Virus record (IMG/VR): IMGVR_UViG_3300031578_000066
Span: 1-47,915 of that record
Direction: 5' to 3' (one strand)
Source of the DNA: a virus
Length of the DNA stretch: 47,915 bases
Part shown: one piece after another, positions 1-47,915 of the stretch
Numbering within the stretch: position 1 is the stretch's first letter
Layout of the letters: each line of letters begins with the position of its first letter
The notes under the pieces: model-generated
The model's input: only the letters and a program-made list of their open reading frames with translations
Database searches by the model: none
What the model was told of the DNA's origin: nothing
Translations under genes and position numbers: made by a program

Positions 1-110
1 TATTGAATATTTAGCCGAAGATAAAAAATATAAAGGTACTGCATCAATACGACAATTTGAAAAGATATTTAAACTTGAAATTACCTTCTTGGATTAAATT
101 ACACATAACG
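1..110. repeat. Inverted copy of 47507-47616 (shared cassette end)
   Basis: Bases 1-110 match the reverse complement of 47507-47616 without a visible mismatch. The match stops one base past the AAC of the R'' box, which is where cassette recombination would change the sequence. It reflects the same cassette present in both outer arrays, not a phage terminal repeat. Confidence 0.85.
2..97 (+). CDS. 3' end of a cassette gene (unknown function), cut by window start
   Basis: The window opens inside a reading frame that ends with TAA at 95-97. Its 31 codons are identical to the C-terminus of the complete 83-aa gene at 47520-47771 on the other strand. The gene is followed directly by an attC-like site, so it is a cassette gene. 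The function is unknown. Confidence 0.8.
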   Translation: MEYLAEDKKYKGTASIRQFEKIFKLEITFLD

Positions 111-230
111 GCTCTAATATGAAATGTAGGCGATTTGAAACACCTACTTTCGATTACTCGCAAACTTAAATAAAAGATAAACAGATTAATAACCGCACGA
201 ACCGCCTATATTTTATATTTATTGTTAGGC
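104..230 (+). repeat. attC-like recombination site 1
   Basis: The R''-like box CATAACG (104-110) and the R'-like box GTTAGGC (224-230) bracket an imperfect palindrome. The left arm contains AATATGAAATGTAGGCG and the right arm CGCCTATATTTTATATT, with about 75 nt between. The arms closely resemble those of the site at 46410-46539 in the right array, so the two sites are homologous. Confidence 0.8.
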
Positions 231-252
231 GTAGTGCTTTAGACTAAACAAA

Positions 253-438
253 ATGGATACAAACGAATTTATAGATAAACAGGTTGAAATGTTGAAAAAC
301 CAATTCGGTAAACAGCAGATAAGGAATAATGTGTGGCAATATGTAGCGGAAAATGGAATGGGTATTATAAAACTTGATGCTATGATAGATAGGAGCATGG
401 AGATAAATGGTGAGATAATGAAGCGTTTTTACTCGTAG
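253..438 (+). CDS. Cassette gene, 61-aa protein of unknown function
   Basis: This is the single gene of a cassette bounded by the attC-like sites at 104-230 and 445-577. The protein is hydrophilic and probably helical, with no recognised domain. The cassette starts with GTTAGGCGTAGTGCT and ends with AGCATTACGCCTAAC, complementary except at one position, which marks it as one mobile unit. The TAG stop lies at the edge of that terminal repeat. Confidence 0.7.
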   Translation: MDTNEFIDKQVEMLKNQFGKQQIRNNVWQYVAENGMGIIKLDAMIDRSMEINGEIMKRFYS

Positions 439-444
439 CATTAC

Positions 445-577
445 GCCTAACGTTTGACGGTTGGCGTTCGTTGCCGACCTTAATTAACAGATAAATTAAC
501 TTAAAAGTAGAAATATTATGAGTACAGAAAACGTATCAAAAGAGCAAATAGGCAATGACGTTAACCGTGTGTTAGCA
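445..577 (+). repeat. attC-like site 2, leader type (contains ATG of next gene)
   Basis: The box GCCTAAC (445-451) and the box GTTAGCA (571-577) flank complementary arms around GACGGTTGGCG and GTTAACCG. The spacer contains ATG at 518-520 opening a frame that crosses the recombination point. The deduced leader is MSTENVSKEQIGNDVNRV. It resembles the leader in the site at 2013-2142. Confidence 0.75.
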
Positions 578-678
578 ATTCGTTGTTTTCTTCTGATAAT
601 ATCAAGAAGTGGCACGCAATTCTAATAGGCAGAGGCAAACAAGAAATGTACGATAGCATCAAAAGCAATGATTGCTAA
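518..678 (+). pseudogene. Cassette gene fused to attC leader, apparently frameshifted
   Basis: The ATG at 518 opens a 35-codon frame that stops at 623-625. A second open stretch in another frame, beginning SDNIKKWHAILIGRG and ending at TAA 676-678, continues to the end of the cassette. This suggests that one coding sequence was broken by a one-base change near the T-rich run at about 585-597. It could be a real mutation, a sequencing error, or a 35-aa peptide as read. Confidence 0.45.
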
Positions 679-763
679 CGATTGGGTGTATGAGAAGGTT
701 TGCTTGTAGAAACTTTCAAATTACCCACAAAACTATAATCGAAGCACAAATGTAGTGCTTGCA
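674..763 (+). repeat. Degenerate attC-like remnant
   Basis: A GCTAACG box at 674-680 follows the end of the broken cassette gene, but no R' box or clear right arm is present before the next GCTAACG at 764. The segment contains a small hairpin (AAGCAC and GTGCTT around 742-760). It looks like an attC site that lost its right half by deletion. Confidence 0.35.
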
Positions 764-893
764 GCTAACGGTCGCAGGTATGTTTAGTGCCTGATTAAAT
801 AGTATAAACTTTAAATAATAAATAAAATGACAAAGAAAGTAGAAGATTCAAAACAAGCAGAAACACAGGCATTAAATATACCTGATGTTATGC
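764..893 (+). repeat. attC-like site 3, leader type
   Basis: GCTAACG (764-770) and GTTATGC (887-893) flank strongly complementary arms, CAGGTATGTTTAGTGCCTG and CAGGCATTAAATATACCTG. The ATG of the next gene (827) lies in the spacer between the arms. The arm and leader sequence is related to the site at 47385-47514. Confidence 0.85.
801..814 (+). promoter_or_regulatory. Conserved attC-spacer box AGTATAAACTTTAA
   Basis: The same 14-mer occurs at 1630-1643. Shorter versions occur on the minus strand in right-array spacers (AGTATAAAC at 45868-45876, AGTATAAACT at 46448-46457). It always lies in the spacer, reading towards the next cassette, so it could be a promoter element. No experimental basis is available here. 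Confidence 0.4.
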
Positions 894-1069
894 CAAGTAT
901 TGTTAGGAAGGGTTTCGTTCAGTGTATGGACGGAATGACTTCATGGATTAATACCCAAAGTGATGAAATGATTAAAGTTAATTTTAAAGATAGAGAAACC
1001 CAGTTGAAATATTACTGTAAATATGTTAAAGTAACTATCGAGGTTATTGAAGAAAGTGAACTCGATTAA
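827..1069 (+). CDS. Cassette gene with attC-encoded leader, 80 aa, unknown function
   Basis: The first 21 residues are encoded inside the upstream attC-like site, and the frame crosses the recombination point (GTTATGC at 887). The box itself supplies a second in-frame ATG (MPSIV), so two starts are possible. The rest is a small soluble protein with no recognised domain. The cassette ends (GTTATGCCAAGTATT and AATATTTGGCATAAC) are complementary. Confidence 0.7.
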   Translation: MTKKVEDSKQAETQALNIPDVMPSIVRKGFVQCMDGMTSWINTQSDEMIKVNFKDRETQLKYYCKYVKVTIEVIEESELD

Positions 1070-1076
1070 TATTTGG

Positions 1077-1204
1077 CATAACGGCTGCGTGTATGAAACG
1101 TTGTGGTTATAGGGCAGAAACCTACCAACTTACTACACAGCCAATGCGAGGCACAAACTTTGAATAACCACTACAGCCACAATGTTTTATACACCTTGTT
1201 ATAA
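1077..1204 (+). repeat. attC-like site 4
   Basis: CATAACG (1077-1083) and GTTATAA (1198-1204) flank long arms: GTGTATGAAACGTTGTGG on the left and CCACAATGTTTTATACAC on the right. A second inner pair is GGTTAT and ATAACC. The next gene has its own ATG outside the site. Confidence 0.85.
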
Positions 1205-1261
1205 CCAGTACGGTAAAAATAGTAGAAACTTAATTTGAAATACAAATAAAAATTTTTAAAT

Positions 1262-1573
1262 ATGAATGAATACAAATTAAAATTATTGGATTATATCTCA
1301 AAGAATTATGAGAATGTAGTAAAACCAGCACAGGGTGGTGAATATATTGAAATAGATTTAATACCAAACAGCCATGATGGATTACATGACTTACCAGAAA
1401 TATTAGAATATTGTGATAAAAACAATATGGATGTTAGAATGTTTATGCGTAGTTATCCATCTGAAAATGCTGATGGTATTAGAATGGGTAGATATTGGTA
1501 TTATATGCAAAAAACCACCAAGATGATATTGGATGATTTAAAAAATTTTAACCAAATAGAAGAACAAAAGTAG
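1262..1573 (+). CDS. Cassette gene, 103-aa protein of unknown function
   Basis: This is a soluble, acidic protein with no family that I recognise. It has its own ATG, 57 nt beyond the recombination box. The cassette ends GTTATAACCAGTAC and AGTATTGGTTATAAC are complementary except at one position, and the TAG stop (1571-1573) is the start of that terminal repeat. Confidence 0.75.
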   Translation: MNEYKLKLLDYISKNYENVVKPAQGGEYIEIDLIPNSHDGLHDLPEILEYCDKNNMDVRMFMRSYPSENADGIRMGRYWYYMQKTTKMILDDLKNFNQIEEQK

Positions 1574-1579
1574 TATTGG

Positions 1580-1672
1580 TTATAACGTTTAGTGTATGGC
1601 AAGTAAGCCACGCACCAATTTATCAAATTAGTATAAACTTTAATGGCTTATTTGCTATACACTGTGTTAGCA
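1580..1672 (+). repeat. attC-like site 5
   Basis: TTATAAC (1580-1586) and GTTAGCA (1666-1672) flank the arms AGTGTATGGCAAGTAAGCCA and TGGCTTATTTGCTATACACT. The spacer holds AGTATAAACTTTAA (1630-1643), shared with site 3. Confidence 0.85.
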
Positions 1673-1697
1673 ACTGGGCGGTTTTAAAACGAAAAAC

Positions 1698-2006
1698 ATG
1701 AAAATTAAAACAATTACAAAACTTGAAGATTTTAGATGTGAGAACTCGACAACTATTGGACTTCAATCAAAAACGCAACCCGATTTTAATTTACAACTTG
1801 TAAAAGTAGTGACTGAAGAAATTTATATTGGGATGGAAAAAGAAGTTGATTTATACAGGATATCATTAACTGATATGAAAATGTATTTAGATTCTTCTGG
1901 AACTTTAAGGGAATGTTTTGAAAAATTAGATGAATATTTCTTTATTTATTCATTTAATAAATTCTCTGATTTTTATGAATGGTATGTTGATACGTTACGA
2001 AAGTAG
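1698..2006 (+). CDS. Cassette gene, 102-aa protein of unknown function
   Basis: This small soluble protein is rich in acidic and aromatic residues, with an aromatic C-terminus (FYEWYVDTLRK). I see no known domain. It has its own ATG 25 nt after the recombination box, and a TAG stop within the complementary cassette end. Confidence 0.75.
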   Translation: MKIKTITKLEDFRCENSTTIGLQSKTQPDFNLQLVKVVTEEIYIGMEKEVDLYRISLTDMKMYLDSSGTLRECFEKLDEYFFIYSFNKFSDFYEWYVDTLRK

Positions 2007-2012
2007 CCTTGT

Positions 2013-2142
2013 TGCTAACGGTGACGGTTGGCGAAGTTGCCGATTAGAAATCACATAATTATAAATTTACTAAACACTTTATAAAATGGCAGAAACTTTA
2101 AATACAAACGAAAACGGCAATTGCGCTAACCGTGTGTTAGTG
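2013..2142 (+). repeat. attC-like site 6, leader type
   Basis: TGCTAAC (2013-2019) and GTTAGTG (2136-2142) flank complementary arms that include GGTTGGCG, TTGCCG and CGGCAA, CGCTAACC. The ATG at 2086 lies between the arms, and the leader MAETLNTNENGNCANRV reads through the recombination point. Confidence 0.85.
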
Positions 2143-2394
2143 GCAGTTAATCATTTTAAACCTATTAGTCCAGAATGGTTACTTAATAAGTATAAAGGAT
2201 TGAGAGAGCCAAATGAGAAAAGAGACTCAGATTATTCTCCATTACATGATAGTATAATGGACGCAATATCATCAAATTTACACGAATATGCTCCAGAAGC
2301 ATTTGGGACTGCATGGACATCTTCTATGTTTCCAGAACGGTTAACAAAGGAAATAATGCGGATTATGGAACAGCAGATTAATCGTGGTTTTTAA
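2086..2394 (+). CDS. Cassette gene dependent on attC-encoded start, 102 aa
   Basis: The first 17 codons lie in the attC-like site that belongs to the previous cassette, and the cassette body begins exactly at a codon boundary (GTG then TTA). The body has no in-frame ATG before about residue 65, so the attC start seems necessary for this protein. The product is soluble with no recognised domain. The cassette ends GTTAGTGGCA and TGCCACTAAC are complementary. Confidence 0.75.
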   Translation: MAETLNTNENGNCANRVLVAVNHFKPISPEWLLNKYKGLREPNEKRDSDYSPLHDSIMDAISSNLHEYAPEAFGTAWTSSMFPERLTKEIMRIMEQQINRGF

Positions 2395-2398
2395 TTGC

Positions 2399-2442
2399 CA
2401 CTAACTATTATATATCAATATAGTGACCTAAAACATTGATTA
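2399..2442 (+). other. attI-like junction in front of integrase remnant
   Basis: The last cassette box (CACTAAC, 2399-2405) is followed by TATTATATATCAATATAGTG and the integrase start. The same stretch, with one difference in that 20-mer, follows a different cassette end at the intact integrase (44848-44891, minus). The shared part begins at the AAC of the box, which defines the probable attI insertion point. Confidence 0.65.
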
Positions 2443-2534
2443 TGAATATTAAAAGCAAGTCAACTCTCGAAAAGTTTGAAAATATTTTGAATGTAGATCA
2501 TATTCAAAATTTACATGAATTTATTTTCGAATAA
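2442..2534 (+). pseudogene. Truncated integrase (N-terminal 14 codons, then divergent)
   Basis: MNIKSKSTLEKFE is identical to the start of the intact integrase (from 44848, minus), and so is most of the upstream DNA. The homology is lost shortly after, and the frame stops at 2532-2534 after 30 codons. It is a deletion remnant of a duplicated integrase and cannot be active. Confidence 0.85.
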
Positions 2535-2538
2535 ATTT

Positions 2539-2565
2539 GTAACATCTGCAAATAATTTACGTATA
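2539..2565 (+). promoter_or_regulatory. Element promoter motif GTAACA-N11-TTTACGTATA
   Basis: GTAACA (2539-2544) is followed after 11 nt by TTTACGTATA (2556-2565). The same pair of boxes with exactly 11 nt between them precedes several other genes in the window. Here it ends 28 nt before the ATG of the rIIB-like gene. Confidence 0.65.
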
Positions 2566-2593
2566 GGAATTAGAAAACATTAATTAAATAGTT

Positions 2594-3904
2594 ATGAGAT
2601 GTAAAAAATGTGGTAATGTAATTAATCTAACCATTTTCGGAATGCCTGATGATATTTGTTGGGGATGCGTTGGAAATGGAAAAAATGAAATTCTAAACAA
2701 AAACATAAAAAGAAATATTATGACAAACATTCAAGGAATTAAAATTGGTAATGTTATGAATTTATCTATTAACGGTAAACTACATAAAAAGAATTGTGGT
2801 ACAAATGAAGAAGCCACTGAACTTTATAAGCTTGTTCTAGCTGCAAGAGAAAACCCAAGTGATGAAAATATCAAAGCAATTCGGTTGTTCTTAAATGAAA
2901 AAACCCGCATTGCTTATCTTTGTGGTTTAGAAACCGATTTGGAATCAGGTGAAGTATTCCTTGCCGGATTTAACACACCAATCCCTTTAACACTTTTGGA
3001 AGTAATTAAAGAATATCATGAAAATGGCTATCCATTGCAAGCAATTTTGAACTTCTGGAAGTTATTGATGATTAATCCCGATCAGCGGGTTCGTACTGAT
3101 TTATTCGATTTTATTAAAGTTCATGACTTTACATTAACCGATACTGGTTATATGTTAGCGTATAAAGCGGTTGCTATAGCACAAAAAGAAAATGGCGACA
3201 ATGTATTAAAAGAATATATATCTGATCAATACTTACATGTAAAAAAAGACTGGAAATGCAACCCAAATAAATACGTGGTTTATAAAGACTTTGCTGACAA
3301 TACCCTTAAAATTTCAAAATTCGATGTTGTTGCGGGATGGGATCAAAAAACAAAAAATGTTGAAGTACTGGGCAAACTCGGTGAATTATATGCAGCAATT
3401 GTTTCGAAAGATAATGAAGCAGATGAAGCAATTACTTATACTGATAAATATACCCATAAAATGGAAATTAAACTGGGTAAGCCAGTAACACAAGAGCGTA
3501 AAGAATGCGACGCTAATTACCGTAAAGACTGTTCCGTAGGGTTACATATTGGTAGTACCCGTTACGTGAATAGTTTTGCTAGAAATTCGGATGTAATATT
3601 GGTTTGTTTGGTGAATCCCATGAATGTGGTTGCGGTACCTGAATATGATCATTCAAAAATGAGGGTATGCGAATATTTTCCAATTGGGGTTGCCAAATAT
3701 GAGAATGGCAAAATTGAAGTTACTGAACAACTATATTTTGAAAATGATTATTGTACATACGAACAAAAGGAATTAGAGGAACAAATTGCTAAATTACAAG
3801 CAAACGAGTTGCCTTTTGAGGCAGCCATTAATGCTGAGAAGGAAGGAAGGCCAATGTCCGAGTTGAAGAAAATGATTGAGTCAAGACTGATTGATATTGT
3901 TTAA
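2594..3904 (+). CDS. rIIB: rIIB-like phage protein
   Basis: Residues from about 43 onward match the phage rIIB family, whose T4 member acts with rIIA at the membrane in lysis timing and exclusion of other phages. Family-like segments include FLNEKTR, LQAILNFWKLL, GYMLAYKAV, VGLHIGSTRY and LVNPMNVVAVPEYD. The ORF begins with about 42 extra residues holding two CxxC pairs (CKKC and CWGC), a zinc-ribbon-like extension. An internal ATG at 2720 (MTNIQGIKIG) is probably the ancestral start. No rIIA partner is visible in the window. A terminator follows. Confidence 0.8.
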   Translation: MRCKKCGNVINLTIFGMPDDICWGCVGNGKNEILNKNIKRNIMTNIQGIKIGNVMNLSINGKLHKKNCGTNEEATELYKLVLAARENPSDENIKAIRLFLNEKTRIAYLCGLETDLESGEVFLAGFNTPIPLTLLEVIKEYHENGYPLQAILNFWKLLMINPDQRVRTDLFDFIKVHDFTLTDTGYMLAYKAVAIAQKENGDNVLKEYISDQYLHVKKDWKCNPNKYVVYKDFADNTLKISKFDVVAGWDQKTKNVEVLGKLGELYAAIVSKDNEADEAITYTDKYTHKMEIKLGKPVTQERKECDANYRKDCSVGLHIGSTRYVNSFARNSDVILVCLVNPMNVVAVPEYDHSKMRVCEYFPIGVAKYENGKIEVTEQLYFENDYCTYEQKELEEQIAKLQANELPFEAAINAEKEGRPMSELKKMIESRLIDIV

Positions 3905-3919
3905 TACATGTTTCAAATA

Positions 3920-3960
3920 AAATCCTTCACTTGCTTTTGAATTTTAAGTGGAGGATTTTT
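3920..3960 (+). terminator. Rho-independent terminator after rIIB
   Basis: AAATCCTTCACTT (3920-3932) pairs with AAGTGGAGGATTT (3946-3958) with one G-T pair, followed by a T run. It lies 16 nt after the rIIB stop codon. Confidence 0.75.
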
Positions 3961-3976
3961 AATTATTTAAAAATAT

Positions 3977-4204
3977 ATGATAAATATTAAATTAAATTTA
4001 AAGGAATTGATTGAGTTTGATTGTACTAAAAAAGAAAAAATTCAATTAGCTAAATATATTCTTTCTGAATTATTGACAACCAAGGAACATGATAAATTCC
4101 TTAAGCAGTTGCTTGAAGAGGAACTGGAATATAGAATGGAATTTAAACAAAATACTGACATTATTAATGCCCATAACATTTTAATTAAAAATTTATGTGT
4201 TTAG
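3977..4204 (+). CDS. Small helical protein, 75 aa, unknown
   Basis: The protein is charged and probably all-helical, with Lys- and Glu-rich segments and no recognised domain. Its last codons overlap the start of the next gene by 10 nt (ATG at 4195), which suggests translational coupling. Confidence 0.6.
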   Translation: MINIKLNLKELIEFDCTKKEKIQLAKYILSELLTTKEHDKFLKQLLEEELEYRMEFKQNTDIINAHNILIKNLCV

Positions 4205-4572
4205 GAACCAGACAAAAACGAGCTAAGATAGCTAAGGCTGATATGATAGTTTATAAACATCTAAAATCTATTGATAACAATAATTTTTTAACTTCATATA
4301 GATATTCGCAAGTCAAAATTGGTCAAATTTATAAATCCGAACTGGATAAACCCGATAGTGATGGCAATATTGAAGTGGGTTTGCATTCATTTGTTAATGT
4401 CAATGACGCTGAAATGACTGCCAAATATTGGTGTGAAACCCTCGTTAAATGCGTAATTCCCAAAGGAAGTAGGTATTATGAAGGAACGTTCATGTTTTTT
4501 CATGGAAACGAATTTCTTTCAATAGCATCAGATACATTACAATACTTGGAGATATTACCAATTGTTCGTTGA
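4195..4572 (+). CDS. Phage-type conserved hypothetical, 125 aa
   Basis: The layout (short basic start, GLHSFVNV segment, then KCVIPKGSRYYEG near the C-terminus) is of a kind I associate with small phage proteins of unknown role, but I cannot name the family with certainty. It follows 3977-4204 in an overlapping pair. Confidence 0.6.
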   Translation: MCLGTRQKRAKIAKADMIVYKHLKSIDNNNFLTSYRYSQVKIGQIYKSELDKPDSDGNIEVGLHSFVNVNDAEMTAKYWCETLVKCVIPKGSRYYEGTFMFFHGNEFLSIASDTLQYLEILPIVR

Positions 4573-4597
4573 AACATTTTCGATTATTTTACGTATA
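4571..4597 (+). promoter_or_regulatory. Element promoter motif (GAAACA-N11-TTTACGTATA)
   Basis: GAAACA (4571-4576), 11 nt, then TTTACGTATA (4588-4597). It ends only 6 nt before the ATG at 4604, so a transcript from it would be nearly leaderless for that gene. Confidence 0.5.
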
Positions 4598-4603
4598 GTA
4601 CTT

Positions 4604-4903
4604 ATGGCAACAGCAAAAGATTTAAAAGATAAATATAAGGATTTAGATTTGAGAATGAAATCTCTTAAGTCCAAAATATCATCAAAACTGTTTCAATTGT
4701 GTAAACAAAATCCTGATGTTATTATTGACCATACCAGTAGTGTAAGTAAAACACCGAACATGCCAATAAAGACCAATGCATTGGATAAAATGAGAATAAT
4801 AACCTCATTATCAATTACAACACAACTTACATATATTGATGTAATTGAAAAGTATCTTGAGCAAAAACATCAGCACAGACAATTAGAATTTGACTATGAT
4901 TAA
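4604..4903 (+). CDS. Small protein, 99 aa, unknown
   Basis: The ATG at 4604 (MATAKDLKDKYKDLDL) is chosen over a non-ATG start 42 nt upstream. The N-terminal 40 residues look like a charged helix or short coiled coil, and the C-terminus is acidic. No domain is recognised. Confidence 0.6.
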   Translation: MATAKDLKDKYKDLDLRMKSLKSKISSKLFQLCKQNPDVIIDHTSSVSKTPNMPIKTNALDKMRIITSLSITTQLTYIDVIEKYLEQKHQHRQLEFDYD

Positions 4904-5011
4904 AACTAATAACATCTGTGAAAATACATTAAAAATGATTGTCTTATTGAAGTAAGAGTATTACTTATGATACATAAAATTATGAAAAACTTAAATTAAC
5001 AGACAAATATT

Positions 5012-5209
5012 ATGAATACAGAAAATGTTAAATCGAAGAATAGCAAATTATCTATACTTGTTATTATAAACCGTTTATTTAATAAAAAATGTCAAAAATG
5101 TGGAAGCAAAAGGACAAAGAAAATGTATGCTTATAACGGCCCAGATTTTACATGTGGATATGATATTGAATATAATTGTGAAAATTGTGGTAATATTTGG
5201 ATGTGTTAA
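5012..5209 (+). CDS. Small zinc-ribbon protein in a partly decayed cassette
   Basis: Two Cys pairs, CQKC near residue 29 and CENC near residue 56, fit a zinc ribbon. The 5' region (about 4995-5030, with AACAGA and ATTATGAATACAGAAAA) resembles the spacer and leader start of the attC-like site at 445-577, but no R' box follows. The cassette end TTATAAC is at 5215, and its matching start was not found, so the 5' part of this cassette is probably lost. Confidence 0.6.
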   Translation: MNTENVKSKNSKLSILVIINRLFNKKCQKCGSKRTKKMYAYNGPDFTCGYDIEYNCENCGNIWMC

Positions 5210-5214
5210 ATGGC

Positions 5215-5344
5215 TTATAACAGTTGATAATATGAAATGGCTGGGATTTGGAGCTACTAACTTATCCCACGCTACAAAACTAATAGGTAGCAAGCTGGCT
5301 AAAAAATCCGATAACACCCAGCTATTTTATATTATGTGTTAGCG
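5215..5344 (+). repeat. attC-like site 7
   Basis: TTATAAC (5215-5221) and GTTAGCG (5338-5344) flank the arms ATAATATGAAATGGCTGGG and CCCAGCTATTTTATATTAT. The site separates the zinc-ribbon gene from the membrane-protein cassette. Confidence 0.85.
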
Positions 5345-5355
5345 GTAGTACGGTT

Positions 5356-5568
5356 ATGATTTACTTAATTATTACAGTTTGGTTGGCATTAGGAATACAT
5401 AGTGCCTGTTATTTAGTAAAACAATACACAAAAACATTTGATTTTACTCAAAGTGAAATTCCAATGCTTATCCTATGCGTTTTATTTCCAATCGCAACAC
5501 ATTTAATGACATACTTAGTTTATGGAAGTATTAATAAAAAAAGCAAGGTGTTGTTTAAGCGGAAATAG
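5356..5568 (+). CDS. Cassette gene, 70-aa membrane protein
   Basis: Two hydrophobic segments (about residues 3-20 and 33-58) and a basic C-terminus (KKSKVLFKRK) predict a small inner-membrane protein. The cassette starts GTTAGCGGTAGTAC and ends AGTATTACCGCTAAC. The TAG stop at 5566-5568 opens that end repeat. The function is unknown. Confidence 0.7.
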   Translation: MIYLIITVWLALGIHSACYLVKQYTKTFDFTQSEIPMLILCVLFPIATHLMTYLVYGSINKKSKVLFKRK

Positions 5569-5574
5569 TATTAC

Positions 5575-5667
5575 CGCTAACGTTCGGCAATATGAAACGG
5601 TTGCCTTGTAAGACGTTTCAAATTTAGTAATAGCTTGACGGCAACTGTTTTATATTGCTTGTTAGGC
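5575..5667 (+). repeat. attC-like site 8
   Basis: CGCTAAC (5575-5581) and GTTAGGC (5661-5667) flank the arms GGCAATATGAAACGGTTGCC and GGCAACTGTTTTATATTGC. Confidence 0.85.
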
Positions 5668-5682
5668 ACAGTACTTTATCAA

Positions 5683-5880
5683 ATGACAAACAAAGAACGA
5701 AATTTAATTAAGAAGAAAATACTTAAATGCTTAACCGAAGATTTTAAAGGAAATCAAGCGATATTCGATAAAAAAGAGGGTTGGCAAGTATTTAACGGAA
5801 CTGATTTAGATATGGTAATGAGTGCCGTATGCAAAGGATTAGAAATGGCAAAATATGAGATGTGCGAAGGCGTTTCTTAG
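5683..5880 (+). CDS. Cassette gene, 65-aa protein of unknown function
   Basis: The first ATG after the recombination box (5661) is used. Longer readings would start inside the attC arm. The product is a small basic-then-acidic protein with no known domain. The cassette ends GTTAGGCACAGTACT and AGTATTGCGCCTAAC are nearly complementary. Confidence 0.7.
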   Translation: MTNKERNLIKKKILKCLTEDFKGNQAIFDKKEGWQVFNGTDLDMVMSAVCKGLEMAKYEMCEGVS

Positions 5881-5886
5881 TATTGC

Positions 5887-5936
5887 GCCTAACAATTATA
5901 TATAAATTTATACTTGTAATTAATTGTATTTTAATA
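5887..5936 (+). other. Second attI-like junction
   Basis: The cassette box GCCTAAC (5887-5893) is followed by AATTATATATAAATTTATAC and then an integrase start. The layout equals 2399-2442 and the intact integron at 44848-44891, but the sequence has diverged after the AAC. Confidence 0.55.
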
Positions 5937-6175
5937 TGTTAAATGAAAAAATTATAAAGATTTGTAAACAAAAGTTTATATATTTTAATTATTCACAAAG
6001 AACTTCTGAAATATATTTACATTATATAATAAAGTTTTTAGAACAATTTCAATGTAAACAAGTAATTCACTTAAACTCAAAAGATTTTGAAAATTATTTA
6101 TTAAACTATAATTATACTTCTATAAGTCAACAAAATCAAATAATAGGGAATCTAAGGATTTCATTGATTCAATAA
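5936..6175 (+). pseudogene. Truncated second integrase (N-terminal domain only)
   Basis: The 79 residues resemble the N-terminal SAM-like domain of the integrase at 44042-44848 (shared pattern FxNY, YxHYxxxFL, SIxQQNQ) but are only moderately similar, so this is a different lineage. The frame ends just after QQNQIIG, and no catalytic domain follows. It is a dead remnant at the end of the second cassette array. Confidence 0.8.
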
Positions 6176-6206
6176 CACCTAAAGATTATAAACCCGCTTA
6201 TCTACC

Positions 6207-6683
6207 ATGACATTACCAGAAAAAAGAAAAAATAAAAGGTATGCGAAATTGTTTAATAAACTCGCACTTATTTTTATCACATTATTCGTTATTGACGTTG
6301 TTTTAGTTTTAACATTTAAAACTAACTATCCAGTATTTGTATTTGTGAGCATAATATTATCACTTGTTCTAGCATTTATCTGTGGTTCATTAAGTACAAC
6401 ATTTCGAATGCGATTACTTAAATATAAGTCAAGCATTGAATATTATCGGCAATTATTTGTTTTTAATATGATACTTGACTTAGTTACAGATGATATTACA
6501 ACAGTTAATATTACCACAGCATATAAACTTTATGATGAATGTCTACATGAAAAGGATTTAAAGTCACTTTTATGTGGTTACATAACTGGAATTAGAAAGA
6601 TGAGTGGTGATGCTGAAAGCATACAAAAGGCCAATGAGTTAATTACAATAATGAGAAAAGTATATAAACCCAGACTTATTTAA
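6207..6683 (+). CDS. Membrane protein with cytoplasmic helical domain, 158 aa
   Basis: Two adjacent hydrophobic helices (about residues 18-37 and 42-62) follow a basic N-terminus, and a helical soluble domain of about 90 residues follows. No family is recognised. It starts the rightward block of small genes. Confidence 0.65.
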   Translation: MTLPEKRKNKRYAKLFNKLALIFITLFVIDVVLVLTFKTNYPVFVFVSIILSLVLAFICGSLSTTFRMRLLKYKSSIEYYRQLFVFNMILDLVTDDITTVNITTAYKLYDECLHEKDLKSLLCGYITGIRKMSGDAESIQKANELITIMRKVYKPRLI

Positions 6684-6689
6684 ATTATT

Positions 6690-6878
6690 ATGGAAGATAT
6701 TGTTCAAGCCACTGAGGATTTAATTGATGCAATTATTGACTTACATCCAAACATTGATGTGGATAATCCCAAACAACTCCGATTATACTTAGCAATTCAT
6801 GAATGTAAGGGCAGCATTAACAACCATAAATTAAAAAAGCATAATGATAAGAATCAAAAAAATATTAGCCAAGATTAA
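6690..6878 (+). CDS. Small protein, 62 aa, unknown
   Basis: It begins 6 nt after the previous stop. The N-terminal half is acidic and the C-terminal half basic. No domain is recognised. Confidence 0.5.
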   Translation: MEDIVQATEDLIDAIIDLHPNIDVDNPKQLRLYLAIHECKGSINNHKLKKHNDKNQKNISQD

Positions 6879-7005
6879 GTCCAAACCATTATCTTTTAAA
6901 TCTGAAAAGATGTTGGAGGATTGTACACATAGTATGATTAAACATACATCAATGTACACTTACGCCAAACATAAAAAGAAATCGAAAAATCTGTATAAAT
7001 TTTAA
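6844..7005 (+). CDS. Small very basic protein, 53 aa
   Basis: The ATG at 6844 overlaps the end of the preceding gene by 35 nt, and TAA is at 7003-7005. About a third of residues are Lys or Arg. It fills the space up to the gene at 7017. The overlap makes it only a moderately safe call. Confidence 0.45.
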   Translation: MIRIKKILAKIKSKPLSFKSEKMLEDCTHSMIKHTSMYTYAKHKKKSKNLYKF

Positions 7006-7016
7006 TTAAAGGTATT

Positions 7017-7691
7017 ATGAAAACAGAAACATATGAACATCAAAGCTTTGGACAAATTAATTTTTCTCGTGTTAATGGTCATGCCAATTTCTATGGCTCA
7101 GAATTACGTCAGGATAATTACATTGAGCTAACAGTTAAACATTCTGAGGTTGAAAGAGAATTGACACAAGATAGATATTATGCAAAACATACTTCTCCCG
7201 TTTTAAGAGTAAGAATGTCCACAGCGCAATTCTCTGAATTAATAACAACAATGAATCAAGGTGATGGCCCCTGTTGCACTATTGAAGTTATTGATGGCAA
7301 ACGCCTAGCTGAACTTCCAGAACAAGAATCAAGGAAAGAATTCGTACATAGGGCATTTGAAGAAAGAATGAAAGTATTTGCAATGAGCATTAAGGAATAT
7401 CAAATCAGAGCAAAAAAATTGATTGCAAAGAAAACGCTATCCAAAGATGATATGAAAGACTTAACGTATCATATCGATTGGTTATCAACTGAAGTAAGCT
7501 CAAACATTCCATTCTTCGGTAAATGCTTTCAAGAAACAATGGATGATGTCGTACATGAAGCAAAACTTGAAGTAGAAAACGCAATTCAACATAAAATCAG
7601 CGTGTTAGGACTGGAAGAGTTACATAAACAGAACAATGCACTCAAAGAAAATAATATTGCTGTTTCTACTGAAAATACCGATAAACTTTAA
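7017..7691 (+). CDS. Conserved phage-type protein, 224 aa, unknown
   Basis: The N-terminal half looks beta-rich, with a GPCCTIEVIDGK segment near residue 83. The C-terminal half (from about 110) is strongly helical and charged, consistent with a coiled coil. The length and position suggest a conserved phage early protein, but I do not recognise the family. Confidence 0.7.
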   Translation: MKTETYEHQSFGQINFSRVNGHANFYGSELRQDNYIELTVKHSEVERELTQDRYYAKHTSPVLRVRMSTAQFSELITTMNQGDGPCCTIEVIDGKRLAELPEQESRKEFVHRAFEERMKVFAMSIKEYQIRAKKLIAKKTLSKDDMKDLTYHIDWLSTEVSSNIPFFGKCFQETMDDVVHEAKLEVENAIQHKISVLGLEELHKQNNALKENNIAVSTENTDKL

Positions 7692-7725
7692 CTATATTAA
7701 CAAACAAAAATTACATTTAAAAGTT

Positions 7726-7911
7726 ATGCCAAAATTTATTGAAATAATGGTAACATATATCGACAAAAGTGACTTGATTATAGAAGCAGCTAATTTGCCC
7801 ATCGAAGATATTACTCTCTATCACGTGAAGAATAGATATGTTATTATGAAAGCTATTCTACTCGTCTTAAAATTTGAAGGTGAATATAAAGTATTGAAAT
7901 CAAAATTATGA
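7726..7911 (+). CDS. Small protein, 61 aa, unknown
   Basis: The ATG at 7726 is chosen. A longer reading would overlap the previous gene by 56 nt. The product starts MPKFIEIMVTYIDKSD and overlaps the next gene's ATG by 4 nt. Confidence 0.6.
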   Translation: MPKFIEIMVTYIDKSDLIIEAANLPIEDITLYHVKNRYVIMKAILLVLKFEGEYKVLKSKL

Positions 7912-8138
7912 CAATGTACAGATTATCTTTGAATAAACGTAAATATAGCTCAACACCTATTGTACATGTTACAGTTGATGATAAGGGCAGGGAAGAAGAA
8001 GAAATCGTGTGTATTTGCCCTCAGAAGAAAGATAACGGCGATGCTATGGCATTAAGAATTATAAAGCTATTAAATAATGACGTAAATAATAAAGTAAATT
8101 TGGATATCACGAATATTAGTCTTAATTTTACTCAATGA
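7908..8138 (+). CDS. Small protein, 76 aa, unknown
   Basis: It overlaps both neighbours by 4 nt (ATGA at each junction), so it is part of a coupled series 7726-8311. It has acidic EEEE and two Cys in a CIC motif, with no recognised domain. Confidence 0.6.
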   Translation: MTMYRLSLNKRKYSSTPIVHVTVDDKGREEEEIVCICPQKKDNGDAMALRIIKLLNNDVNNKVNLDITNISLNFTQ

Positions 8139-8311
8139 AAAATCATAAGCTAATTCAAAAATTAATTCTAACATTTAATCAAGAGCTTTGGTTAAAGCTT
8201 GATCGAGATTTAAGACAGGAATTAATTTCTGAACTCTGGGAAATTCCCAATCAAGAATTAAAAATGGAATTAGACAGAGAATTAGATGTTTTATTCAAAA
8301 TTAATTTCTAA
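8135..8311 (+). CDS. Leu/Glu-patterned microprotein, 58 aa
   Basis: The ATG at 8135 overlaps the previous stop. The protein has a recurring four-residue spacing of Leu with acidic residues (QELWLKL, RQELISEL, KMELDREL). It belongs by pattern to the family clustered on the minus strand at 10644-11559. A short amphipathic helix is likely. The function is unknown. Confidence 0.6.
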   Translation: MKNHKLIQKLILTFNQELWLKLDRDLRQELISELWEIPNQELKMELDRELDVLFKINF

Positions 8312-8441
8312 CTTCATATTATGATAAATTATAATTGCAGTTTTTTTGTAAAATTAAATATCAATACTAAATTTACACTTTATTCATATTATTACTAATG
8401 TTTTATTGAATGCGAAGTATTTATTAGAAACGTTAATAATT

Positions 8442-9185
8442 ATGGGAGCAAGTCAGAAATTTAGTAAAAGTGAAAAACAAATTGTTGTTGATATGTATAA
8501 ATTAGGCGGATGTTCATTGATTGATATAAAAGAAAGGTGCGGATTTAACATTAGTGTTGCAACAATATATAATTTTTTAAGGGAACAAGGTGTGCCATTA
8601 ATCAGAAAAACCGGAACTAAACATAATTTAGTTGGTAAAGTATTTGGATATTTAACTGTGATTGAAATGGCACAAACCAATAAATCGACCAAATCTCACA
8701 GTTGGAGAGCAATCTGTAAATGTAGTAATTGTGGAAATGAGTATTTTGATGTTGATCCACAATCCTTATTAAGGGGTGCAACAACATCTTGTGGATGTAG
8801 CAAAGATAGATATACAAAAACTACAGGTAAAAATAATAAACAATTTAATGGATATGAAGAAATTTCTGGAAGATATTGGGGCGTAATTAAGAAAAGGGCA
8901 GAAAATAGAGGACATGAAATATGTGTCTCACTTGAATATATTTGGAATATTTATTTAAATCAGAATAAATTATGTGCGTTATCGGGATTACCAATTAATT
9001 TTGCAAATGCAAATAAGAGATCATCTGAAACTACAGCATCGTTAGATAGAATTGATTCAAATAAAAATTATGTTGAGGGTAATGTACAATGGGTACATAA
9101 AGAAGTTAATATAATGAAGAATGTCTATAATCAAGAACACTTTATTGAATTGTGTAGATTAATTGCTAACAACAATAAAATATAA
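8442..9185 (+). CDS. HNH homing endonuclease with N-terminal HTH
   Basis: Residues 1-55 resemble a helix-turn-helix region (SKSEKQIVVDMY, SVATIYNFLREQG). The middle holds CKCSNCGNE and SCGCS Cys pairs typical of phage HNH endonucleases. The C-terminal part has the HNH core (CALSGLPI, SLDRIDSNKNYVEGNVQWV). This is a free-standing mobile endonuclease likely to cut DNA at a homing site. The ATG at 8442 is used because the longer frame starts at TTG. Confidence 0.85.
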   Translation: MGASQKFSKSEKQIVVDMYKLGGCSLIDIKERCGFNISVATIYNFLREQGVPLIRKTGTKHNLVGKVFGYLTVIEMAQTNKSTKSHSWRAICKCSNCGNEYFDVDPQSLLRGATTSCGCSKDRYTKTTGKNNKQFNGYEEISGRYWGVIKKRAENRGHEICVSLEYIWNIYLNQNKLCALSGLPINFANANKRSSETTASLDRIDSNKNYVEGNVQWVHKEVNIMKNVYNQEHFIELCRLIANNNKI

Positions 9186-9187
9186 TT

Positions 9188-9643
9188 ATGTCGAAAATAA
9201 CATATGTAACTGGAGATGCGACATATCCGATTGGAGATGGAAACAAATTGTTGGTACACATAGTTAACAATAAAAATGAATGGGAATTAGGATTAGGCTT
9301 CGTTCTGGCCCTGAGTAAGAAATGGTCAGCACCTGAGTTTGCATACAGAATGAAGAAAAAACATGATCTGGGTGAGGTTCAGTTCGTCAGAGTTACTGAT
9401 AAAATCATTGTCGCTAATATGGTTGCTCAACATGGTGTTAAAAAATCCGCCAGCGATAAACCCATTAGATATGATGCATTGCGGAGGTGCTTAGTTAATG
9501 TAAATGATATGGCAATTCAAACTAATTCGAGCATTCATGGTCCCAGATTTGGAGCGGGTTTAGCTGGGGGTGATTGGATGGAAATTGAAAAAATAATTAA
9601 TGAAGTCGTATATTGTCCAATAACAATTTATGATTTGAAATAA
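9188..9643 (+). CDS. Macro-domain protein
   Basis: The sequence fits a small stand-alone macro domain that binds or hydrolyses ADP-ribose derivatives. It starts ITYVTGDATYPI, has LLVHIVNN (the NN of the ligand loop) and ends with a GPRFGAGLAGGDW glycine-rich loop. In phages such proteins may counter ADP-ribosylation defences or process 1''-phosphate ADP-ribose from RNA repair. That link is an inference supported by the RNA ligases in this window. Confidence 0.85.
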   Translation: MSKITYVTGDATYPIGDGNKLLVHIVNNKNEWELGLGFVLALSKKWSAPEFAYRMKKKHDLGEVQFVRVTDKIIVANMVAQHGVKKSASDKPIRYDALRRCLVNVNDMAIQTNSSIHGPRFGAGLAGGDWMEIEKIINEVVYCPITIYDLK

Positions 9644-9702
9644 TTAACTAAACCCGATGAAACTAAGTTTATTTAAAACTAATTTTATTTAATAATATCT
9701 CT

Positions 9703-10131
9703 ATGCACAGTGAAAATAATACAACACAAGAATATATTACGGATAATCTTCAATTACCTAATCACCAAAATGAGCTAAGTAAGGCCGAAGATATTATCGC
9801 CAAGCTTAAAGTAAAGGTTGAAGTAATTAGTATAACTAATTCGATATCAGCTGACGAACACTTGGTATTGTACGATGAGATTATAAGGGTACTGGATTAT
9901 GTAGGTAGATTGTCCATGCCAGTCTTTGCTATTGAAGATGATATGGAAAAAGCTTATACTTTAAAATATAAACGTTCACCAGCACTGGCTAAAAAACTTT
10001 GTTATGATCATTACGAAGACTTGCATAGAGATTATAATAAATTAAAAAATAGATGTTTTAAATTATTGGATGATCTTGATGAGAGTTATATTAAAATTAA
10101 TAACGAGTTTCCATCGAATTGGAATTGGTGA
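9703..10131 (+). CDS. Helical protein, 142 aa, unknown
   Basis: It is predicted to be largely alpha-helical and acidic, with no domain recognised. It is the last gene of the rightward block and converges on the leftward cluster starting at 11559. Confidence 0.6.
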   Translation: MHSENNTTQEYITDNLQLPNHQNELSKAEDIIAKLKVKVEVISITNSISADEHLVLYDEIIRVLDYVGRLSMPVFAIEDDMEKAYTLKYKRSPALAKKLCYDHYEDLHRDYNKLKNRCFKLLDDLDESYIKINNEFPSNWNW

Positions 10132-10140
10132 TGCATCGAT

Positions 10141-10241
10141 CAATGTACACTAGCTATTGTCCAGATCGCCATTGTACACTACCAATATTTGCTAATGTTC
10201 AGAACTGATCTGGACATTGGCAGTTTGATATTGTCCAGATT
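10141..10241. repeat. Intergenic repeat with alternative hairpins
   Basis: TTGTCCAGAT occurs at 10157-10166 and 10230-10239, and its complement ATCTGGACA at 10208-10216. CAATGTACACT and CATTGTACACT occur at 10141 and 10170. The central copy can pair with either neighbour, giving two mutually exclusive stems between convergent genes. It may be a bidirectional terminator or a processed RNA. Confidence 0.5.
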
Positions 10242-10297
10242 AAATAGCAATGATTACTCAATAATTACTTTCTCGCTACAATGAATTTCAGATGTTT

Positions 10298-10516
10298 CTA
10301 TTCATCGTAATTGTCAATATCAATATCGCCATTATTAATTCCATTAACAATCATTAGCCCAAAATATCCTAACCAACTAAATAAAATGGCAACTATGATT
10401 ATAAATAATTCTTCAAAACCAATTTGATTATTCTCATCAGCCATTGTCTCTGATGCATATATGGTGGTCATATAACAACCTACCATGTATAAAAACATTT
10501 TCATCTCAATTCCCAT
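10298..10516 (-). CDS. Small membrane protein, 72 aa
   Basis: Two hydrophobic segments (about residues 6-20 and 34-58) are followed by an acidic tail (DIDIDNYDE). It is last in the leftward microprotein cluster. The function is unknown. Confidence 0.55.
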   Translation of the reverse strand: MGIEMKMFLYMVGCYMTTIYASETMADENNQIGFEELFIIIVAILFSWLGYFGLMIVNGINNGDIDIDNYDE

Positions 10517-10643
10517 AAATAATTAATTAATATTATACTTACTTGGCATGACAATACAAGTTCTATTCTTATTGATTATCGATAAATTTTTAATGTTAAT
10601 CAATAATTCAGATTGTTCAATAATTCATTTTATAATATCATAA

Positions 10644-10826
10644 TTATATTTCATTTAATTCAAAGCATAATTCACTATCCAAATCCCCATCCAAATCTAA
10701 TTCAAGTTCATTTACTAGCTCAATACTTAGTTCGTTATCTTGTTTCGAACATATTTCAACAAATATGTTTTCCGATAACATATAATGTAATTTATTATTG
10801 ATTTCATTATTTTTAATATAATTCAT
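10644..10826 (-). CDS. Leu/Glu/Asp-patterned microprotein, 60 aa
   Basis: The C-terminal half is a near-regular acidic pattern (NELSIELVNELELDLDGDL). The ATG at 10826 is preferred because it reduces the overlap with the upstream gene. It is part of a tandem paralogous set. Confidence 0.55.
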   Translation of the reverse strand: MNYIKNNEINNKLHYMLSENIFVEICSKQDNELSIELVNELELDLDGDLDSELCFELNEI

Positions 10827-11019
10827 TTTCCAAATTAACATTTAACTCATGTGATTCTATATATAACCTTCTTTCCAGTATACTCCACATGTCCCAGACT
10901 AATTTCTGATCGGGTTCAAGAAATAAATCGTAATTTAAAAAATAAATTATCTCAAACTCAATATTCATACCTAATTCTCTAGCTAATTTATTATGTACTA
11001 CATTATTTTTTATTTTCAT
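10813..11019 (-). CDS. Leu/Glu-patterned microprotein, 68 aa
   Basis: It starts 3 nt after the stop of its upstream neighbour. Leu and acidic residues recur with similar spacing (LERRLYIESHELNVNLENEL). It has no known domain. Confidence 0.55.
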   Translation of the reverse strand: MKIKNNVVHNKLARELGMNIEFEIIYFLNYDLFLEPDQKLVWDMWSILERRLYIESHELNVNLENELY

Positions 11020-11022
11020 GTG

Positions 11023-11196
11023 CTAAGTAAGATTTAATTCAACGTCTATTTCATCACTTAACTCAAGAATTAATGGTATTTTTAGTTTATTATATAGCAT
11101 ACTGTTTAGGTTGTTATTCACATCAATACTAAGTTCATCATCAAATTTAGTTTCTAACACCTCAAATAATTCACCAATCAATATTTTATTTTTCAT
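11023..11196 (-). CDS. Leu/Glu-patterned microprotein, 57 aa
   Basis: The ATG at 11196 overlaps the stop of the upstream reading frame (ATGA). The protein MKNKILIGELFEVLETKF and onward shows the family pattern of Leu and acidic residues, ending SDEIDVELNLT. Confidence 0.55.
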   Translation of the reverse strand: MKNKILIGELFEVLETKFDDELSIDVNNNLNSMLYNKLKIPLILELSDEIDVELNLT

Positions 11197-11354
11197 TTTA
11201 GTTCGAATAATTCTTGAGTTATTTCGTGAAGCATATCTTTTAGTTCAAGTCCTAATTTCTAATTCGTTTCGCTCCCTACTTTATCAAATAATTTATTACT
11301 CAGCACTTGATGTAATCCCAATTTTAAATCATCACAAATTTCTTTATTTTCCAT
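11193..11354 (-). pseudogene. Leu/Glu-patterned microprotein interrupted by an in-frame TAG
   Basis: A frame from ATG 11354 has one TAG after 31 codons and then continues in family style (KLGLELKDMLHEITQELFEL) to a TGA at 11193-11195. That TGA overlaps the next ATG exactly as in the other members. TAG acts as a normal stop elsewhere (for example 4202-4204), so this is probably a nonsense mutation, though readthrough is possible. Confidence 0.5.
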
Positions 11355-11559
11355 TACCAATTTTGCTATTTAACTCAACATATATTTCATCATCCAAATC
11401 AATGTTTAATTCTTGGTATAAATCGCTTTTTATCATAACAAATGCTTCTATAGCAATATCCTCATGCAATTCATCACGTAAATCACGATATAATCGTGTG
11501 TTTATTGTCGAACATAAATTTGTACTTAATGTAGATTCGAATTCGTTAGTTTCTATCAT
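11344..11559 (-). CDS. Leu/Asp/Glu-patterned microprotein, 71 aa
   Basis: This is the first complete member of the leftward set. Its pattern includes LYRDLRDELHED and LYQELNIDLDDEIYVEL. Upstream, 11556-11640 (minus) encodes the C-terminal end of yet another member (QELFMELNLELFREINSQ), which loses its 5' part at the IS607 element. Confidence 0.55.
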   Translation of the reverse strand: MIETNEFESTLSTNLCSTINTRLYRDLRDELHEDIAIEAFVMIKSDLYQELNIDLDDEIYVELNSKIGNGK

Positions 11560-11640
11560 TGTGAGTTTATTTCCCTAAATAATTCCAAATTTAACTCCAT
11601 AAATAGTTCTTGGAAATGATTATTAAATAATTGTGTATGG
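11556..11640 (-). pseudogene. 3' fragment of a microprotein gene truncated by IS607
   Basis: On the minus strand an open frame without any ATG at its 5' end reads HTQLFNNHFQELFMEL and stops with TGA overlapping the ATG of the next gene. The missing start coincides with the inferred left end of the IS607 element. Confidence 0.5.
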
Positions 11641-11675
11641 GTATAAGAACAGTTCAAGAAAATCTACAAAAAATT

Positions 11676-11705
11676 AGGAAATAATAAAAAATATTTGTAT
11701 CTTTG
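11676..11705 (+). promoter_or_regulatory. Bacteroidota-type promoter (TAnnTTTG) of the IS607 operon
   Basis: TATCTTTG at 11698-11705 matches the -7 consensus of the primary sigma factor of Bacteroidota. The upstream -33 region is A/T-rich and less clear. It lies 35 nt before the first ATG (11740). Confidence 0.6.
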
Positions 11706-11739
11706 TCGGACTTTTTACTATATTTTATACTATTTATAT

Positions 11740-11946
11740 ATGAAAAGAAACTTATTAAAAATGATAAACGAGACAAATTACAAGGTTGTAAGAGTTACGA
11801 AGACCGAATTTGAATTGGATAATGGCGACATTTATCCGCATAACTTCGAACTCGAAGAAGACATTACAGTTGAAGAATTTCAGAAATTATTGGATTCTTC
11901 AAAAGAACTAATCGTAGATTTACTGAGGAAAATTGATGAACAATAA
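11740..11946 (+). CDS. Small acidic protein upstream of IS607 tnpA, 68 aa
   Basis: The ATG at 11740 follows the promoter (an alternative ATG is at 11761). The protein has a compact beta-like N-terminus (KVVRVTKTEFELDNGDIYP) and an acidic helix at the end. Its end overlaps tnpA by 11 nt. It may be a regulator of the element or a leader gene. Confidence 0.55.
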   Translation: MKRNLLKMINETNYKVVRVTKTEFELDNGDIYPHNFELEEDITVEEFQKLLDSSKELIVDLLRKIDEQ

Positions 11947-12565
11947 TTTATTAAATATAAAAGAAGCATCAGAGTACCTCAATACCTCTAAGGAAACATT
12001 AAGGAATTGGGATAAGAGTGGTAAGTTACCATCAATTAAAACTGTTGGTGGTCACAGGAGATACCAAAAAGATAAACTTGATGAATTTATCGGAATTGTA
12101 AACACCGATGAAACATCTGATGTCGTTGCCACATATGCCAGAGTGAGTTCACATGAACAGAAAACCAAAGGAGATTTGGACAGACAATCTCAGAGAATAT
12201 CAGAATATTGTGCGAAAAAGAAATTGAAGGTTGAATATATAATTAAAGATGTTGGTTCAGGACTATCCGATACAAGGTCAGGATTTGTTAAGTTGAGTAA
12301 CTTGGTTATTGAAAAGAAAATCACACAGGTCATCATTGAGAACAAAGACAGGTTGACAAGGTTTCAATATAATTTCGTTGAAAAGATGTTTGGGAGTTAC
12401 GGAGTTAAAGTTATTTGTATCGACAAACTCGATGATGAGGGAGATAAAGAATTTATCAATGACCTTATGATGATAATTGCATCATTCTCTGGAAGATTAT
12501 ATGGTTCACGAAGTGCTAAAAACAGAAGAGAAAAAAAATTAAAGGAAAATCAAATTATAAATTAA
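11936..12565 (+). CDS. tnpA: IS607-family serine recombinase TnpA
   Basis: The N-terminal MerR-like helix-turn-helix (residues about 5-50: NIKEASEYLNTSKETLRNW, GGHRRY) is followed by a small-serine-recombinase domain with ATYARVSSHEQ (catalytic Ser), DRQ and an ENKDRLTRF segment. The length of 209 aa is normal for IS607 TnpA. The longer frame starts with TTG, so ATG 11936 is used. It appears intact. Confidence 0.93.
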   Translation: MNNNLLNIKEASEYLNTSKETLRNWDKSGKLPSIKTVGGHRRYQKDKLDEFIGIVNTDETSDVVATYARVSSHEQKTKGDLDRQSQRISEYCAKKKLKVEYIIKDVGSGLSDTRSGFVKLSNLVIEKKITQVIIENKDRLTRFQYNFVEKMFGSYGVKVICIDKLDDEGDKEFINDLMMIIASFSGRLYGSRSAKNRREKKLKENQIIN

Positions 12566-12568
12566 ATT

Positions 12569-12802
12569 ATGGAAATATATACAGGTGATTTAATTGAAAT
12601 GGCACAAAAATGTGCAACGAAAATATCCAATCAAATAGGATATATGGGGTATGTTGTTGAAGACGAATGTTGTAATTTACAACATGATATTCGTAAAAAA
12701 CTTTATGAACGATTATCGTTAGCATTTAATGATTTAATTGAAAAGGGATATGAAAAAGATGATTTAAAAAATAAATTATTTAAAATTATAAACGAGTTAT
12801 GA
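12569..12802 (+). CDS. Passenger gene in IS607, 77 aa, unknown
   Basis: It lies between tnpA and tnpB, which are normally adjacent. It is a helical protein with four Cys (CATK, DECC, NLQ) and no recognised domain. It overlaps the next gene by 4 nt. Confidence 0.6.
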   Translation: MEIYTGDLIEMAQKCATKISNQIGYMGYVVEDECCNLQHDIRKKLYERLSLAFNDLIEKGYEKDDLKNKLFKIINEL

Positions 12803-13326
12803 AACTAACAATAAATAATAAAATATTCATTGGAAAATACGATGAAAATAATAGGCTAATTATACCTTTAGATAACGACTTAGATAAACATTTCTTCAAA
12901 AAGTGGCAAGATAAGTCCAAATCTGGTTATAAAAAAGATTATGTCGAAAATGTTAATTTTGCTAAAGTAACCGAACAAGGAACTTTAATAAATTGTTTTC
13001 CTATTTTAAGTAATAATGAGGATTCTGTTGAATTGGTATATGATACTATAAGGATAATACAACACGAAAACAAAATTATTGTTGGTGATAAAACATTTGA
13101 ATTTAAATTACCCGAAGATTTGAATACTCATCCTTTTCTTAGAGATTGGTGTAAATTAATTGAAAAACAAAAAAATAATGAGGATGTTTGGATGACAATT
13201 CCACAATTCCCACAATACGAGTTTAAAAATCTTTCAATTGAATGTAGTCCATTTGAAATAAAGGATGAAAATGTTGAAATGACAATTACTTTAAAATATG
13301 ATGAATACAAAGAAGTGAGTAAATGA
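12799..13326 (+). CDS. Passenger gene in IS607, 175 aa, unknown
   Basis: The product is a mixed alpha/beta soluble protein without recognised motifs. It is joined to both neighbours by ATGA overlaps (12799-12802 and 13323-13326), so it should be co-translated with tnpB. Possible roles are regulation of TnpB or an unrelated cargo function. Confidence 0.65.
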   Translation: MKLTINNKIFIGKYDENNRLIIPLDNDLDKHFFKKWQDKSKSGYKKDYVENVNFAKVTEQGTLINCFPILSNNEDSVELVYDTIRIIQHENKIIVGDKTFEFKLPEDLNTHPFLRDWCKLIEKQKNNEDVWMTIPQFPQYEFKNLSIECSPFEIKDENVEMTITLKYDEYKEVSK

Positions 13327-14465
13327 AATTAATCAGGTCAACCAAATGTAGTTTGAAGTTCAGCACAAAAAAGAAAATACTGGAATTAACAACCATTCTC
13401 AATGAATACGGGAAGATTGTTAATATCTTCATTCAATACTTTTGGGATAATCCTGATAAAGCCAGTAAAGTTCTTTTGTTGAAAGATATTGTAGATATTC
13501 CAGAAACATGGTTATCAGCGAGATTAAGGAAGGTTGCAGCCAGAGAAGCAATTGATATGGTATTGGCTACAAAAGTAAGGTGGAAAGACAAACCAAATAA
13601 AATGGTGATGCCAGTTCATAAAGGTCAGAGAATGTATGTTAGTTGTACCATCGCTGATTTAGTACCGACAAAAAATAATGGATATAAGACTGAGGACAGT
13701 AGGTTATTTGATGCTTGGTTGCACATAGCCAGTGTTGGTAACAAAATGATAATGGATTTACCAATAAAATATCATAAGCATTTTAACAAATACAACACCA
13801 TCGGTAAGAGACTGAATTCATATATCATCACTAAAAACTATGTGCAATTTAGTTTTGAGATTATAACTCAGCCAAAGAAAGAAGGTCTACATTGCATCGG
13901 TATTGATACTGGTATAAATGCTCTGGCAAGTCTTAATAACGGAAATCAATACGGAAAGGACATCAAGGGATGCATCGAGAGAGTTAAAAGATGTAAGCAG
14001 AAGTCCAAAGGTTATTATGTTGCTAAGAGGGCATTGAAGCAAAGAATTGATGAAACAGCAAAAGAAATTATAAAAACAGAAAATCCAGATTTAATAGTTG
14101 TCGAGCAACTGAAAAATATGGGATATAAAACAAAACTCAAAGCACGATTGAGTAAAAGTATTCGTGCTTCGATTGGTACTTGGAATTGGAAGTATTGGTT
14201 AAAGCGACTTGAAATGCAGTGTGAATTAAACCGTGTTTCGTTCAGAACTGTTAGTCCTTATCATACCAGTACAACCTGTCCAGCGTGTGGTCAAACCAAT
14301 CGGGGAAACCGAAATGGAGAGAAGTTCTTATGTCAGAATTGTGGTCACGCTGACAACGCAGATATAAATGCAGGTAAGAACATTTTGAATCGGTTTCTCA
14401 CGGGACAATACGGTGCTCGTTACAAAGAAGAGAGTTTAATAGAGACTATTGGTAGTTTTTATTAG
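13323..14465 (+). CDS. tnpB: TnpB RNA-guided nuclease (IS607 type)
   Basis: The RuvC-like catalytic residues are in place: Asp in IGIDTGINAL, Glu in LIVVEQLKNMG and Asp in HADNADINAGKN. A zinc ribbon (CPACGQTN, CQNCGH) lies between the last two motifs. At 380 aa it is of normal size, so it may be active. The guide RNA of such proteins typically spans the end of tnpB and the element's right end, here about 14350-14490. Confidence 0.92.
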   Translation: MKLIRSTKCSLKFSTKKKILELTTILNEYGKIVNIFIQYFWDNPDKASKVLLLKDIVDIPETWLSARLRKVAAREAIDMVLATKVRWKDKPNKMVMPVHKGQRMYVSCTIADLVPTKNNGYKTEDSRLFDAWLHIASVGNKMIMDLPIKYHKHFNKYNTIGKRLNSYIITKNYVQFSFEIITQPKKEGLHCIGIDTGINALASLNNGNQYGKDIKGCIERVKRCKQKSKGYYVAKRALKQRIDETAKEIIKTENPDLIVVEQLKNMGYKTKLKARLSKSIRASIGTWNWKYWLKRLEMQCELNRVSFRTVSPYHTSTTCPACGQTNRGNRNGEKFLCQNCGHADNADINAGKNILNRFLTGQYGARYKEESLIETIGSFY

Positions 14466-14699
14466 ATTTAAATTAACGGTTGTTGAATTCAATACATCCA
14501 TAACTAATCGATGTAAATAATAACTCTTTCTTATTTTCTTGCCATCAATCACAATAGTTTTTCTTGTATGAGCATATGGATTATTAGAACCAGTTGTAAA
14601 TTTAGCCTCCCAACCATTAGGAGCAAAGCTTACAGCCTTTTGATAATCATCATCATCGATTAGAATATCGTATTTACCACATTTAGATTTAATTATCAT
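14436..14699 (-). pseudogene. HNH endonuclease gene truncated by IS607
   Basis: The first about 68 residues match the start of phage HNH homing endonucleases (KCGKYDILIDDDDY, AHTRKT, YYLHRLVMDV). The expected HNH core after the LHRL segment is missing. The remaining codons to 14436 run into the end of the IS607 element, so the gene was cut there. Confidence 0.7.
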
Positions 14700-15043
14700 A
14701 TAATTATTTTTTCAACGATTTTATTAATTTTAATATTCTTTGCAAGTAAAACGTTTGCTGGGCTGTGTTCTTTTTCCCAAAAATTATCATCAATTTCACA
14801 CTCAACAATAACTAATTCTCGTTTAGCTCTAAATTTTTTTGAAAATTGTCTGCATTCATCTAATGTCGGTAATACATGAAATCCGCTAATATATTCTTTT
14901 GCTTTACTTCTTGAGCCATCTCTTACAGTTTTTGTTTGAGAAGTTATCCATTTTTGAGTTGGCATGACTCTTGATCCATTAATACCATGAAATAATGTTA
15001 ATAATTTTCCGTTTTTATTTTCACAAATTCTAAATGCTATCAT
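14696..15043 (-). CDS. Conserved phage-type hypothetical, 115 aa
   Basis: The protein carries FHGINGSRVMPTQKW and SGFHVLPTLDECRQF, patterns that I associate with small phage proteins of unknown role. It overlaps both neighbours by 4 nt. Confidence 0.6.
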   Translation of the reverse strand: MIAFRICENKNGKLLTLFHGINGSRVMPTQKWITSQTKTVRDGSRSKAKEYISGFHVLPTLDECRQFSKKFRAKRELVIVECEIDDNFWEKEHSPANVLLAKNIKINKIVEKIII

Positions 15044-15240
15044 AATTCAATCTCTTTTAGTTGTGGTATTCGGTATCCATTATAACCATCATATACAGAA
15101 ATAATTTCCCAATATTTATTTAGCAACTCAGAGTAAATAATATTTTCTTTTCGATATTTTGTTGAGGGAAAACTTATTAATAATCTATCATTATTTTTTT
15201 CCTCAAATTCAATCAATGGAATAAATCCTTCTGGTATCAT
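15040..15240 (-). CDS. Small protein, 66 aa, unknown
   Basis: It overlaps the following gene by 4 nt and ends 8 nt after the phosphoesterase gene. It is a beta-rich small protein without known motifs. Confidence 0.55.
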   Translation of the reverse strand: MIPEGFIPLIEFEEKNNDRLLISFPSTKYRKENIIYSELLNKYWEIISVYDGYNGYRIPQLKEIEL

Positions 15241-15248
15241 AATTAATT

Positions 15249-15848
15249 TTATATATATCCTAATGTTAATTTTGTTAGTTTAGTAATCACATCGTTATAT
15301 GATATTGGCTTATAATCATTATTATCAACACCAATATCGTATCTCATTGGAGTTGGTTTTAATTTCTCTGTTGATGTCGTTTTGGGACCACTATGAACAT
15401 GACCATGTAAATGAATTGCACCTCTTGTCCAGTATTCGCAAGGGAAATGATTTACATGAAATTTTGTGAATCCATCTTCCATTTCATCATCTTCGACTTT
15501 AAAATCCATTGCATCATGAATTTGATGATTAAACATAATGCGAATAGTTTCTCTTTCAAATTTATTTTGATAGCAATGATTGCCCATTACAAGCCATTTA
15601 TTTCCGTTTAATAAATCCAATGTTGATCTAATTAATTCTAAATTACCTGTATGAATAAAATCACCACCAATAATAATATCATCATCTATTCCGACACATG
15701 AATTCCAATTTTCAATAAGACTTGTGTTCATTTCATTAACATTAGCAAATGGTCGATTGCAATAATTAATTATTTTTTCGTGATGAAAATGAGTATCAGC
15801 AGTAAACCATAATTTATCTTTGTTAAATTTATATTTTATTTTCGCCAT
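15249..15848 (-). CDS. Calcineurin-like metallophosphoesterase
   Basis: The metal-binding motifs of the family occur in order: TADTHFHH (residues about 15-22), GGDFIH (about 61), MGNHC (about 88) and LHGHVHSG (about 147). At 199 aa it is similar to phage phosphoesterases that act on nucleotides or nucleic acid ends. It could take part in RNA-end processing together with the ligases, which is an inference. Confidence 0.9.
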   Translation of the reverse strand: MAKIKYKFNKDKLWFTADTHFHHEKIINYCNRPFANVNEMNTSLIENWNSCVGIDDDIIIGGDFIHTGNLELIRSTLDLLNGNKWLVMGNHCYQNKFERETIRIMFNHQIHDAMDFKVEDDEMEDGFTKFHVNHFPCEYWTRGAIHLHGHVHSGPKTTSTEKLKPTPMRYDIGVDNNDYKPISYNDVITKLTKLTLGYI

Positions 15849-15863
15849 AAATTATATTAAATG

Positions 15864-16313
15864 TTACAATAATATGTGATTATTGTAAGATTTTATTTCA
15901 CAAGCACGGGTTTTCTTATTAAATCTCAAATTTAAATTCTTTCGAAATTCACGTGCACACTTGCCTACACCATAATTTAATAACCATGAATTTCTTCCTT
16001 GATGATTTTCAGGTAATTGTAAAATAAGACCTTCAGCCCAATCTAATCTAGTGGACTTACTTTGAATTTCAGCGGTTGTTAATTTAATTTTTTTCATTAT
16101 GTGTTTTTCCTTTATGAGATCATCTATGAGATCATCTTTTGCACTAGGCGTAGTAATAAAGTTCTTTTCAAACCAATCGGCTTTAATCTCACAATCATTT
16201 TCTTCTAAATCGGGAAATAATTTTTGCCATTCACTCTCGGTTTTACTCACGCCAATATGAATTGTTCTTGTTGGTGACTCAAACTTTTTTAATAATCGAT
16301 ATTGTTTTTCCAT
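15864..16313 (-). CDS. Protein of unknown function, 149 aa
   Basis: The N-terminal part (residues 1-55) carries a short beta-rich module, RTIHIGVSKTESEWQKLFPD. The C-terminal part is basic and includes WAEGLILQLPENHQGRNSWLLNYG. The join suggests two modules, but neither is named with certainty. Confidence 0.6.
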   Translation of the reverse strand: MEKQYRLLKKFESPTRTIHIGVSKTESEWQKLFPDLEENDCEIKADWFEKNFITTPSAKDDLIDDLIKEKHIMKKIKLTTAEIQSKSTRLDWAEGLILQLPENHQGRNSWLLNYGVGKCAREFRKNLNLRFNKKTRACEIKSYNNHILL

Positions 16314-16321
16314 GTTAATTT

Positions 16322-16603
16322 TTATTTATTATACCAAATCTTAGTTGCTTTTCCATCACTATGCTTAATTTTTTCGTAATAATCATACCTTATCCACTCA
16401 AGAAGAACAATTTTAGCATTATCAATTGTATTAGTGTAAATATTACCTTTAAGCCATGTACCATTCCTATCGCTTAAGCAATAAAGAGGCAAACCTAACT
16501 TATTTTTCGCATCAATTTTTGTAGAACTTGCGTTACTAGCAAGTTCATCGATTCTAGTAATTACATATCTTTTTCTAATTTTTTTCAGTAATTTAACTTT
16601 CAT
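16322..16603 (-). CDS. Basic protein, 93 aa, unknown
   Basis: The N-terminus is highly basic (MKVKLLKKIRKRY) and the rest is beta-rich. It is spaced 8 nt from the downstream gene. No domain is recognised. Confidence 0.55.
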   Translation of the reverse strand: MKVKLLKKIRKRYVITRIDELASNASSTKIDAKNKLGLPLYCLSDRNGTWLKGNIYTNTIDNAKIVLLEWIRYDYYEKIKHSDGKATKIWYNK

Positions 16604-16609
16604 GATATT

Positions 16610-16771
16610 TTAATTATTAATTTCGTTCATGTAGTCGATAATGTAATCAACATCATTTAAATCAAGACCTAGCTCTGTTGCAATATTTAATGTATATGCT
16701 CCTGCTAAATAAAGTCTATAAACTTTAATCCTTATCTTACGCTTAAATTGCATGGGGATGACACCACTCAT
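16610..16771 (-). CDS. Small helix-turn-helix-like protein, 53 aa
   Basis: ATG at 16771, TAA at 16610-16612. The segment KVYRLYLAGAYTLNIATELG followed by LDLNDVDYIIDYM resembles a short helix-turn-helix. A DNA-binding role is possible but unproven. Confidence 0.5.
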   Translation of the reverse strand: MSGVIPMQFKRKIRIKVYRLYLAGAYTLNIATELGLDLNDVDYIIDYMNEINN

Positions 16772-16823
16772 TTATTAAAATTTATTAATATTATACCTTA
16801 TTGCATATAATCACTGGCACTTA

Positions 16824-17201
16824 TTAGTATTTTATATCTGATCTGATATAATTACCGGCATTACCTGAGATATTATTAAAACGTTGAATTTCTACGTCGA
16901 TATTATTAATAATATCATTTCTAATACTAATTTTTTCTTCTAAATCAGATAAATACTCAAATAATGATAGTAGTGTTTGATTATCAGCCAAAACAGGCTT
17001 AGATGGTAAGCCTCTGTAATTATTCTTTAAATCGTTAAACGAAATTGCTGAATCGCCAAAACTTTCTTTCGATTTTTCATTGGGAACCAATACGTATATA
17101 TCATATTTTTTACTGATTTTCCTTATTAAAGCAGATGTTCCTGTTTGTCTCATGCTTATAAGAAAACCATAAATTTCTTTAAAAATACGTGTCATTTTCA
17201 T
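16824..17201 (-). CDS. Degenerate P-loop protein, 125 aa
   Basis: SMRQTGTSALIRKISKKYDI (residues about 16-35) and the following YVLVPNEKSKE resemble the start of helicase- or terminase-like ATPases, but the Walker A lysine is replaced (RQTGTS, not GKS). Only one further strand-like segment follows (SKPVLADNQTLL), then a coiled-coil-like tail. It probably keeps the fold without normal ATP hydrolysis. Confidence 0.55.
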   Translation of the reverse strand: MKMTRIFKEIYGFLISMRQTGTSALIRKISKKYDIYVLVPNEKSKESFGDSAISFNDLKNNYRGLPSKPVLADNQTLLSLFEYLSDLEEKISIRNDIINNIDVEIQRFNNISGNAGNYIRSDIKY

Positions 17202-17203
17202 GC

Positions 17204-17464
17204 TTATTTATTAACGATTAAGAATTTCCTACCTTTTGGTGTATTACATAGTCGATATAAATCATAGTCGTCTTTTTCAATTGTTTCCATAATAGGAAAT
17301 ACACCTGTTGGGTGCTCTTCTAATTTAATAAAATCTTCTTCAACACATTTATGTGAAATCGGTAAAATTCCTTTACCTTGCCAATATGCATACGCCAGTT
17401 CCTTAGACTTAGCAACAACAATGGAGATTGGTTTTCCTTCGTGATTATACCCAATATATGTCAT
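17204..17464 (-). CDS. Small protein, 86 aa, unknown
   Basis: The segment SIVVAKSKELAYAYWQGKG suggests a compact alpha/beta domain. It ends 2 nt before the start of the P-loop-like gene. No family assignment. Confidence 0.6.
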   Translation of the reverse strand: MTYIGYNHEGKPISIVVAKSKELAYAYWQGKGILPISHKCVEEDFIKLEEHPTGVFPIMETIEKDDYDLYRLCNTPKGRKFLIVNK

Positions 17465-17481
17465 AATTTTTCTAATTATTT

Positions 17482-17922
17482 CTAATTTTCTTCATAATAA
17501 AAGTTACTAAATGATAAATGCTCTGATGTTTTTTGGGTTAAAAAATCTTTAGCATAAGGTACGAGCCATACAAGATTCGATATGATGTTTTCAGGTAATT
17601 CATTTATTTTTATCCATCTAACTTCTTCATCTTCCATTGTAACTGCTTCAATATCTAATTCGTTTTTAACCGCAGTAAAAACATAAACAATATAATCACT
17701 GCCATGAATATTTCCAATATGTTTCCATCTGCTTTCCTTCACAAAAACACCGCATTCCTCATTGAATTCACGGGTAATACAATGGCTAGATGATTCATTT
17801 TGCTCAACATGCCCTCCGGGAAAGTTAAAATTACCTGCCTGCCATTGAGGTCGATTTTTTAATATCATCACTACTTCGGTTAAACTTTCATTGAAATAAA
17901 CTCCAATCGTATAATTTTTCAT
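17482..17922 (-). CDS. Nudix hydrolase
   Basis: A complete Nudix box is visible at residues about 36-58: GHVEQNESSSHCITREFNEE followed by CGV. Nudix enzymes cleave nucleoside diphosphates linked to another moiety. In phages the substrates include oxidised nucleotides, ADP-ribose and capped RNA. The substrate here cannot be told. Confidence 0.92.
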   Translation of the reverse strand: MKNYTIGVYFNESLTEVVMILKNRPQWQAGNFNFPGGHVEQNESSSHCITREFNEECGVFVKESRWKHIGNIHGSDYIVYVFTAVKNELDIEAVTMEDEEVRWIKINELPENIISNLVWLVPYAKDFLTQKTSEHLSFSNFYYEEN

Positions 17923-18101
17923 AATAATTTATGTTTTTATTAAAATTTTAGAATTGTAAATGTATTGATATTAATTAATATTTGCAAGTAATTAATAATT
18001 AAATTTCTATGTTAGCCAAAATAATTGCAGGCCAAAATAATATTTGAATGATGATTTCAAGTAAATTTGTGTCTTCCGGCACACAACCATTAATTAAGTA
18101 A

Positions 18102-18236
18102 TTATTGTTTTCCTGAATTCGAAAATAAATCTACTTGATGTTCAAATAAATCATAATCAATATTAACTTCTCTAAGAAAATACTTTAATGTTGGATCGTT
18201 ATTAATTATTGTATCAATTGAAATGGTGTTTTTCAT
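18102..18236 (-). CDS. Small protein, 44 aa, unknown
   Basis: ATG at 18236, TAA at 18102-18104, with a copy of the element promoter motif upstream (18304-18330). Downstream (about 18000-18100, minus) another frame reads GCVPEDTNLLEIII and a hydrophobic stretch but has no ATG. The two may be one frameshifted gene. Confidence 0.45.
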   Translation of the reverse strand: MKNTISIDTIINNDPTLKYFLREVNIDYDLFEHQVDLFSNSGKQ

Positions 18237-18303
18237 AATATTTTATTGATTATTATATTAAGTATGTTTCGTTATGATTATTCATAATAACTATTTTTAT
18301 AGT

Positions 18304-18330
18304 AATACGAAAAATATTGATTATTGTTAC
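18304..18330 (-). promoter_or_regulatory. Element promoter motif copy
   Basis: On the minus strand GTAACA (18330-18325), 11 nt, then TTTTCGTATT (18313-18304). The spacing is identical to the other copies, with one central base changed. Confidence 0.5.
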
Positions 18331-18340
18331 AGAATTGTGA

Positions 18341-18538
18341 TTATTTATTAACACACCACTTCCAGAATTTGGGCGAGATTTTATATATTACATTACCAAT
18401 TGAATTCAACCAACAATTCTGCCAATGACCAGTATTACAGATAACACAATTACTTTCGTAATCAATGTGACGACTACAGAAAGAAATCCATTTTCTTTTC
18501 CAAAACAGATGCCCAATTGTTGTTTTTAATTTAGTCAT
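18341..18538 (-). CDS. Cys/His/Trp-rich small protein, 65 aa
   Basis: CSRH, CVIC, HWQNC and a C-terminal WCVNK give several possible metal ligands. It is strongly basic. No family is recognised. Confidence 0.5.
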   Translation of the reverse strand: MTKLKTTIGHLFWKRKWISFCSRHIDYESNCVICNTGHWQNCWLNSIGNVIYKISPKFWKWCVNK

Positions 18539-18817
18539 GTTTATTATAAATAAGTTACTTAGTAATAGGTCGTATAGTTAAAATCAACGCCAATGTCTAT
18601 GTCTCAGACCCTTTCCACAATAAAGACAAAGACAAAATTAAAGTTTTGGTTTTGTAGAATAATTATCCTCAAAGGTAACTTATACTACGTTATGGTCGTT
18701 TTAATAAACCCCAAAGAAACTTTAAATTTTATGGAAAGGCGATATATCCAGTATTTAACATTTTTAGTGTATAATTTTACATATATCTTTAAAAAGAACC
18801 TATTACTAAGCATAAAA
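18539..18817. other. Non-coding stretch, no convincing gene
   Basis: Frames here lack phage-like composition, and none fits the gene order. The stretch separates the 65-aa gene from the coiled-coil gene. Apart from the terminator at its right end I see no conserved structure. Confidence 0.5.
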
Positions 18818-18852
18818 GGAAATGAACTCGGCTTGTGCTTTATTCATTTCCT
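18818..18852 (-). terminator. Terminator hairpin after the coiled-coil gene
   Basis: AGGAAATGAA (18818-18827) and TTCATTTCCT (18843-18852) are perfectly complementary with a 15-nt loop. It lies just after the stop of the gene at 18864-19814, and a short T run follows on the minus strand. Confidence 0.7.
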
Positions 18853-18863
18853 ACCTTAATATT

Positions 18864-19814
18864 TTATTCCTGAATATCGGAAAGTTTGGTGAGAAATTCA
18901 TTAATCGTTTCTTGAAATCTCCTGTCGATATTAATTCGCATACTAGCGATTGCTTTAATATTTTCTTGACGTTGCTTTTCAAATTCAGATTGAATCGTTC
19001 TGATTTTTTCCTGAGCGGCTTTATATGCAGTTTCATATTCTATGAATAATTCATTATTTTGTTTTTCAACATCAATTTGAATATCTGCATTATACTTTGC
19101 AATACGTGCATTCTCTTGAGTTACTAAGTTTTTAACCTTAGCTTTGAAGTAATTAACACGTTGCTCATAATCACGATGCAATTTAGCTAAATCTTCGTGA
19201 AGAGCAAGAAGTCCTTCGGAGTTGTGATGAATTTTTATTTTAACCGGAGTTTTTTCGCCATCTTTAATGGTCATCCATTCAACAGCAGGTATTGTGGGCA
19301 ATTCCTTGCGTAAATTATCCAAAATTGAACCTTTATGGATGAACTGACCAATATGTGCAGAATATGCTTCAGCCTCAAGATATTCGTTAATATCACCTGC
19401 AGTAAGTTGTTCCCATCCCCACTCATCATTAACTTCCGGCAGAAATTTAGAATAAACATCAATTGATTTTGGTTTTTCGGGCACTTCAACTGATGAATAA
19501 TCAGCAAATTCATTTTTTGCTGTCATAAGCATGGCAGCTTTGGCTTTGATATTTTCCATTAAAAATGCCTGACATCCATGAAGTTTGGCTTTTTCAATAA
19601 GTAAATCAATCACATTAACAGGCATTGAAATGCCTCTAACAATTAAGTGGTCTTCATAACCACTAGCACCTTTAATTGTAACTGTCTTGCTGTAGTTATT
19701 AACACCACTTAATTTGGCATCAATTTCACCAGCACGTTGATTACAGAGGTTTGAGATTGACTGTGCTTGTGATAAGCTAAGTCCTTGGTTTGGAGTTAAA
19801 GAATTCTTCTTCAT
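18864..19814 (-). CDS. Coiled-coil phage-type protein, 316 aa
   Basis: The C-terminal about 110 residues (from LHEDLAKLHRDYEQR) form a long charged helix consistent with a coiled coil, and the N-terminal half is mixed. It has its own Bacteroidota-type promoter and its own terminator, so it is a single-gene unit, probably expressed early by host polymerase. No function is assigned. Confidence 0.75.
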   Translation of the reverse strand: MKKNSLTPNQGLSLSQAQSISNLCNQRAGEIDAKLSGVNNYSKTVTIKGASGYEDHLIVRGISMPVNVIDLLIEKAKLHGCQAFLMENIKAKAAMLMTAKNEFADYSSVEVPEKPKSIDVYSKFLPEVNDEWGWEQLTAGDINEYLEAEAYSAHIGQFIHKGSILDNLRKELPTIPAVEWMTIKDGEKTPVKIKIHHNSEGLLALHEDLAKLHRDYEQRVNYFKAKVKNLVTQENARIAKYNADIQIDVEKQNNELFIEYETAYKAAQEKIRTIQSEFEKQRQENIKAIASMRINIDRRFQETINEFLTKLSDIQE

Positions 19815-19864
19815 GTCTTTTCAGTTTAAAAGTTATACAGTTGTACTTTTCGATTTTATCGTTG

Positions 19865-19894
19865 CAAAGATATGCATTAATTTTTAATTTGCAA
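19865..19894 (-). promoter_or_regulatory. Bacteroidota primary-sigma promoter
   Basis: On the minus strand TTG (19894-19892), 19 nt, then TATCTTTG (19872-19865), matching the -33/-7 consensus of Bacteroidota. It lies 50 nt upstream of the ATG at 19814. Confidence 0.85.
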
Positions 19895-19908
19895 GTTAAT
19901 TTCGTGAA

Positions 19909-20133
19909 TTATTTATTAATTTCTTTTACAATTCTTTTCAATGCATCAAATTCTCCCCATGTTAATTGAAATCTTGTTGATAATTTACCTGAAATATCCA
20001 CATCAAAACCTTCGCCATTTTTCCACGTAGTTACTTCCATGAAGTCATGTTCACCAGCAAAATGATCAAATTCTTTTAATTCAACAAATGCTGATTTTCT
20101 ATCATATTTTTTAATTGTGCTTTTATTTTCCAT
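19909..20133 (-). CDS. Small protein, 74 aa, unknown
   Basis: The beta-rich core EGFDVDISGKLSTRFQLTWG suggests a small barrel-like domain. It starts 5 nt after the stop of the gene at 20139-20570. The function is unknown. Confidence 0.65.
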   Translation of the reverse strand: MENKSTIKKYDRKSAFVELKEFDHFAGEHDFMEVTTWKNGEGFDVDISGKLSTRFQLTWGEFDALKRIVKEINK

Positions 20134-20138
20134 TGCCT

Positions 20139-20570
20139 TTAATTTTTATTCCACGCAAACAAATTAGAAAAAATTCCATCTAAGGTGCCAAGTTCTTTCC
20201 CACCAAAAATATCGCCAACCTTTTTATTATCTACATCAACCTTATATGCAATCATCTCTTCTTCTTCTGGGGTGCTAAAAAGCATCATTATAATATCTTC
20301 AGATTCTTTCAATTCAGATAACTTAACTTCTCCACTTAGAATGGCATCAATCATCTCACTTTCATAATTAATCATCATACCATTTGCTTCAATAATAATT
20401 CCCGCAGCTAATGTTGTTGGTTCTTGGCACATATTTTTAACCATATCAGCCAAAATCTTCTTACTATCAGCATTTTCAAGAAATTCAGATGGAATTTGAC
20501 TTATAATAGGTGTATTTTCTGTAAAGTGAACTACCCATTGGCTAAAGACCAATGGGCTTCCACGCATCAC
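20139..20570 (-). pseudogene. Phage-type gene decapitated by IS605
   Basis: From FTENTPIISQIPSEF onward this reads as a normal acidic protein (about 127 residues). The first about 15 codons (MRGSPLVFSQWVV) lie in the hairpin end of the IS200/IS605 element. The native start was therefore lost or replaced by an ATG (20567) or GTG (20570) inside the element. It may still be expressed as a hybrid. Confidence 0.6.
20534..20556. repeat. IS605 subterminal hairpin (tnpB side)
   Basis: CCCATTGG, 7-nt loop CTAAAGA, CCAATGGG. Such hairpins are recognised by the Y1 transposase at the element ends. Confidence 0.8.
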
Positions 20571-21697
20571 GCACGGGCTAATGCCTCACGTTGAGATACG
20601 CTGGGCTTGTTCCTAAGCCCAAAGTTTTTAATATTTATTGATGCATTAACATCTCTATCATGCACAACTCCACAACCAGCACATGTCCACTCCCTGTCAT
20701 TAAGAGTCAGTTCTTTGTTGATATATCCACAACAATTGCAAGTCTTGCTTGATGGCTCGAATCTACCAATTACTGATAGATTTTTACCTTGCCACTCGGA
20801 TTTATATTCAAGCATTGTTCTGAATTCGCCCCAACCCATATCTGAGATTGCTCTTGCAAGATTTTGGTTCTTCACCATGTTATTCACAGCCAAGTCCTCA
20901 AGACAAATTGTGTTATAATTATTCACTAAATAAGATGAAATCTTATGAAGATAATCCTGTCTTTGATTCCTTACCTTTTCATGAAGTAAGGCAACAACCA
21001 GTTTTTGCTTTTTATAATGATTGCTTCCTTTCTTCTTACGTGAAAGTGAACGTTGTGCAACTCTTAATTTTTGCATGGTAGATTTAAAGAAATCTTTGTT
21101 ATCGAATTTCTTTCCATCTGATGTTATCGCAAAATCTTTTATCCCAAGGTCAATTCCAACAGCAGATTGTTCTGTAATTGGCTTTTTATTTGGTAATTCC
21201 TGTTTGTTGTCAACCAATATACTGACAAAATATTTGTTTGTCACAGTTCTGCTTACAGTAACTGTTTTTATATCTCCTTTGAATTCCCTATGTAAATCAA
21301 TCCCAACAAATTTAAGTTTTGGAATGAATATTTGTTTATTATCCTCACTTAAAAATACACCTTGTGGCAACTGAAAACTTTGTTTTCCATGTTTATTTTT
21401 ATATTTCGGAAAACCTTTTCCTTTAAAAAAGTTGGTATATGCATTATCAAGGTTTCTTAAAGCCATTTGCAAAGCTTGTGATGGTGCTTCCTTGAGCCAA
21501 GGACATTCAGTGTCCTTTAATTCTTTTACTTGCTTGATTAAGTCAAAGCAATCAATATTGGTTTTATTTCCAGCATAAGCTGTGATTTTGGTTTCCAGCC
21601 CAAGATTGTAAACAAATCTAGTTTGTCCAAATATATTGGCAAGAAGACCTTGTTGCTCTTCTGATGGGAATATTCTATATTTATATGCCTTTAACAT
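20567..21697 (-). CDS. tnpB: TnpB RNA-guided nuclease (IS605 type)
   Basis: RuvC motifs are complete: VGIDLGIKDF, ICLEDLAVNNM and HDRDVNASINI, with a zinc ribbon (CNCCGY, CAGCG) before the last. The length of 376 aa is normal. The start codon overlaps the stop of the passenger gene (TAATG), so the two are translated together. The omega RNA would be expected near 20525-20650. Confidence 0.93.
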   Translation of the reverse strand: MLKAYKYRIFPSEEQQGLLANIFGQTRFVYNLGLETKITAYAGNKTNIDCFDLIKQVKELKDTECPWLKEAPSQALQMALRNLDNAYTNFFKGKGFPKYKNKHGKQSFQLPQGVFLSEDNKQIFIPKLKFVGIDLHREFKGDIKTVTVSRTVTNKYFVSILVDNKQELPNKKPITEQSAVGIDLGIKDFAITSDGKKFDNKDFFKSTMQKLRVAQRSLSRKKKGSNHYKKQKLVVALLHEKVRNQRQDYLHKISSYLVNNYNTICLEDLAVNNMVKNQNLARAISDMGWGEFRTMLEYKSEWQGKNLSVIGRFEPSSKTCNCCGYINKELTLNDREWTCAGCGVVHDRDVNASINIKNFGLRNKPSVSQREALARA

Positions 21698-22269
21698 TAA
21701 AATGGGCCGTCAATGAATTTTATGTTTTTTGTATTATATAATCCATAACAAGTTCCATAATCACCTTTTTCATTTATGAAATCGGTATGGTAATCCCCAA
21801 AATATTTAAGTGAATTATATCCAAGTTCCTTAATGAACTTTTGATAGAACTTATTGTAATCCCAGTTATATGTGTCCGAAATTTCTCCAAGCAAATCACC
21901 AAACTGCACATTTGGATATAGTTTATCGTCAATATCTGATTTAACATTCAGATTAAACATTTTGTTAAACAAATCCAAAAGTTTTTGTTGTTCAGCACCA
22001 TTAATTCTCTTATTCATATCTAAAACTGGTTCATCCAATTTAATTGAGAATTTGCATATATACTTGCCTAATTGTTGAGATATATTTGGTGATTCAGAGA
22101 AATATATTGCATGACCAAACAATGCAACATCATTAGCTTGTTCTAAACTAAAATCAGCTTTCATCATGTGTTCCAAACTATTGCCTCTGTGATAACATAT
22201 TATTTCACCAGAACCAATTTTTGATAGTTCTTCTTTAATTATCTGCCTTATGTACTTTTTAAAATCCAA
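21697..22269 (-). CDS. IS605 passenger, ADP-ribosyltransferase-like candidate, 190 aa
   Basis: The N-terminus KKYIRQIIKEELSKI resembles a short helical tag often seen on phage proteins. It is followed by ICYHRGNSLEHMM and HAIYFSESPNISQQLGKYI, which resemble the H and Y-x-S parts of ADP-ribosyltransferase folds. The frame has no ATG before residue 34, and TTG at 22269 is the likely start. The assignment is tentative. What is clear is that it lies inside the element and is coupled to tnpB. Confidence 0.5.
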   Translation of the reverse strand: MDFKKYIRQIIKEELSKIGSGEIICYHRGNSLEHMMKADFSLEQANDVALFGHAIYFSESPNISQQLGKYICKFSIKLDEPVLDMNKRINGAEQQKLLDLFNKMFNLNVKSDIDDKLYPNVQFGDLLGEISDTYNWDYNKFYQKFIKELGYNSLKYFGDYHTDFINEKGDYGTCYGLYNTKNIKFIDGPF

Positions 22270-22310
22270 TTTTGTGATTATAGATGAAATGTTATATCTG
22301 TAAATAGTCG

Positions 22311-22357
22311 AATTTTTTGTAAAAGTTTGTTTTCTGTGAAAACTTTTACAAAAAATT
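22311..22357. repeat. Perfect 18-bp inverted repeat between divergent IS605 genes
   Basis: AATTTTTTGTAAAAGTTT (22311-22328) is exactly complementary to 22340-22357 with an 11-nt loop. It sits between the passenger/tnpB operon and tnpA, and could be an operator or a terminator-like element limiting tnpA transcription. Confidence 0.75.
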
Positions 22358-22364
22358 CTTAACT

Positions 22365-22775
22365 ATGTCCAAAAAATCAAATTACACATCAACAAATCGC
22401 TCAAAACACTATTTAAAAGCACATATCATCTTTGCTGTTAAATATCGTAAACCACTTCTGGTTGGTCAATTAAATGATGATATGAAGCAACTCCTTCAAA
22501 ATATATCTGATGGGTCAGATTTTGAGATTGAAATAATGGAGTCTGATGTAAATCATATTCACTTTCTCATTAAATATATTCCACGCTTGTCAATCAGTTC
22601 TATTATTCATAAATTAAAACAAGAGTCAACGTTTCACATTTGGCGTATGCATCAAGGTTTTCTTTTAAACCAATTTTGGAATGAGAAAACCTTTTGGTCT
22701 GATGGTTATTTTGCCTGTTCAATTGGTGAAGCTTCACCAGAAACCATTCGTCAATATATCTTAAATCAAGGTTAA
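22365..22775 (+). CDS. tnpA: IS200-type Y1 transposase TnpA
   Basis: The HUH motif is present as VNHIHFLIKY (residues about 62-71) and the catalytic Tyr as TIRQYILNQ near the C-terminus. The length of 136 aa is typical. The enzyme moves single-stranded DNA between hairpin ends. It appears intact. Confidence 0.93.
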   Translation: MSKKSNYTSTNRSKHYLKAHIIFAVKYRKPLLVGQLNDDMKQLLQNISDGSDFEIEIMESDVNHIHFLIKYIPRLSISSIIHKLKQESTFHIWRMHQGFLLNQFWNEKTFWSDGYFACSIGEASPETIRQYILNQG

Positions 22776-22801
22776 ATCATTACTCCGTTGGTCGCTTATA
22801 T

Positions 22802-22824
22802 CCCATCGGCTGAAGACCGATGGG
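22802..22824. repeat. IS605 subterminal hairpin (tnpA side)
   Basis: CCCATCGG, 7-nt loop CTGAAGA, CCGATGGG. It differs from the other end hairpin at one stem pair and two loop bases. Confidence 0.8.
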
Positions 22825-22882
22825 TTTTACGCTCCAAAATATAAATATTATCAGTTGTTACATAAAACTTGCTTCAATGACA

Positions 22883-23098
22883 TTATAGCAAATTTAATAG
22901 ATAAAATCCCGTCCATAATAATATCATAAAATATCCTTTCCCCCTATCGATTATTTCCGAATAGCCTTGAGTATACTGTAAATGATATTCATCGCGATCT
23001 TTTTTTGAATTAAGAATAATCTTTGAGATAATATCCTCAATTAATACAAGTGTTGAGATTAATGCAAGTGCAAATACAATAGTTTTAATTGTTATCAT
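22883..23098 (-). CDS. Small membrane protein, 71 aa
   Basis: Hydrophobic helices at residues about 4-22 and 56-71 enclose a charged loop. It ends next to the IS605 element and follows the metalloprotease gene by 5 nt. Confidence 0.65.
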   Translation of the reverse strand: MITIKTIVFALALISTLVLIEDIISKIILNSKKDRDEYHLQYTQGYSEIIDRGKGYFMILLWTGFYLLNLL

Positions 23099-23103
23099 GA
23101 TAT

Positions 23104-23808
23104 CTATTTTTGAATTGTTTTATAATTTTTAACGTAATATTTTAAATAGCCATAATATGCTAAGAATTTTTCTTTAGCCGACATTTTAGGTAAATCTAGT
23201 TGAAATTCAAATCTAAAATTATAGAATAATTGAAAATAAAATGGAAGATGTTTTAAAATAATATTTCTTGCCATTTCATTAGCAGTTTTTTCACTACGGT
23301 CGTTATTTAATTTAATCGCAAAATGATGTCCGAGTTCATGAAAATGTGTTGAATAATAATTCGCTAATCCATATTTCATTAATTGCTCTTTAGCTAATAA
23401 TATGTGGGGATATTGATACCTCTTCTTATTAATTGGTTTGGTGCCGACCATTAAACATATTTTATCAATCGGCATACCATATCTTTTTTCAAAATTTTCA
23501 ATTTCCACCAACAATTCATCAATTCTTTTTTGATTTTCAGTTGGCATATGAACATATAATCCAACAGCAAATTCATTTGGATTAGTTTCGTTAGCGTTCA
23601 TCTCATCATAGTCCACATTAAATATATTGATATTCTCATTGTTACTAATTATTTGCAACACATGTTCGACATAATTAATTAAAACTGGATGTTTTTTAAA
23701 ATCAAATTTCAAAAAATATAATGTTAATGATATATCCCATAAGAAGTATGCTATAACAACAATACTCACAGATATTAATACTAAAAGGATTATTTGAAAT
23801 ATGTTCAT
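23104..23808 (-). CDS. Membrane-anchored zinc metallopeptidase
   Basis: One N-terminal membrane helix (residues about 3-23) precedes a domain with the zinc motif HELGHH (in STHFHELGHHFAIKLN, residue about 166) and further conserved-looking segments. The anchor implies action at the membrane. The substrate is unknown. It could process host envelope proteins or a phage product. Confidence 0.8.
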   Translation of the reverse strand: MNIFQIILLVLISVSIVVIAYFLWDISLTLYFLKFDFKKHPVLINYVEHVLQIISNNENINIFNVDYDEMNANETNPNEFAVGLYVHMPTENQKRIDELLVEIENFEKRYGMPIDKICLMVGTKPINKKRYQYPHILLAKEQLMKYGLANYYSTHFHELGHHFAIKLNNDRSEKTANEMARNIILKHLPFYFQLFYNFRFEFQLDLPKMSAKEKFLAYYGYLKYYVKNYKTIQK

Positions 23809-23809
23809 G

Positions 23810-24148
23810 TCATTTCATTTTAGCAAAGTAAATTTTTTCTGGAAATTCATTCATCACAAATTTAGTTACATCACATAACCATACCTTTAAATTCATGAAA
23901 TAGTTATTATATGTATCGATTTTATAATTAGCACCATTAAACCAAGTTTTATTTAAAAATCCCAAACAATTGGCGTTTTCAAACATTTCTGTTGATACAA
24001 GTAATTTAACGTTGGCTTTGCCTTCGCTGATATAATCAAGTAATGTATCAGCACCATCAACCATTTGCAATGATGATTTACGCCCAGTCCATTCAGGCAA
24101 GTCAATATACCATTTCTTTTTTTCTTTAACAAAATTCAGAATCATCAT
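23810..24148 (-). CDS. Conserved hypothetical (DUF6717-like), 112 aa
   Basis: KKKWYIDLPEWTGRKSSLQM followed by GADTLLDYI recalls the small family annotated as DUF6717, found in phages and bacteria. I am moderately sure of the name. The function is unknown. Confidence 0.6.
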   Translation of the reverse strand: MMILNFVKEKKKWYIDLPEWTGRKSSLQMVDGADTLLDYISEGKANVKLLVSTEMFENANCLGFLNKTWFNGANYKIDTYNNYFMNLKVWLCDVTKFVMNEFPEKIYFAKMK

Positions 24149-24163
24149 AAATATTTTATGAGT

Positions 24164-24190
24164 ATTACGTAGAAAATGTTTTTGTGTTAC
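24164..24190 (-). promoter_or_regulatory. Element promoter motif copy
   Basis: GTAACA (24190-24185 on the minus strand), 11 nt, then TCTACGTAAT (24173-24164). It ends 15 nt before the ATG at 24148. Confidence 0.55.
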
Positions 24191-24672
24191 AATTTAGTAA
24201 TTGTTTTTCCATTGTAAACAACCACCATTGATGGAAAAGGTGCTGCAGTTAATTTATATTTCTTCTGTGCTAATCGGTATTCTTCTTCAAGTAGTTTGTT
24301 TTTAAATTTTAATCTACCTTCAAGAAATCTCACTTCGGCTTTGTTCTTAACGTATTTATGAAACCATTGAGTATCAGTTCTTGATGGAACCAACATAACA
24401 ATTACTATGTTATTTTTTACACTTTCTTCATAGCATTTCCTCAGCCATTTAATTATCTCACGACCATAAGGCGGATTCACAAACACTGTTTCATCTTTCC
24501 AATCCTTTGATAAGCCATCGGTTTTAATTGTATAATACTTGTCACATAAGTGATTTTCATCTGTTGCACAGGGATCAAGAGTGAAATTAAATTCTGAGTT
24601 TAATTCGTTATAAAACTCAATAGGTGTTTCCCATTCATTGGAAACCGAGCTAAACATTAATTCTGTATTCAT
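24187..24672 (-). CDS. Phage Dam-type DNA N6-adenine methyltransferase
   Basis: EWETPIEFYNEL and FTLDPCATDENH at the N-terminus and the catalytic FVNPPYGREIIKWL (residue about 69) are the signature of the phage Dam family. The enzyme would methylate adenine in DNA, probably protecting the element from host restriction. At 161 aa it is of normal length. Confidence 0.92.
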   Translation of the reverse strand: MNTELMFSSVSNEWETPIEFYNELNSEFNFTLDPCATDENHLCDKYYTIKTDGLSKDWKDETVFVNPPYGREIIKWLRKCYEESVKNNIVIVMLVPSRTDTQWFHKYVKNKAEVRFLEGRLKFKNKLLEEEYRLAQKKYKLTAAPFPSMVVVYNGKTITKL

Positions 24673-24675
24673 AAC

Positions 24676-24840
24676 TTATTTTCTTTTAAATAAATTCAGA
24701 AACCATTCCAAAACGGGCATTGAACCAGTTTCAAGTGTGTGATTATCATACAATTCACAATCGACACATTCTTTTAATTTTGTCATTCCCGCTGTGTCAA
24801 TATATTTGCAATCACATTTGTATTTGTAAGGACATTTCAT
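24676..24840 (-). CDS. Small Cys-rich protein, 54 aa
   Basis: ATG at 24840, TAA at 24676-24678. CPYKYKCDC and CVDC give five Cys that could bind zinc. It lies 3 nt upstream of the methyltransferase gene's start. Confidence 0.6.
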   Translation of the reverse strand: MKCPYKYKCDCKYIDTAGMTKLKECVDCELYDNHTLETGSMPVLEWFLNLFKRK

Positions 24841-24855
24841 ATTAATTAATTTTAA

Positions 24856-25158
24856 TTATTTCCAATCAGCATAATCATTATTAAATTCATCATCATAATC
24901 AGGATCAGGATGAGCAATATTATCACCATAAATCTTTTTCCATTCAGATTGATTTTCCATCATGTATTTCCAATTATAATAATGATTGGGTCTTTCAGCA
25001 ATTCCAACCATAATATAATTATAATGATCAACACTAAGATTATTGTTCACTTTAACATTATTTATTGTTGCCAATCCTCCAGCAAAATCATCAGCGCCAT
25101 GATAAACATACATGGCAGATGGTACATAAATTTTTTGATTAATTTCGGGTTTTTCCAT
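24856..25158 (-). CDS. Conserved phage-type hypothetical, 100 aa
   Basis: It begins with a beta-rich segment (KIYVPSAMYVYHGADDFAGG) and ends with an acidic tail (DPDYDDEFNNDYADW). The pattern suggests a small phage protein of unknown role. Confidence 0.65.
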   Translation of the reverse strand: MEKPEINQKIYVPSAMYVYHGADDFAGGLATINNVKVNNNLSVDHYNYIMVGIAERPNHYYNWKYMMENQSEWKKIYGDNIAHPDPDYDDEFNNDYADWK

Positions 25159-25200
25159 CTTAAATTATTTTATGTGTAAAATAATTGCAAACATTATAAT

Positions 25201-25536
25201 TTAATACAAATCTTCGCTATATAATTTATTGCCGCTAAAGTTTAATTTATCAATTTGACCACAAGCTAATGCAATTTTTGCACCTTCTTCTCTATCAACA
25301 AATCTGTTTTTATTTGTTAAAAATCCCTGTACTTCTTCACCGGCTTCATGTTGATATTTTCCAGTTATTGCAACCATTTGATATAAGCAATGCGGATGTC
25401 TGTGTCCACAAAACACAATTCCAGTCTCACAATTTTGCGGACGCAGTAAACTACTGGGAATGTCATTATTAACTAATGGTAATTCTTTATACCAAATTGC
25501 TGCACAGAGTATTTGCTCGATTAGATTTTCTTTCAT
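25201..25536 (-). CDS. Conserved phage-type hypothetical, 111 aa
   Basis: CGHRHPHCLYQMV followed by QGFLTNKNRFVDREEGAKIA resembles a small protein family that I have seen in many large phages, without known function. The Cys and His cluster could bind a metal. It overlaps the HNH-ligase start region by 4 nt. Confidence 0.7.
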   Translation of the reverse strand: MKENLIEQILCAAIWYKELPLVNNDIPSSLLRPQNCETGIVFCGHRHPHCLYQMVAITGKYQHEAGEEVQGFLTNKNRFVDREEGAKIALACGQIDKLNFSGNKLYSEDLY

Positions 25537-26570
25537 AATAACTCATTTTTTATTATTTTTTGTGTACTCCAATGACCATGATTATTTTGTACATGATTCT
25601 TTCGTACATATTTACCACAAACATTACGGAACTCGCTATAATGATATTCCCGTGATAATCTAACCACATAGCCTTCAATAGTATCTGGATTAGTTTCCAT
25701 ACGGTTGTTAAGTTCATTAATGACATTCATGTCCCAAATACCTTTATATAATATTGGTACAAGTGTTAGCCCAAGTAATTCTGCCCATTCCTCAGTTTCG
25801 TTCCATGACAAACAACAATTCTTATCATCCCAAATACTGAACATATAAAAATATGTGCTAAGGGCATTACCTTTTTCAATTGTATAATGAATGGCATGTT
25901 TCGCATATATATTTTCACCGCATACTCTCCATTCATCAGGAATATTATACCCATGTTGTGCCCATAGATTCTTCATCCAACTACGTGATGGATGGCTACT
26001 ACTTTCAATTGAACGTGCGTGTTCATAATCTCTATACCACGTAGTATTTTCACCATCAAGTTTTTCGGTTATAATAACTTCTTGGCCATCAAAAATTTTT
26101 GTGTCTGTCATCATTCTATCATCACGATTCATGCCCGGAGACCAAGGTAAATGATATGTACGAGGATACTTAATTCTATCAGTAAATAAATGTAGTACAT
26201 TTGTTAATATTTTCTGTACTGACGCATCATCAAATAGTTCGCCTTTAATTCTCGTATCATTTTTTAATATTTCATTACCCCATTTATCATATTCAGCATC
26301 AAAATAAAAATGATCAGGATATATTATATTGGTAATACCAGCTGCTTTTCTAATCTCATCACATGTTAATATTGTTTGTTCAGCTAAAATATGATGATCT
26401 GAACATAAGCTTGCGCCATTATCAATAAAATAACCTTGACTTTCACCCCATAAACGCCTTTCAATTATATGATGAGCATCCATTGCTGGCTTAGAACATA
26501 TTACACATTTATGTCCGTCTCTTTTAAAAACAGATTCTCTAAAAGTATTTCTATCTAATGCAATATTCAT
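25533..26570 (-). CDS. HNH domain fused to RNA ligase
   Basis: Residues 1-60 hold an HNH-like zinc finger (FKRDGHKCVICSKPAMDAHH, CSDHH). Residues about 140-330 hold a nucleotidyltransferase of the RNA ligase type, with the lysine motif TEKLDGENTTWY (residue about 165), EGYVVRLS (motif IV) and KYVRKN (motif V). The combination suggests that one protein both cuts and seals, or that the HNH part is a nucleic-acid-binding finger. The element promoter motif lies upstream. Confidence 0.88.
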   Translation of the reverse strand: MNIALDRNTFRESVFKRDGHKCVICSKPAMDAHHIIERRLWGESQGYFIDNGASLCSDHHILAEQTILTCDEIRKAAGITNIIYPDHFYFDAEYDKWGNEILKNDTRIKGELFDDASVQKILTNVLHLFTDRIKYPRTYHLPWSPGMNRDDRMMTDTKIFDGQEVIITEKLDGENTTWYRDYEHARSIESSSHPSRSWMKNLWAQHGYNIPDEWRVCGENIYAKHAIHYTIEKGNALSTYFYMFSIWDDKNCCLSWNETEEWAELLGLTLVPILYKGIWDMNVINELNNRMETNPDTIEGYVVRLSREYHYSEFRNVCGKYVRKNHVQNNHGHWSTQKIIKNELL

Positions 26571-26587
26571 TATCTTTTTTTTTCAAT

Positions 26588-26614
26588 TATACGTAAAATT
26601 TTCATAAATGTTAT
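26588..26614 (-). promoter_or_regulatory. Element promoter motif copy
   Basis: ATAACA (26614-26609 on the minus strand), 11 nt, TTTACGTATA (26597-26588). It ends 17 nt before the HNH-ligase ATG. Confidence 0.6.
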
Positions 26615-26620
26615 TAATGA

Positions 26621-27058
26621 CTATTTATTAAACCAAATTATTGTATCAAAGTCATTGCGAATTGAATTATGCTTAACATCAGAAGGATAAATTGTAATAT
26701 TAGATATCTTGCCATCTTTAACATAATCACCGCTACCATCATAATCAATAAACCCACCAGACTTAACACGATCAATAAAATCTGATAGCGGCATCACGTC
26801 ACCATAATCAGGTAATTCCGATAATTCATATGGCATTATCATGCGTTTTTCTCTATTTAATTCGTTTCGAATATTCCATACTTCGTTCATATATGCTTTA
26901 AAGTCATTCCATGATTTAAAAACATCAAAATTTTCTTGTTCGAACTTGTCGAGTTTTTTATATTCGGCAAGTTTTTTTTTATCCCATTTTTTGATTTTAT
27001 TGTCAATAACTGCATTAATTATTTTGAGTTTAATCTCAATTTCTTCGAGTCTATTCAT
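26621..27058 (-). CDS. Protein of unknown function, 145 aa
   Basis: The N-terminal about 75 residues form a charged helical, probably coiled-coil region. The C-terminal part contains VKSGGFIDYDGSGDYVKDG, a small-loop segment. It is encoded just downstream of a single-helix membrane protein. Confidence 0.6.
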   Translation of the reverse strand: MNRLEEIEIKLKIINAVIDNKIKKWDKKKLAEYKKLDKFEQENFDVFKSWNDFKAYMNEVWNIRNELNREKRMIMPYELSELPDYGDVMPLSDFIDRVKSGGFIDYDGSGDYVKDGKISNITIYPSDVKHNSIRNDFDTIIWFNK

Positions 27059-27065
27059 TATATTT

Positions 27066-27320
27066 TTATTTACTTAATCCATGAATAATAAAAAATACAA
27101 CCACAATTAATACTGCCATCCAATTAAAATTAGGTGGTTCGGGTGTGTTGGGATATTCATCATCTAAATCTGGATATTCATACGGAATGTATTCATCAGT
27201 TCTGGATGAATGACTGGCTCGACTTTTCTCAATGGCATCAATATCGTCAGTACTAAAAACACGCATGCCATTACGTTCGTAACATATTCTTCCCTCATAA
27301 TCAGTTTTATTCCAACTCAT
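27066..27320 (-). CDS. Tail-anchored membrane protein, 84 aa
   Basis: An acidic Pro-rich soluble part (YEYPDLDDEYPNTPEPPN) is followed by a C-terminal membrane helix (about residues 66-82). It overlaps the upstream gene by 4 nt. Confidence 0.6.
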   Translation of the reverse strand: MSWNKTDYEGRICYERNGMRVFSTDDIDAIEKSRASHSSRTDEYIPYEYPDLDDEYPNTPEPPNFNWMAVLIVVVFFIIHGLSK

Positions 27321-27748
27321 AATATTCCAATATTAACATTTTCACCGTTCTTTTTGAAAGTATTTATGATTTCTTCAATTTCATCAGCATCAAATAATTT
27401 GATTTTGGTTATGTCCATTCCCCATTCAAAATTTCCCCACTCATTATTTCCGTAAAAATAAACACCATTAATGCCACTAAAAACAAAAAATTTCTTTTTA
27501 TTAACACATGCCGGAATGATATCCCAACTTCGAGGAAACATAAATACAATCTCATTAGCTATTGTAGTTGTTGATGTCTTACTTGGGTAAATTGGTGATT
27601 TTAACATACACCGATTATTCTTTATCTCCAAGAGATTATATCCTTTTGCCGTTACTTTTATTAACTTAACAAGTTTTTTGCGCAGATAATATTCATTACC
27701 TAAAATAAGCACAACATTTTTAAATCCACCAATATAATTGTATTTCAT
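27317..27748 (-). CDS. Protein of unknown function, 143 aa
   Basis: Beta-rich, with FFVFSGINGVYFYGNNEWGN in the second half and an acidic helix at the end. It lies in a closely packed operon and no family is recognised. Confidence 0.6.
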   Translation of the reverse strand: MKYNYIGGFKNVVLILGNEYYLRKKLVKLIKVTAKGYNLLEIKNNRCMLKSPIYPSKTSTTTIANEIVFMFPRSWDIIPACVNKKKFFVFSGINGVYFYGNNEWGNFEWGMDITKIKLFDADEIEEIINTFKKNGENVNIGIL

Positions 27749-27750
27749 AA

Positions 27751-27948
27751 TTAATTTAATTCTTGAGTTTCTTTACCATCGCAATTATCGCCACGAGCAA
27801 CAATCGTTTCCATTGCCACACGTGAATCCAAATACTTTTTCATTTCCGTATTTTTTACACATTCAAATCCGCTACCGCCAATAACAAGATAGCGACAACA
27901 TTCATTCCCCTGTCCGATCTTACAGACATTTTTCACGTGTTCATTCAT
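27751..27948 (-). CDS. Small Cys-containing protein, 65 aa
   Basis: The ATG at 27948 overlaps the deformylase stop (ATGA), which decides the start. It contains CCRY and single Cys residues and a short Gly-rich turn. Unknown function. Confidence 0.6.
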   Translation of the reverse strand: MNEHVKNVCKIGQGNECCRYLVIGGSGFECVKNTEMKKYLDSRVAMETIVARGDNCDGKETQELN

Positions 27949-28505
27949 AGCAATAACAAACAACAGTGTTTATATTTCTTTCCTGAACCACATGGGCACT
28001 TATCATTACATTGAATAGTAATTGGAGTTGGCAATTGATATGGCGGGTCTTGAATATCTTCCTCAACACCATTAAGATGATTGATTTCATGCTGCCAAAT
28101 CTGTCCTTCAAATCCTCCGTATATTTCGTTTTGATGATAGTTACCATCCATGTCGTAATAACTAACTTCAACAGCACGACTACGCTTGGCGATAACTAAT
28201 TTATGATTCCAAGTCAAACAACCTTCAACCTTTGTTTCAATCATGCCAAGATATTTGGTGATTTCTGGATTGATAATTAATTTCCACGTACCGGCCTTTA
28301 TTGCAAAAACTCTCATTGCAAACCTCTCATCATTTAAGCTCGTTTGATTAGCAGCCAGACCCACCGCACTTTGTTTAGTACTGGCATAATCTAAATATGC
28401 AGTTAATACTTCACGATTCTTTTCTATATATGTTCTATCATCACAGTCAATCATTTCGACTTTCGGAGTCTGTTCGTTAGGTATTATATCAAAATTATAT
28501 TCCAT
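27945..28505 (-). CDS. def: Peptide deformylase with C-terminal SEC-C zinc motif
   Basis: All three deformylase motifs are visible: AVGLAANQ (residue about 47), VEGCLTW (about 93) and QHEINHLNG (about 137). The enzyme removes the N-formyl group from nascent proteins. The C-terminus adds CPCGSGKKYKHCC, a SEC-C zinc finger known from SecA, which may bring the enzyme to ribosomes. The fusion is unusual. Host targeting by phage deformylases is known, the SEC-C role here is an inference. Confidence 0.93.
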   Translation of the reverse strand: MEYNFDIIPNEQTPKVEMIDCDDRTYIEKNREVLTAYLDYASTKQSAVGLAANQTSLNDERFAMRVFAIKAGTWKLIINPEITKYLGMIETKVEGCLTWNHKLVIAKRSRAVEVSYYDMDGNYHQNEIYGGFEGQIWQHEINHLNGVEEDIQDPPYQLPTPITIQCNDKCPCGSGKKYKHCCLLLL

Positions 28506-28510
28506 AGCAA

Positions 28511-28828
28511 TTAATATGAATTATAAAAACGTAATTTGGTTACACCTTTGGGTAATGCCAGTAAATCCACATCGAATCCTGCTGTCATATCACCATTATA
28601 TTTAAGATAATGAACGCCTTCAATTAATTCTACCTCAAGTTTTTCTTCAAGTAATCTAAGATAACCAAATTCAGAATTAAAATACTTTGCGGTTTGTTTG
28701 GGTAAATCCACTTCAGCTTCTAAACAAGCCAATAATACCTTTTTGTGCCGTTGATACTCAGTATCAACATCTGGAATAAATCCTTTAATATGTGTTGACA
28801 TTCCCATAATTACTTTTTTTAATTTCAT
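28511..28828 (-). CDS. Conserved phage-type hypothetical, 105 aa
   Basis: STHIKGFIPDVDTEYQRHKK and the later AGFDVDLLALPKGVTKLRF look like a conserved small phage protein. Internal ATGs at 28807 and 28801 are equally possible starts. The element promoter motif is immediately upstream. Confidence 0.65.
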   Translation of the reverse strand: MKLKKVIMGMSTHIKGFIPDVDTEYQRHKKVLLACLEAEVDLPKQTAKYFNSEFGYLRLLEEKLEVELIEGVHYLKYNGDMTAGFDVDLLALPKGVTKLRFYNSY

Positions 28829-28840
28829 TTAGTGAATAAA

Positions 28841-28867
28841 GATACGTAAAATTTTTATAAATGTTAC
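28841..28867 (-). promoter_or_regulatory. Element promoter motif copy
   Basis: GTAACA (28867-28862 on the minus strand), 11 nt, TTTACGTATC (28850-28841). It ends 12 nt before the ATG at 28828. Confidence 0.6.
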
Positions 28868-28953
28868 AAATACCGAAAATAATACATTTCATACAGGCAT
28901 AATTAAGACATACTGCATTCATAAATGTTTTTAATAAATTACTTTTCAATATT

Positions 28954-29076
28954 TTAGTGGTATTCAACAAGGATATTAACCACCTTTGAGTATTCGCTCA
29001 AGATGATTGATAGTTCATCCCGTTTCTTTGCTGTACAGAATTTCAGACTACATTTGGTTGAGCGGATTAGTTTCAT
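28954..29076 (-). pseudogene. IS607-type tnpB remnant (first 40 codons)
   Basis: MKLIRSTKCSLKF is identical to the start of tnpB at 13323-14465, and the next about 27 residues remain similar (NEY/SEY, VNI). A stop follows at codon 41, and nothing else of the element is visible. It is the relic of another IS607-family insertion. Confidence 0.85.
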
Positions 29077-29082
29077 TGTTGT

Positions 29083-29307
29083 TTAATAAATGTTAAAAGC
29101 AAATTGTAATGATTTGGATAATAGTTTTTGCTCTACCCCAATTTCAGCAATAATAATTACATCTTCATTGTTTCGAAGTGTTTCATCAATTAAATCGCAT
29201 AGATCAACTTCACTAATGGCCATTTTTCTTGTTTCTAATTTTTCTTGAACATTTGGATAAAAATCTTCAAATGTAACATAAACAATATCTTTGTTAATTT
29301 TTTTCAT
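29083..29307 (-). CDS. Small protein, 74 aa, unknown
   Basis: An acidic alpha/beta protein (VDLCDLIDETLRNNEDVIII). It directly precedes the tnpB remnant on the minus strand, so its own C-terminus may have been altered by that insertion. Confidence 0.6.
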   Translation of the reverse strand: MKKINKDIVYVTFEDFYPNVQEKLETRKMAISEVDLCDLIDETLRNNEDVIIIAEIGVEQKLLSKSLQFAFNIY

Positions 29308-29340
29308 TTCTTTAAGTTTTAATTTAAATTATTTTTATTA

Positions 29341-29367
29341 AATACGATATTTTTATAATAAAATTAC
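29341..29367 (-). promoter_or_regulatory. Weak element promoter motif copy
   Basis: GTAATT (29367-29362), 11 nt, ATATCGTATT (29350-29341) on the minus strand. It keeps the spacing and the central CGTAT but has several changes. Confidence 0.35.
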
Positions 29368-29395
29368 AGAATTTTTATTTTTTTTTCATATGTTT

Positions 29396-29914
29396 TTATT
29401 TAAAAGATTTAAAATTCATTTCATCATCTACGTAACCAATAATATCATAAGATGAATCACAATCATATCCACCACTATAATGATCATATGATGTAATATA
29501 CGTAGTTTCAACAACCACATAATTGGTATGGGGAAAGACAAATTTTGCATGGTCTTCTTCGGTATTTGCTATGAAGTTTGATAGTATCGATTTAAAATCA
29601 ATATTTTTAAATAAGTCTTCAATGCCAGCCTGACTAATTTCTTCCAACAAATTAGCATCAACAGTCTTTAAATTAAAGAAAAGAAATTTTTTATTATCAC
29701 TTTCTTCTATCATGCCAGTATATTGATGAAAATATCTGGCGGGCATTATTTTATTATTACCATCATTATTGGTATTAATTGTAAATTCGGGCAAAAACTC
29801 AAATACTTCATCAGGGTCTCTATGCGAGTTTCTTAGGCGATAAATATAGTTATTGGATATTTCATATAATTCCACACCTAGTAGGGATTTATAAACTGAC
29901 TTACCTTCTTTCAT
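29396..29914 (-). CDS. Protein of unknown function, 172 aa
   Basis: The ATG at 29914 (MKEGKSVYKSLLGVEL) is used because the longer frame starts with TTG and overlaps the upstream gene. The protein ends with a Tyr/Asp/Gly-rich segment (SYDHYSGGYDCDSSYDIIGY). No family is recognised. Confidence 0.6.
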   Translation of the reverse strand: MKEGKSVYKSLLGVELYEISNNYIYRLRNSHRDPDEVFEFLPEFTINTNNDGNNKIMPARYFHQYTGMIEESDNKKFLFFNLKTVDANLLEEISQAGIEDLFKNIDFKSILSNFIANTEEDHAKFVFPHTNYVVVETTYITSYDHYSGGYDCDSSYDIIGYVDDEMNFKSFK

Positions 29915-29918
29915 AATA

Positions 29919-30221
29919 TTATTTATTTTCGTTGTGATATTTTTCAAAATCTCTTCTGAGTTGACTTACTTTGCTAAAGTCTTCTTGTAAGTACTTGACG
30001 ATTTTTTGAACATTGCCGATATATTCATATTCTTCACGTGATAATTCTCTGACAATTTCTTCACTATCAACAGGACCAACTTGATCATATCTACATATAT
30101 AGTGCTTATTATCAATTATTTTCAAATATTCATGTGATTTTAACGCATCATCTAATAATGCTTCAGCACATTTAACTCGTTCCACGTTAACTTCTGTGCG
30201 GAGATTCGCATATATTTTCAT
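29919..30221 (-). CDS. Helical protein, 100 aa, unknown
   Basis: Mostly charged helices, with a central beta-like segment (KHYICRYDQVGP). It is spaced 2 nt from the HD-domain gene upstream, consistent with one operon. Confidence 0.6.
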   Translation of the reverse strand: MKIYANLRTEVNVERVKCAEALLDDALKSHEYLKIIDNKHYICRYDQVGPVDSEEIVRELSREEYEYIGNVQKIVKYLQEDFSKVSQLRRDFEKYHNENK

Positions 30222-30223
30222 AA

Positions 30224-30775
30224 TTATTTAATTTGTTTCAAGAACCATTCATAACATTCTTGTGATTTATTACCTGTTTCATTATCGCAACGATAAAAGG
30301 TTGTGTAAAGACTGATAACATCTTCAAGATATAGTCCGGTAATTAATTGAAGCACACGCTTTTCTGCTTTGTCCCAATCATTTTTTCTATCGCCAACCGA
30401 CCAAGCATTATATGCTTCATCATGTAATTGAATTATTGTTAAGATATTCTCATCTTTTACATATTTTTCAGCAAATCTTCTAGCGATCATGCCATGATGG
30501 TTTTCACCAGACTTAGGTTTGGTCTGATCGACTTTGTGTTTAAATGTATCATGAAGCATTGCAATTAATCGCAATGAATTTCTATCTGCATCATTACAAT
30601 ATTTATCAACATTAGCCAGTACTTCTTTGACATGGTAAATTATTTCACCTTCTGGGTGTCCGGGTCTTGCCTTACCTCTCATTACTCCATCGATGAAGTC
30701 ATTGTCGTTAATAATTAATAACTCCAACGAATTTTCTGGCTGAATTATGTGTTTAATTAAAGATTCTTTTTCCAT
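30224..30775 (-). CDS. HD-domain phosphohydrolase
   Basis: The metal motif is visible as IAMLHDTFKHKVD (residue about 72), with a preceding His in IIYHVKEV and a following His pair in GENHHGMIAR. Such proteins hydrolyse phosphate esters of nucleotides or cyclic nucleotides. It lies 2 nt after the kinase-like gene, suggesting joint action on nucleotides or RNA ends. Confidence 0.85.
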   Translation of the reverse strand: MEKESLIKHIIQPENSLELLIINDNDFIDGVMRGKARPGHPEGEIIYHVKEVLANVDKYCNDADRNSLRLIAMLHDTFKHKVDQTKPKSGENHHGMIARRFAEKYVKDENILTIIQLHDEAYNAWSVGDRKNDWDKAEKRVLQLITGLYLEDVISLYTTFYRCDNETGNKSQECYEWFLKQIK

Positions 30776-30777
30776 GT

Positions 30778-31170
30778 TTATATTAATTTTATTTCAAAGC
30801 GTTTGCTCATTTTATCCAATGTAGCTTCTGGGACATTATGAACGTTCTTGCCATTATGTCTGTTCTCAATAACAACAGAAAATACTTTATAACCACATGT
30901 CTTAGCCAAATCCAGATATGGTTGAAGTTCCTTTTCAGTTGTCGAAGTATTTGCAATGACTACTGGTGATGTGTCAATCTGCATAAATCTTCTACACTTA
31001 CGTTGACACCATTCATGTGAAAGACTAACAGTTTCTGGCTTCCACTTGTATTGACCCTGATGTGTTACATAATCATCAGCACTGCAAATTGCTTTGGTGT
31101 TAAGTAGTTTAGCAAATGTAGTCTTACCACTTCCCGGTAATCCTCTTAATATGATCAGCATTTTTTCCAT
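30778..31170 (-). CDS. AAA_33-type P-loop kinase (polynucleotide-kinase-like)
   Basis: Walker A is GLPGSGKTT (residues about 10-18), followed by SADDYV and a lid region with NTSTTEKELQPYLDLA. The pattern is that of phage and eukaryotic predicted polynucleotide or nucleotide kinases. At 130 aa it lacks a phosphatase domain. With two RNA ligases in the window it could prepare 5' ends for sealing. Confidence 0.88.
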   Translation of the reverse strand: MEKMLIILRGLPGSGKTTFAKLLNTKAICSADDYVTHQGQYKWKPETVSLSHEWCQRKCRRFMQIDTSPVVIANTSTTEKELQPYLDLAKTCGYKVFSVVIENRHNGKNVHNVPEATLDKMSKRFEIKLI

Positions 31171-31178
31171 AATGTAAT

Positions 31179-31205
31179 TATACGTTAATTTTTTTAAATT
31201 GTTAC
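31179..31205 (-). promoter_or_regulatory. Element promoter motif copy
   Basis: GTAACA (31205-31200 on the minus strand), 11 nt, TTAACGTATA (31188-31179). It ends 8 nt before the kinase gene's ATG. Confidence 0.6.
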
Positions 31206-31210
31206 ATAAT

Positions 31211-31297
31211 CTAACTTAAAATAACTGAATTATTTTTAATTAATTCATCTAATTCTAATTTAAGTGGTTCTTTGTAAGAACTACTTCTGTCTTTCAT
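31211..31297 (-). CDS. Possible 28-aa peptide
   Basis: ATG at 31297 and TAG at 31211 enclose a short charged peptide (MKDRSSSYKEPLKLELDEL) in the gap after the helicase gene. The size makes it uncertain. Confidence 0.3.
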   Translation of the reverse strand: MKDRSSSYKEPLKLELDELIKNNSVILS

Positions 31298-31299
31298 GT

Positions 31300-32742
31300 T
31301 TAATCTAATTTATTTGATAGAACCGTGCATGTTCTTTCAGGACGGCTCATTGCAACATAACGCAATTTATTTCGTTCAACAATATCCCAATTTAAATTAA
31401 TATCTGACTCTATAACTAGGCTGTGTGTATACGTTGAGCCTTGACTCTTATGTATTGTGATGAAAAATCCATAATAAATGTCTTTAACAATAATTTCATT
31501 TTTATCTCTATAATCACCGTTTATATTTTTATCGATTGTTTTCATTAATAAATTATTACGTCTGAATTGATAATATTTATACCATTGCTTTTTATCCGAT
31601 TTACCCATCTCACGAAAAAAGTCATGCATTTGTGCGTATAAGTATAAATTATTATTATCATTTACATCAATGATAAAAACATCCTCATATTTAAATCGAC
31701 CAGTTTCTAATTCTTCTTTTATTTTAACTCGAAAACCTTTAATACCATAAGCATTTTCTTCTAAATTAGATTTCTCAATAACATAATAATCAGCACTATT
31801 ATCGATAATATTATATCGATTTTTTTCATCAGAAATACTTCGATACCCCATAATCACATCACCAACTTCAACAATATCAGCATTTTTACCGAATAATTCA
31901 TCTCTAACTAATTTATTTGCTGACATAACTGTATCATTTTTCCATGCCAATCCCTTACAAAAATCAATATTATTTTTATATTCATCTGATTTGAATTTAC
32001 TTAATACTGCTTTTCGAAATTCAGCTTTATCTATTGTAAATATAATACCATCACCATTAGCATTAATTTTAGTTCGTCTTTCAATACCACCATCAACAGT
32101 ATTTAAATTATCTCTCAATGTATCATACATTGGTAATAATGGATTTCCATCAGTTTGTCTTTCAACCTTAGTTAGAAAATGTTTTTCTATTTCATCATCA
32201 ACAAAAACCATAGAAATCTTCTCACCTATCGGAGGCAACTGACAAGCATCTCCAACAAAAAGTATTTTAACTTTACTGTTTTTTGTTTTTTCTTTAATCA
32301 GCTCAAGTAATTGCAAGTTCATTTGTGGCACTTCATCAATCACAATCCAATTATAATCATTAATCCGTGACATTGCTATTGGTGCAAATTGTGGGTTATT
32401 TGGTGAAAAATTTTCAAGTTCAAGATCAGGACGCAAACCTAATAACGAATGTAATGTGGTACTACTGCGTTTAGTGGTACGTGCAATAATTTTTTTAGCC
32501 TTATGCGTCATTGCAGATACTGCCACACCACCACGATATTCATCCAATATTTTCTTAATGAGGGTACTTTTGCCACTTCCAGCGTGACCTGATAATGTAA
32601 AAAATGTCTTATTTTTAGTTTTTAGCCATAGTCGTATCTTCTTAACACCTTCATATTGCTCGTCATTTAAATTAATTATTTTTTTATTCGGAAGAATTAA
32701 TTCTCTATCCGTGGTTGTTTTTATTTTTTTTGATTCCGTCAT
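31300..32742 (-). CDS. dda: Dda-like SF1 DNA helicase
   Basis: Motif I is GHAGSGKSTL (residue about 53), Ia SAMTHKAKK, II VIDEVPQM, III GDACQLPPIGE, and near the C-terminus ITIHKSQGST and RYVAMSRPE. The whole matches the RecD/Dda group of phage 5'-3' helicases used in replication and recombination. At 480 aa it is close to T4 Dda. It overlaps the AAA ATPase gene by 4 nt. Confidence 0.9.
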   Translation of the reverse strand: MTESKKIKTTTDRELILPNKKIINLNDEQYEGVKKIRLWLKTKNKTFFTLSGHAGSGKSTLIKKILDEYRGGVAVSAMTHKAKKIIARTTKRSSTTLHSLLGLRPDLELENFSPNNPQFAPIAMSRINDYNWIVIDEVPQMNLQLLELIKEKTKNSKVKILFVGDACQLPPIGEKISMVFVDDEIEKHFLTKVERQTDGNPLLPMYDTLRDNLNTVDGGIERRTKINANGDGIIFTIDKAEFRKAVLSKFKSDEYKNNIDFCKGLAWKNDTVMSANKLVRDELFGKNADIVEVGDVIMGYRSISDEKNRYNIIDNSADYYVIEKSNLEENAYGIKGFRVKIKEELETGRFKYEDVFIIDVNDNNNLYLYAQMHDFFREMGKSDKKQWYKYYQFRRNNLLMKTIDKNINGDYRDKNEIIVKDIYYGFFITIHKSQGSTYTHSLVIESDINLNWDIVERNKLRYVAMSRPERTCTVLSNKLD

Positions 32743-33737
32743 TTTTTTGCATCTCCTGAAAAGCCTTTAACGGTCTTACCATTTGATTCAAATTTACTGC
32801 TTGATATGAAATTTTTCATATCTTTCAATTCATCAATCACGTCATCGACGTTTTTATTAAAAATATAAACTCCTTTAATTAATTCACCAAGATGTGCTAA
32901 TGTCAATCCCTCGCTTTTTTCAACGAGTTCGTCAATATTAGTTTTTAGCAAATCATCTGCGGTTATTTTATTTTCAAAATAATATTTTCTCACGGAAGAA
33001 TTCGGTGGGCCGATGTAATATCGTTTATCAAATCTTGATGGCCTGTTTAATATTCTATCTTTGAGCTTTTCAGGATAATTGGTATTGCCAATAAACACAA
33101 CATTATTTGTTTGATTTAATCCATCGAGGATATTTAATAATAACGTTTCGTTATCGTTATGTAATAGCAATCCATCTAAGTCTTCGATGAGAACTAAAAT
33201 TGGTGTATCTGGTTGTATTGTTCTTAATATTTTTGGAACAGCTTGTGCATATTTCTCCAACATATGACCATTATTTATTGAGAAAACAACGCCATTCATT
33301 GTATTTATTATTATTTCCGAAAGTTGGGCAGTTATTGATGTTTTACCACATCCGGGTTCACCAAATAATAATATTCCACGTTTGTACGCATAACGATATT
33401 TTTCAAATAAATTCTTATTATTCCAAAAATATTTAATATCATCAATTATTGAGTTAAATACTGGATTTGGTAAATCCAATAATTCATCTAATACAACCGA
33501 TGTTTTTATAAAAAAAAATACCTCTCGTCTATTTGACCATTCAATATCATATTTTCCTGCTGGCAATTTATTTGTTAATATTATATCACCTACTGGGTAA
33601 TATTCATTATTTGACTCTTTTTGCCATTGGCAATATCCGCCGGTATTGACTTCTTCAGTTGAAACTTTAATACTCGGTACTTCAATTGGTTCCTCTGACT
33701 TTTCAGTATTTTTCGTATAACTCATGTCGTTATTCAT
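32739..33737 (-). CDS. AAA ATPase (BCS1/protease-ATPase type)
   Basis: Walker A is FGEPGCGKTS (residue about 125), Walker B LVLIEDLDG, sensor FIGNTNYPE and arginine finger RPSRFDKRYY. The N-terminal 110 residues are a specific domain of unknown type. It is a single-module AAA protein acting as a ring remodeller. The overlap with dda suggests a role at the replication fork or in protein unfolding. Confidence 0.88.
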   Translation of the reverse strand: MNNDMSYTKNTEKSEEPIEVPSIKVSTEEVNTGGYCQWQKESNNEYYPVGDIILTNKLPAGKYDIEWSNRREVFFFIKTSVVLDELLDLPNPVFNSIIDDIKYFWNNKNLFEKYRYAYKRGILLFGEPGCGKTSITAQLSEIIINTMNGVVFSINNGHMLEKYAQAVPKILRTIQPDTPILVLIEDLDGLLLHNDNETLLLNILDGLNQTNNVVFIGNTNYPEKLKDRILNRPSRFDKRYYIGPPNSSVRKYYFENKITADDLLKTNIDELVEKSEGLTLAHLGELIKGVYIFNKNVDDVIDELKDMKNFISSSKFESNGKTVKGFSGDAKK

Positions 33738-34326
33738 TTAATTTATTATAAAATTTTAGTGCTTGTTTTATTGTTTCATCATGATGAAAAGCCCAATTAT
33801 ATTCATCAGCGTATCTACCAAAAAAATCTATAAGTGGTATCCATTTGACTTCGGCTGTTTCGTGATCTGTATATTTCTCAATATCAATTGGAAATTCATT
33901 CATTGCTTCATGGAAATCATATACTGAAAAATATAATAACGATATGTTTTGTCTTGCATCTTTATTTGGATCGGATTGAACAAAAAATGGTTGTTCTTTA
34001 TTATTTCCGAGTAAATATTTTTTATATTTGGGGAGATATAGTGAAGTTTCTTCATATACTTCTCTTACCATACCTTCATACCCGCTTTCCTTCCAATCCA
34101 TGTAACCACAAGGTACACCATATTTTCCAGCTTCATCACGCATCCTTTTTGACCTTTTTGTTATTAATACTTGTATTCCACCAACAGTTGGTATTGCAAA
34201 TACGACACCAACAACAGCAACGGCTCTACTTATGAAGTAATCAAGTTCTTGTTTACCTTTTTGGGAAGTATAACGAAATTGAATTCTTTCATTGGGGATG
34301 TTATTAAACACTATTTTGTCTTCCAT
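33730..34326 (-). CDS. Nudix hydrolase, 198 aa
   Basis: The Nudix box lies at residues about 77-99 (GYMDWKESGYEGMVREVYEE then TSL). The last Gly of the consensus is Ser, the metal-binding RE and EE are kept. Longer than the Nudix at 17482, so probably with a different substrate. Overlaps the AAA gene by 8 nt. Confidence 0.88.
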   Translation of the reverse strand: MEDKIVFNNIPNERIQFRYTSQKGKQELDYFISRAVAVVGVVFAIPTVGGIQVLITKRSKRMRDEAGKYGVPCGYMDWKESGYEGMVREVYEETSLYLPKYKKYLLGNNKEQPFFVQSDPNKDARQNISLLYFSVYDFHEAMNEFPIDIEKYTDHETAEVKWIPLIDFFGRYADEYNWAFHHDETIKQALKFYNKLNE

Positions 34327-34327
34327 A

Positions 34328-34852
34328 TTATAAATTTTTGTTACTTAATTTAATCACACGTTCTTTCAAAGTCCAGATTCTCATTGTGCCCAAACGAGCT
34401 ACTTTAAATTGTTCTTCAACAGTTAATTTTCTCGAACCTTTGATTTTAGTTGCTTTCTTTATTATGCTTACCGATATTTTCTCGGTCTTGTTATAATTAA
34501 GATATCTTTCACAAACAATTACACCAGCATTTTCAGGTATTAAATGCTTGACCCGTTCATATATGTTAACGGGAAAAGCATAATAAAATTCAGTAATCCT
34601 ATGTTGAATATCAACATGATTATGTTTCTTTTCAAAATCTTTCAATAAATCTGCTTTACTGATTTTTATTTCAATTTCAACTGCAACGCCTGACCGTTTT
34701 ACTACGAATAAATCACATTCATGCAATCCCGAAAGCCCCCATGAAATATTTGGAACAATTATGTTTTGTCTGATATTAAACCATCTGGCAATTGCCACCT
34801 CAATTTCAATTGTTTTAAGCGGTTTGAATTTAGTCTTCGTCTGGACAGACAT
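34328..34852 (-). CDS. MmcB-like / PD-(D/E)XK nuclease-fold protein
   Basis: HECDLFVVKRSGVAVEIEIK (residues about 44-63) has the D, E and K of a PD-(D/E)XK core, and the N-terminal WFNIRQNIIVPNISWGL fits the MmcB DNA-repair family. A role in DNA repair or replication is probable. It overlaps the small P-loop gene upstream by 23 nt. Confidence 0.75.
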   Translation of the reverse strand: MSVQTKTKFKPLKTIEIEVAIARWFNIRQNIIVPNISWGLSGLHECDLFVVKRSGVAVEIEIKISKADLLKDFEKKHNHVDIQHRITEFYYAFPVNIYERVKHLIPENAGVIVCERYLNYNKTEKISVSIIKKATKIKGSRKLTVEEQFKVARLGTMRIWTLKERVIKLSNKNL

Positions 34853-35096
34853 AGCTATTTACTTGTTGCTCAATTAATGTAATCTTTGTTTTTTGTTTAA
34901 GCGCTTCAAGTTTTTCATTAAAATTACTGCCCTCAATTAAATGAAATTCACTAATATTTTTATAATCGAGATTGCCATCGAGTGATATTTCAGCATCAAA
35001 ACCATTTTTTAGCAATTGCAACCAAATGAATCGCATAATTGTTGATTTACCTGAATTGCTAAGTCCTGTTATTGTTACGTTGATTCGTTTATTCAT
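34830..35096 (-). CDS. Small P-loop protein, 88 aa
   Basis: Walker A ITGLSNSGKSTIMRF near the N-terminus is intact, but only about 65 residues follow, too few for a full kinase or GTPase. It may be a nucleotide-binding accessory protein. It overlaps the next upstream gene by 4 nt. Confidence 0.7.
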   Translation of the reverse strand: MNKRINVTITGLSNSGKSTIMRFIWLQLLKNGFDAEISLDGNLDYKNISEFHLIEGSNFNEKLEALKQKTKITLIEQQVNSYVCPDED

Positions 35097-35356
35097 AATA
35101 AATTCAGATTTTTTAATGACTCGATAAAACTACTTAATTTCTCACCATCAGTTATTTCACTAATACTTTCTTCATGGAAAAAGCCAATACGATAATTATC
35201 GGGTTCATCACATTCATCGTCACTACAACTAATAAGAAATGTATTACCATCGGTTACTTCATAGATGAAATACTTAAAGGCAGTGCTTCCACTTTCTTCA
35301 ACACTTACGTTTACTTCTTTAAATCCTAATTCCAGTAATAATTTTTCAGTTATCAT
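35093..35356 (-). CDS. Acidic small protein, 87 aa, unknown
   Basis: The segment SCSDDECDEPDNYRIGFFHE is acidic with two Cys. It is tightly coupled by 4-nt overlaps to the DHFR gene upstream and to the P-loop gene downstream. Confidence 0.65.
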   Translation of the reverse strand: MITEKLLLELGFKEVNVSVEESGSTAFKYFIYEVTDGNTFLISCSDDECDEPDNYRIGFFHEESISEITDGEKLSSFIESLKNLNLL

Positions 35357-35865
35357 TTTCTATAATATTTAGTTATTTTATATTTAAGACCAGACTTACT
35401 AAGTTCCCAGTCTTGATTAATTTCGCCATCAAAGTTAGTAAATAATTTATCAATCGGAAACATTTTATTACCATTTTCATAAATTTTATCAACCCAAGTA
35501 ATTATTGCCTGATCGCAATAATCAATTAATCGTTCATATAACATTGCTCCACCAGCAATATAAACCTTTTCAACATTTTGAAGATAATCTAAATGTTCTA
35601 ACAATGAATTAATATCATTAAATTGAATCACGCCTTCACGCAACACATCCCAATGCTTATTAGAACTTGAGTTTAAAACAACATATTTTCGATTATCAAA
35701 TGCTTTCTCAGGCAATGTCAAATAGGTGTTATAGCCAACAACAACCGTGTTATTAATAGTTGTTGCTTTGAAATGTTTAAAATCTTCTGGAACATACCAA
35801 GGAATTTTATCATCAATACCAATTATACCGTTAGTACTAACCGCAGCAATTATTGTTAAATTCAT
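35353..35865 (-). CDS. folA: Dihydrofolate reductase
   Basis: Family features are clear: TIIAAVSTNGIIGIDDKIPW at the start, PEDFKHFKATT, VVVGYNTYLTLP and VYIAGGAMLYERL (residue about 103). The enzyme makes tetrahydrofolate for thymidylate synthesis. At 170 aa it is of normal length. No thymidylate synthase lies in this window. Confidence 0.95.
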   Translation of the reverse strand: MNLTIIAAVSTNGIIGIDDKIPWYVPEDFKHFKATTINNTVVVGYNTYLTLPEKAFDNRKYVVLNSSSNKHWDVLREGVIQFNDINSLLEHLDYLQNVEKVYIAGGAMLYERLIDYCDQAIITWVDKIYENGNKMFPIDKLFTNFDGEINQDWELSKSGLKYKITKYYRK

Positions 35866-35914
35866 AGTTATTATTTTTAGTAATTAAAATATCTTTGAGT
35901 TAGCAGCAATGCCA

Positions 35915-36214
35915 TTACAGTAACTTGCTAATTTCTTCACTTGACAAACCAATACCGTCTTCACAGTAATTTTTAGATGATATATTTAATAGTTGTTCAT
36001 TAATTAAGTGCATAGGTATTATCATTGCCCCACCACACAAATTACACGTTTCAACTCCACTACTTATCGAAGTAGGTGAGCCATACCAATTTTGAACCAT
36101 TACCTTACCATCTCCATTACACTTTGGACATAATTGATACGGCACTGTTGCTAACACAGTATAACCGCAATTGGTGGGTTTCTGCGTTTTTGTTGCTTTT
36201 GTTTTCTTTTCCAT
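35915..36214 (-). CDS. DnaJ-type zinc-finger protein, 99 aa
   Basis: CPKCNGDGK (residue about 33) and CNLCGGA (about 62) form one DnaJ-like CxxCxGxG pair. There is no J-domain. The N-terminus is Lys- and Thr-rich. It is a stand-alone zinc finger of unknown partner. Confidence 0.75.
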   Translation of the reverse strand: MEKKTKATKTQKPTNCGYTVLATVPYQLCPKCNGDGKVMVQNWYGSPTSISSGVETCNLCGGAMIIPMHLINEQLLNISSKNYCEDGIGLSSEEISKLL

Positions 36215-36274
36215 GTTATCTGAATTTGAAAGTCACTACTATTTAATCCACTAACTGACGGTTATACACAAACG

Positions 36275-36859
36275 TTAATTACACGTGTTTAGGTCATAAA
36301 CCGAATTAAAATGTTTTCTCAGAGATTTAAGTGTTAAATGTTTTTTTCCATTATCATGTAAATAATTTTCATTTTTTCTACAAAGTCGATAAATTGATTC
36401 AGCATGACATTGACTGAATACTAATATTGCGTCTGCTTTCCATGATTTATTTCTTTCTTCGGGATTATCAATTATTTCAGCAAAATAGTTTAATGCAACC
36501 CTTAATATATCCGTTGCTGTAATATATTTTGTTTTAAATTTTTCCCATTCATTCCCACAGGCATTACAATGATTAATTTTAGTTGTTGTTACCATAACAT
36601 TTCCATCAATCTCACCAAATCCAAATCTAACACTACCAGTTATTTTTGACTTGCTTTGTGATAAAACGATTTTATCTACAATAACATCTTTTTTACAGTG
36701 GGGGCATTTATTATCATGATATTGTTTATTTTCTATTTGGTCTTTATATTCGGACTTTGCAATAATAGTACATCTTTCATTAATAAGTGCTAAATCATTA
36801 TCAATAATTTTTTTATGTTGTGCTGATGAAAAATTTAATATTTTACGAATATTTATCAT
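36275..36859 (-). CDS. Zinc-ribbon protein with helical C-terminal domain, 194 aa
   Basis: CPHC (residue about 53) and CNAC (about 98) make a zinc ribbon interrupted by a beta segment with FGFGEIDG. The rest is helical, with a Cys- and His-bearing segment (QCHAESIYRLCRKNENY). A nucleic-acid-binding role is likely. Confidence 0.65.
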   Translation of the reverse strand: MINIRKILNFSSAQHKKIIDNDLALINERCTIIAKSEYKDQIENKQYHDNKCPHCKKDVIVDKIVLSQSKSKITGSVRFGFGEIDGNVMVTTTKINHCNACGNEWEKFKTKYITATDILRVALNYFAEIIDNPEERNKSWKADAILVFSQCHAESIYRLCRKNENYLHDNGKKHLTLKSLRKHFNSVYDLNTCN

Positions 36860-37407
36860 TATGCCAATTTTTTGTCCTTTATTAAGTCACGGAGAAATTC
36901 ATTTTTAACACCACCAATTGATCTTATCCATTCTTTATAGTGTTCATTTTCTTTTAATGTTTCAATTGCAGTTAATCTTAACTCAACAATTTGTTGTGAT
37001 GAATATTCGCCCCTATAAATACTAACTAAATAATCAATAAAATCAGGATAATCTTCTCGATTAAAAACTCTTTCATCACATATAAAACATAGAGCAGTTA
37101 GGGCATCGTTTAAATCGGGTTCATGAAAGAATGAAAATGGTATGTCATTTTCTTGTAATTGATCGCCTATTTGATTTAAGGTTCCTTGTGAAATGCCCTC
37201 AAAATCTCTCTGTCCATTTGTTGTTCCACCATTTAAAATTATCCATGTTTTCCAATTCGTAATAAAATCAATATATTCATCTGTCTTTCCAAAATGCTGT
37301 ACATACTCTAATGCTGAATGACCGCATTGTATCCCAATTTGAATACCTGTTAGTTGATAGATTGTAAAAAAGTACATTCTTTTTTCTAATTCTTTAAGTT
37401 CTTTCAT
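36859..37407 (-). CDS. Pth2-like (peptidyl-tRNA hydrolase 2 fold) protein
   Basis: The start MYFFTIYQLTGIQIGIQCGH, then WIILNGGTTN and FFHEPDLNDALTALCFI, follows the strand-helix order of Pth2-type proteins (QxGHA, ILNGG, DAG/EPDLN). Phage homologues with EPDLN exist and their substrate is unsettled. It shares one base with the next gene downstream (36859). Confidence 0.7.
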   Translation of the reverse strand: MKELKELEKRMYFFTIYQLTGIQIGIQCGHSALEYVQHFGKTDEYIDFITNWKTWIILNGGTTNGQRDFEGISQGTLNQIGDQLQENDIPFSFFHEPDLNDALTALCFICDERVFNREDYPDFIDYLVSIYRGEYSSQQIVELRLTAIETLKENEHYKEWIRSIGGVKNEFLRDLIKDKKLA

Positions 37408-37418
37408 AATATTAAGTT

Positions 37419-37616
37419 TTAATTACTAAAATCATAGTCATTATTGAGATAATCATTTAAAAATAATAATGCTTTATATGCAGATAAGTTGTTATCATAG
37501 CATTTGTGAAAATATTCAATATTTGCATATAATATTTCACGATCATGTGTATATTCACTGCTTCTTACACCAACATCGATTAGGTATTTCTCAAATGAGA
37601 ATAATTTTTTATTCAT
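37419..37616 (-). CDS. Small protein, 65 aa, unknown
   Basis: Helical with several Tyr. It overlaps the upstream gene by 8 nt. No domain is recognised. Confidence 0.55.
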   Translation of the reverse strand: MNKKLFSFEKYLIDVGVRSSEYTHDREILYANIEYFHKCYDNNLSAYKALLFLNDYLNNDYDFSN

Positions 37617-37998
37617 TCCATTTATGTTTAGGTAGCATATGTGAATAATCTTCTTTATCAGACATCTTTTCTTCTAATTCTTCTAATTCATTCCATTCAT
37701 TATCTGACATACTATGATGCCAATCATGCCAATGCTGAAACCATTTCCAATAATCACCATCAGGTCTATTTTGTGCTGAATCAGGATCGACACCAAATCT
37801 AATTAGTTGTTGAACGCAATATGCTTGATTTTCCGAAAGTCTTTCAAGTTCAGTTTGCATTTCAGGTGTAATCGTTAATCTGTCATGACTTGCATCATGA
37901 TTGGTTCTCCAAATAATGCCACCAATCAAATCGATGTAAAAATAACTTGTTACTTCGTCAAAGCCATCAATTTCATTTTTTTCTTCTGTTGTTATCAT
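37609..37998 (-). CDS. Protein of unknown function, 129 aa
   Basis: A Trp/His-rich segment (YWKWFQHWHDWHHSM) near residue 84 is followed by an acidic helix. The cluster could bind metal. It starts 5 nt after the stop of the RNA ligase gene. Confidence 0.65.
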   Translation of the reverse strand: MITTEEKNEIDGFDEVTSYFYIDLIGGIIWRTNHDASHDRLTITPEMQTELERLSENQAYCVQQLIRFGVDPDSAQNRPDGDYWKWFQHWHDWHHSMSDNEWNELEELEEKMSDKEDYSHMLPKHKWNE

Positions 37999-38003
37999 AA
38001 TTT

Positions 38004-39266
38004 TTATTGTTTTCTCTTATCATATTCCCTGCTCTTTGCTTTAAAGCTAAGTCTATTGAATGTTGAACGCAACGTCTTTGCTTTTGCCACATCACCAATT
38101 GCCACGTATACATGTCCTTCAATGATTTGATTGGGGTTATTGCCAAAAACTGTCATGCCATTATCTGCAGCAATCAATAAATCATCAGGATTTTCAGGCA
38201 ACGTAAAATTCATGTCCAGAATTGGTACAGTTTCTAAACCCATTTCCTTAATCATATCAATGAACACCAAATATTCATAGTACCGTGAATTGTCAATATC
38301 ATAAGCATTGTAGAATCTAATTGTTTTATCCTTCAACTTGTAAATATTCCCTTGAATGCCCTCACCAACTAATTCACCTTGAATGGCGAAATTTTTGATG
38401 TTATTGTCAGCTGCGTATTTACGCATTTTATCTTCAATACCCATTTTGATTGCTGTTGACCAATATGAATTAACCTTTTCGTCACCTTCTGGCCGCTTAT
38501 AGTTTATACTTCTACCACCACAACCAAATTCATCGTTTTTTAGATAACAAAAGATGCTCGACCCCTCTAATTTTTCACTCTTTACATACCTGAATTTCCT
38601 TAAAGTATCATACTTATCAACTAAATTTTCCAATCTTTCTTCATCACTAACAAGTATTCCAACCGTGGCCAAATCACTTAATTCAATACCATCAAGACTT
38701 GTCTTTTCAGGTGCTACATATTGAGTGACACCGAGAATATCTGTCACATCAATACCTTCGACAGTATCAATATTTCCAAGTGCTGGTGATAATCGTGACT
38801 GTTCCAATTCGTTAATATGCCATTGTAATTCAGTTGGTAAGATCGACAATGGAAAACATATGCCTTGGCTTAAAGTTTGAAAAATTTCCCTTGTTTTGAT
38901 ACGGAACTTACGTTCACGTAAAAATTCAAATTCAGGCTTAGTATTTAGTTTAGAGATTTCAGCCATTTTCAATTTAATCACGTTCTTTTCATCATCAGTT
39001 TTTGCTTTAGACAATGATTTCTGTAATGATTTCCACTCCAATTGTAGACTTTCAGGTAAGCCATCAGGCAAAACTGAATCCACTTCAATATAAACACATA
39101 ATGAACCGGGTTTGAACTCACCTTTCTTGCCCACCACATGCCAGCCTCGGATTTTCAATAATTCAAGGTTCATCGAACCCTCAATTTCACTAACTTCTGA
39201 AACCCTTGCTATTGTCGCTAATTTTCTGATATTAGCTACATCATTGATATTATCTATACTTTCCAT
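38004..39266 (-). CDS. RNA ligase of the DRB0094 / Rnl5 type
   Basis: The N-terminal OB-like domain (ATIARVSEVSEIEGS, LCVYIEVDSVLP) precedes a nucleotidyltransferase with the lysine motif KSEKLEGSSIF (residue about 227), AIQGELVGEGIQGN (motif IIIa), and EGHVY (motif IV). The order of domains and the length of 420 aa fit the DraRnl family, which seals nicked RNA or RNA/DNA hybrids. A second, unrelated RNA ligase lies at 25533-26570. Confidence 0.9.
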   Translation of the reverse strand: MESIDNINDVANIRKLATIARVSEVSEIEGSMNLELLKIRGWHVVGKKGEFKPGSLCVYIEVDSVLPDGLPESLQLEWKSLQKSLSKAKTDDEKNVIKLKMAEISKLNTKPEFEFLRERKFRIKTREIFQTLSQGICFPLSILPTELQWHINELEQSRLSPALGNIDTVEGIDVTDILGVTQYVAPEKTSLDGIELSDLATVGILVSDEERLENLVDKYDTLRKFRYVKSEKLEGSSIFCYLKNDEFGCGGRSINYKRPEGDEKVNSYWSTAIKMGIEDKMRKYAADNNIKNFAIQGELVGEGIQGNIYKLKDKTIRFYNAYDIDNSRYYEYLVFIDMIKEMGLETVPILDMNFTLPENPDDLLIAADNGMTVFGNNPNQIIEGHVYVAIGDVAKAKTLRSTFNRLSFKAKSREYDKRKQ

Positions 39267-39502
39267 TTCAATTGTAATTTTAATTTGTTTCTTTCCTTAT
39301 CTTTCAGTTCTTTACCATTTCTGCCCACATGAAATTTATAACATTTACTGCACTTATATGCAACGACCTTATGAATTACATGGTCTCTTGAGTTAATATT
39401 CTTTGCGGCTTTAATTGCATCCGCCATTGTATTATATGGAACCTTTTTTTTATAAATTGGTTGCGAACTTTCATTATATCTTTTAAGTGTTTGACATTCC
39501 AT
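39254..39502 (-). CDS. Basic protein with zinc-finger-like centre, 82 aa
   Basis: KCSKCYKFHVGRNGKE (residue about 50) gives CxxC and His, and both ends are strongly basic. I associate this layout with small phage and plasmid proteins. It overlaps the RNA ligase gene by 13 nt and has the element promoter motif upstream. Confidence 0.65.
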   Translation of the reverse strand: MECQTLKRYNESSQPIYKKKVPYNTMADAIKAAKNINSRDHVIHKVVAYKCSKCYKFHVGRNGKELKDKERNKLKLQLKWKV

Positions 39503-39510
39503 GATTATAT

Positions 39511-39537
39511 CATACGTAAATTATTAATATTTGTTAC
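39511..39537 (-). promoter_or_regulatory. Element promoter motif copy
   Basis: GTAACA (39537-39532 on the minus strand), 11 nt, TTTACGTATG (39520-39511). It ends 8 nt before the ATG at 39502. Confidence 0.6.
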
Positions 39538-39618
39538 AAATTCACATGAAATGTTCAGGGCACGCATCATTACATAAATCATTAAAATTATTTTTATTCA
39601 TTTCAGACTAGTTTTTAA

Positions 39619-40113
39619 TTAAAATACCTCTTCATCGCTCCAATGTGGCAACGGACAAAATCTTCCAGTTTTCTCTGGTTCCCCATCTCTCATTTGAGGA
39701 CAATTAGGATGATTGCATTCTCCATCAGAACCTGCCATACAGTTTTTTAATTCAGTTTTTGATTTTTTACGAAGATCACAACACAAATTATACAAGTCGT
39801 AATAAGCATCATCCTCACAATTATCAACGCCACTTTTTGAAGGTGATTTTGCCCCAAATCTAAGTAATGTATAAACTGAATCACTCTTTAGCATATCAAT
39901 TAATTCATTAATTTTTTCGTCAATATTAAGCTCAATTAATTCAAAGTCATCAAAGTTAACCATATTTTTGTAATAATCAACTAATTTATCAATTGTTGTT
40001 TCGACCGATAATAATTTAGGCAGTTCTGAAATAAAAACAATATTTGTCCCGTTTAGATTTAAAATTTCAATAAATTCTTTAGTACTTGTTTTTCTTAATG
40101 CTTTAGCTATCAT
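39619..40113 (-). CDS. Cys-rich C-terminal protein, 164 aa, unknown
   Basis: The first 110 residues are helical. The tail has LKNCMAGSDGECNHPNCPQM and FCPLPHW, a probable zinc-binding segment. It overlaps the gene upstream by 4 nt. Confidence 0.65.
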   Translation of the reverse strand: MIAKALRKTSTKEFIEILNLNGTNIVFISELPKLLSVETTIDKLVDYYKNMVNFDDFELIELNIDEKINELIDMLKSDSVYTLLRFGAKSPSKSGVDNCEDDAYYDLYNLCCDLRKKSKTELKNCMAGSDGECNHPNCPQMRDGEPEKTGRFCPLPHWSDEEVF

Positions 40114-40388
40114 TTAATTTCCTCCTTCTTGATTTTAAATTTATCGTTATTGACTTTCAATTCTTGTTTAAGTTCATTACCTATATCAACAGCAGCATAT
40201 CTAGCATTAACGTAATGACTTAAATCCCTTTTTAAATATTCGATGCCATTTACCACGGCAATACCATAATACACATTTTGCCGGGGTTTAATTAAATCTT
40301 GGATTGGTTTTAATTCAACCTCAACCAATAGCTCACCTTGTATCTTATCTATGACATAAACTAATCGATAACTACCTTTAGATATCAT
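40110..40388 (-). CDS. Small protein, 92 aa, unknown
   Basis: Beta-rich first half (YRLVYVIDKIQGELLVEVEL), helical basic end. It starts 2 nt after the ligase C-terminal gene, so it is in the same operon. Confidence 0.6.
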   Translation of the reverse strand: MISKGSYRLVYVIDKIQGELLVEVELKPIQDLIKPRQNVYYGIAVVNGIEYLKRDLSHYVNARYAAVDIGNELKQELKVNNDKFKIKKEEIK

Positions 40389-40390
40389 CG

Positions 40391-41200
40391 TTATATTGAT
40401 GATGATTCGTTAATTTCAATACATTCAGCTAATGTATTTGCAATGTTCTTATCGTCTCTAAAATGTTTATAAACGGGATGAAGAACTGAATAATTGCCTC
40501 GACTATCTTGGGATATACCCGAACATTTAATTTCAACAATCTTACCCAATAACTTATCTTGATTAGTGGTAATATATTCCATATCTTCCTCATTAATTCC
40601 GGTTGGTGAAGTTTTTAATAAGCCATCTTCAGATTCAACATCGATTGATGAAATTAAGTTTGAATTCTTACCAGTCCCATAATTAAAACCCGTCGCTTTT
40701 AAGTCCAAGTTAACTTCCTTCTTAATTTTTATTTGATATGATGGTTTTGTGTCTGCCCATACACCATCTTTGGACTTGACGACAATTCCCTCACCATTTC
40801 TGGAGATAATTTCTTCAAAATGCCTAATAACATCATCCATTGTTGAAACTTCTCTGGTTTCAACCACTGATAACATCTTAAATCCTTGAAATGCTGTATT
40901 TAAGTCTTCAAATCTTTCACTGTACTTGCGATTGCATTTGCGGGTAAAATACTCATCAAGCGTAAGAATATCCCAAGCAGTGATACATAACCTATCAAGT
41001 GCTTCTCTATATGGCATGTGCTTGTTTTCAAATTTAGCCAATTCCTTTGATATGTCATCGCCATCAGCACGTTTTTTGGTAATTGAAATTAATGATGCAA
41101 CAATACCATTACTTTCGTAGCGTGGTATGTTTTCAGCAACAGTTAATATAATACTTCCATCCAAGTTCTTTTTTATACACCTAATTTCACTACTCTTCAT
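40391..41200 (-). CDS. ATP-dependent DNA ligase, C-terminal part of split gene
   Basis: From RYESNGIVASLISI onward the sequence continues a phage-type DNA ligase: CITAWDILTLDEYF (motif IIIa-like), GEGIVVKSKDG (motif IV), YQIKIKKEVNLDLKATGF (motif V) and an OB-fold with LGKIVEIKCSGI. The ATG at 41200 is used, since the longer frame starts with TTG. It has no lysine motif of its own and needs the part at 42132-42860. Confidence 0.88.
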   Translation of the reverse strand: MKSSEIRCIKKNLDGSIILTVAENIPRYESNGIVASLISITKKRADGDDISKELAKFENKHMPYREALDRLCITAWDILTLDEYFTRKCNRKYSERFEDLNTAFQGFKMLSVVETREVSTMDDVIRHFEEIISRNGEGIVVKSKDGVWADTKPSYQIKIKKEVNLDLKATGFNYGTGKNSNLISSIDVESEDGLLKTSPTGINEEDMEYITTNQDKLLGKIVEIKCSGISQDSRGNYSVLHPVYKHFRDDKNIANTLAECIEINESSSI

Positions 41201-41210
41201 ATTATAAATT

Positions 41211-42119
41211 TTATTTATGTTTACAATTATCAAAATGATATCTTTTCATATTACCTCCACCACCATATTTACCACAATACGGACATATCGATTTGGTTGA
41301 ATTTCGTGGTTCTTTTAATTTTTTTTTTGTTTCTGATGAAACTATTCTACCCACATTTCCCTTTGATATGTTTTCACACCATTCTGGAGTAAATGTTCTT
41401 TTAATACCCCTTTTACTTTCAGATATTTTCTTCTTGGTTTCTTCACTCAAAATCTTATTTTTGCCATATATTGATAATATTTTTTTTGTTTCTTCACTAA
41501 CAATTCTTCCCTTATTTTTTTTAGATATTTTAATTTTTGCCTCTTCAGTATGTTTTTTACCATAAAAAGGTGCGTTTTCACCCAAATATTTTCCCCTCTT
41601 ACTTTCAGATAATTTTTTCTTAGTTTCATCGCTAACTAATTTATTTAGATGTGTTTTACTTATAATTTTTTTATGTTGTTCATTTGGCACATATCTTTTA
41701 TCGTGGCCACGTTTTTTTCTCATTTTATCTTTAGCTTCTTCACTATGTTTTTTACCATACATTGGGTTATTTTTACCGCTAATATCCATGCCAGCCATTC
41801 CACCCGCAGACGCTAATGCTTGATTATAAAAATATTTAGATTTAACGACATCATATTTTATTTGTAATCTAAGTTCAGCTTCATATGCTTCTTTTCTACT
41901 AACATGTTCAGACAGTATTAATACTTCAAATAAGTCGAAATTTTCAATTAATTCATTTTTAAAAATTTCAGAATATTTTTTTGACTTAACCGACCCACGA
42001 TATCCATTTTCAATTTTTTTTAAACTCGTTGACCCAATATAAAATGGTGGTAATTTTTCACCTGAATAAATAATTAAATAAGTTACATACATATAAATGA
42101 GATTTAACCATAAATACAT
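41211..42119 (-). CDS. GIY-YIG homing endonuclease inserted in the DNA ligase gene
   Basis: The GIY-YIG start is VTYLIIYSGEKLPPFYIGST (residues about 12-31), with a catalytic-type Arg and Glu further on. Residues 110-290 hold at least five copies of a NUMOD3-like DNA-binding repeat (for example NPMYGKKHSEEAKDKM, NAPFYGKKHTEEAKIKI). A C-terminal CPYCGKYGGGGNM zinc finger closes it. ATG 42092 is an alternative start. It separates the two ligase genes with only about 10 nt on each side. Confidence 0.92.
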   Translation of the reverse strand: MYLWLNLIYMYVTYLIIYSGEKLPPFYIGSTSLKKIENGYRGSVKSKKYSEIFKNELIENFDLFEVLILSEHVSRKEAYEAELRLQIKYDVVKSKYFYNQALASAGGMAGMDISGKNNPMYGKKHSEEAKDKMRKKRGHDKRYVPNEQHKKIISKTHLNKLVSDETKKKLSESKRGKYLGENAPFYGKKHTEEAKIKISKKNKGRIVSEETKKILSIYGKNKILSEETKKKISESKRGIKRTFTPEWCENISKGNVGRIVSSETKKKLKEPRNSTKSICPYCGKYGGGGNMKRYHFDNCKHK

Positions 42120-42131
42120 AAGTACTTCTAA

Positions 42132-42860
42132 TTATTCAAGTAATGGTGAAAATTTATTTAAAATATCCGAAACCGAATGGCAGATTCCATCAATTTCAAT
42201 ATAATCATCAGCATTAATTAAAATATTTAATTCACGACTTTTCATGGTAATTTCAGCATTAATGACACAATCTTTCAATTGTGATAACTCCCCAATGAAT
42301 TTGGGATTATCTAAAATGGTTGGTTCTCCTTGTCTTGACTCATTATTTACCTCGCCACCTTGTATAATGCAATTGATAAATCTTCCATCCATTTTTTCTT
42401 GACTATAACAAGTACCTTTAGCAAGTAACTTTAAAACTAAATCCCTTGAGTAAGGTTTACAACCCAAATAGCCAACTTTTTCAATCAAATTAGGAAATAC
42501 CTTATTGATATTTCTAGTGCCCATACCAATTTTACAATCCTTTTCGATTATGCGTTCGATAATATCTGCATCATCCCTATCAATATGCTCTAATACACCT
42601 TTTAAATGTGATATTGCTGAATTGCCAGTAATTTCACGATTACTTAATGCAGCTAATTGGTCAATTGCCCAACTCAGGGACATTCCATCGCCCCAGTCAT
42701 AATCAGGTATTTGTTTAATATAAAACTTAACTCGTTTTGAGTTAGCTAAATATAATACTCTTTTTAAAAGTTCGTTATTCTCGTACTTGCTAAGAATATT
42801 CATCTTTTCATTAGTACCGGACTCATTTGAGATTTCGTCAAAAATTTGTTTAATTTTCAT
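42132..42860 (-). CDS. ATP-dependent DNA ligase, N-terminal part of split gene
   Basis: It carries an N-terminal DNA-binding domain and the adenylation motif CYSQEKMDGRF (Lys at residue about 154), followed by NAEITMKSREL (motif III region). It stops after SPLLE, before motif IIIa. The rest of the enzyme is encoded at 40391-41200. The two products probably associate to form one ligase. Confidence 0.88.
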   Translation of the reverse strand: MKIKQIFDEISNESGTNEKMNILSKYENNELLKRVLYLANSKRVKFYIKQIPDYDWGDGMSLSWAIDQLAALSNREITGNSAISHLKGVLEHIDRDDADIIERIIEKDCKIGMGTRNINKVFPNLIEKVGYLGCKPYSRDLVLKLLAKGTCYSQEKMDGRFINCIIQGGEVNNESRQGEPTILDNPKFIGELSQLKDCVINAEITMKSRELNILINADDYIEIDGICHSVSDILNKFSPLLE

Positions 42861-43084
42861 TCAAGTATATTTATTGTCATGTAGTTAGATGATTCAATTT
42901 TCTTGTCGGTATATAAGTGCATGTTTTTAATATATTTTGGTTTAACGAAGAAATGTTTAATTTTCAACAACATATTTTTCCATTTACTTTTATACCAAAC
43001 ATATTCACCATTAACCATTGTTGCCGTATTTATTATCACAAATGGCAATAATTTAAATCCATTTTCATTGCTCTGCTCAATCAT
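42857..43084 (-). CDS. Small protein, 75 aa, unknown
   Basis: ATG 43084 is used because the longer frame starts with TTG. Basic centre (KSKWKNMLLKIKHFFVKPKY). It overlaps the ligase start by 4 nt. Confidence 0.55.
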   Translation of the reverse strand: MIEQSNENGFKLLPFVIINTATMVNGEYVWYKSKWKNMLLKIKHFFVKPKYIKNMHLYTDKKIESSNYMTINILE

Positions 43085-43085
43085 T

Positions 43086-43265
43086 TTATATCTTTTTGTA
43101 AAGATATTCAATTAAATCAATACTACAAAACTTTTTAAATGCCCAGATCAACCATTTACAAATATTGATTATTGCCATTACACCAATAATAATAAGTGCT
43201 AATAGAATCATAATAATAACGATATTGTCATTTATTACTTTTAGATATTCTCCGAGTTCATTCAT
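43086..43265 (-). CDS. Single-helix membrane protein, 59 aa
   Basis: A long hydrophobic helix (residues about 14-34) is followed by an amphipathic, basic tail. The ATG at 43265 overlaps the stop of the ATP-grasp gene. Unknown function. Confidence 0.6.
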   Translation of the reverse strand: MNELGEYLKVINDNIVIIMILLALIIIGVMAIINICKWLIWAFKKFCSIDLIEYLYKKI

Positions 43266-44008
43266 CAGATTTCAGCTAATATTTTATTTATAATTTCTTT
43301 AAATGCTCTGTATAACATATTTGGATAATATGGTGAATTAAATGAATATAAACCACATGAGAAGAATTCGTGACATTCAATTATAAAAGTTCCACTATCA
43401 TTAACACCAACATCTAGTGTATAAGCAATTGGTGCTAATTCATATTCATCGATCATTTCTTTTATTGCATCGGCATTAGGAAATTTAGTGAATTCGCCTA
43501 AATAATTTTGTAGTCCCACTAACTTTCTATTATAAACGAAAGCACGCCATTCACTATCAATACTAATTACCTCAGAAAATTGATAATTACCTTTAGGAAG
43601 TTCATGGAGTTCATCTTCATTAAAGATACCGCAAATATTTTTTATTTTATCGTTAGATTTAACAAACATTTTTCCTTTTAAATCCTTTTCAGTTCCATTA
43701 AATATCTTTCTAAGTGAAAAACGTTCATTTAATAATTCAATAGGAACGTTTATTGGTTTAAGTGTGGTGTTATGAAATTGTTGTAGAAAGGCTAAAACAA
43801 ACTCAACACTACCAATTGGTACATATGTATGGTGAAATGATTTAAAAACAAATTCCTTTTGATCAACGCCGGTATCAAAAAATCTATAATAGGTCTTATT
43901 ATTAACATCATTTCTATTTAACCAATTTTTAAAATCAATAGATTTTAAAAGTGTAAAAGCAAAATCATGCTCAATTTTTTTATCAATTGTTTGAATTAAA
44001 AATTTCAT
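43265..44008 (-). CDS. ATP-grasp protein (R2K clade type)
   Basis: The C-terminal part has the order FVKSNDKIKN, SEWRAFVYNRKLVGLQNY, YTLDVGVNDSGTFIIECHEF and SCGLYSF. This is the pattern of the R2K clade of ATP-grasp proteins found in phages and proposed to modify proteins or peptides. It is the first gene of the long leftward block and has its own host-type promoter. Confidence 0.8.
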   Translation of the reverse strand: MKFLIQTIDKKIEHDFAFTLLKSIDFKNWLNRNDVNNKTYYRFFDTGVDQKEFVFKSFHHTYVPIGSVEFVLAFLQQFHNTTLKPINVPIELLNERFSLRKIFNGTEKDLKGKMFVKSNDKIKNICGIFNEDELHELPKGNYQFSEVISIDSEWRAFVYNRKLVGLQNYLGEFTKFPNADAIKEMIDEYELAPIAYTLDVGVNDSGTFIIECHEFFSCGLYSFNSPYYPNMLYRAFKEIINKILAEI

Positions 44009-44028
44009 AATCGTTATTTTGTTAATAA

Positions 44029-44058
44029 CAAAGATATAACTTTAAATTGGTAATACAA
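44029..44058 (-). promoter_or_regulatory. Bacteroidota primary-sigma promoter for the ATP-grasp operon
   Basis: TTG (44058-44056), 19 nt, TATCTTTG (44036-44029) on the minus strand. The -33 box lies inside the last codons of the integrase gene. The match in sequence and spacing equals that at 19865-19894. Confidence 0.8.
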
Positions 44059-44848
44059 CATTTTTTAATAAATTTGTACTGACATGTGCATAAACTTCTG
44101 TAGTTTTTGAACTTGAATGACCTAAAAGATTTTGAATAATTCTTAAGTCGGTACCATTTTCGAGTAATGTTGTTGCATAGCTATGTCTCAACAAATGAAA
44201 ATGATATTTATCGCCAATATATTTTTTAACAATTTCATTACATGATGCTGTTGAATATTGTAATTTATTTTGTCCATTAAATAGATATTCTTTTGGTTTA
44301 TATTCAATAAAATACTTTCTCAGTAATTCTAAGTTATGCTCTGATAATGGGACAATTCTATCTTTTCTGCCTTTGGGTTGAATAACATAAATTATCATGC
44401 GTTTAGAATCAACATTTTCAATTTTTAAATTACAAATTTCACTAACTCTCATTCCCGTTCCATATGTTAACGATATAATTGCACGATGTTTTATGTTTTT
44501 AATCTTACTGATTTTATTAAGCAAAAATAACTTATCGATTATTTGTGGTAATTTTTTTTCATTACGTGGTCGTTCAATATTAAAACTAATCATCTTAACA
44601 CCAACAATATGTTTATATAACAATTTAACTGAGCTAATAAATTGATTCTGTTGTGGAATAGAACTATATTTTTTATTAATTAAATAATTAATTGCTTTAT
44701 TTTGAGATATGTGATAAATATCATTATCAAAACCATTTAAAAATTGTTGGGCATGATAAATATACGTTTTAATCGAGTTCTCGGCATAATTTTTAAACCT
44801 CAAAACCTTTTCAAACTTTTCGAGAGTTGATTTGCTTTTAATATTCAT
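44042..44848 (-). CDS. Intact tyrosine recombinase of the integron-like system
   Basis: It has an N-terminal SAM-like domain and a catalytic domain with Arg in GTGMRVSEI (residue about 134), Lys in PKGRKDR, HxxR in HLLRHSYAT (218-221), His in LLGHSS (244) and Tyr in TTEVYAHVS (253). The Lys-to-HxxR distance is about 55 residues, so there is no room for the extra domain of classical IntI. The size of 268 aa is Xer-like. ATG 44848 is used since the longer frame starts with TTG. Cassettes read towards this gene. Confidence 0.92.
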   Translation of the reverse strand: MNIKSKSTLEKFEKVLRFKNYAENSIKTYIYHAQQFLNGFDNDIYHISQNKAINYLINKKYSSIPQQNQFISSVKLLYKHIVGVKMISFNIERPRNEKKLPQIIDKLFLLNKISKIKNIKHRAIISLTYGTGMRVSEICNLKIENVDSKRMIIYVIQPKGRKDRIVPLSEHNLELLRKYFIEYKPKEYLFNGQNKLQYSTASCNEIVKKYIGDKYHFHLLRHSYATTLLENGTDLRIIQNLLGHSSSKTTEVYAHVSTNLLKNVVLPI

Positions 44849-44891
44849 AATCAATATTTTAGGTCACTATGTTGATATATAATAGTTAAGC
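44848..44891 (-). other. attI-like site of the intact integron
   Basis: The first cassette ends with GCTTAAC (44891-44885), followed by TATTATATATCAACATAGTG and the integrase start. The stretch after the AAC is nearly identical at 2406-2442, where a different cassette precedes it. Confidence 0.7.
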
Positions 44892-44907
44892 ACAAGCCAA
44901 AGTGCAT

Positions 44908-45129
44908 CTATTCGGCATCGGATTTTTTCGGTTGTGGTTTCCAATCGCCATCTGCATCTAAATGGGCAGGCGGCCAACCGTGTTTTCTAACTTGCAACAT
45001 TCGCATAAATCTAATCCACATTCTAACTAATCCATTTACGGCAAAATAAGCCGCCCCGTTCAATAATATAGTCATTCCTACAAATGGCCAAAAGCCTGAG
45101 AACGCTATGTCAAAAATTTTCTCTATCAT
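44908..45129 (-). CDS. Cassette gene, 73-aa membrane protein
   Basis: One or two hydrophobic helices (about residues 10-36), then a basic segment (RMLQVRKHGWPPAHL) and an acidic, Lys-ended tail. The GC content looks higher than that of its neighbours, which suggests separate acquisition. It is the cassette next to the integrase, thus probably the most recent insertion. Confidence 0.75.
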   Translation of the reverse strand: MIEKIFDIAFSGFWPFVGMTILLNGAAYFAVNGLVRMWIRFMRMLQVRKHGWPPAHLDADGDWKPQPKKSDAE

Positions 45130-45151
45130 GTTATTTTATTTAAAGGCCAGT

Positions 45152-45246
45152 GCTTAACAATATGTATAGCAAAAAGCCGTAATTAATATTCGTTCTTTGC
45201 TTGGTCGTTAGTGGTACGGCTTCATGCCATACATTCAACGTTATAG
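45152..45246 (-). repeat. attC-like site 9
   Basis: GCTTAAC (45152-45158) and GTTATAG (45240-45246) as read on the plus strand, with arms ATGTATAGCAAAAAGCCGTA and TACGGCTTCATGCCATACAT. Confidence 0.85.
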
Positions 45247-45259
45247 GTAATAAAATTTA

Positions 45260-45454
45260 CTACCGTTCTACCTTAATCATATCATTTGAGAAGTAAGCAC
45301 TCACTCTATCTTCTTTTCCATAAGGTTTGAAGTAGAGTTGTCCATCTTCTTTCTTATAAATTTCGTGTTCACCATCCCTTTGAACATCAACAATGTCACC
45401 TTCTTTTAACTCTACTTCAAACTTGTCAAAGCATTTCACATATTTGTTTTTCAT
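45260..45454 (-). CDS. Cassette gene, 64-aa protein of unknown function
   Basis: The sequence VELKEGDIVDVQRDGEHEIY suggests a small SH3-like or KOW-like beta-barrel. It is basic and acidic in alternation. No partner is evident. Confidence 0.7.
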   Translation of the reverse strand: MKNKYVKCFDKFEVELKEGDIVDVQRDGEHEIYKKEDGQLYFKPYGKEDRVSAYFSNDMIKVER

Positions 45455-45474
45455 AATCCGTAAATTTTACATAC

Positions 45475-45570
45475 CTATAACAAAGTGTATAAGTAATGTG
45501 GCTAATTAAATTTGTTGTTAAGTCGAAAGTATGTGCAAAGCCACACTACTTATACACCCGACCGTTATGT
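45475..45570 (-). repeat. attC-like site 10
   Basis: CTATAAC (45475-45481) and GTTATGT (45564-45570) flank the arms GTGTATAAGTAATGTGGCT and AGCCACACTACTTATACAC. Confidence 0.85.
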
Positions 45571-45574
45571 GGCA

Positions 45575-45808
45575 TTAGTCCACAAACAAAACCTCCACAG
45601 GGTTGAAAACTCTCAATTTCGTTTTAGTGCCAAAACTATTATAATATATCTCGTATGTGGTTAAGTTTATTTCTTCAATTTTTTCAACCCTTTCACGCCC
45701 AAATTCAGATACTTCCGCTTTCTCGGTTACGTACTGCGTTCCAGTTTTTTCTCCAATATGTGTAACATCCATCACACGTCCATTCCATTTTATGCTTTTA
45801 ATTTTCAT
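45575..45808 (-). CDS. Cassette gene, 77-aa protein of unknown function
   Basis: ATG 45808 is used. The longer frame would start in the attC arm. The product is beta-rich (IKSIKWNGRVMDVTHIG) with an acidic middle, perhaps a small barrel. Confidence 0.7.
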   Translation of the reverse strand: MKIKSIKWNGRVMDVTHIGEKTGTQYVTEKAEVSEFGRERVEKIEEINLTTYEIYYNSFGTKTKLRVFNPVEVLFVD

Positions 45809-45821
45809 AATAAATAACGCC

Positions 45822-45942
45822 ACATAACAATGTATATAAGGCATTGCCTTTGTGGTCTTTTTAAATGTTTATACTAAATTTAATCTTTCGTCCATTCTAT
45901 CAAAGTTTGTGAGGGCAACGCCTCATATACTTACCGTTAGCA
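45822..45942 (-). repeat. attC-like site 11
   Basis: ACATAAC (45822-45828) and GTTAGCA (45936-45942) flank the arms GTATATAAGGCATTGCC and GGCAACGCCTCATATAC. The spacer contains AGTATAAAC on the minus strand. Confidence 0.85.
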
Positions 45943-45952
45943 AACATATAAA

Positions 45953-46094
45953 TTATTTACGTTTACGTGGTTTAAGTTTTTTGCAACCTTTTATTGCTTC
46001 TTTTTGCATTTCAGGATTTCTAAATATATCTGCGATGTTTATTGTTACATCGCCTTTATGTTCTCTTTTTAATGGTAGTGGTTCTCTTGGCATA
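45953..46094 (-). pseudogene. Small cassette gene, frame broken near its start
   Basis: From ATG 46094 the frame closes after 12 codons. One base out of phase, a basic frame (KREHKGDVTINIADIF, ending KPRKRK) runs to TAA 45953-45955. The break lies at the GGG at 46080-46082. The cassette between sites 11 and 12 has no other gene candidate, so this is a frameshift or a sequencing error. Confidence 0.45.
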
Positions 46095-46107
46095 ATTTTT
46101 ACGATTT

Positions 46108-46199
46108 GCTAACAAGGTATATACGAAATACCCTATTAAGGTTTGTACTAATTTTTAAGTTTGTAGTTAGGGTACTTCGTATATACCCAATCGTTAGGC
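46108..46199 (-). repeat. attC-like site 12
   Basis: TGCTAAC (46108-46114) and GTTAGGC (46193-46199) flank the arms GGTATATACGAAATACCCTA and TAGGGTACTTCGTATATACC. Confidence 0.85.
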
Positions 46200-46205
46200 G
46201 TAATG

Positions 46206-46385
46206 CTACGGAGCAATGCGCTTCCCTTTTGATATTATTAAATCTTCAAGTTTCTTTTTTGCTTCGTCTGGTGTATCACCATATTTTACCGCACCAATGT
46301 AAGCAGGTTCATCTCCAACATATGCTCTAGCTATATAAGTTCCATCTTTTAATTTGGTAGTTCTAACATTAAATATTTCATTCAT
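46206..46385 (-). CDS. Cassette gene, 59-aa protein (HicB-like fold possible)
   Basis: ATG 46385 is used. The sequence TKLKDGTYIARAYVGDEPAY and GDTPDEAKKKLEDLI resembles the strand-strand-helix of HicB-type antitoxin domains, but no HicA partner is present. It ends CCG TAG within the complementary cassette end. Confidence 0.65.
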   Translation of the reverse strand: MNEIFNVRTTKLKDGTYIARAYVGDEPAYIGAVKYGDTPDEAKKKLEDLIISKGKRIAP

Positions 46386-46409
46386 AATCGTTTCTATTAA
46401 AGCACATAC

Positions 46410-46539
46410 GCCTAACAATATGTATAAAATATAGGCGGTTCAGTGCAAGTTTATACTTTTCTACTTTCTATCTAGCTTCGTGTGGGCGGATAAGGTAGTA
46501 GTTCCTATTCGCCTACATTTCATACATTTAACGTTATGT
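46410..46539 (-). repeat. attC-like site 13
   Basis: GCCTAAC (46410-46416) and GTTATGT (46533-46539) flank arms with ATGTATAAAATATAGGCG and CGCCTACATTTCATACAT. It is close in sequence to the left-array site at 104-230. Confidence 0.85.
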
Positions 46540-46544
46540 GCAAT

Positions 46545-46835
46545 TTACCACACACCATTTTCCTTTATACACGTTTCAATTTTATCTTTAGTCCACAAAT
46601 GTTCAACAGGAAAATTTTTAATTACTCTTGTTGATATGCTCATAAATGGTCTATTATATTTTTTAATACATTGTTTTATATGTCTAACCATTTCTTCTTT
46701 ATTATCATCTGGAGAAACACCAAATTCATAACCAAGAATTGCAGAACCACCACATCTTATATCAGTAGAATCATTTTCTTTACATGATACATCATATAAT
46801 ATTGCATCACACACTTCAATTGTTTTTGTTTCCAT
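46545..46835 (-). CDS. Cassette gene, 96-aa protein of unknown function
   Basis: ATG 46835 (METKTIEVCDAILYDV) is used. Several Cys (CDA, CKEN, CGGS, CIKK, CIKE) and a short YEFGVSPDDNKEEM motif are present, with no known family. A promoter-like motif lies in the attC spacer upstream (46907-46933). Confidence 0.7.
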   Translation of the reverse strand: METKTIEVCDAILYDVSCKENDSTDIRCGGSAILGYEFGVSPDDNKEEMVRHIKQCIKKYNRPFMSISTRVIKNFPVEHLWTKDKIETCIKENGVW

Positions 46836-46860
46836 AATTAAAAATTTTAAATTAAACTGC

Positions 46861-46981
46861 ACATAACAACAAATATAAAACATTGCTGTTGTAATTTCTA
46901 TTTATTTATACGTTAATTTTCAAGTTTTGTTACATTAATTATCATTTGTGTTGTAACGTTTCATATTTGCAACCGTTAGCA
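46861..46981 (-). repeat. attC-like site 14 carrying the element promoter motif
   Basis: ACATAAC (46861-46867) and GTTAGCA (46975-46981) flank the arms AAATATAAAACATTGCTGTT and GTGTTGTAACGTTTCATATTT. The spacer is closely similar to that of the site at 47798-47915. Confidence 0.85.
46907..46933 (-). promoter_or_regulatory. Element promoter motif inside an attC spacer
   Basis: GTAACA (46933-46928), 11 nt, TTAACGTATA (46916-46907) on the minus strand, reading towards the cassette gene at 46545-46835. Box sequence and spacing equal those upstream of backbone genes. Confidence 0.6.
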
Positions 46982-46987
46982 ATAATA

Positions 46988-47143
46988 CTACTTACATGCA
47001 TCATAATTAAATGTTACTTTACTTAAATCAATATTCATTGAAAGTAACCAACATATTAAATGGTATGTTTTGCCATCAACTTCAATAAAATGATGTCCAA
47101 TTTTTTCACATTTTTTATAACAACACTTTACATCTTTTTCCAT
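46988..47143 (-). CDS. Cassette gene, 51-aa Cys-containing protein
   Basis: ATG 47143, TAG 46988-46990. CCYKKC at residues 7-12, plus later Cys and His, suggest metal binding. It follows the gene at 47146 by 2 nt with no attC between, so this cassette carries two genes. Confidence 0.65.
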   Translation of the reverse strand: MEKDVKCCYKKCEKIGHHFIEVDGKTYHLICWLLSMNIDLSKVTFNYDACK

Positions 47144-47145
47144 AA

Positions 47146-47448
47146 TTAAAATTTTATGATATTTTTTGTTATGTTAGTAAATTCTAATTTAGATAAATTG
47201 TATTTATTCATGAGTTTATCACCAATTGGATATAATGCTACTAATAACTCATTGTTTTTTCTATTATAAATTAAAATTGTTTCATTTTCTTTACTAAATT
47301 TAATTGCATCGTCAAAAACATGTATATTACTTTCATTTAGTTCTAAAATTAAATCATTTTTTACGTTATTTTTAACCGTACTATTGCTAACAACAGGTAT
47401 ATCCAATTGCTGCTTTTGTTTTTTTAATTTACTTTTATCTGTTTTCAT
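47146..47448 (-). CDS. Cassette gene dependent on attC-encoded start, 100 aa
   Basis: The first about 20 residues (MKTDKSKLKKQKQQLDIPVV) are encoded inside the attC-like site 47385-47514, and the frame crosses the GTTAGCA box. The cassette body has no in-frame ATG until about residue 79. The rest is soluble, alpha/beta, of unknown function. Confidence 0.75.
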   Translation of the reverse strand: MKTDKSKLKKQKQQLDIPVVSNSTVKNNVKNDLILELNESNIHVFDDAIKFSKENETILIYNRKNNELLVALYPIGDKLMNKYNLSKLEFTNITKNIIKF

Positions 47449-47514
47449 ACTTTTGTTCTTTTATTTAAGTTTATTTGTTATTTACGCAACTGTATATACC
47501 TGCGGACGTTATGT
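47385..47514 (-). repeat. attC-like site 15, leader type
   Basis: TGCTAAC (47385-47391) and GTTATGT (47508-47514) flank the arms CAGGTATATCCAATTGC and GCAACTGTATATACCTG. The ATG of the next gene (47448) lies in the spacer. Arms and leader are related to the site at 764-893. Confidence 0.85.
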
Positions 47515-47519
47515 GTAAT

Positions 47520-47771
47520 TTAATCCAAGAAGGTAATTTCAAGTTTAAATATCTTTTCAAATTGTCGTATTGATGCAGTACCTTTATATTTTTTATCTTC
47601 GGCTAAATATTCAATACTAATTCCTCCTAATTTTTCGGGATTATTAAAATCAATAGCATATACTGTACATTTTTTTCCAAATGTATTAATGTAAACATCA
47701 TTTACTCTTGGGATATACCCCATTTTAATGGCTTCATCAATTCTCATACGTTTTTCAATAAGTTTGTTCAT
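47520..47771 (-). CDS. Cassette gene, 83-aa protein of unknown function (shared by both arrays)
   Basis: Complete copy of the gene whose end opens the window. The protein has a beta-rich part (NTFGKKCTVYAIDF) and the segment GGISIEYLAEDKKYKGTAS. The attC spacer upstream holds a promoter-like motif. Confidence 0.75.
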   Translation of the reverse strand: MNKLIEKRMRIDEAIKMGYIPRVNDVYINTFGKKCTVYAIDFNNPEKLGGISIEYLAEDKKYKGTASIRQFEKIFKLEITFLD

Positions 47772-47797
47772 ATTTTTAAATTTAAGTTAAAAACTAC

Positions 47798-47915
47798 ACA
47801 TAACAACAAATATAAAACATTGCTGTCGTGATTTCTATTTACTTATACGTAATTATTTTAATTTTGTTACATTTATTTGCATTTATGTTGCAATATTTTA
47901 TATTTGCGACCGTTA
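47798..47915 (-). repeat. attC-like site 16, cut by window end
   Basis: ACATAAC (47798-47804) opens the site, and the window ends in GTTA of its R' box. About 80% of it resembles the site at 46861-46981 by eye. Confidence 0.8.
47844..47870 (-). promoter_or_regulatory. Element promoter motif inside an attC spacer
   Basis: GTAACA (47870-47865), 11 nt, ATTACGTATA (47853-47844) on the minus strand, reading towards the gene at 47520-47771. Confidence 0.6.

Follow-up and report, generated by a model that had tools for sequence, protein, structure and literature searches.

Integrons are treated as bacterial platforms, in which promoterless genes lie in cassettes directed away from attI and need translation signals from outside. 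In the chromosomal integron of Treponema, transcription of intI proceeds toward attI and that of the cassettes away from it (PMC3607928). Translation signals inside a recombination site are found in ORF-11 and ORF-18 of attI1 and in short ORFs within attC; GTTRRRY can provide a TAG stop, and the attC stem-loop can be overcome by translation (PMC8876359). Clusters of attC occur in phages, including the Polaribacter phage P12002L, and five of six phage attCs were used by IntI1 in the laboratory, according to the parts of Qi et al. 2023 (PMC9892861) considered here. A literature search on flipped cassettes and phage integrons gave nothing matching, with only PMC9892861 and the Treponema integron being close, and the phage inverted-cassette variant described below is unreported in the literature searched.

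The window (the whole stretch of viral DNA analysed, 47,915 nucleotides of an IMG/VR phage record) contains three cassette arrays, each of which terminates at a conserved attI adjoining a tyrosine recombinase, intact in one case (the right array) and truncated in two. With a probability of about 0.86, we interpret these arrays as a phage-borne, inverted-cassette, integron-like system of Bacteroidota phages, in which the cassettes would be self-starting and the leader would be inherited with the gene. The right array (44885..47915, minus strand) has eight bodies (44885-45158, 45240-45481, 45564-45828, 45936-46113, 46193-46416, 46533-46867, 46975-47391 and 47508-47804) with attC-like sites between them and ORFs pointing to the recombinase. 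The left array (1..2405, plus strand; chain scores 13 and 53) has bodies at 224-451, 571-679 (degenerate), 887-1082, 1198-1586, 1666-2019 and 2136-2405, and the third (4950..5893, plus strand; chain score 20) has bodies at 5338-5581 and 5661-5893 and, by its sequence, a leader-like ORF at 5012-5209 (plus strand). The attC-bearing arrays have RYYYAAC/GTTRRRY cores, with chain scores of 108 (right array) and 53 compared to a shuffled maximum of 12. The R and L arms of the attC-like sites pair in a stem of about 18 nt, and the spacers are unequal, with the left one the longer in all 161 measured (mostly 5 vs 1-2 nt). Rfam and tRNA scans across the window gave no matches.

The intact recombinase (44042..44848, minus strand, 268 aa; PF00589, E=4e-40) has its 5' end adjoining attI and is XerA-like. 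It scores 177 bits against NCBIfam XerA (cut-off 220) and 138 bits, in two pieces, against the IntI model TIGR02249 (cut-off 265), and it resembles the XerA-like 4a8e (E=4e-36) and 5hxy (E=5e-31) in a continuous alignment, so that the XerA/XerC/D-like similarity is full length while still under the NCBIfam equivalog cut-off. The family-specific insert of IntI (about 48 residues in IntI4) is absent, with 38 residues in the phage protein vs 86 in 2a3v. The attI of the right array (44843..44890, minus strand; YAAC followed by TATTATATATCAACATAGTGACC) has a second copy at the end of the left array, followed by a truncated recombinase start, MNIKSKSTLEKFENIL (2402..2534, plus strand; 89 nt at 94% identity to 44888-44800, 12 of 14 aa identical), and the two copies are alike from AAC on while the preceding cassettes differ. 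The third, truncated recombinase (5936..6175, plus strand; 33% identity over 58 aa, E=1e-8) lies behind the attI-like CTAACAATTATATATAAATT. The same motif, YAAC followed by TATTATAT, is present in the arrays of most of 47 viral loci, where attI begins exactly at AAC and the preceding cassettes vary. Arrays were found upstream of 42 of the 57 viral recombinases having at least 1.5 kb upstream; at the threshold used, none was found upstream of the 77 bacterial recombinase relatives with enough upstream sequence, and these were dropped as a source of the arrays. An ordinary phage lysogeny integrase beside repeats, with no role in cassettes, would be in line with the view of the authors who deduced a temperate lifestyle for Freya from its integrase (PMC8776804). 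The conservation of attI, arrays holding 2-12 cassettes whose inverted arms are specific to the body, and the precise gain and loss of units make such an explanation hardly credible.

The orientation of the cassettes is that of an inverted array. Among 176 cassettes with RYYYAAC/GTTRRRY cores from 50 related loci, the longest ORF is directed toward the recombinase in 169, and the unit is attC then ORF, instead of the classical ORF then attC with the ORF away from attI. The unit boundaries are given by natural array variants of the Polaribacter phages Freya (Freya_1/2/5/6/8/9/10) and Danklef (Danklef_1, Danklef_4). A single insertion directly at attI separates Freya_9 from Freya_10; there, TTTTTACCAAC is followed by a unit running from GTTCTACAG over the ATG-leader, GTTAGCAAC and the ORF to GTTGCTAAC, and then by ACCCCTATAAC; the breaks in the pairs F1/F2, F2/F5, F5/F6, F6/F8 and F8/F9 are at AAC as well. 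Danklef_1 and Danklef_4 differ in the presence of a methylase cassette within the array, and the neighbouring attC keeps its downstream ORF. The Danklef recombinase is truncated, which is a caveat on attributing this change to it. In the window, positions 1-110 are the reverse complement of 47616-47507, the 3' end of a cassette ORF (47507..47616, minus strand), and the two copies continue into two different attCs, the break lying just past AACG. In locus L047, a 394-nt identical duplication comprises attC plus body. Cassettes are gained and lost as discrete units in Freya, Danklef and L047, and in every gain, loss or duplication observed the break is at the left core (AAC), none being at the right core (GTT). 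On these sequences, since the breaks lie on the AAC side in all recent events and never at the right core, attC, leader and the following ORF move as one piece; the mobile unit is attC plus leader plus own ORF, and the palindrome is not part of the preceding cassette.

The sequence-only reading had assigned the palindrome to the preceding cassette, with a body inserted behind it gaining its start as a translational fusion and being expressed only behind a leader-type cassette. Such an arrangement would fit the position of classical attC at the cassette 3' end, as well as the occurrence of the module MKDLxHIKRFNESEENLNISD, with V past the core, before unrelated bodies in loci L069, L086, L094 (twice) and L098, but the events in Freya, Danklef, the window repeat and L047 all break on the AAC side, the ORFs face attI and leaders are coupled in phase to their own bodies. 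We consider it very improbable; donation by the preceding cassette is contradicted by the unit boundaries in Freya_9/10 and Danklef_1/4, and a gene does not depend on the cassette behind which it is inserted. The reading phase across homologous arrays, proposed as a check, showed no loss, the sole reason being that leader and body lie in one cassette. In other cassettes, related attC plus leader modules are followed by unrelated bodies, indicating that leaders are modular over evolutionary time. Modules common from AAC to just past GTT, with different bodies behind, could also mean that both cores are used, AAC moving whole cassettes by flipped-strand recombination and rarer GTT recombination swapping bodies to give combinatorial N-termini. 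This is unlikely, though less so than donation by a neighbour: none of the recent events (at least 97% identity) has its breakpoint at GTT, and shared body flanks in L057/L069/L076/L097 suggest other routes. The 5' module swapped between L085 and L087 was dropped as a case of a GTT swap, since it ends inside the gene, 8-11 codons past the ATG.

A start ATG inside the attC-like site, with predicted translation through the right arm, is found in about one third of the cassettes, while in the non-leader cassettes the ATG lies mostly 15-60 nt past the right core. Four such sites had been proposed in the window, and the cores and loop ATGs are present at all four. The frame continues across the right arm and into the gene at 764..893 (plus strand), 2013..2142 (plus strand) and 47385..47514 (minus strand, ATG at 47448), all leader-type attCs by sequence, upholding the proposal there, but not at 445..577 (plus strand). 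The first is the attC of the gene at 827..1069 (plus strand, 80 aa; MTKKVEDSKQAETQALNIPD followed by VMPSIV, the leader ending LNIPD with V past the core), which has an alternative in-frame ATG right at the core (GTTATG). The genes at 2086..2394 (plus strand, 102 aa; MAETLNTNENGNCANR followed by VLVAVNHF) and 47146..47448 (minus strand, 100 aa; MKTDKSKLKKQKQQLDIPV followed by VSNST) were correctly described as having no other early ATG, the next in-frame Met being codon 58 and codon 80, respectively. At the site 445-577, the frame from ATG 518 stops after 35 codons (ORF 518-625, 35 aa), out of phase with the short body 571-679 (arms GTTAGCAAT/ATTGCTAAC), which is open in another frame (VSNSLFSSDNIKKWHAILIGRGKQEMYDSIKSNDC); the next site after this body is rearranged, and 445-577 is a degenerate exception. 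The two leader types recognised earlier correspond to phases 0 and 2 of the reading frame; in phase 1, a TAG is met within GTTAG.

For 173 cassettes drawn from about 50 loci, the phase of the leader was compared with that of the body behind it. The two agree in 56 cases, compared to 25.2±3.6 expected when bodies are permuted (maximum 38 of 5000), a deviation of about 8 SD, and 32.5±3.1 (maximum 44) when permuting within leader cassettes only. The A-rich start context of leader ATGs (0.56) is similar to that of body starts (0.54, p=0.36) and differs from that of other attC ATGs (0.40, p=3e-11). Of 58 matched leader frames, at least 34 lack a further in-frame ATG within the first 24 body codons, and in 13 of these the body has no in-frame ATG at all. 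The leader pN/pS of 0.55 in frame, vs 1.01 and 0.73 in shifted frames, is a modest difference from non-independent pairs; an independent subset gave 0.63. In leader-type genes, known domains start 7-15 residues past the core (Rv2179c-like exoribonuclease in L091, Mom in L107). The phase matching, the start context, the frames lacking a further ATG and the position of the domains argue against leaders being chance upstream extensions with the true starts in the bodies, which we regard as quite improbable even if the longest-ORF rule lengthens frames and some leader calls made by it are clearly spurious, mainly in phase 1 (GTTAT read xGT TAT, Cys-Tyr). In ten leader frames an ATG directly follows the core (GTTATG), which may make some of the leaders optional. 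Body starts other than ATG may be a caveat to the leader reading. In 30 of 171 genes, and in 19 of 56 leader genes, the left core TAAC supplies the stop codon TAA. The strict Bacteroidota promoter motif was found in 8 of 173 cassettes (2.6 in shuffled sequences, maximum 7) and the relaxed form at chance level in the same cassettes; a promoter in every cassette was dropped, the motif not being general.

The sequences themselves show the orientation of the cassettes, the limits of the mobile unit, the coupling of leader and body in phase, the context of the start codons, a conserved attI, and cassette gain and loss in isolates. In the mechanism we propose for the inverted-cassette system, the XerA-like recombinase would insert cassettes at attI, just upstream of its own gene, the resident enzyme presumably carrying out the recombination with the attC hairpin as its probable substrate and the left core, on the AAC side, as the site of exchange. 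The layout from attI is that of an integron with each ORF flipped, so that a cassette, in transcription order, consists of the attC-like site, the 5' UTR with start codon, the ORF and RYYYAA. Where the loop of attC holds the start codon, we infer that the leader is translated, the ribosome passing through the right arm of attC and adding an N-terminal leader to the product of the cassette gene. The hairpin would then no longer separate start from gene, and a start in the body would be unneeded; the leader belongs to its own cassette and is passed on with the gene rather than donated by a neighbour. It is tempting, if rather doubtful, to speculate that modules of attC, start and leader seed new cassettes by capturing start-less ORF fragments in frame, giving unrelated proteins a common leader. 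The origin of gene cassettes in integrons is to our knowledge still unexplained; leaders common to unrelated proteins bear on it, and module capture, if true, would be a concrete route.

The system, with flipped and self-starting cassettes contrary to the usual picture of integrons, is widespread among Bacteroidota phages, among them a huge phage of 462 kb and the isolates Freya and Danklef, and would probably be missed by IntI-based searches. It offers a new explanation for the variable length of Freya and for its "lysogeny integrase", and the natural array variants in isolated phages make it directly testable. In the parts of Qi et al. 2023 (PMC9892861) considered, flipped cassettes, a phage XerA-like recombinase, attI and in-site starts were not found. 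Like class 1 and sedentary chromosomal integrons, the phage system has the 5' end of a tyrosine recombinase at attI, tandem small cassettes with RYYYAAC/GTTRRRY cores and arms matched within each cassette, and gain and loss next to attI, with the attI motif present in most of the 47 loci and the Freya gains located at attI. It differs in that the ORFs are flipped toward attI and the recombinase, attC is 5' of its gene and may hold the start codon, its spacers are asymmetric, and the recombinase is XerA-like without the IntI insert. As in the Treponema integron (PMC3607928), one strand carries both the recombinase and the cassette genes, but in the phage system it is the cassettes that are flipped, and transcription of the recombinase leads away from attI. 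ORF-11, ORF-18 and the short ORFs in attC (PMC8876359) act by stop and then reinitiation, whereas the phage leader would be fused to the protein and owned by the cassette.

The virus contig of 47,915 bases carries T4-like genes (RIIB-like, Dda-like helicase, RNA and DNA ligases, DHFR), with tandem cassettes at both ends of the window, in which bodies running from GTTRRRY to a matching RYYYAAC are separated by palindromic sites of about 80-120 nt. The automatic chain finder scored the right array at 108, with eight bodies, and the left array at 53 and 13, the top score on shuffled sequence being 12. Arm complementarity is not independent evidence, because the finder demands arm pairing. A third array at about 4950-5893 (score 20), which was not part of the sequence-only reading, comes with an attI-like site and a truncated recombinase of its own (4950-6175 in all). 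All three arrays close with one type of junction: YAAC, a fixed AT-rich stretch and the start of the recombinase. The recombinase is intact beside the right array (44848-44042, minus strand) and truncated behind both the left (2442-2534, plus strand) and the middle, third array (5936-6175, plus strand). Positions 1-110 are identical in inverted orientation to 47507-47616 (110 nt), inside a cassette gene, and the end of the contig probably falls at a cassette that the phage carries twice.

The recombinase alignment found 378 relatives in viruses and more than 500 in bacteria. The viral loci examined were the best 80 of the 378 by similarity, many of them metagenomic contigs, and in 42 of the 57 having at least 1.5 kb upstream an array lies directly before the recombinase; this was seen in none of 77 bacterial loci. 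The attI half TATTATAT, or a close variant, is common to most of the 47 viral loci with arrays, and the RYYYAA preceding it is different in each. The longest ORF points toward the recombinase in 169 of 176 cassettes, and the sites, with a stem of about 18 nt, have a longer left than right spacer in all 161 measurable cases (mostly 5 vs 1-2 nt). A long array of flipped cassettes, related to that of the window, is found in the 462-kb huge phage LR756500 (392566-411367), where it terminates in a degraded recombinase start. Decay of the recombinase next to arrays recurs (loci L003 and L016, Danklef, the two window copies); in L003, a 78-kb virus, the 64%-identical recombinase has an in-frame TAA at 2527-2529.

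In classical integrons the palindrome belongs to the preceding cassette, and the sequence-only reading assumed the same here. Natural array variants in relatives speak decisively against this. The Polaribacter phages Freya_1 to Freya_10 came from a protein search; record lengths vary, and the ends of circular records were joined across the array before comparison. They differ by clean whole units. Freya_9 reads ...GCCGCTTTTTACCAAC|ACCCCTATAACAACAATAAG, followed by the recombinase, and between these halves Freya_10 has GTTCTACAGCTATGCG...ATG AAA AAC ACA...(leader)...GGTGGTGTTAGCAACCGAAGG...ORF...TAATTGTTGCTAAC. What was inserted is thus one piece made up of palindrome, leader and gene, and it sits right at attI. 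The remaining Freya differences likewise have their breakpoints at AAC. Danklef_1 contains one internal methylase cassette that is absent from Danklef_4, again with AAC junctions, and the palindrome next to it remains with its downstream gene. One cassette end occurs at two places in the window, each copy leading into its own palindrome; the break lies right after AACG. In L047 an exact 394-nt duplication comprises one unit of palindrome and body. Ownership of the palindrome is thus reversed, the units breaking at the AAC side. Viewed from the recombinase, the sequences show an integron layout with each cassette's gene flipped. All of the evidence is sequence-based; strand use and hairpin recognition are inferred.

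The claim that the sites supply a start codon and leader held for three of the four proposed sites, where the start lies in the site and the frame is open through the right arm into the gene (80, 102 and 100 aa). For the genes at 2086 and 47146, said to have no other early ATG, the next Met is indeed codon 58 and 80. The fourth site, 445-577, is degenerate, with a leader frame that ends after 35 codons and a body open in a different frame. The two proposed leader types correspond to phases 0 and 2, the only generally usable ones because phase 1 reads TAG in GTTAG.

Several sequence features bear on whether the leaders are translated. By the longest-ORF rule there are 64 leader-type ORFs. Stricter rules leave 56 cassettes in which a leader of 8 codons or more shares its phase with an open body; the expectation is 25.2±3.6 with bodies permuted and 32.5±3.1 when permuting within leader cassettes. 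In the 15 nt upstream, leader ATGs match ordinary starts in A-richness and differ from other ATGs of the same sites. Of 58 matched frames, 34 lack a further in-frame ATG within the first 24 codons of the body. Differences between related leader attCs pile up at third positions (65 vs 40 and 36), with pN/pS 0.55 vs 1.01 and 0.73 in shifted frames, although these pairs lack independence and the signal is weaker in an independent subset. Known domains of leader-type genes (Rv2179c-like exoribonuclease, Mom) begin directly after the core, and the left core TAAC often supplies the stop codon with its TAA.

Families of attC plus leader reappear ahead of unrelated bodies. The module MKDLxHIKRFNESEENLNISD|V precedes four different bodies (L086, L094 twice, L098). 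L069 has a variant of it, and similarity among the modules stops just beyond GTT. L085 (4677-5244) and L087 (2333-3626) have the same preceding cassette and the same gene with two different 5' modules; the exchanged part comprises attC, 5' UTR and the first 8-11 codons, with an in-frame junction within the gene, which by sequence comparison marks a recent N-terminal swap. From the shared modules and this pair it follows that, in the course of evolution, palindromes carrying a start have become attached to different genes. To this extent start donation stands, but among the compared arrays no recent event shows cassette shuffling at GTT. In L057, L069, L076 and L097, cassettes match one another in the 5' and 3' flanks of the body (80-160 nt) and enclose different ORFs, as if ORFs were replaced within a fixed cassette frame.

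Termination-reinitiation is the mode of action of ORF-11 and of short ORFs within attC (PMC8876359). According to the part of Qi et al. 2023 consulted, phages carry integrons and CALINs, Polaribacter phage P12002L, whose attCs are divergent, being among them, and 5 of 6 phage attCs were functional with IntI1 (PMC9892861). In P12002L a cassette-like chain lies over the Mom and methyltransferase genes (37263-39833), with no recombinase nearby; this chain and the published CALIN may be one system. The flipped organisation is not described in that part of the article (PMC9892861); the literature covered was published articles, and an earlier description may exist. In the Freya paper the integrase was read as a mark of a temperate lifestyle (PMC8776804). 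The system appears to work like an integron, but by the features tested it is not a standard one: its recombinase is without the IntI insert and its cassette orientation is reversed. Treponema integrons are unusual too, in a different manner from the phage system (PMC3607928).
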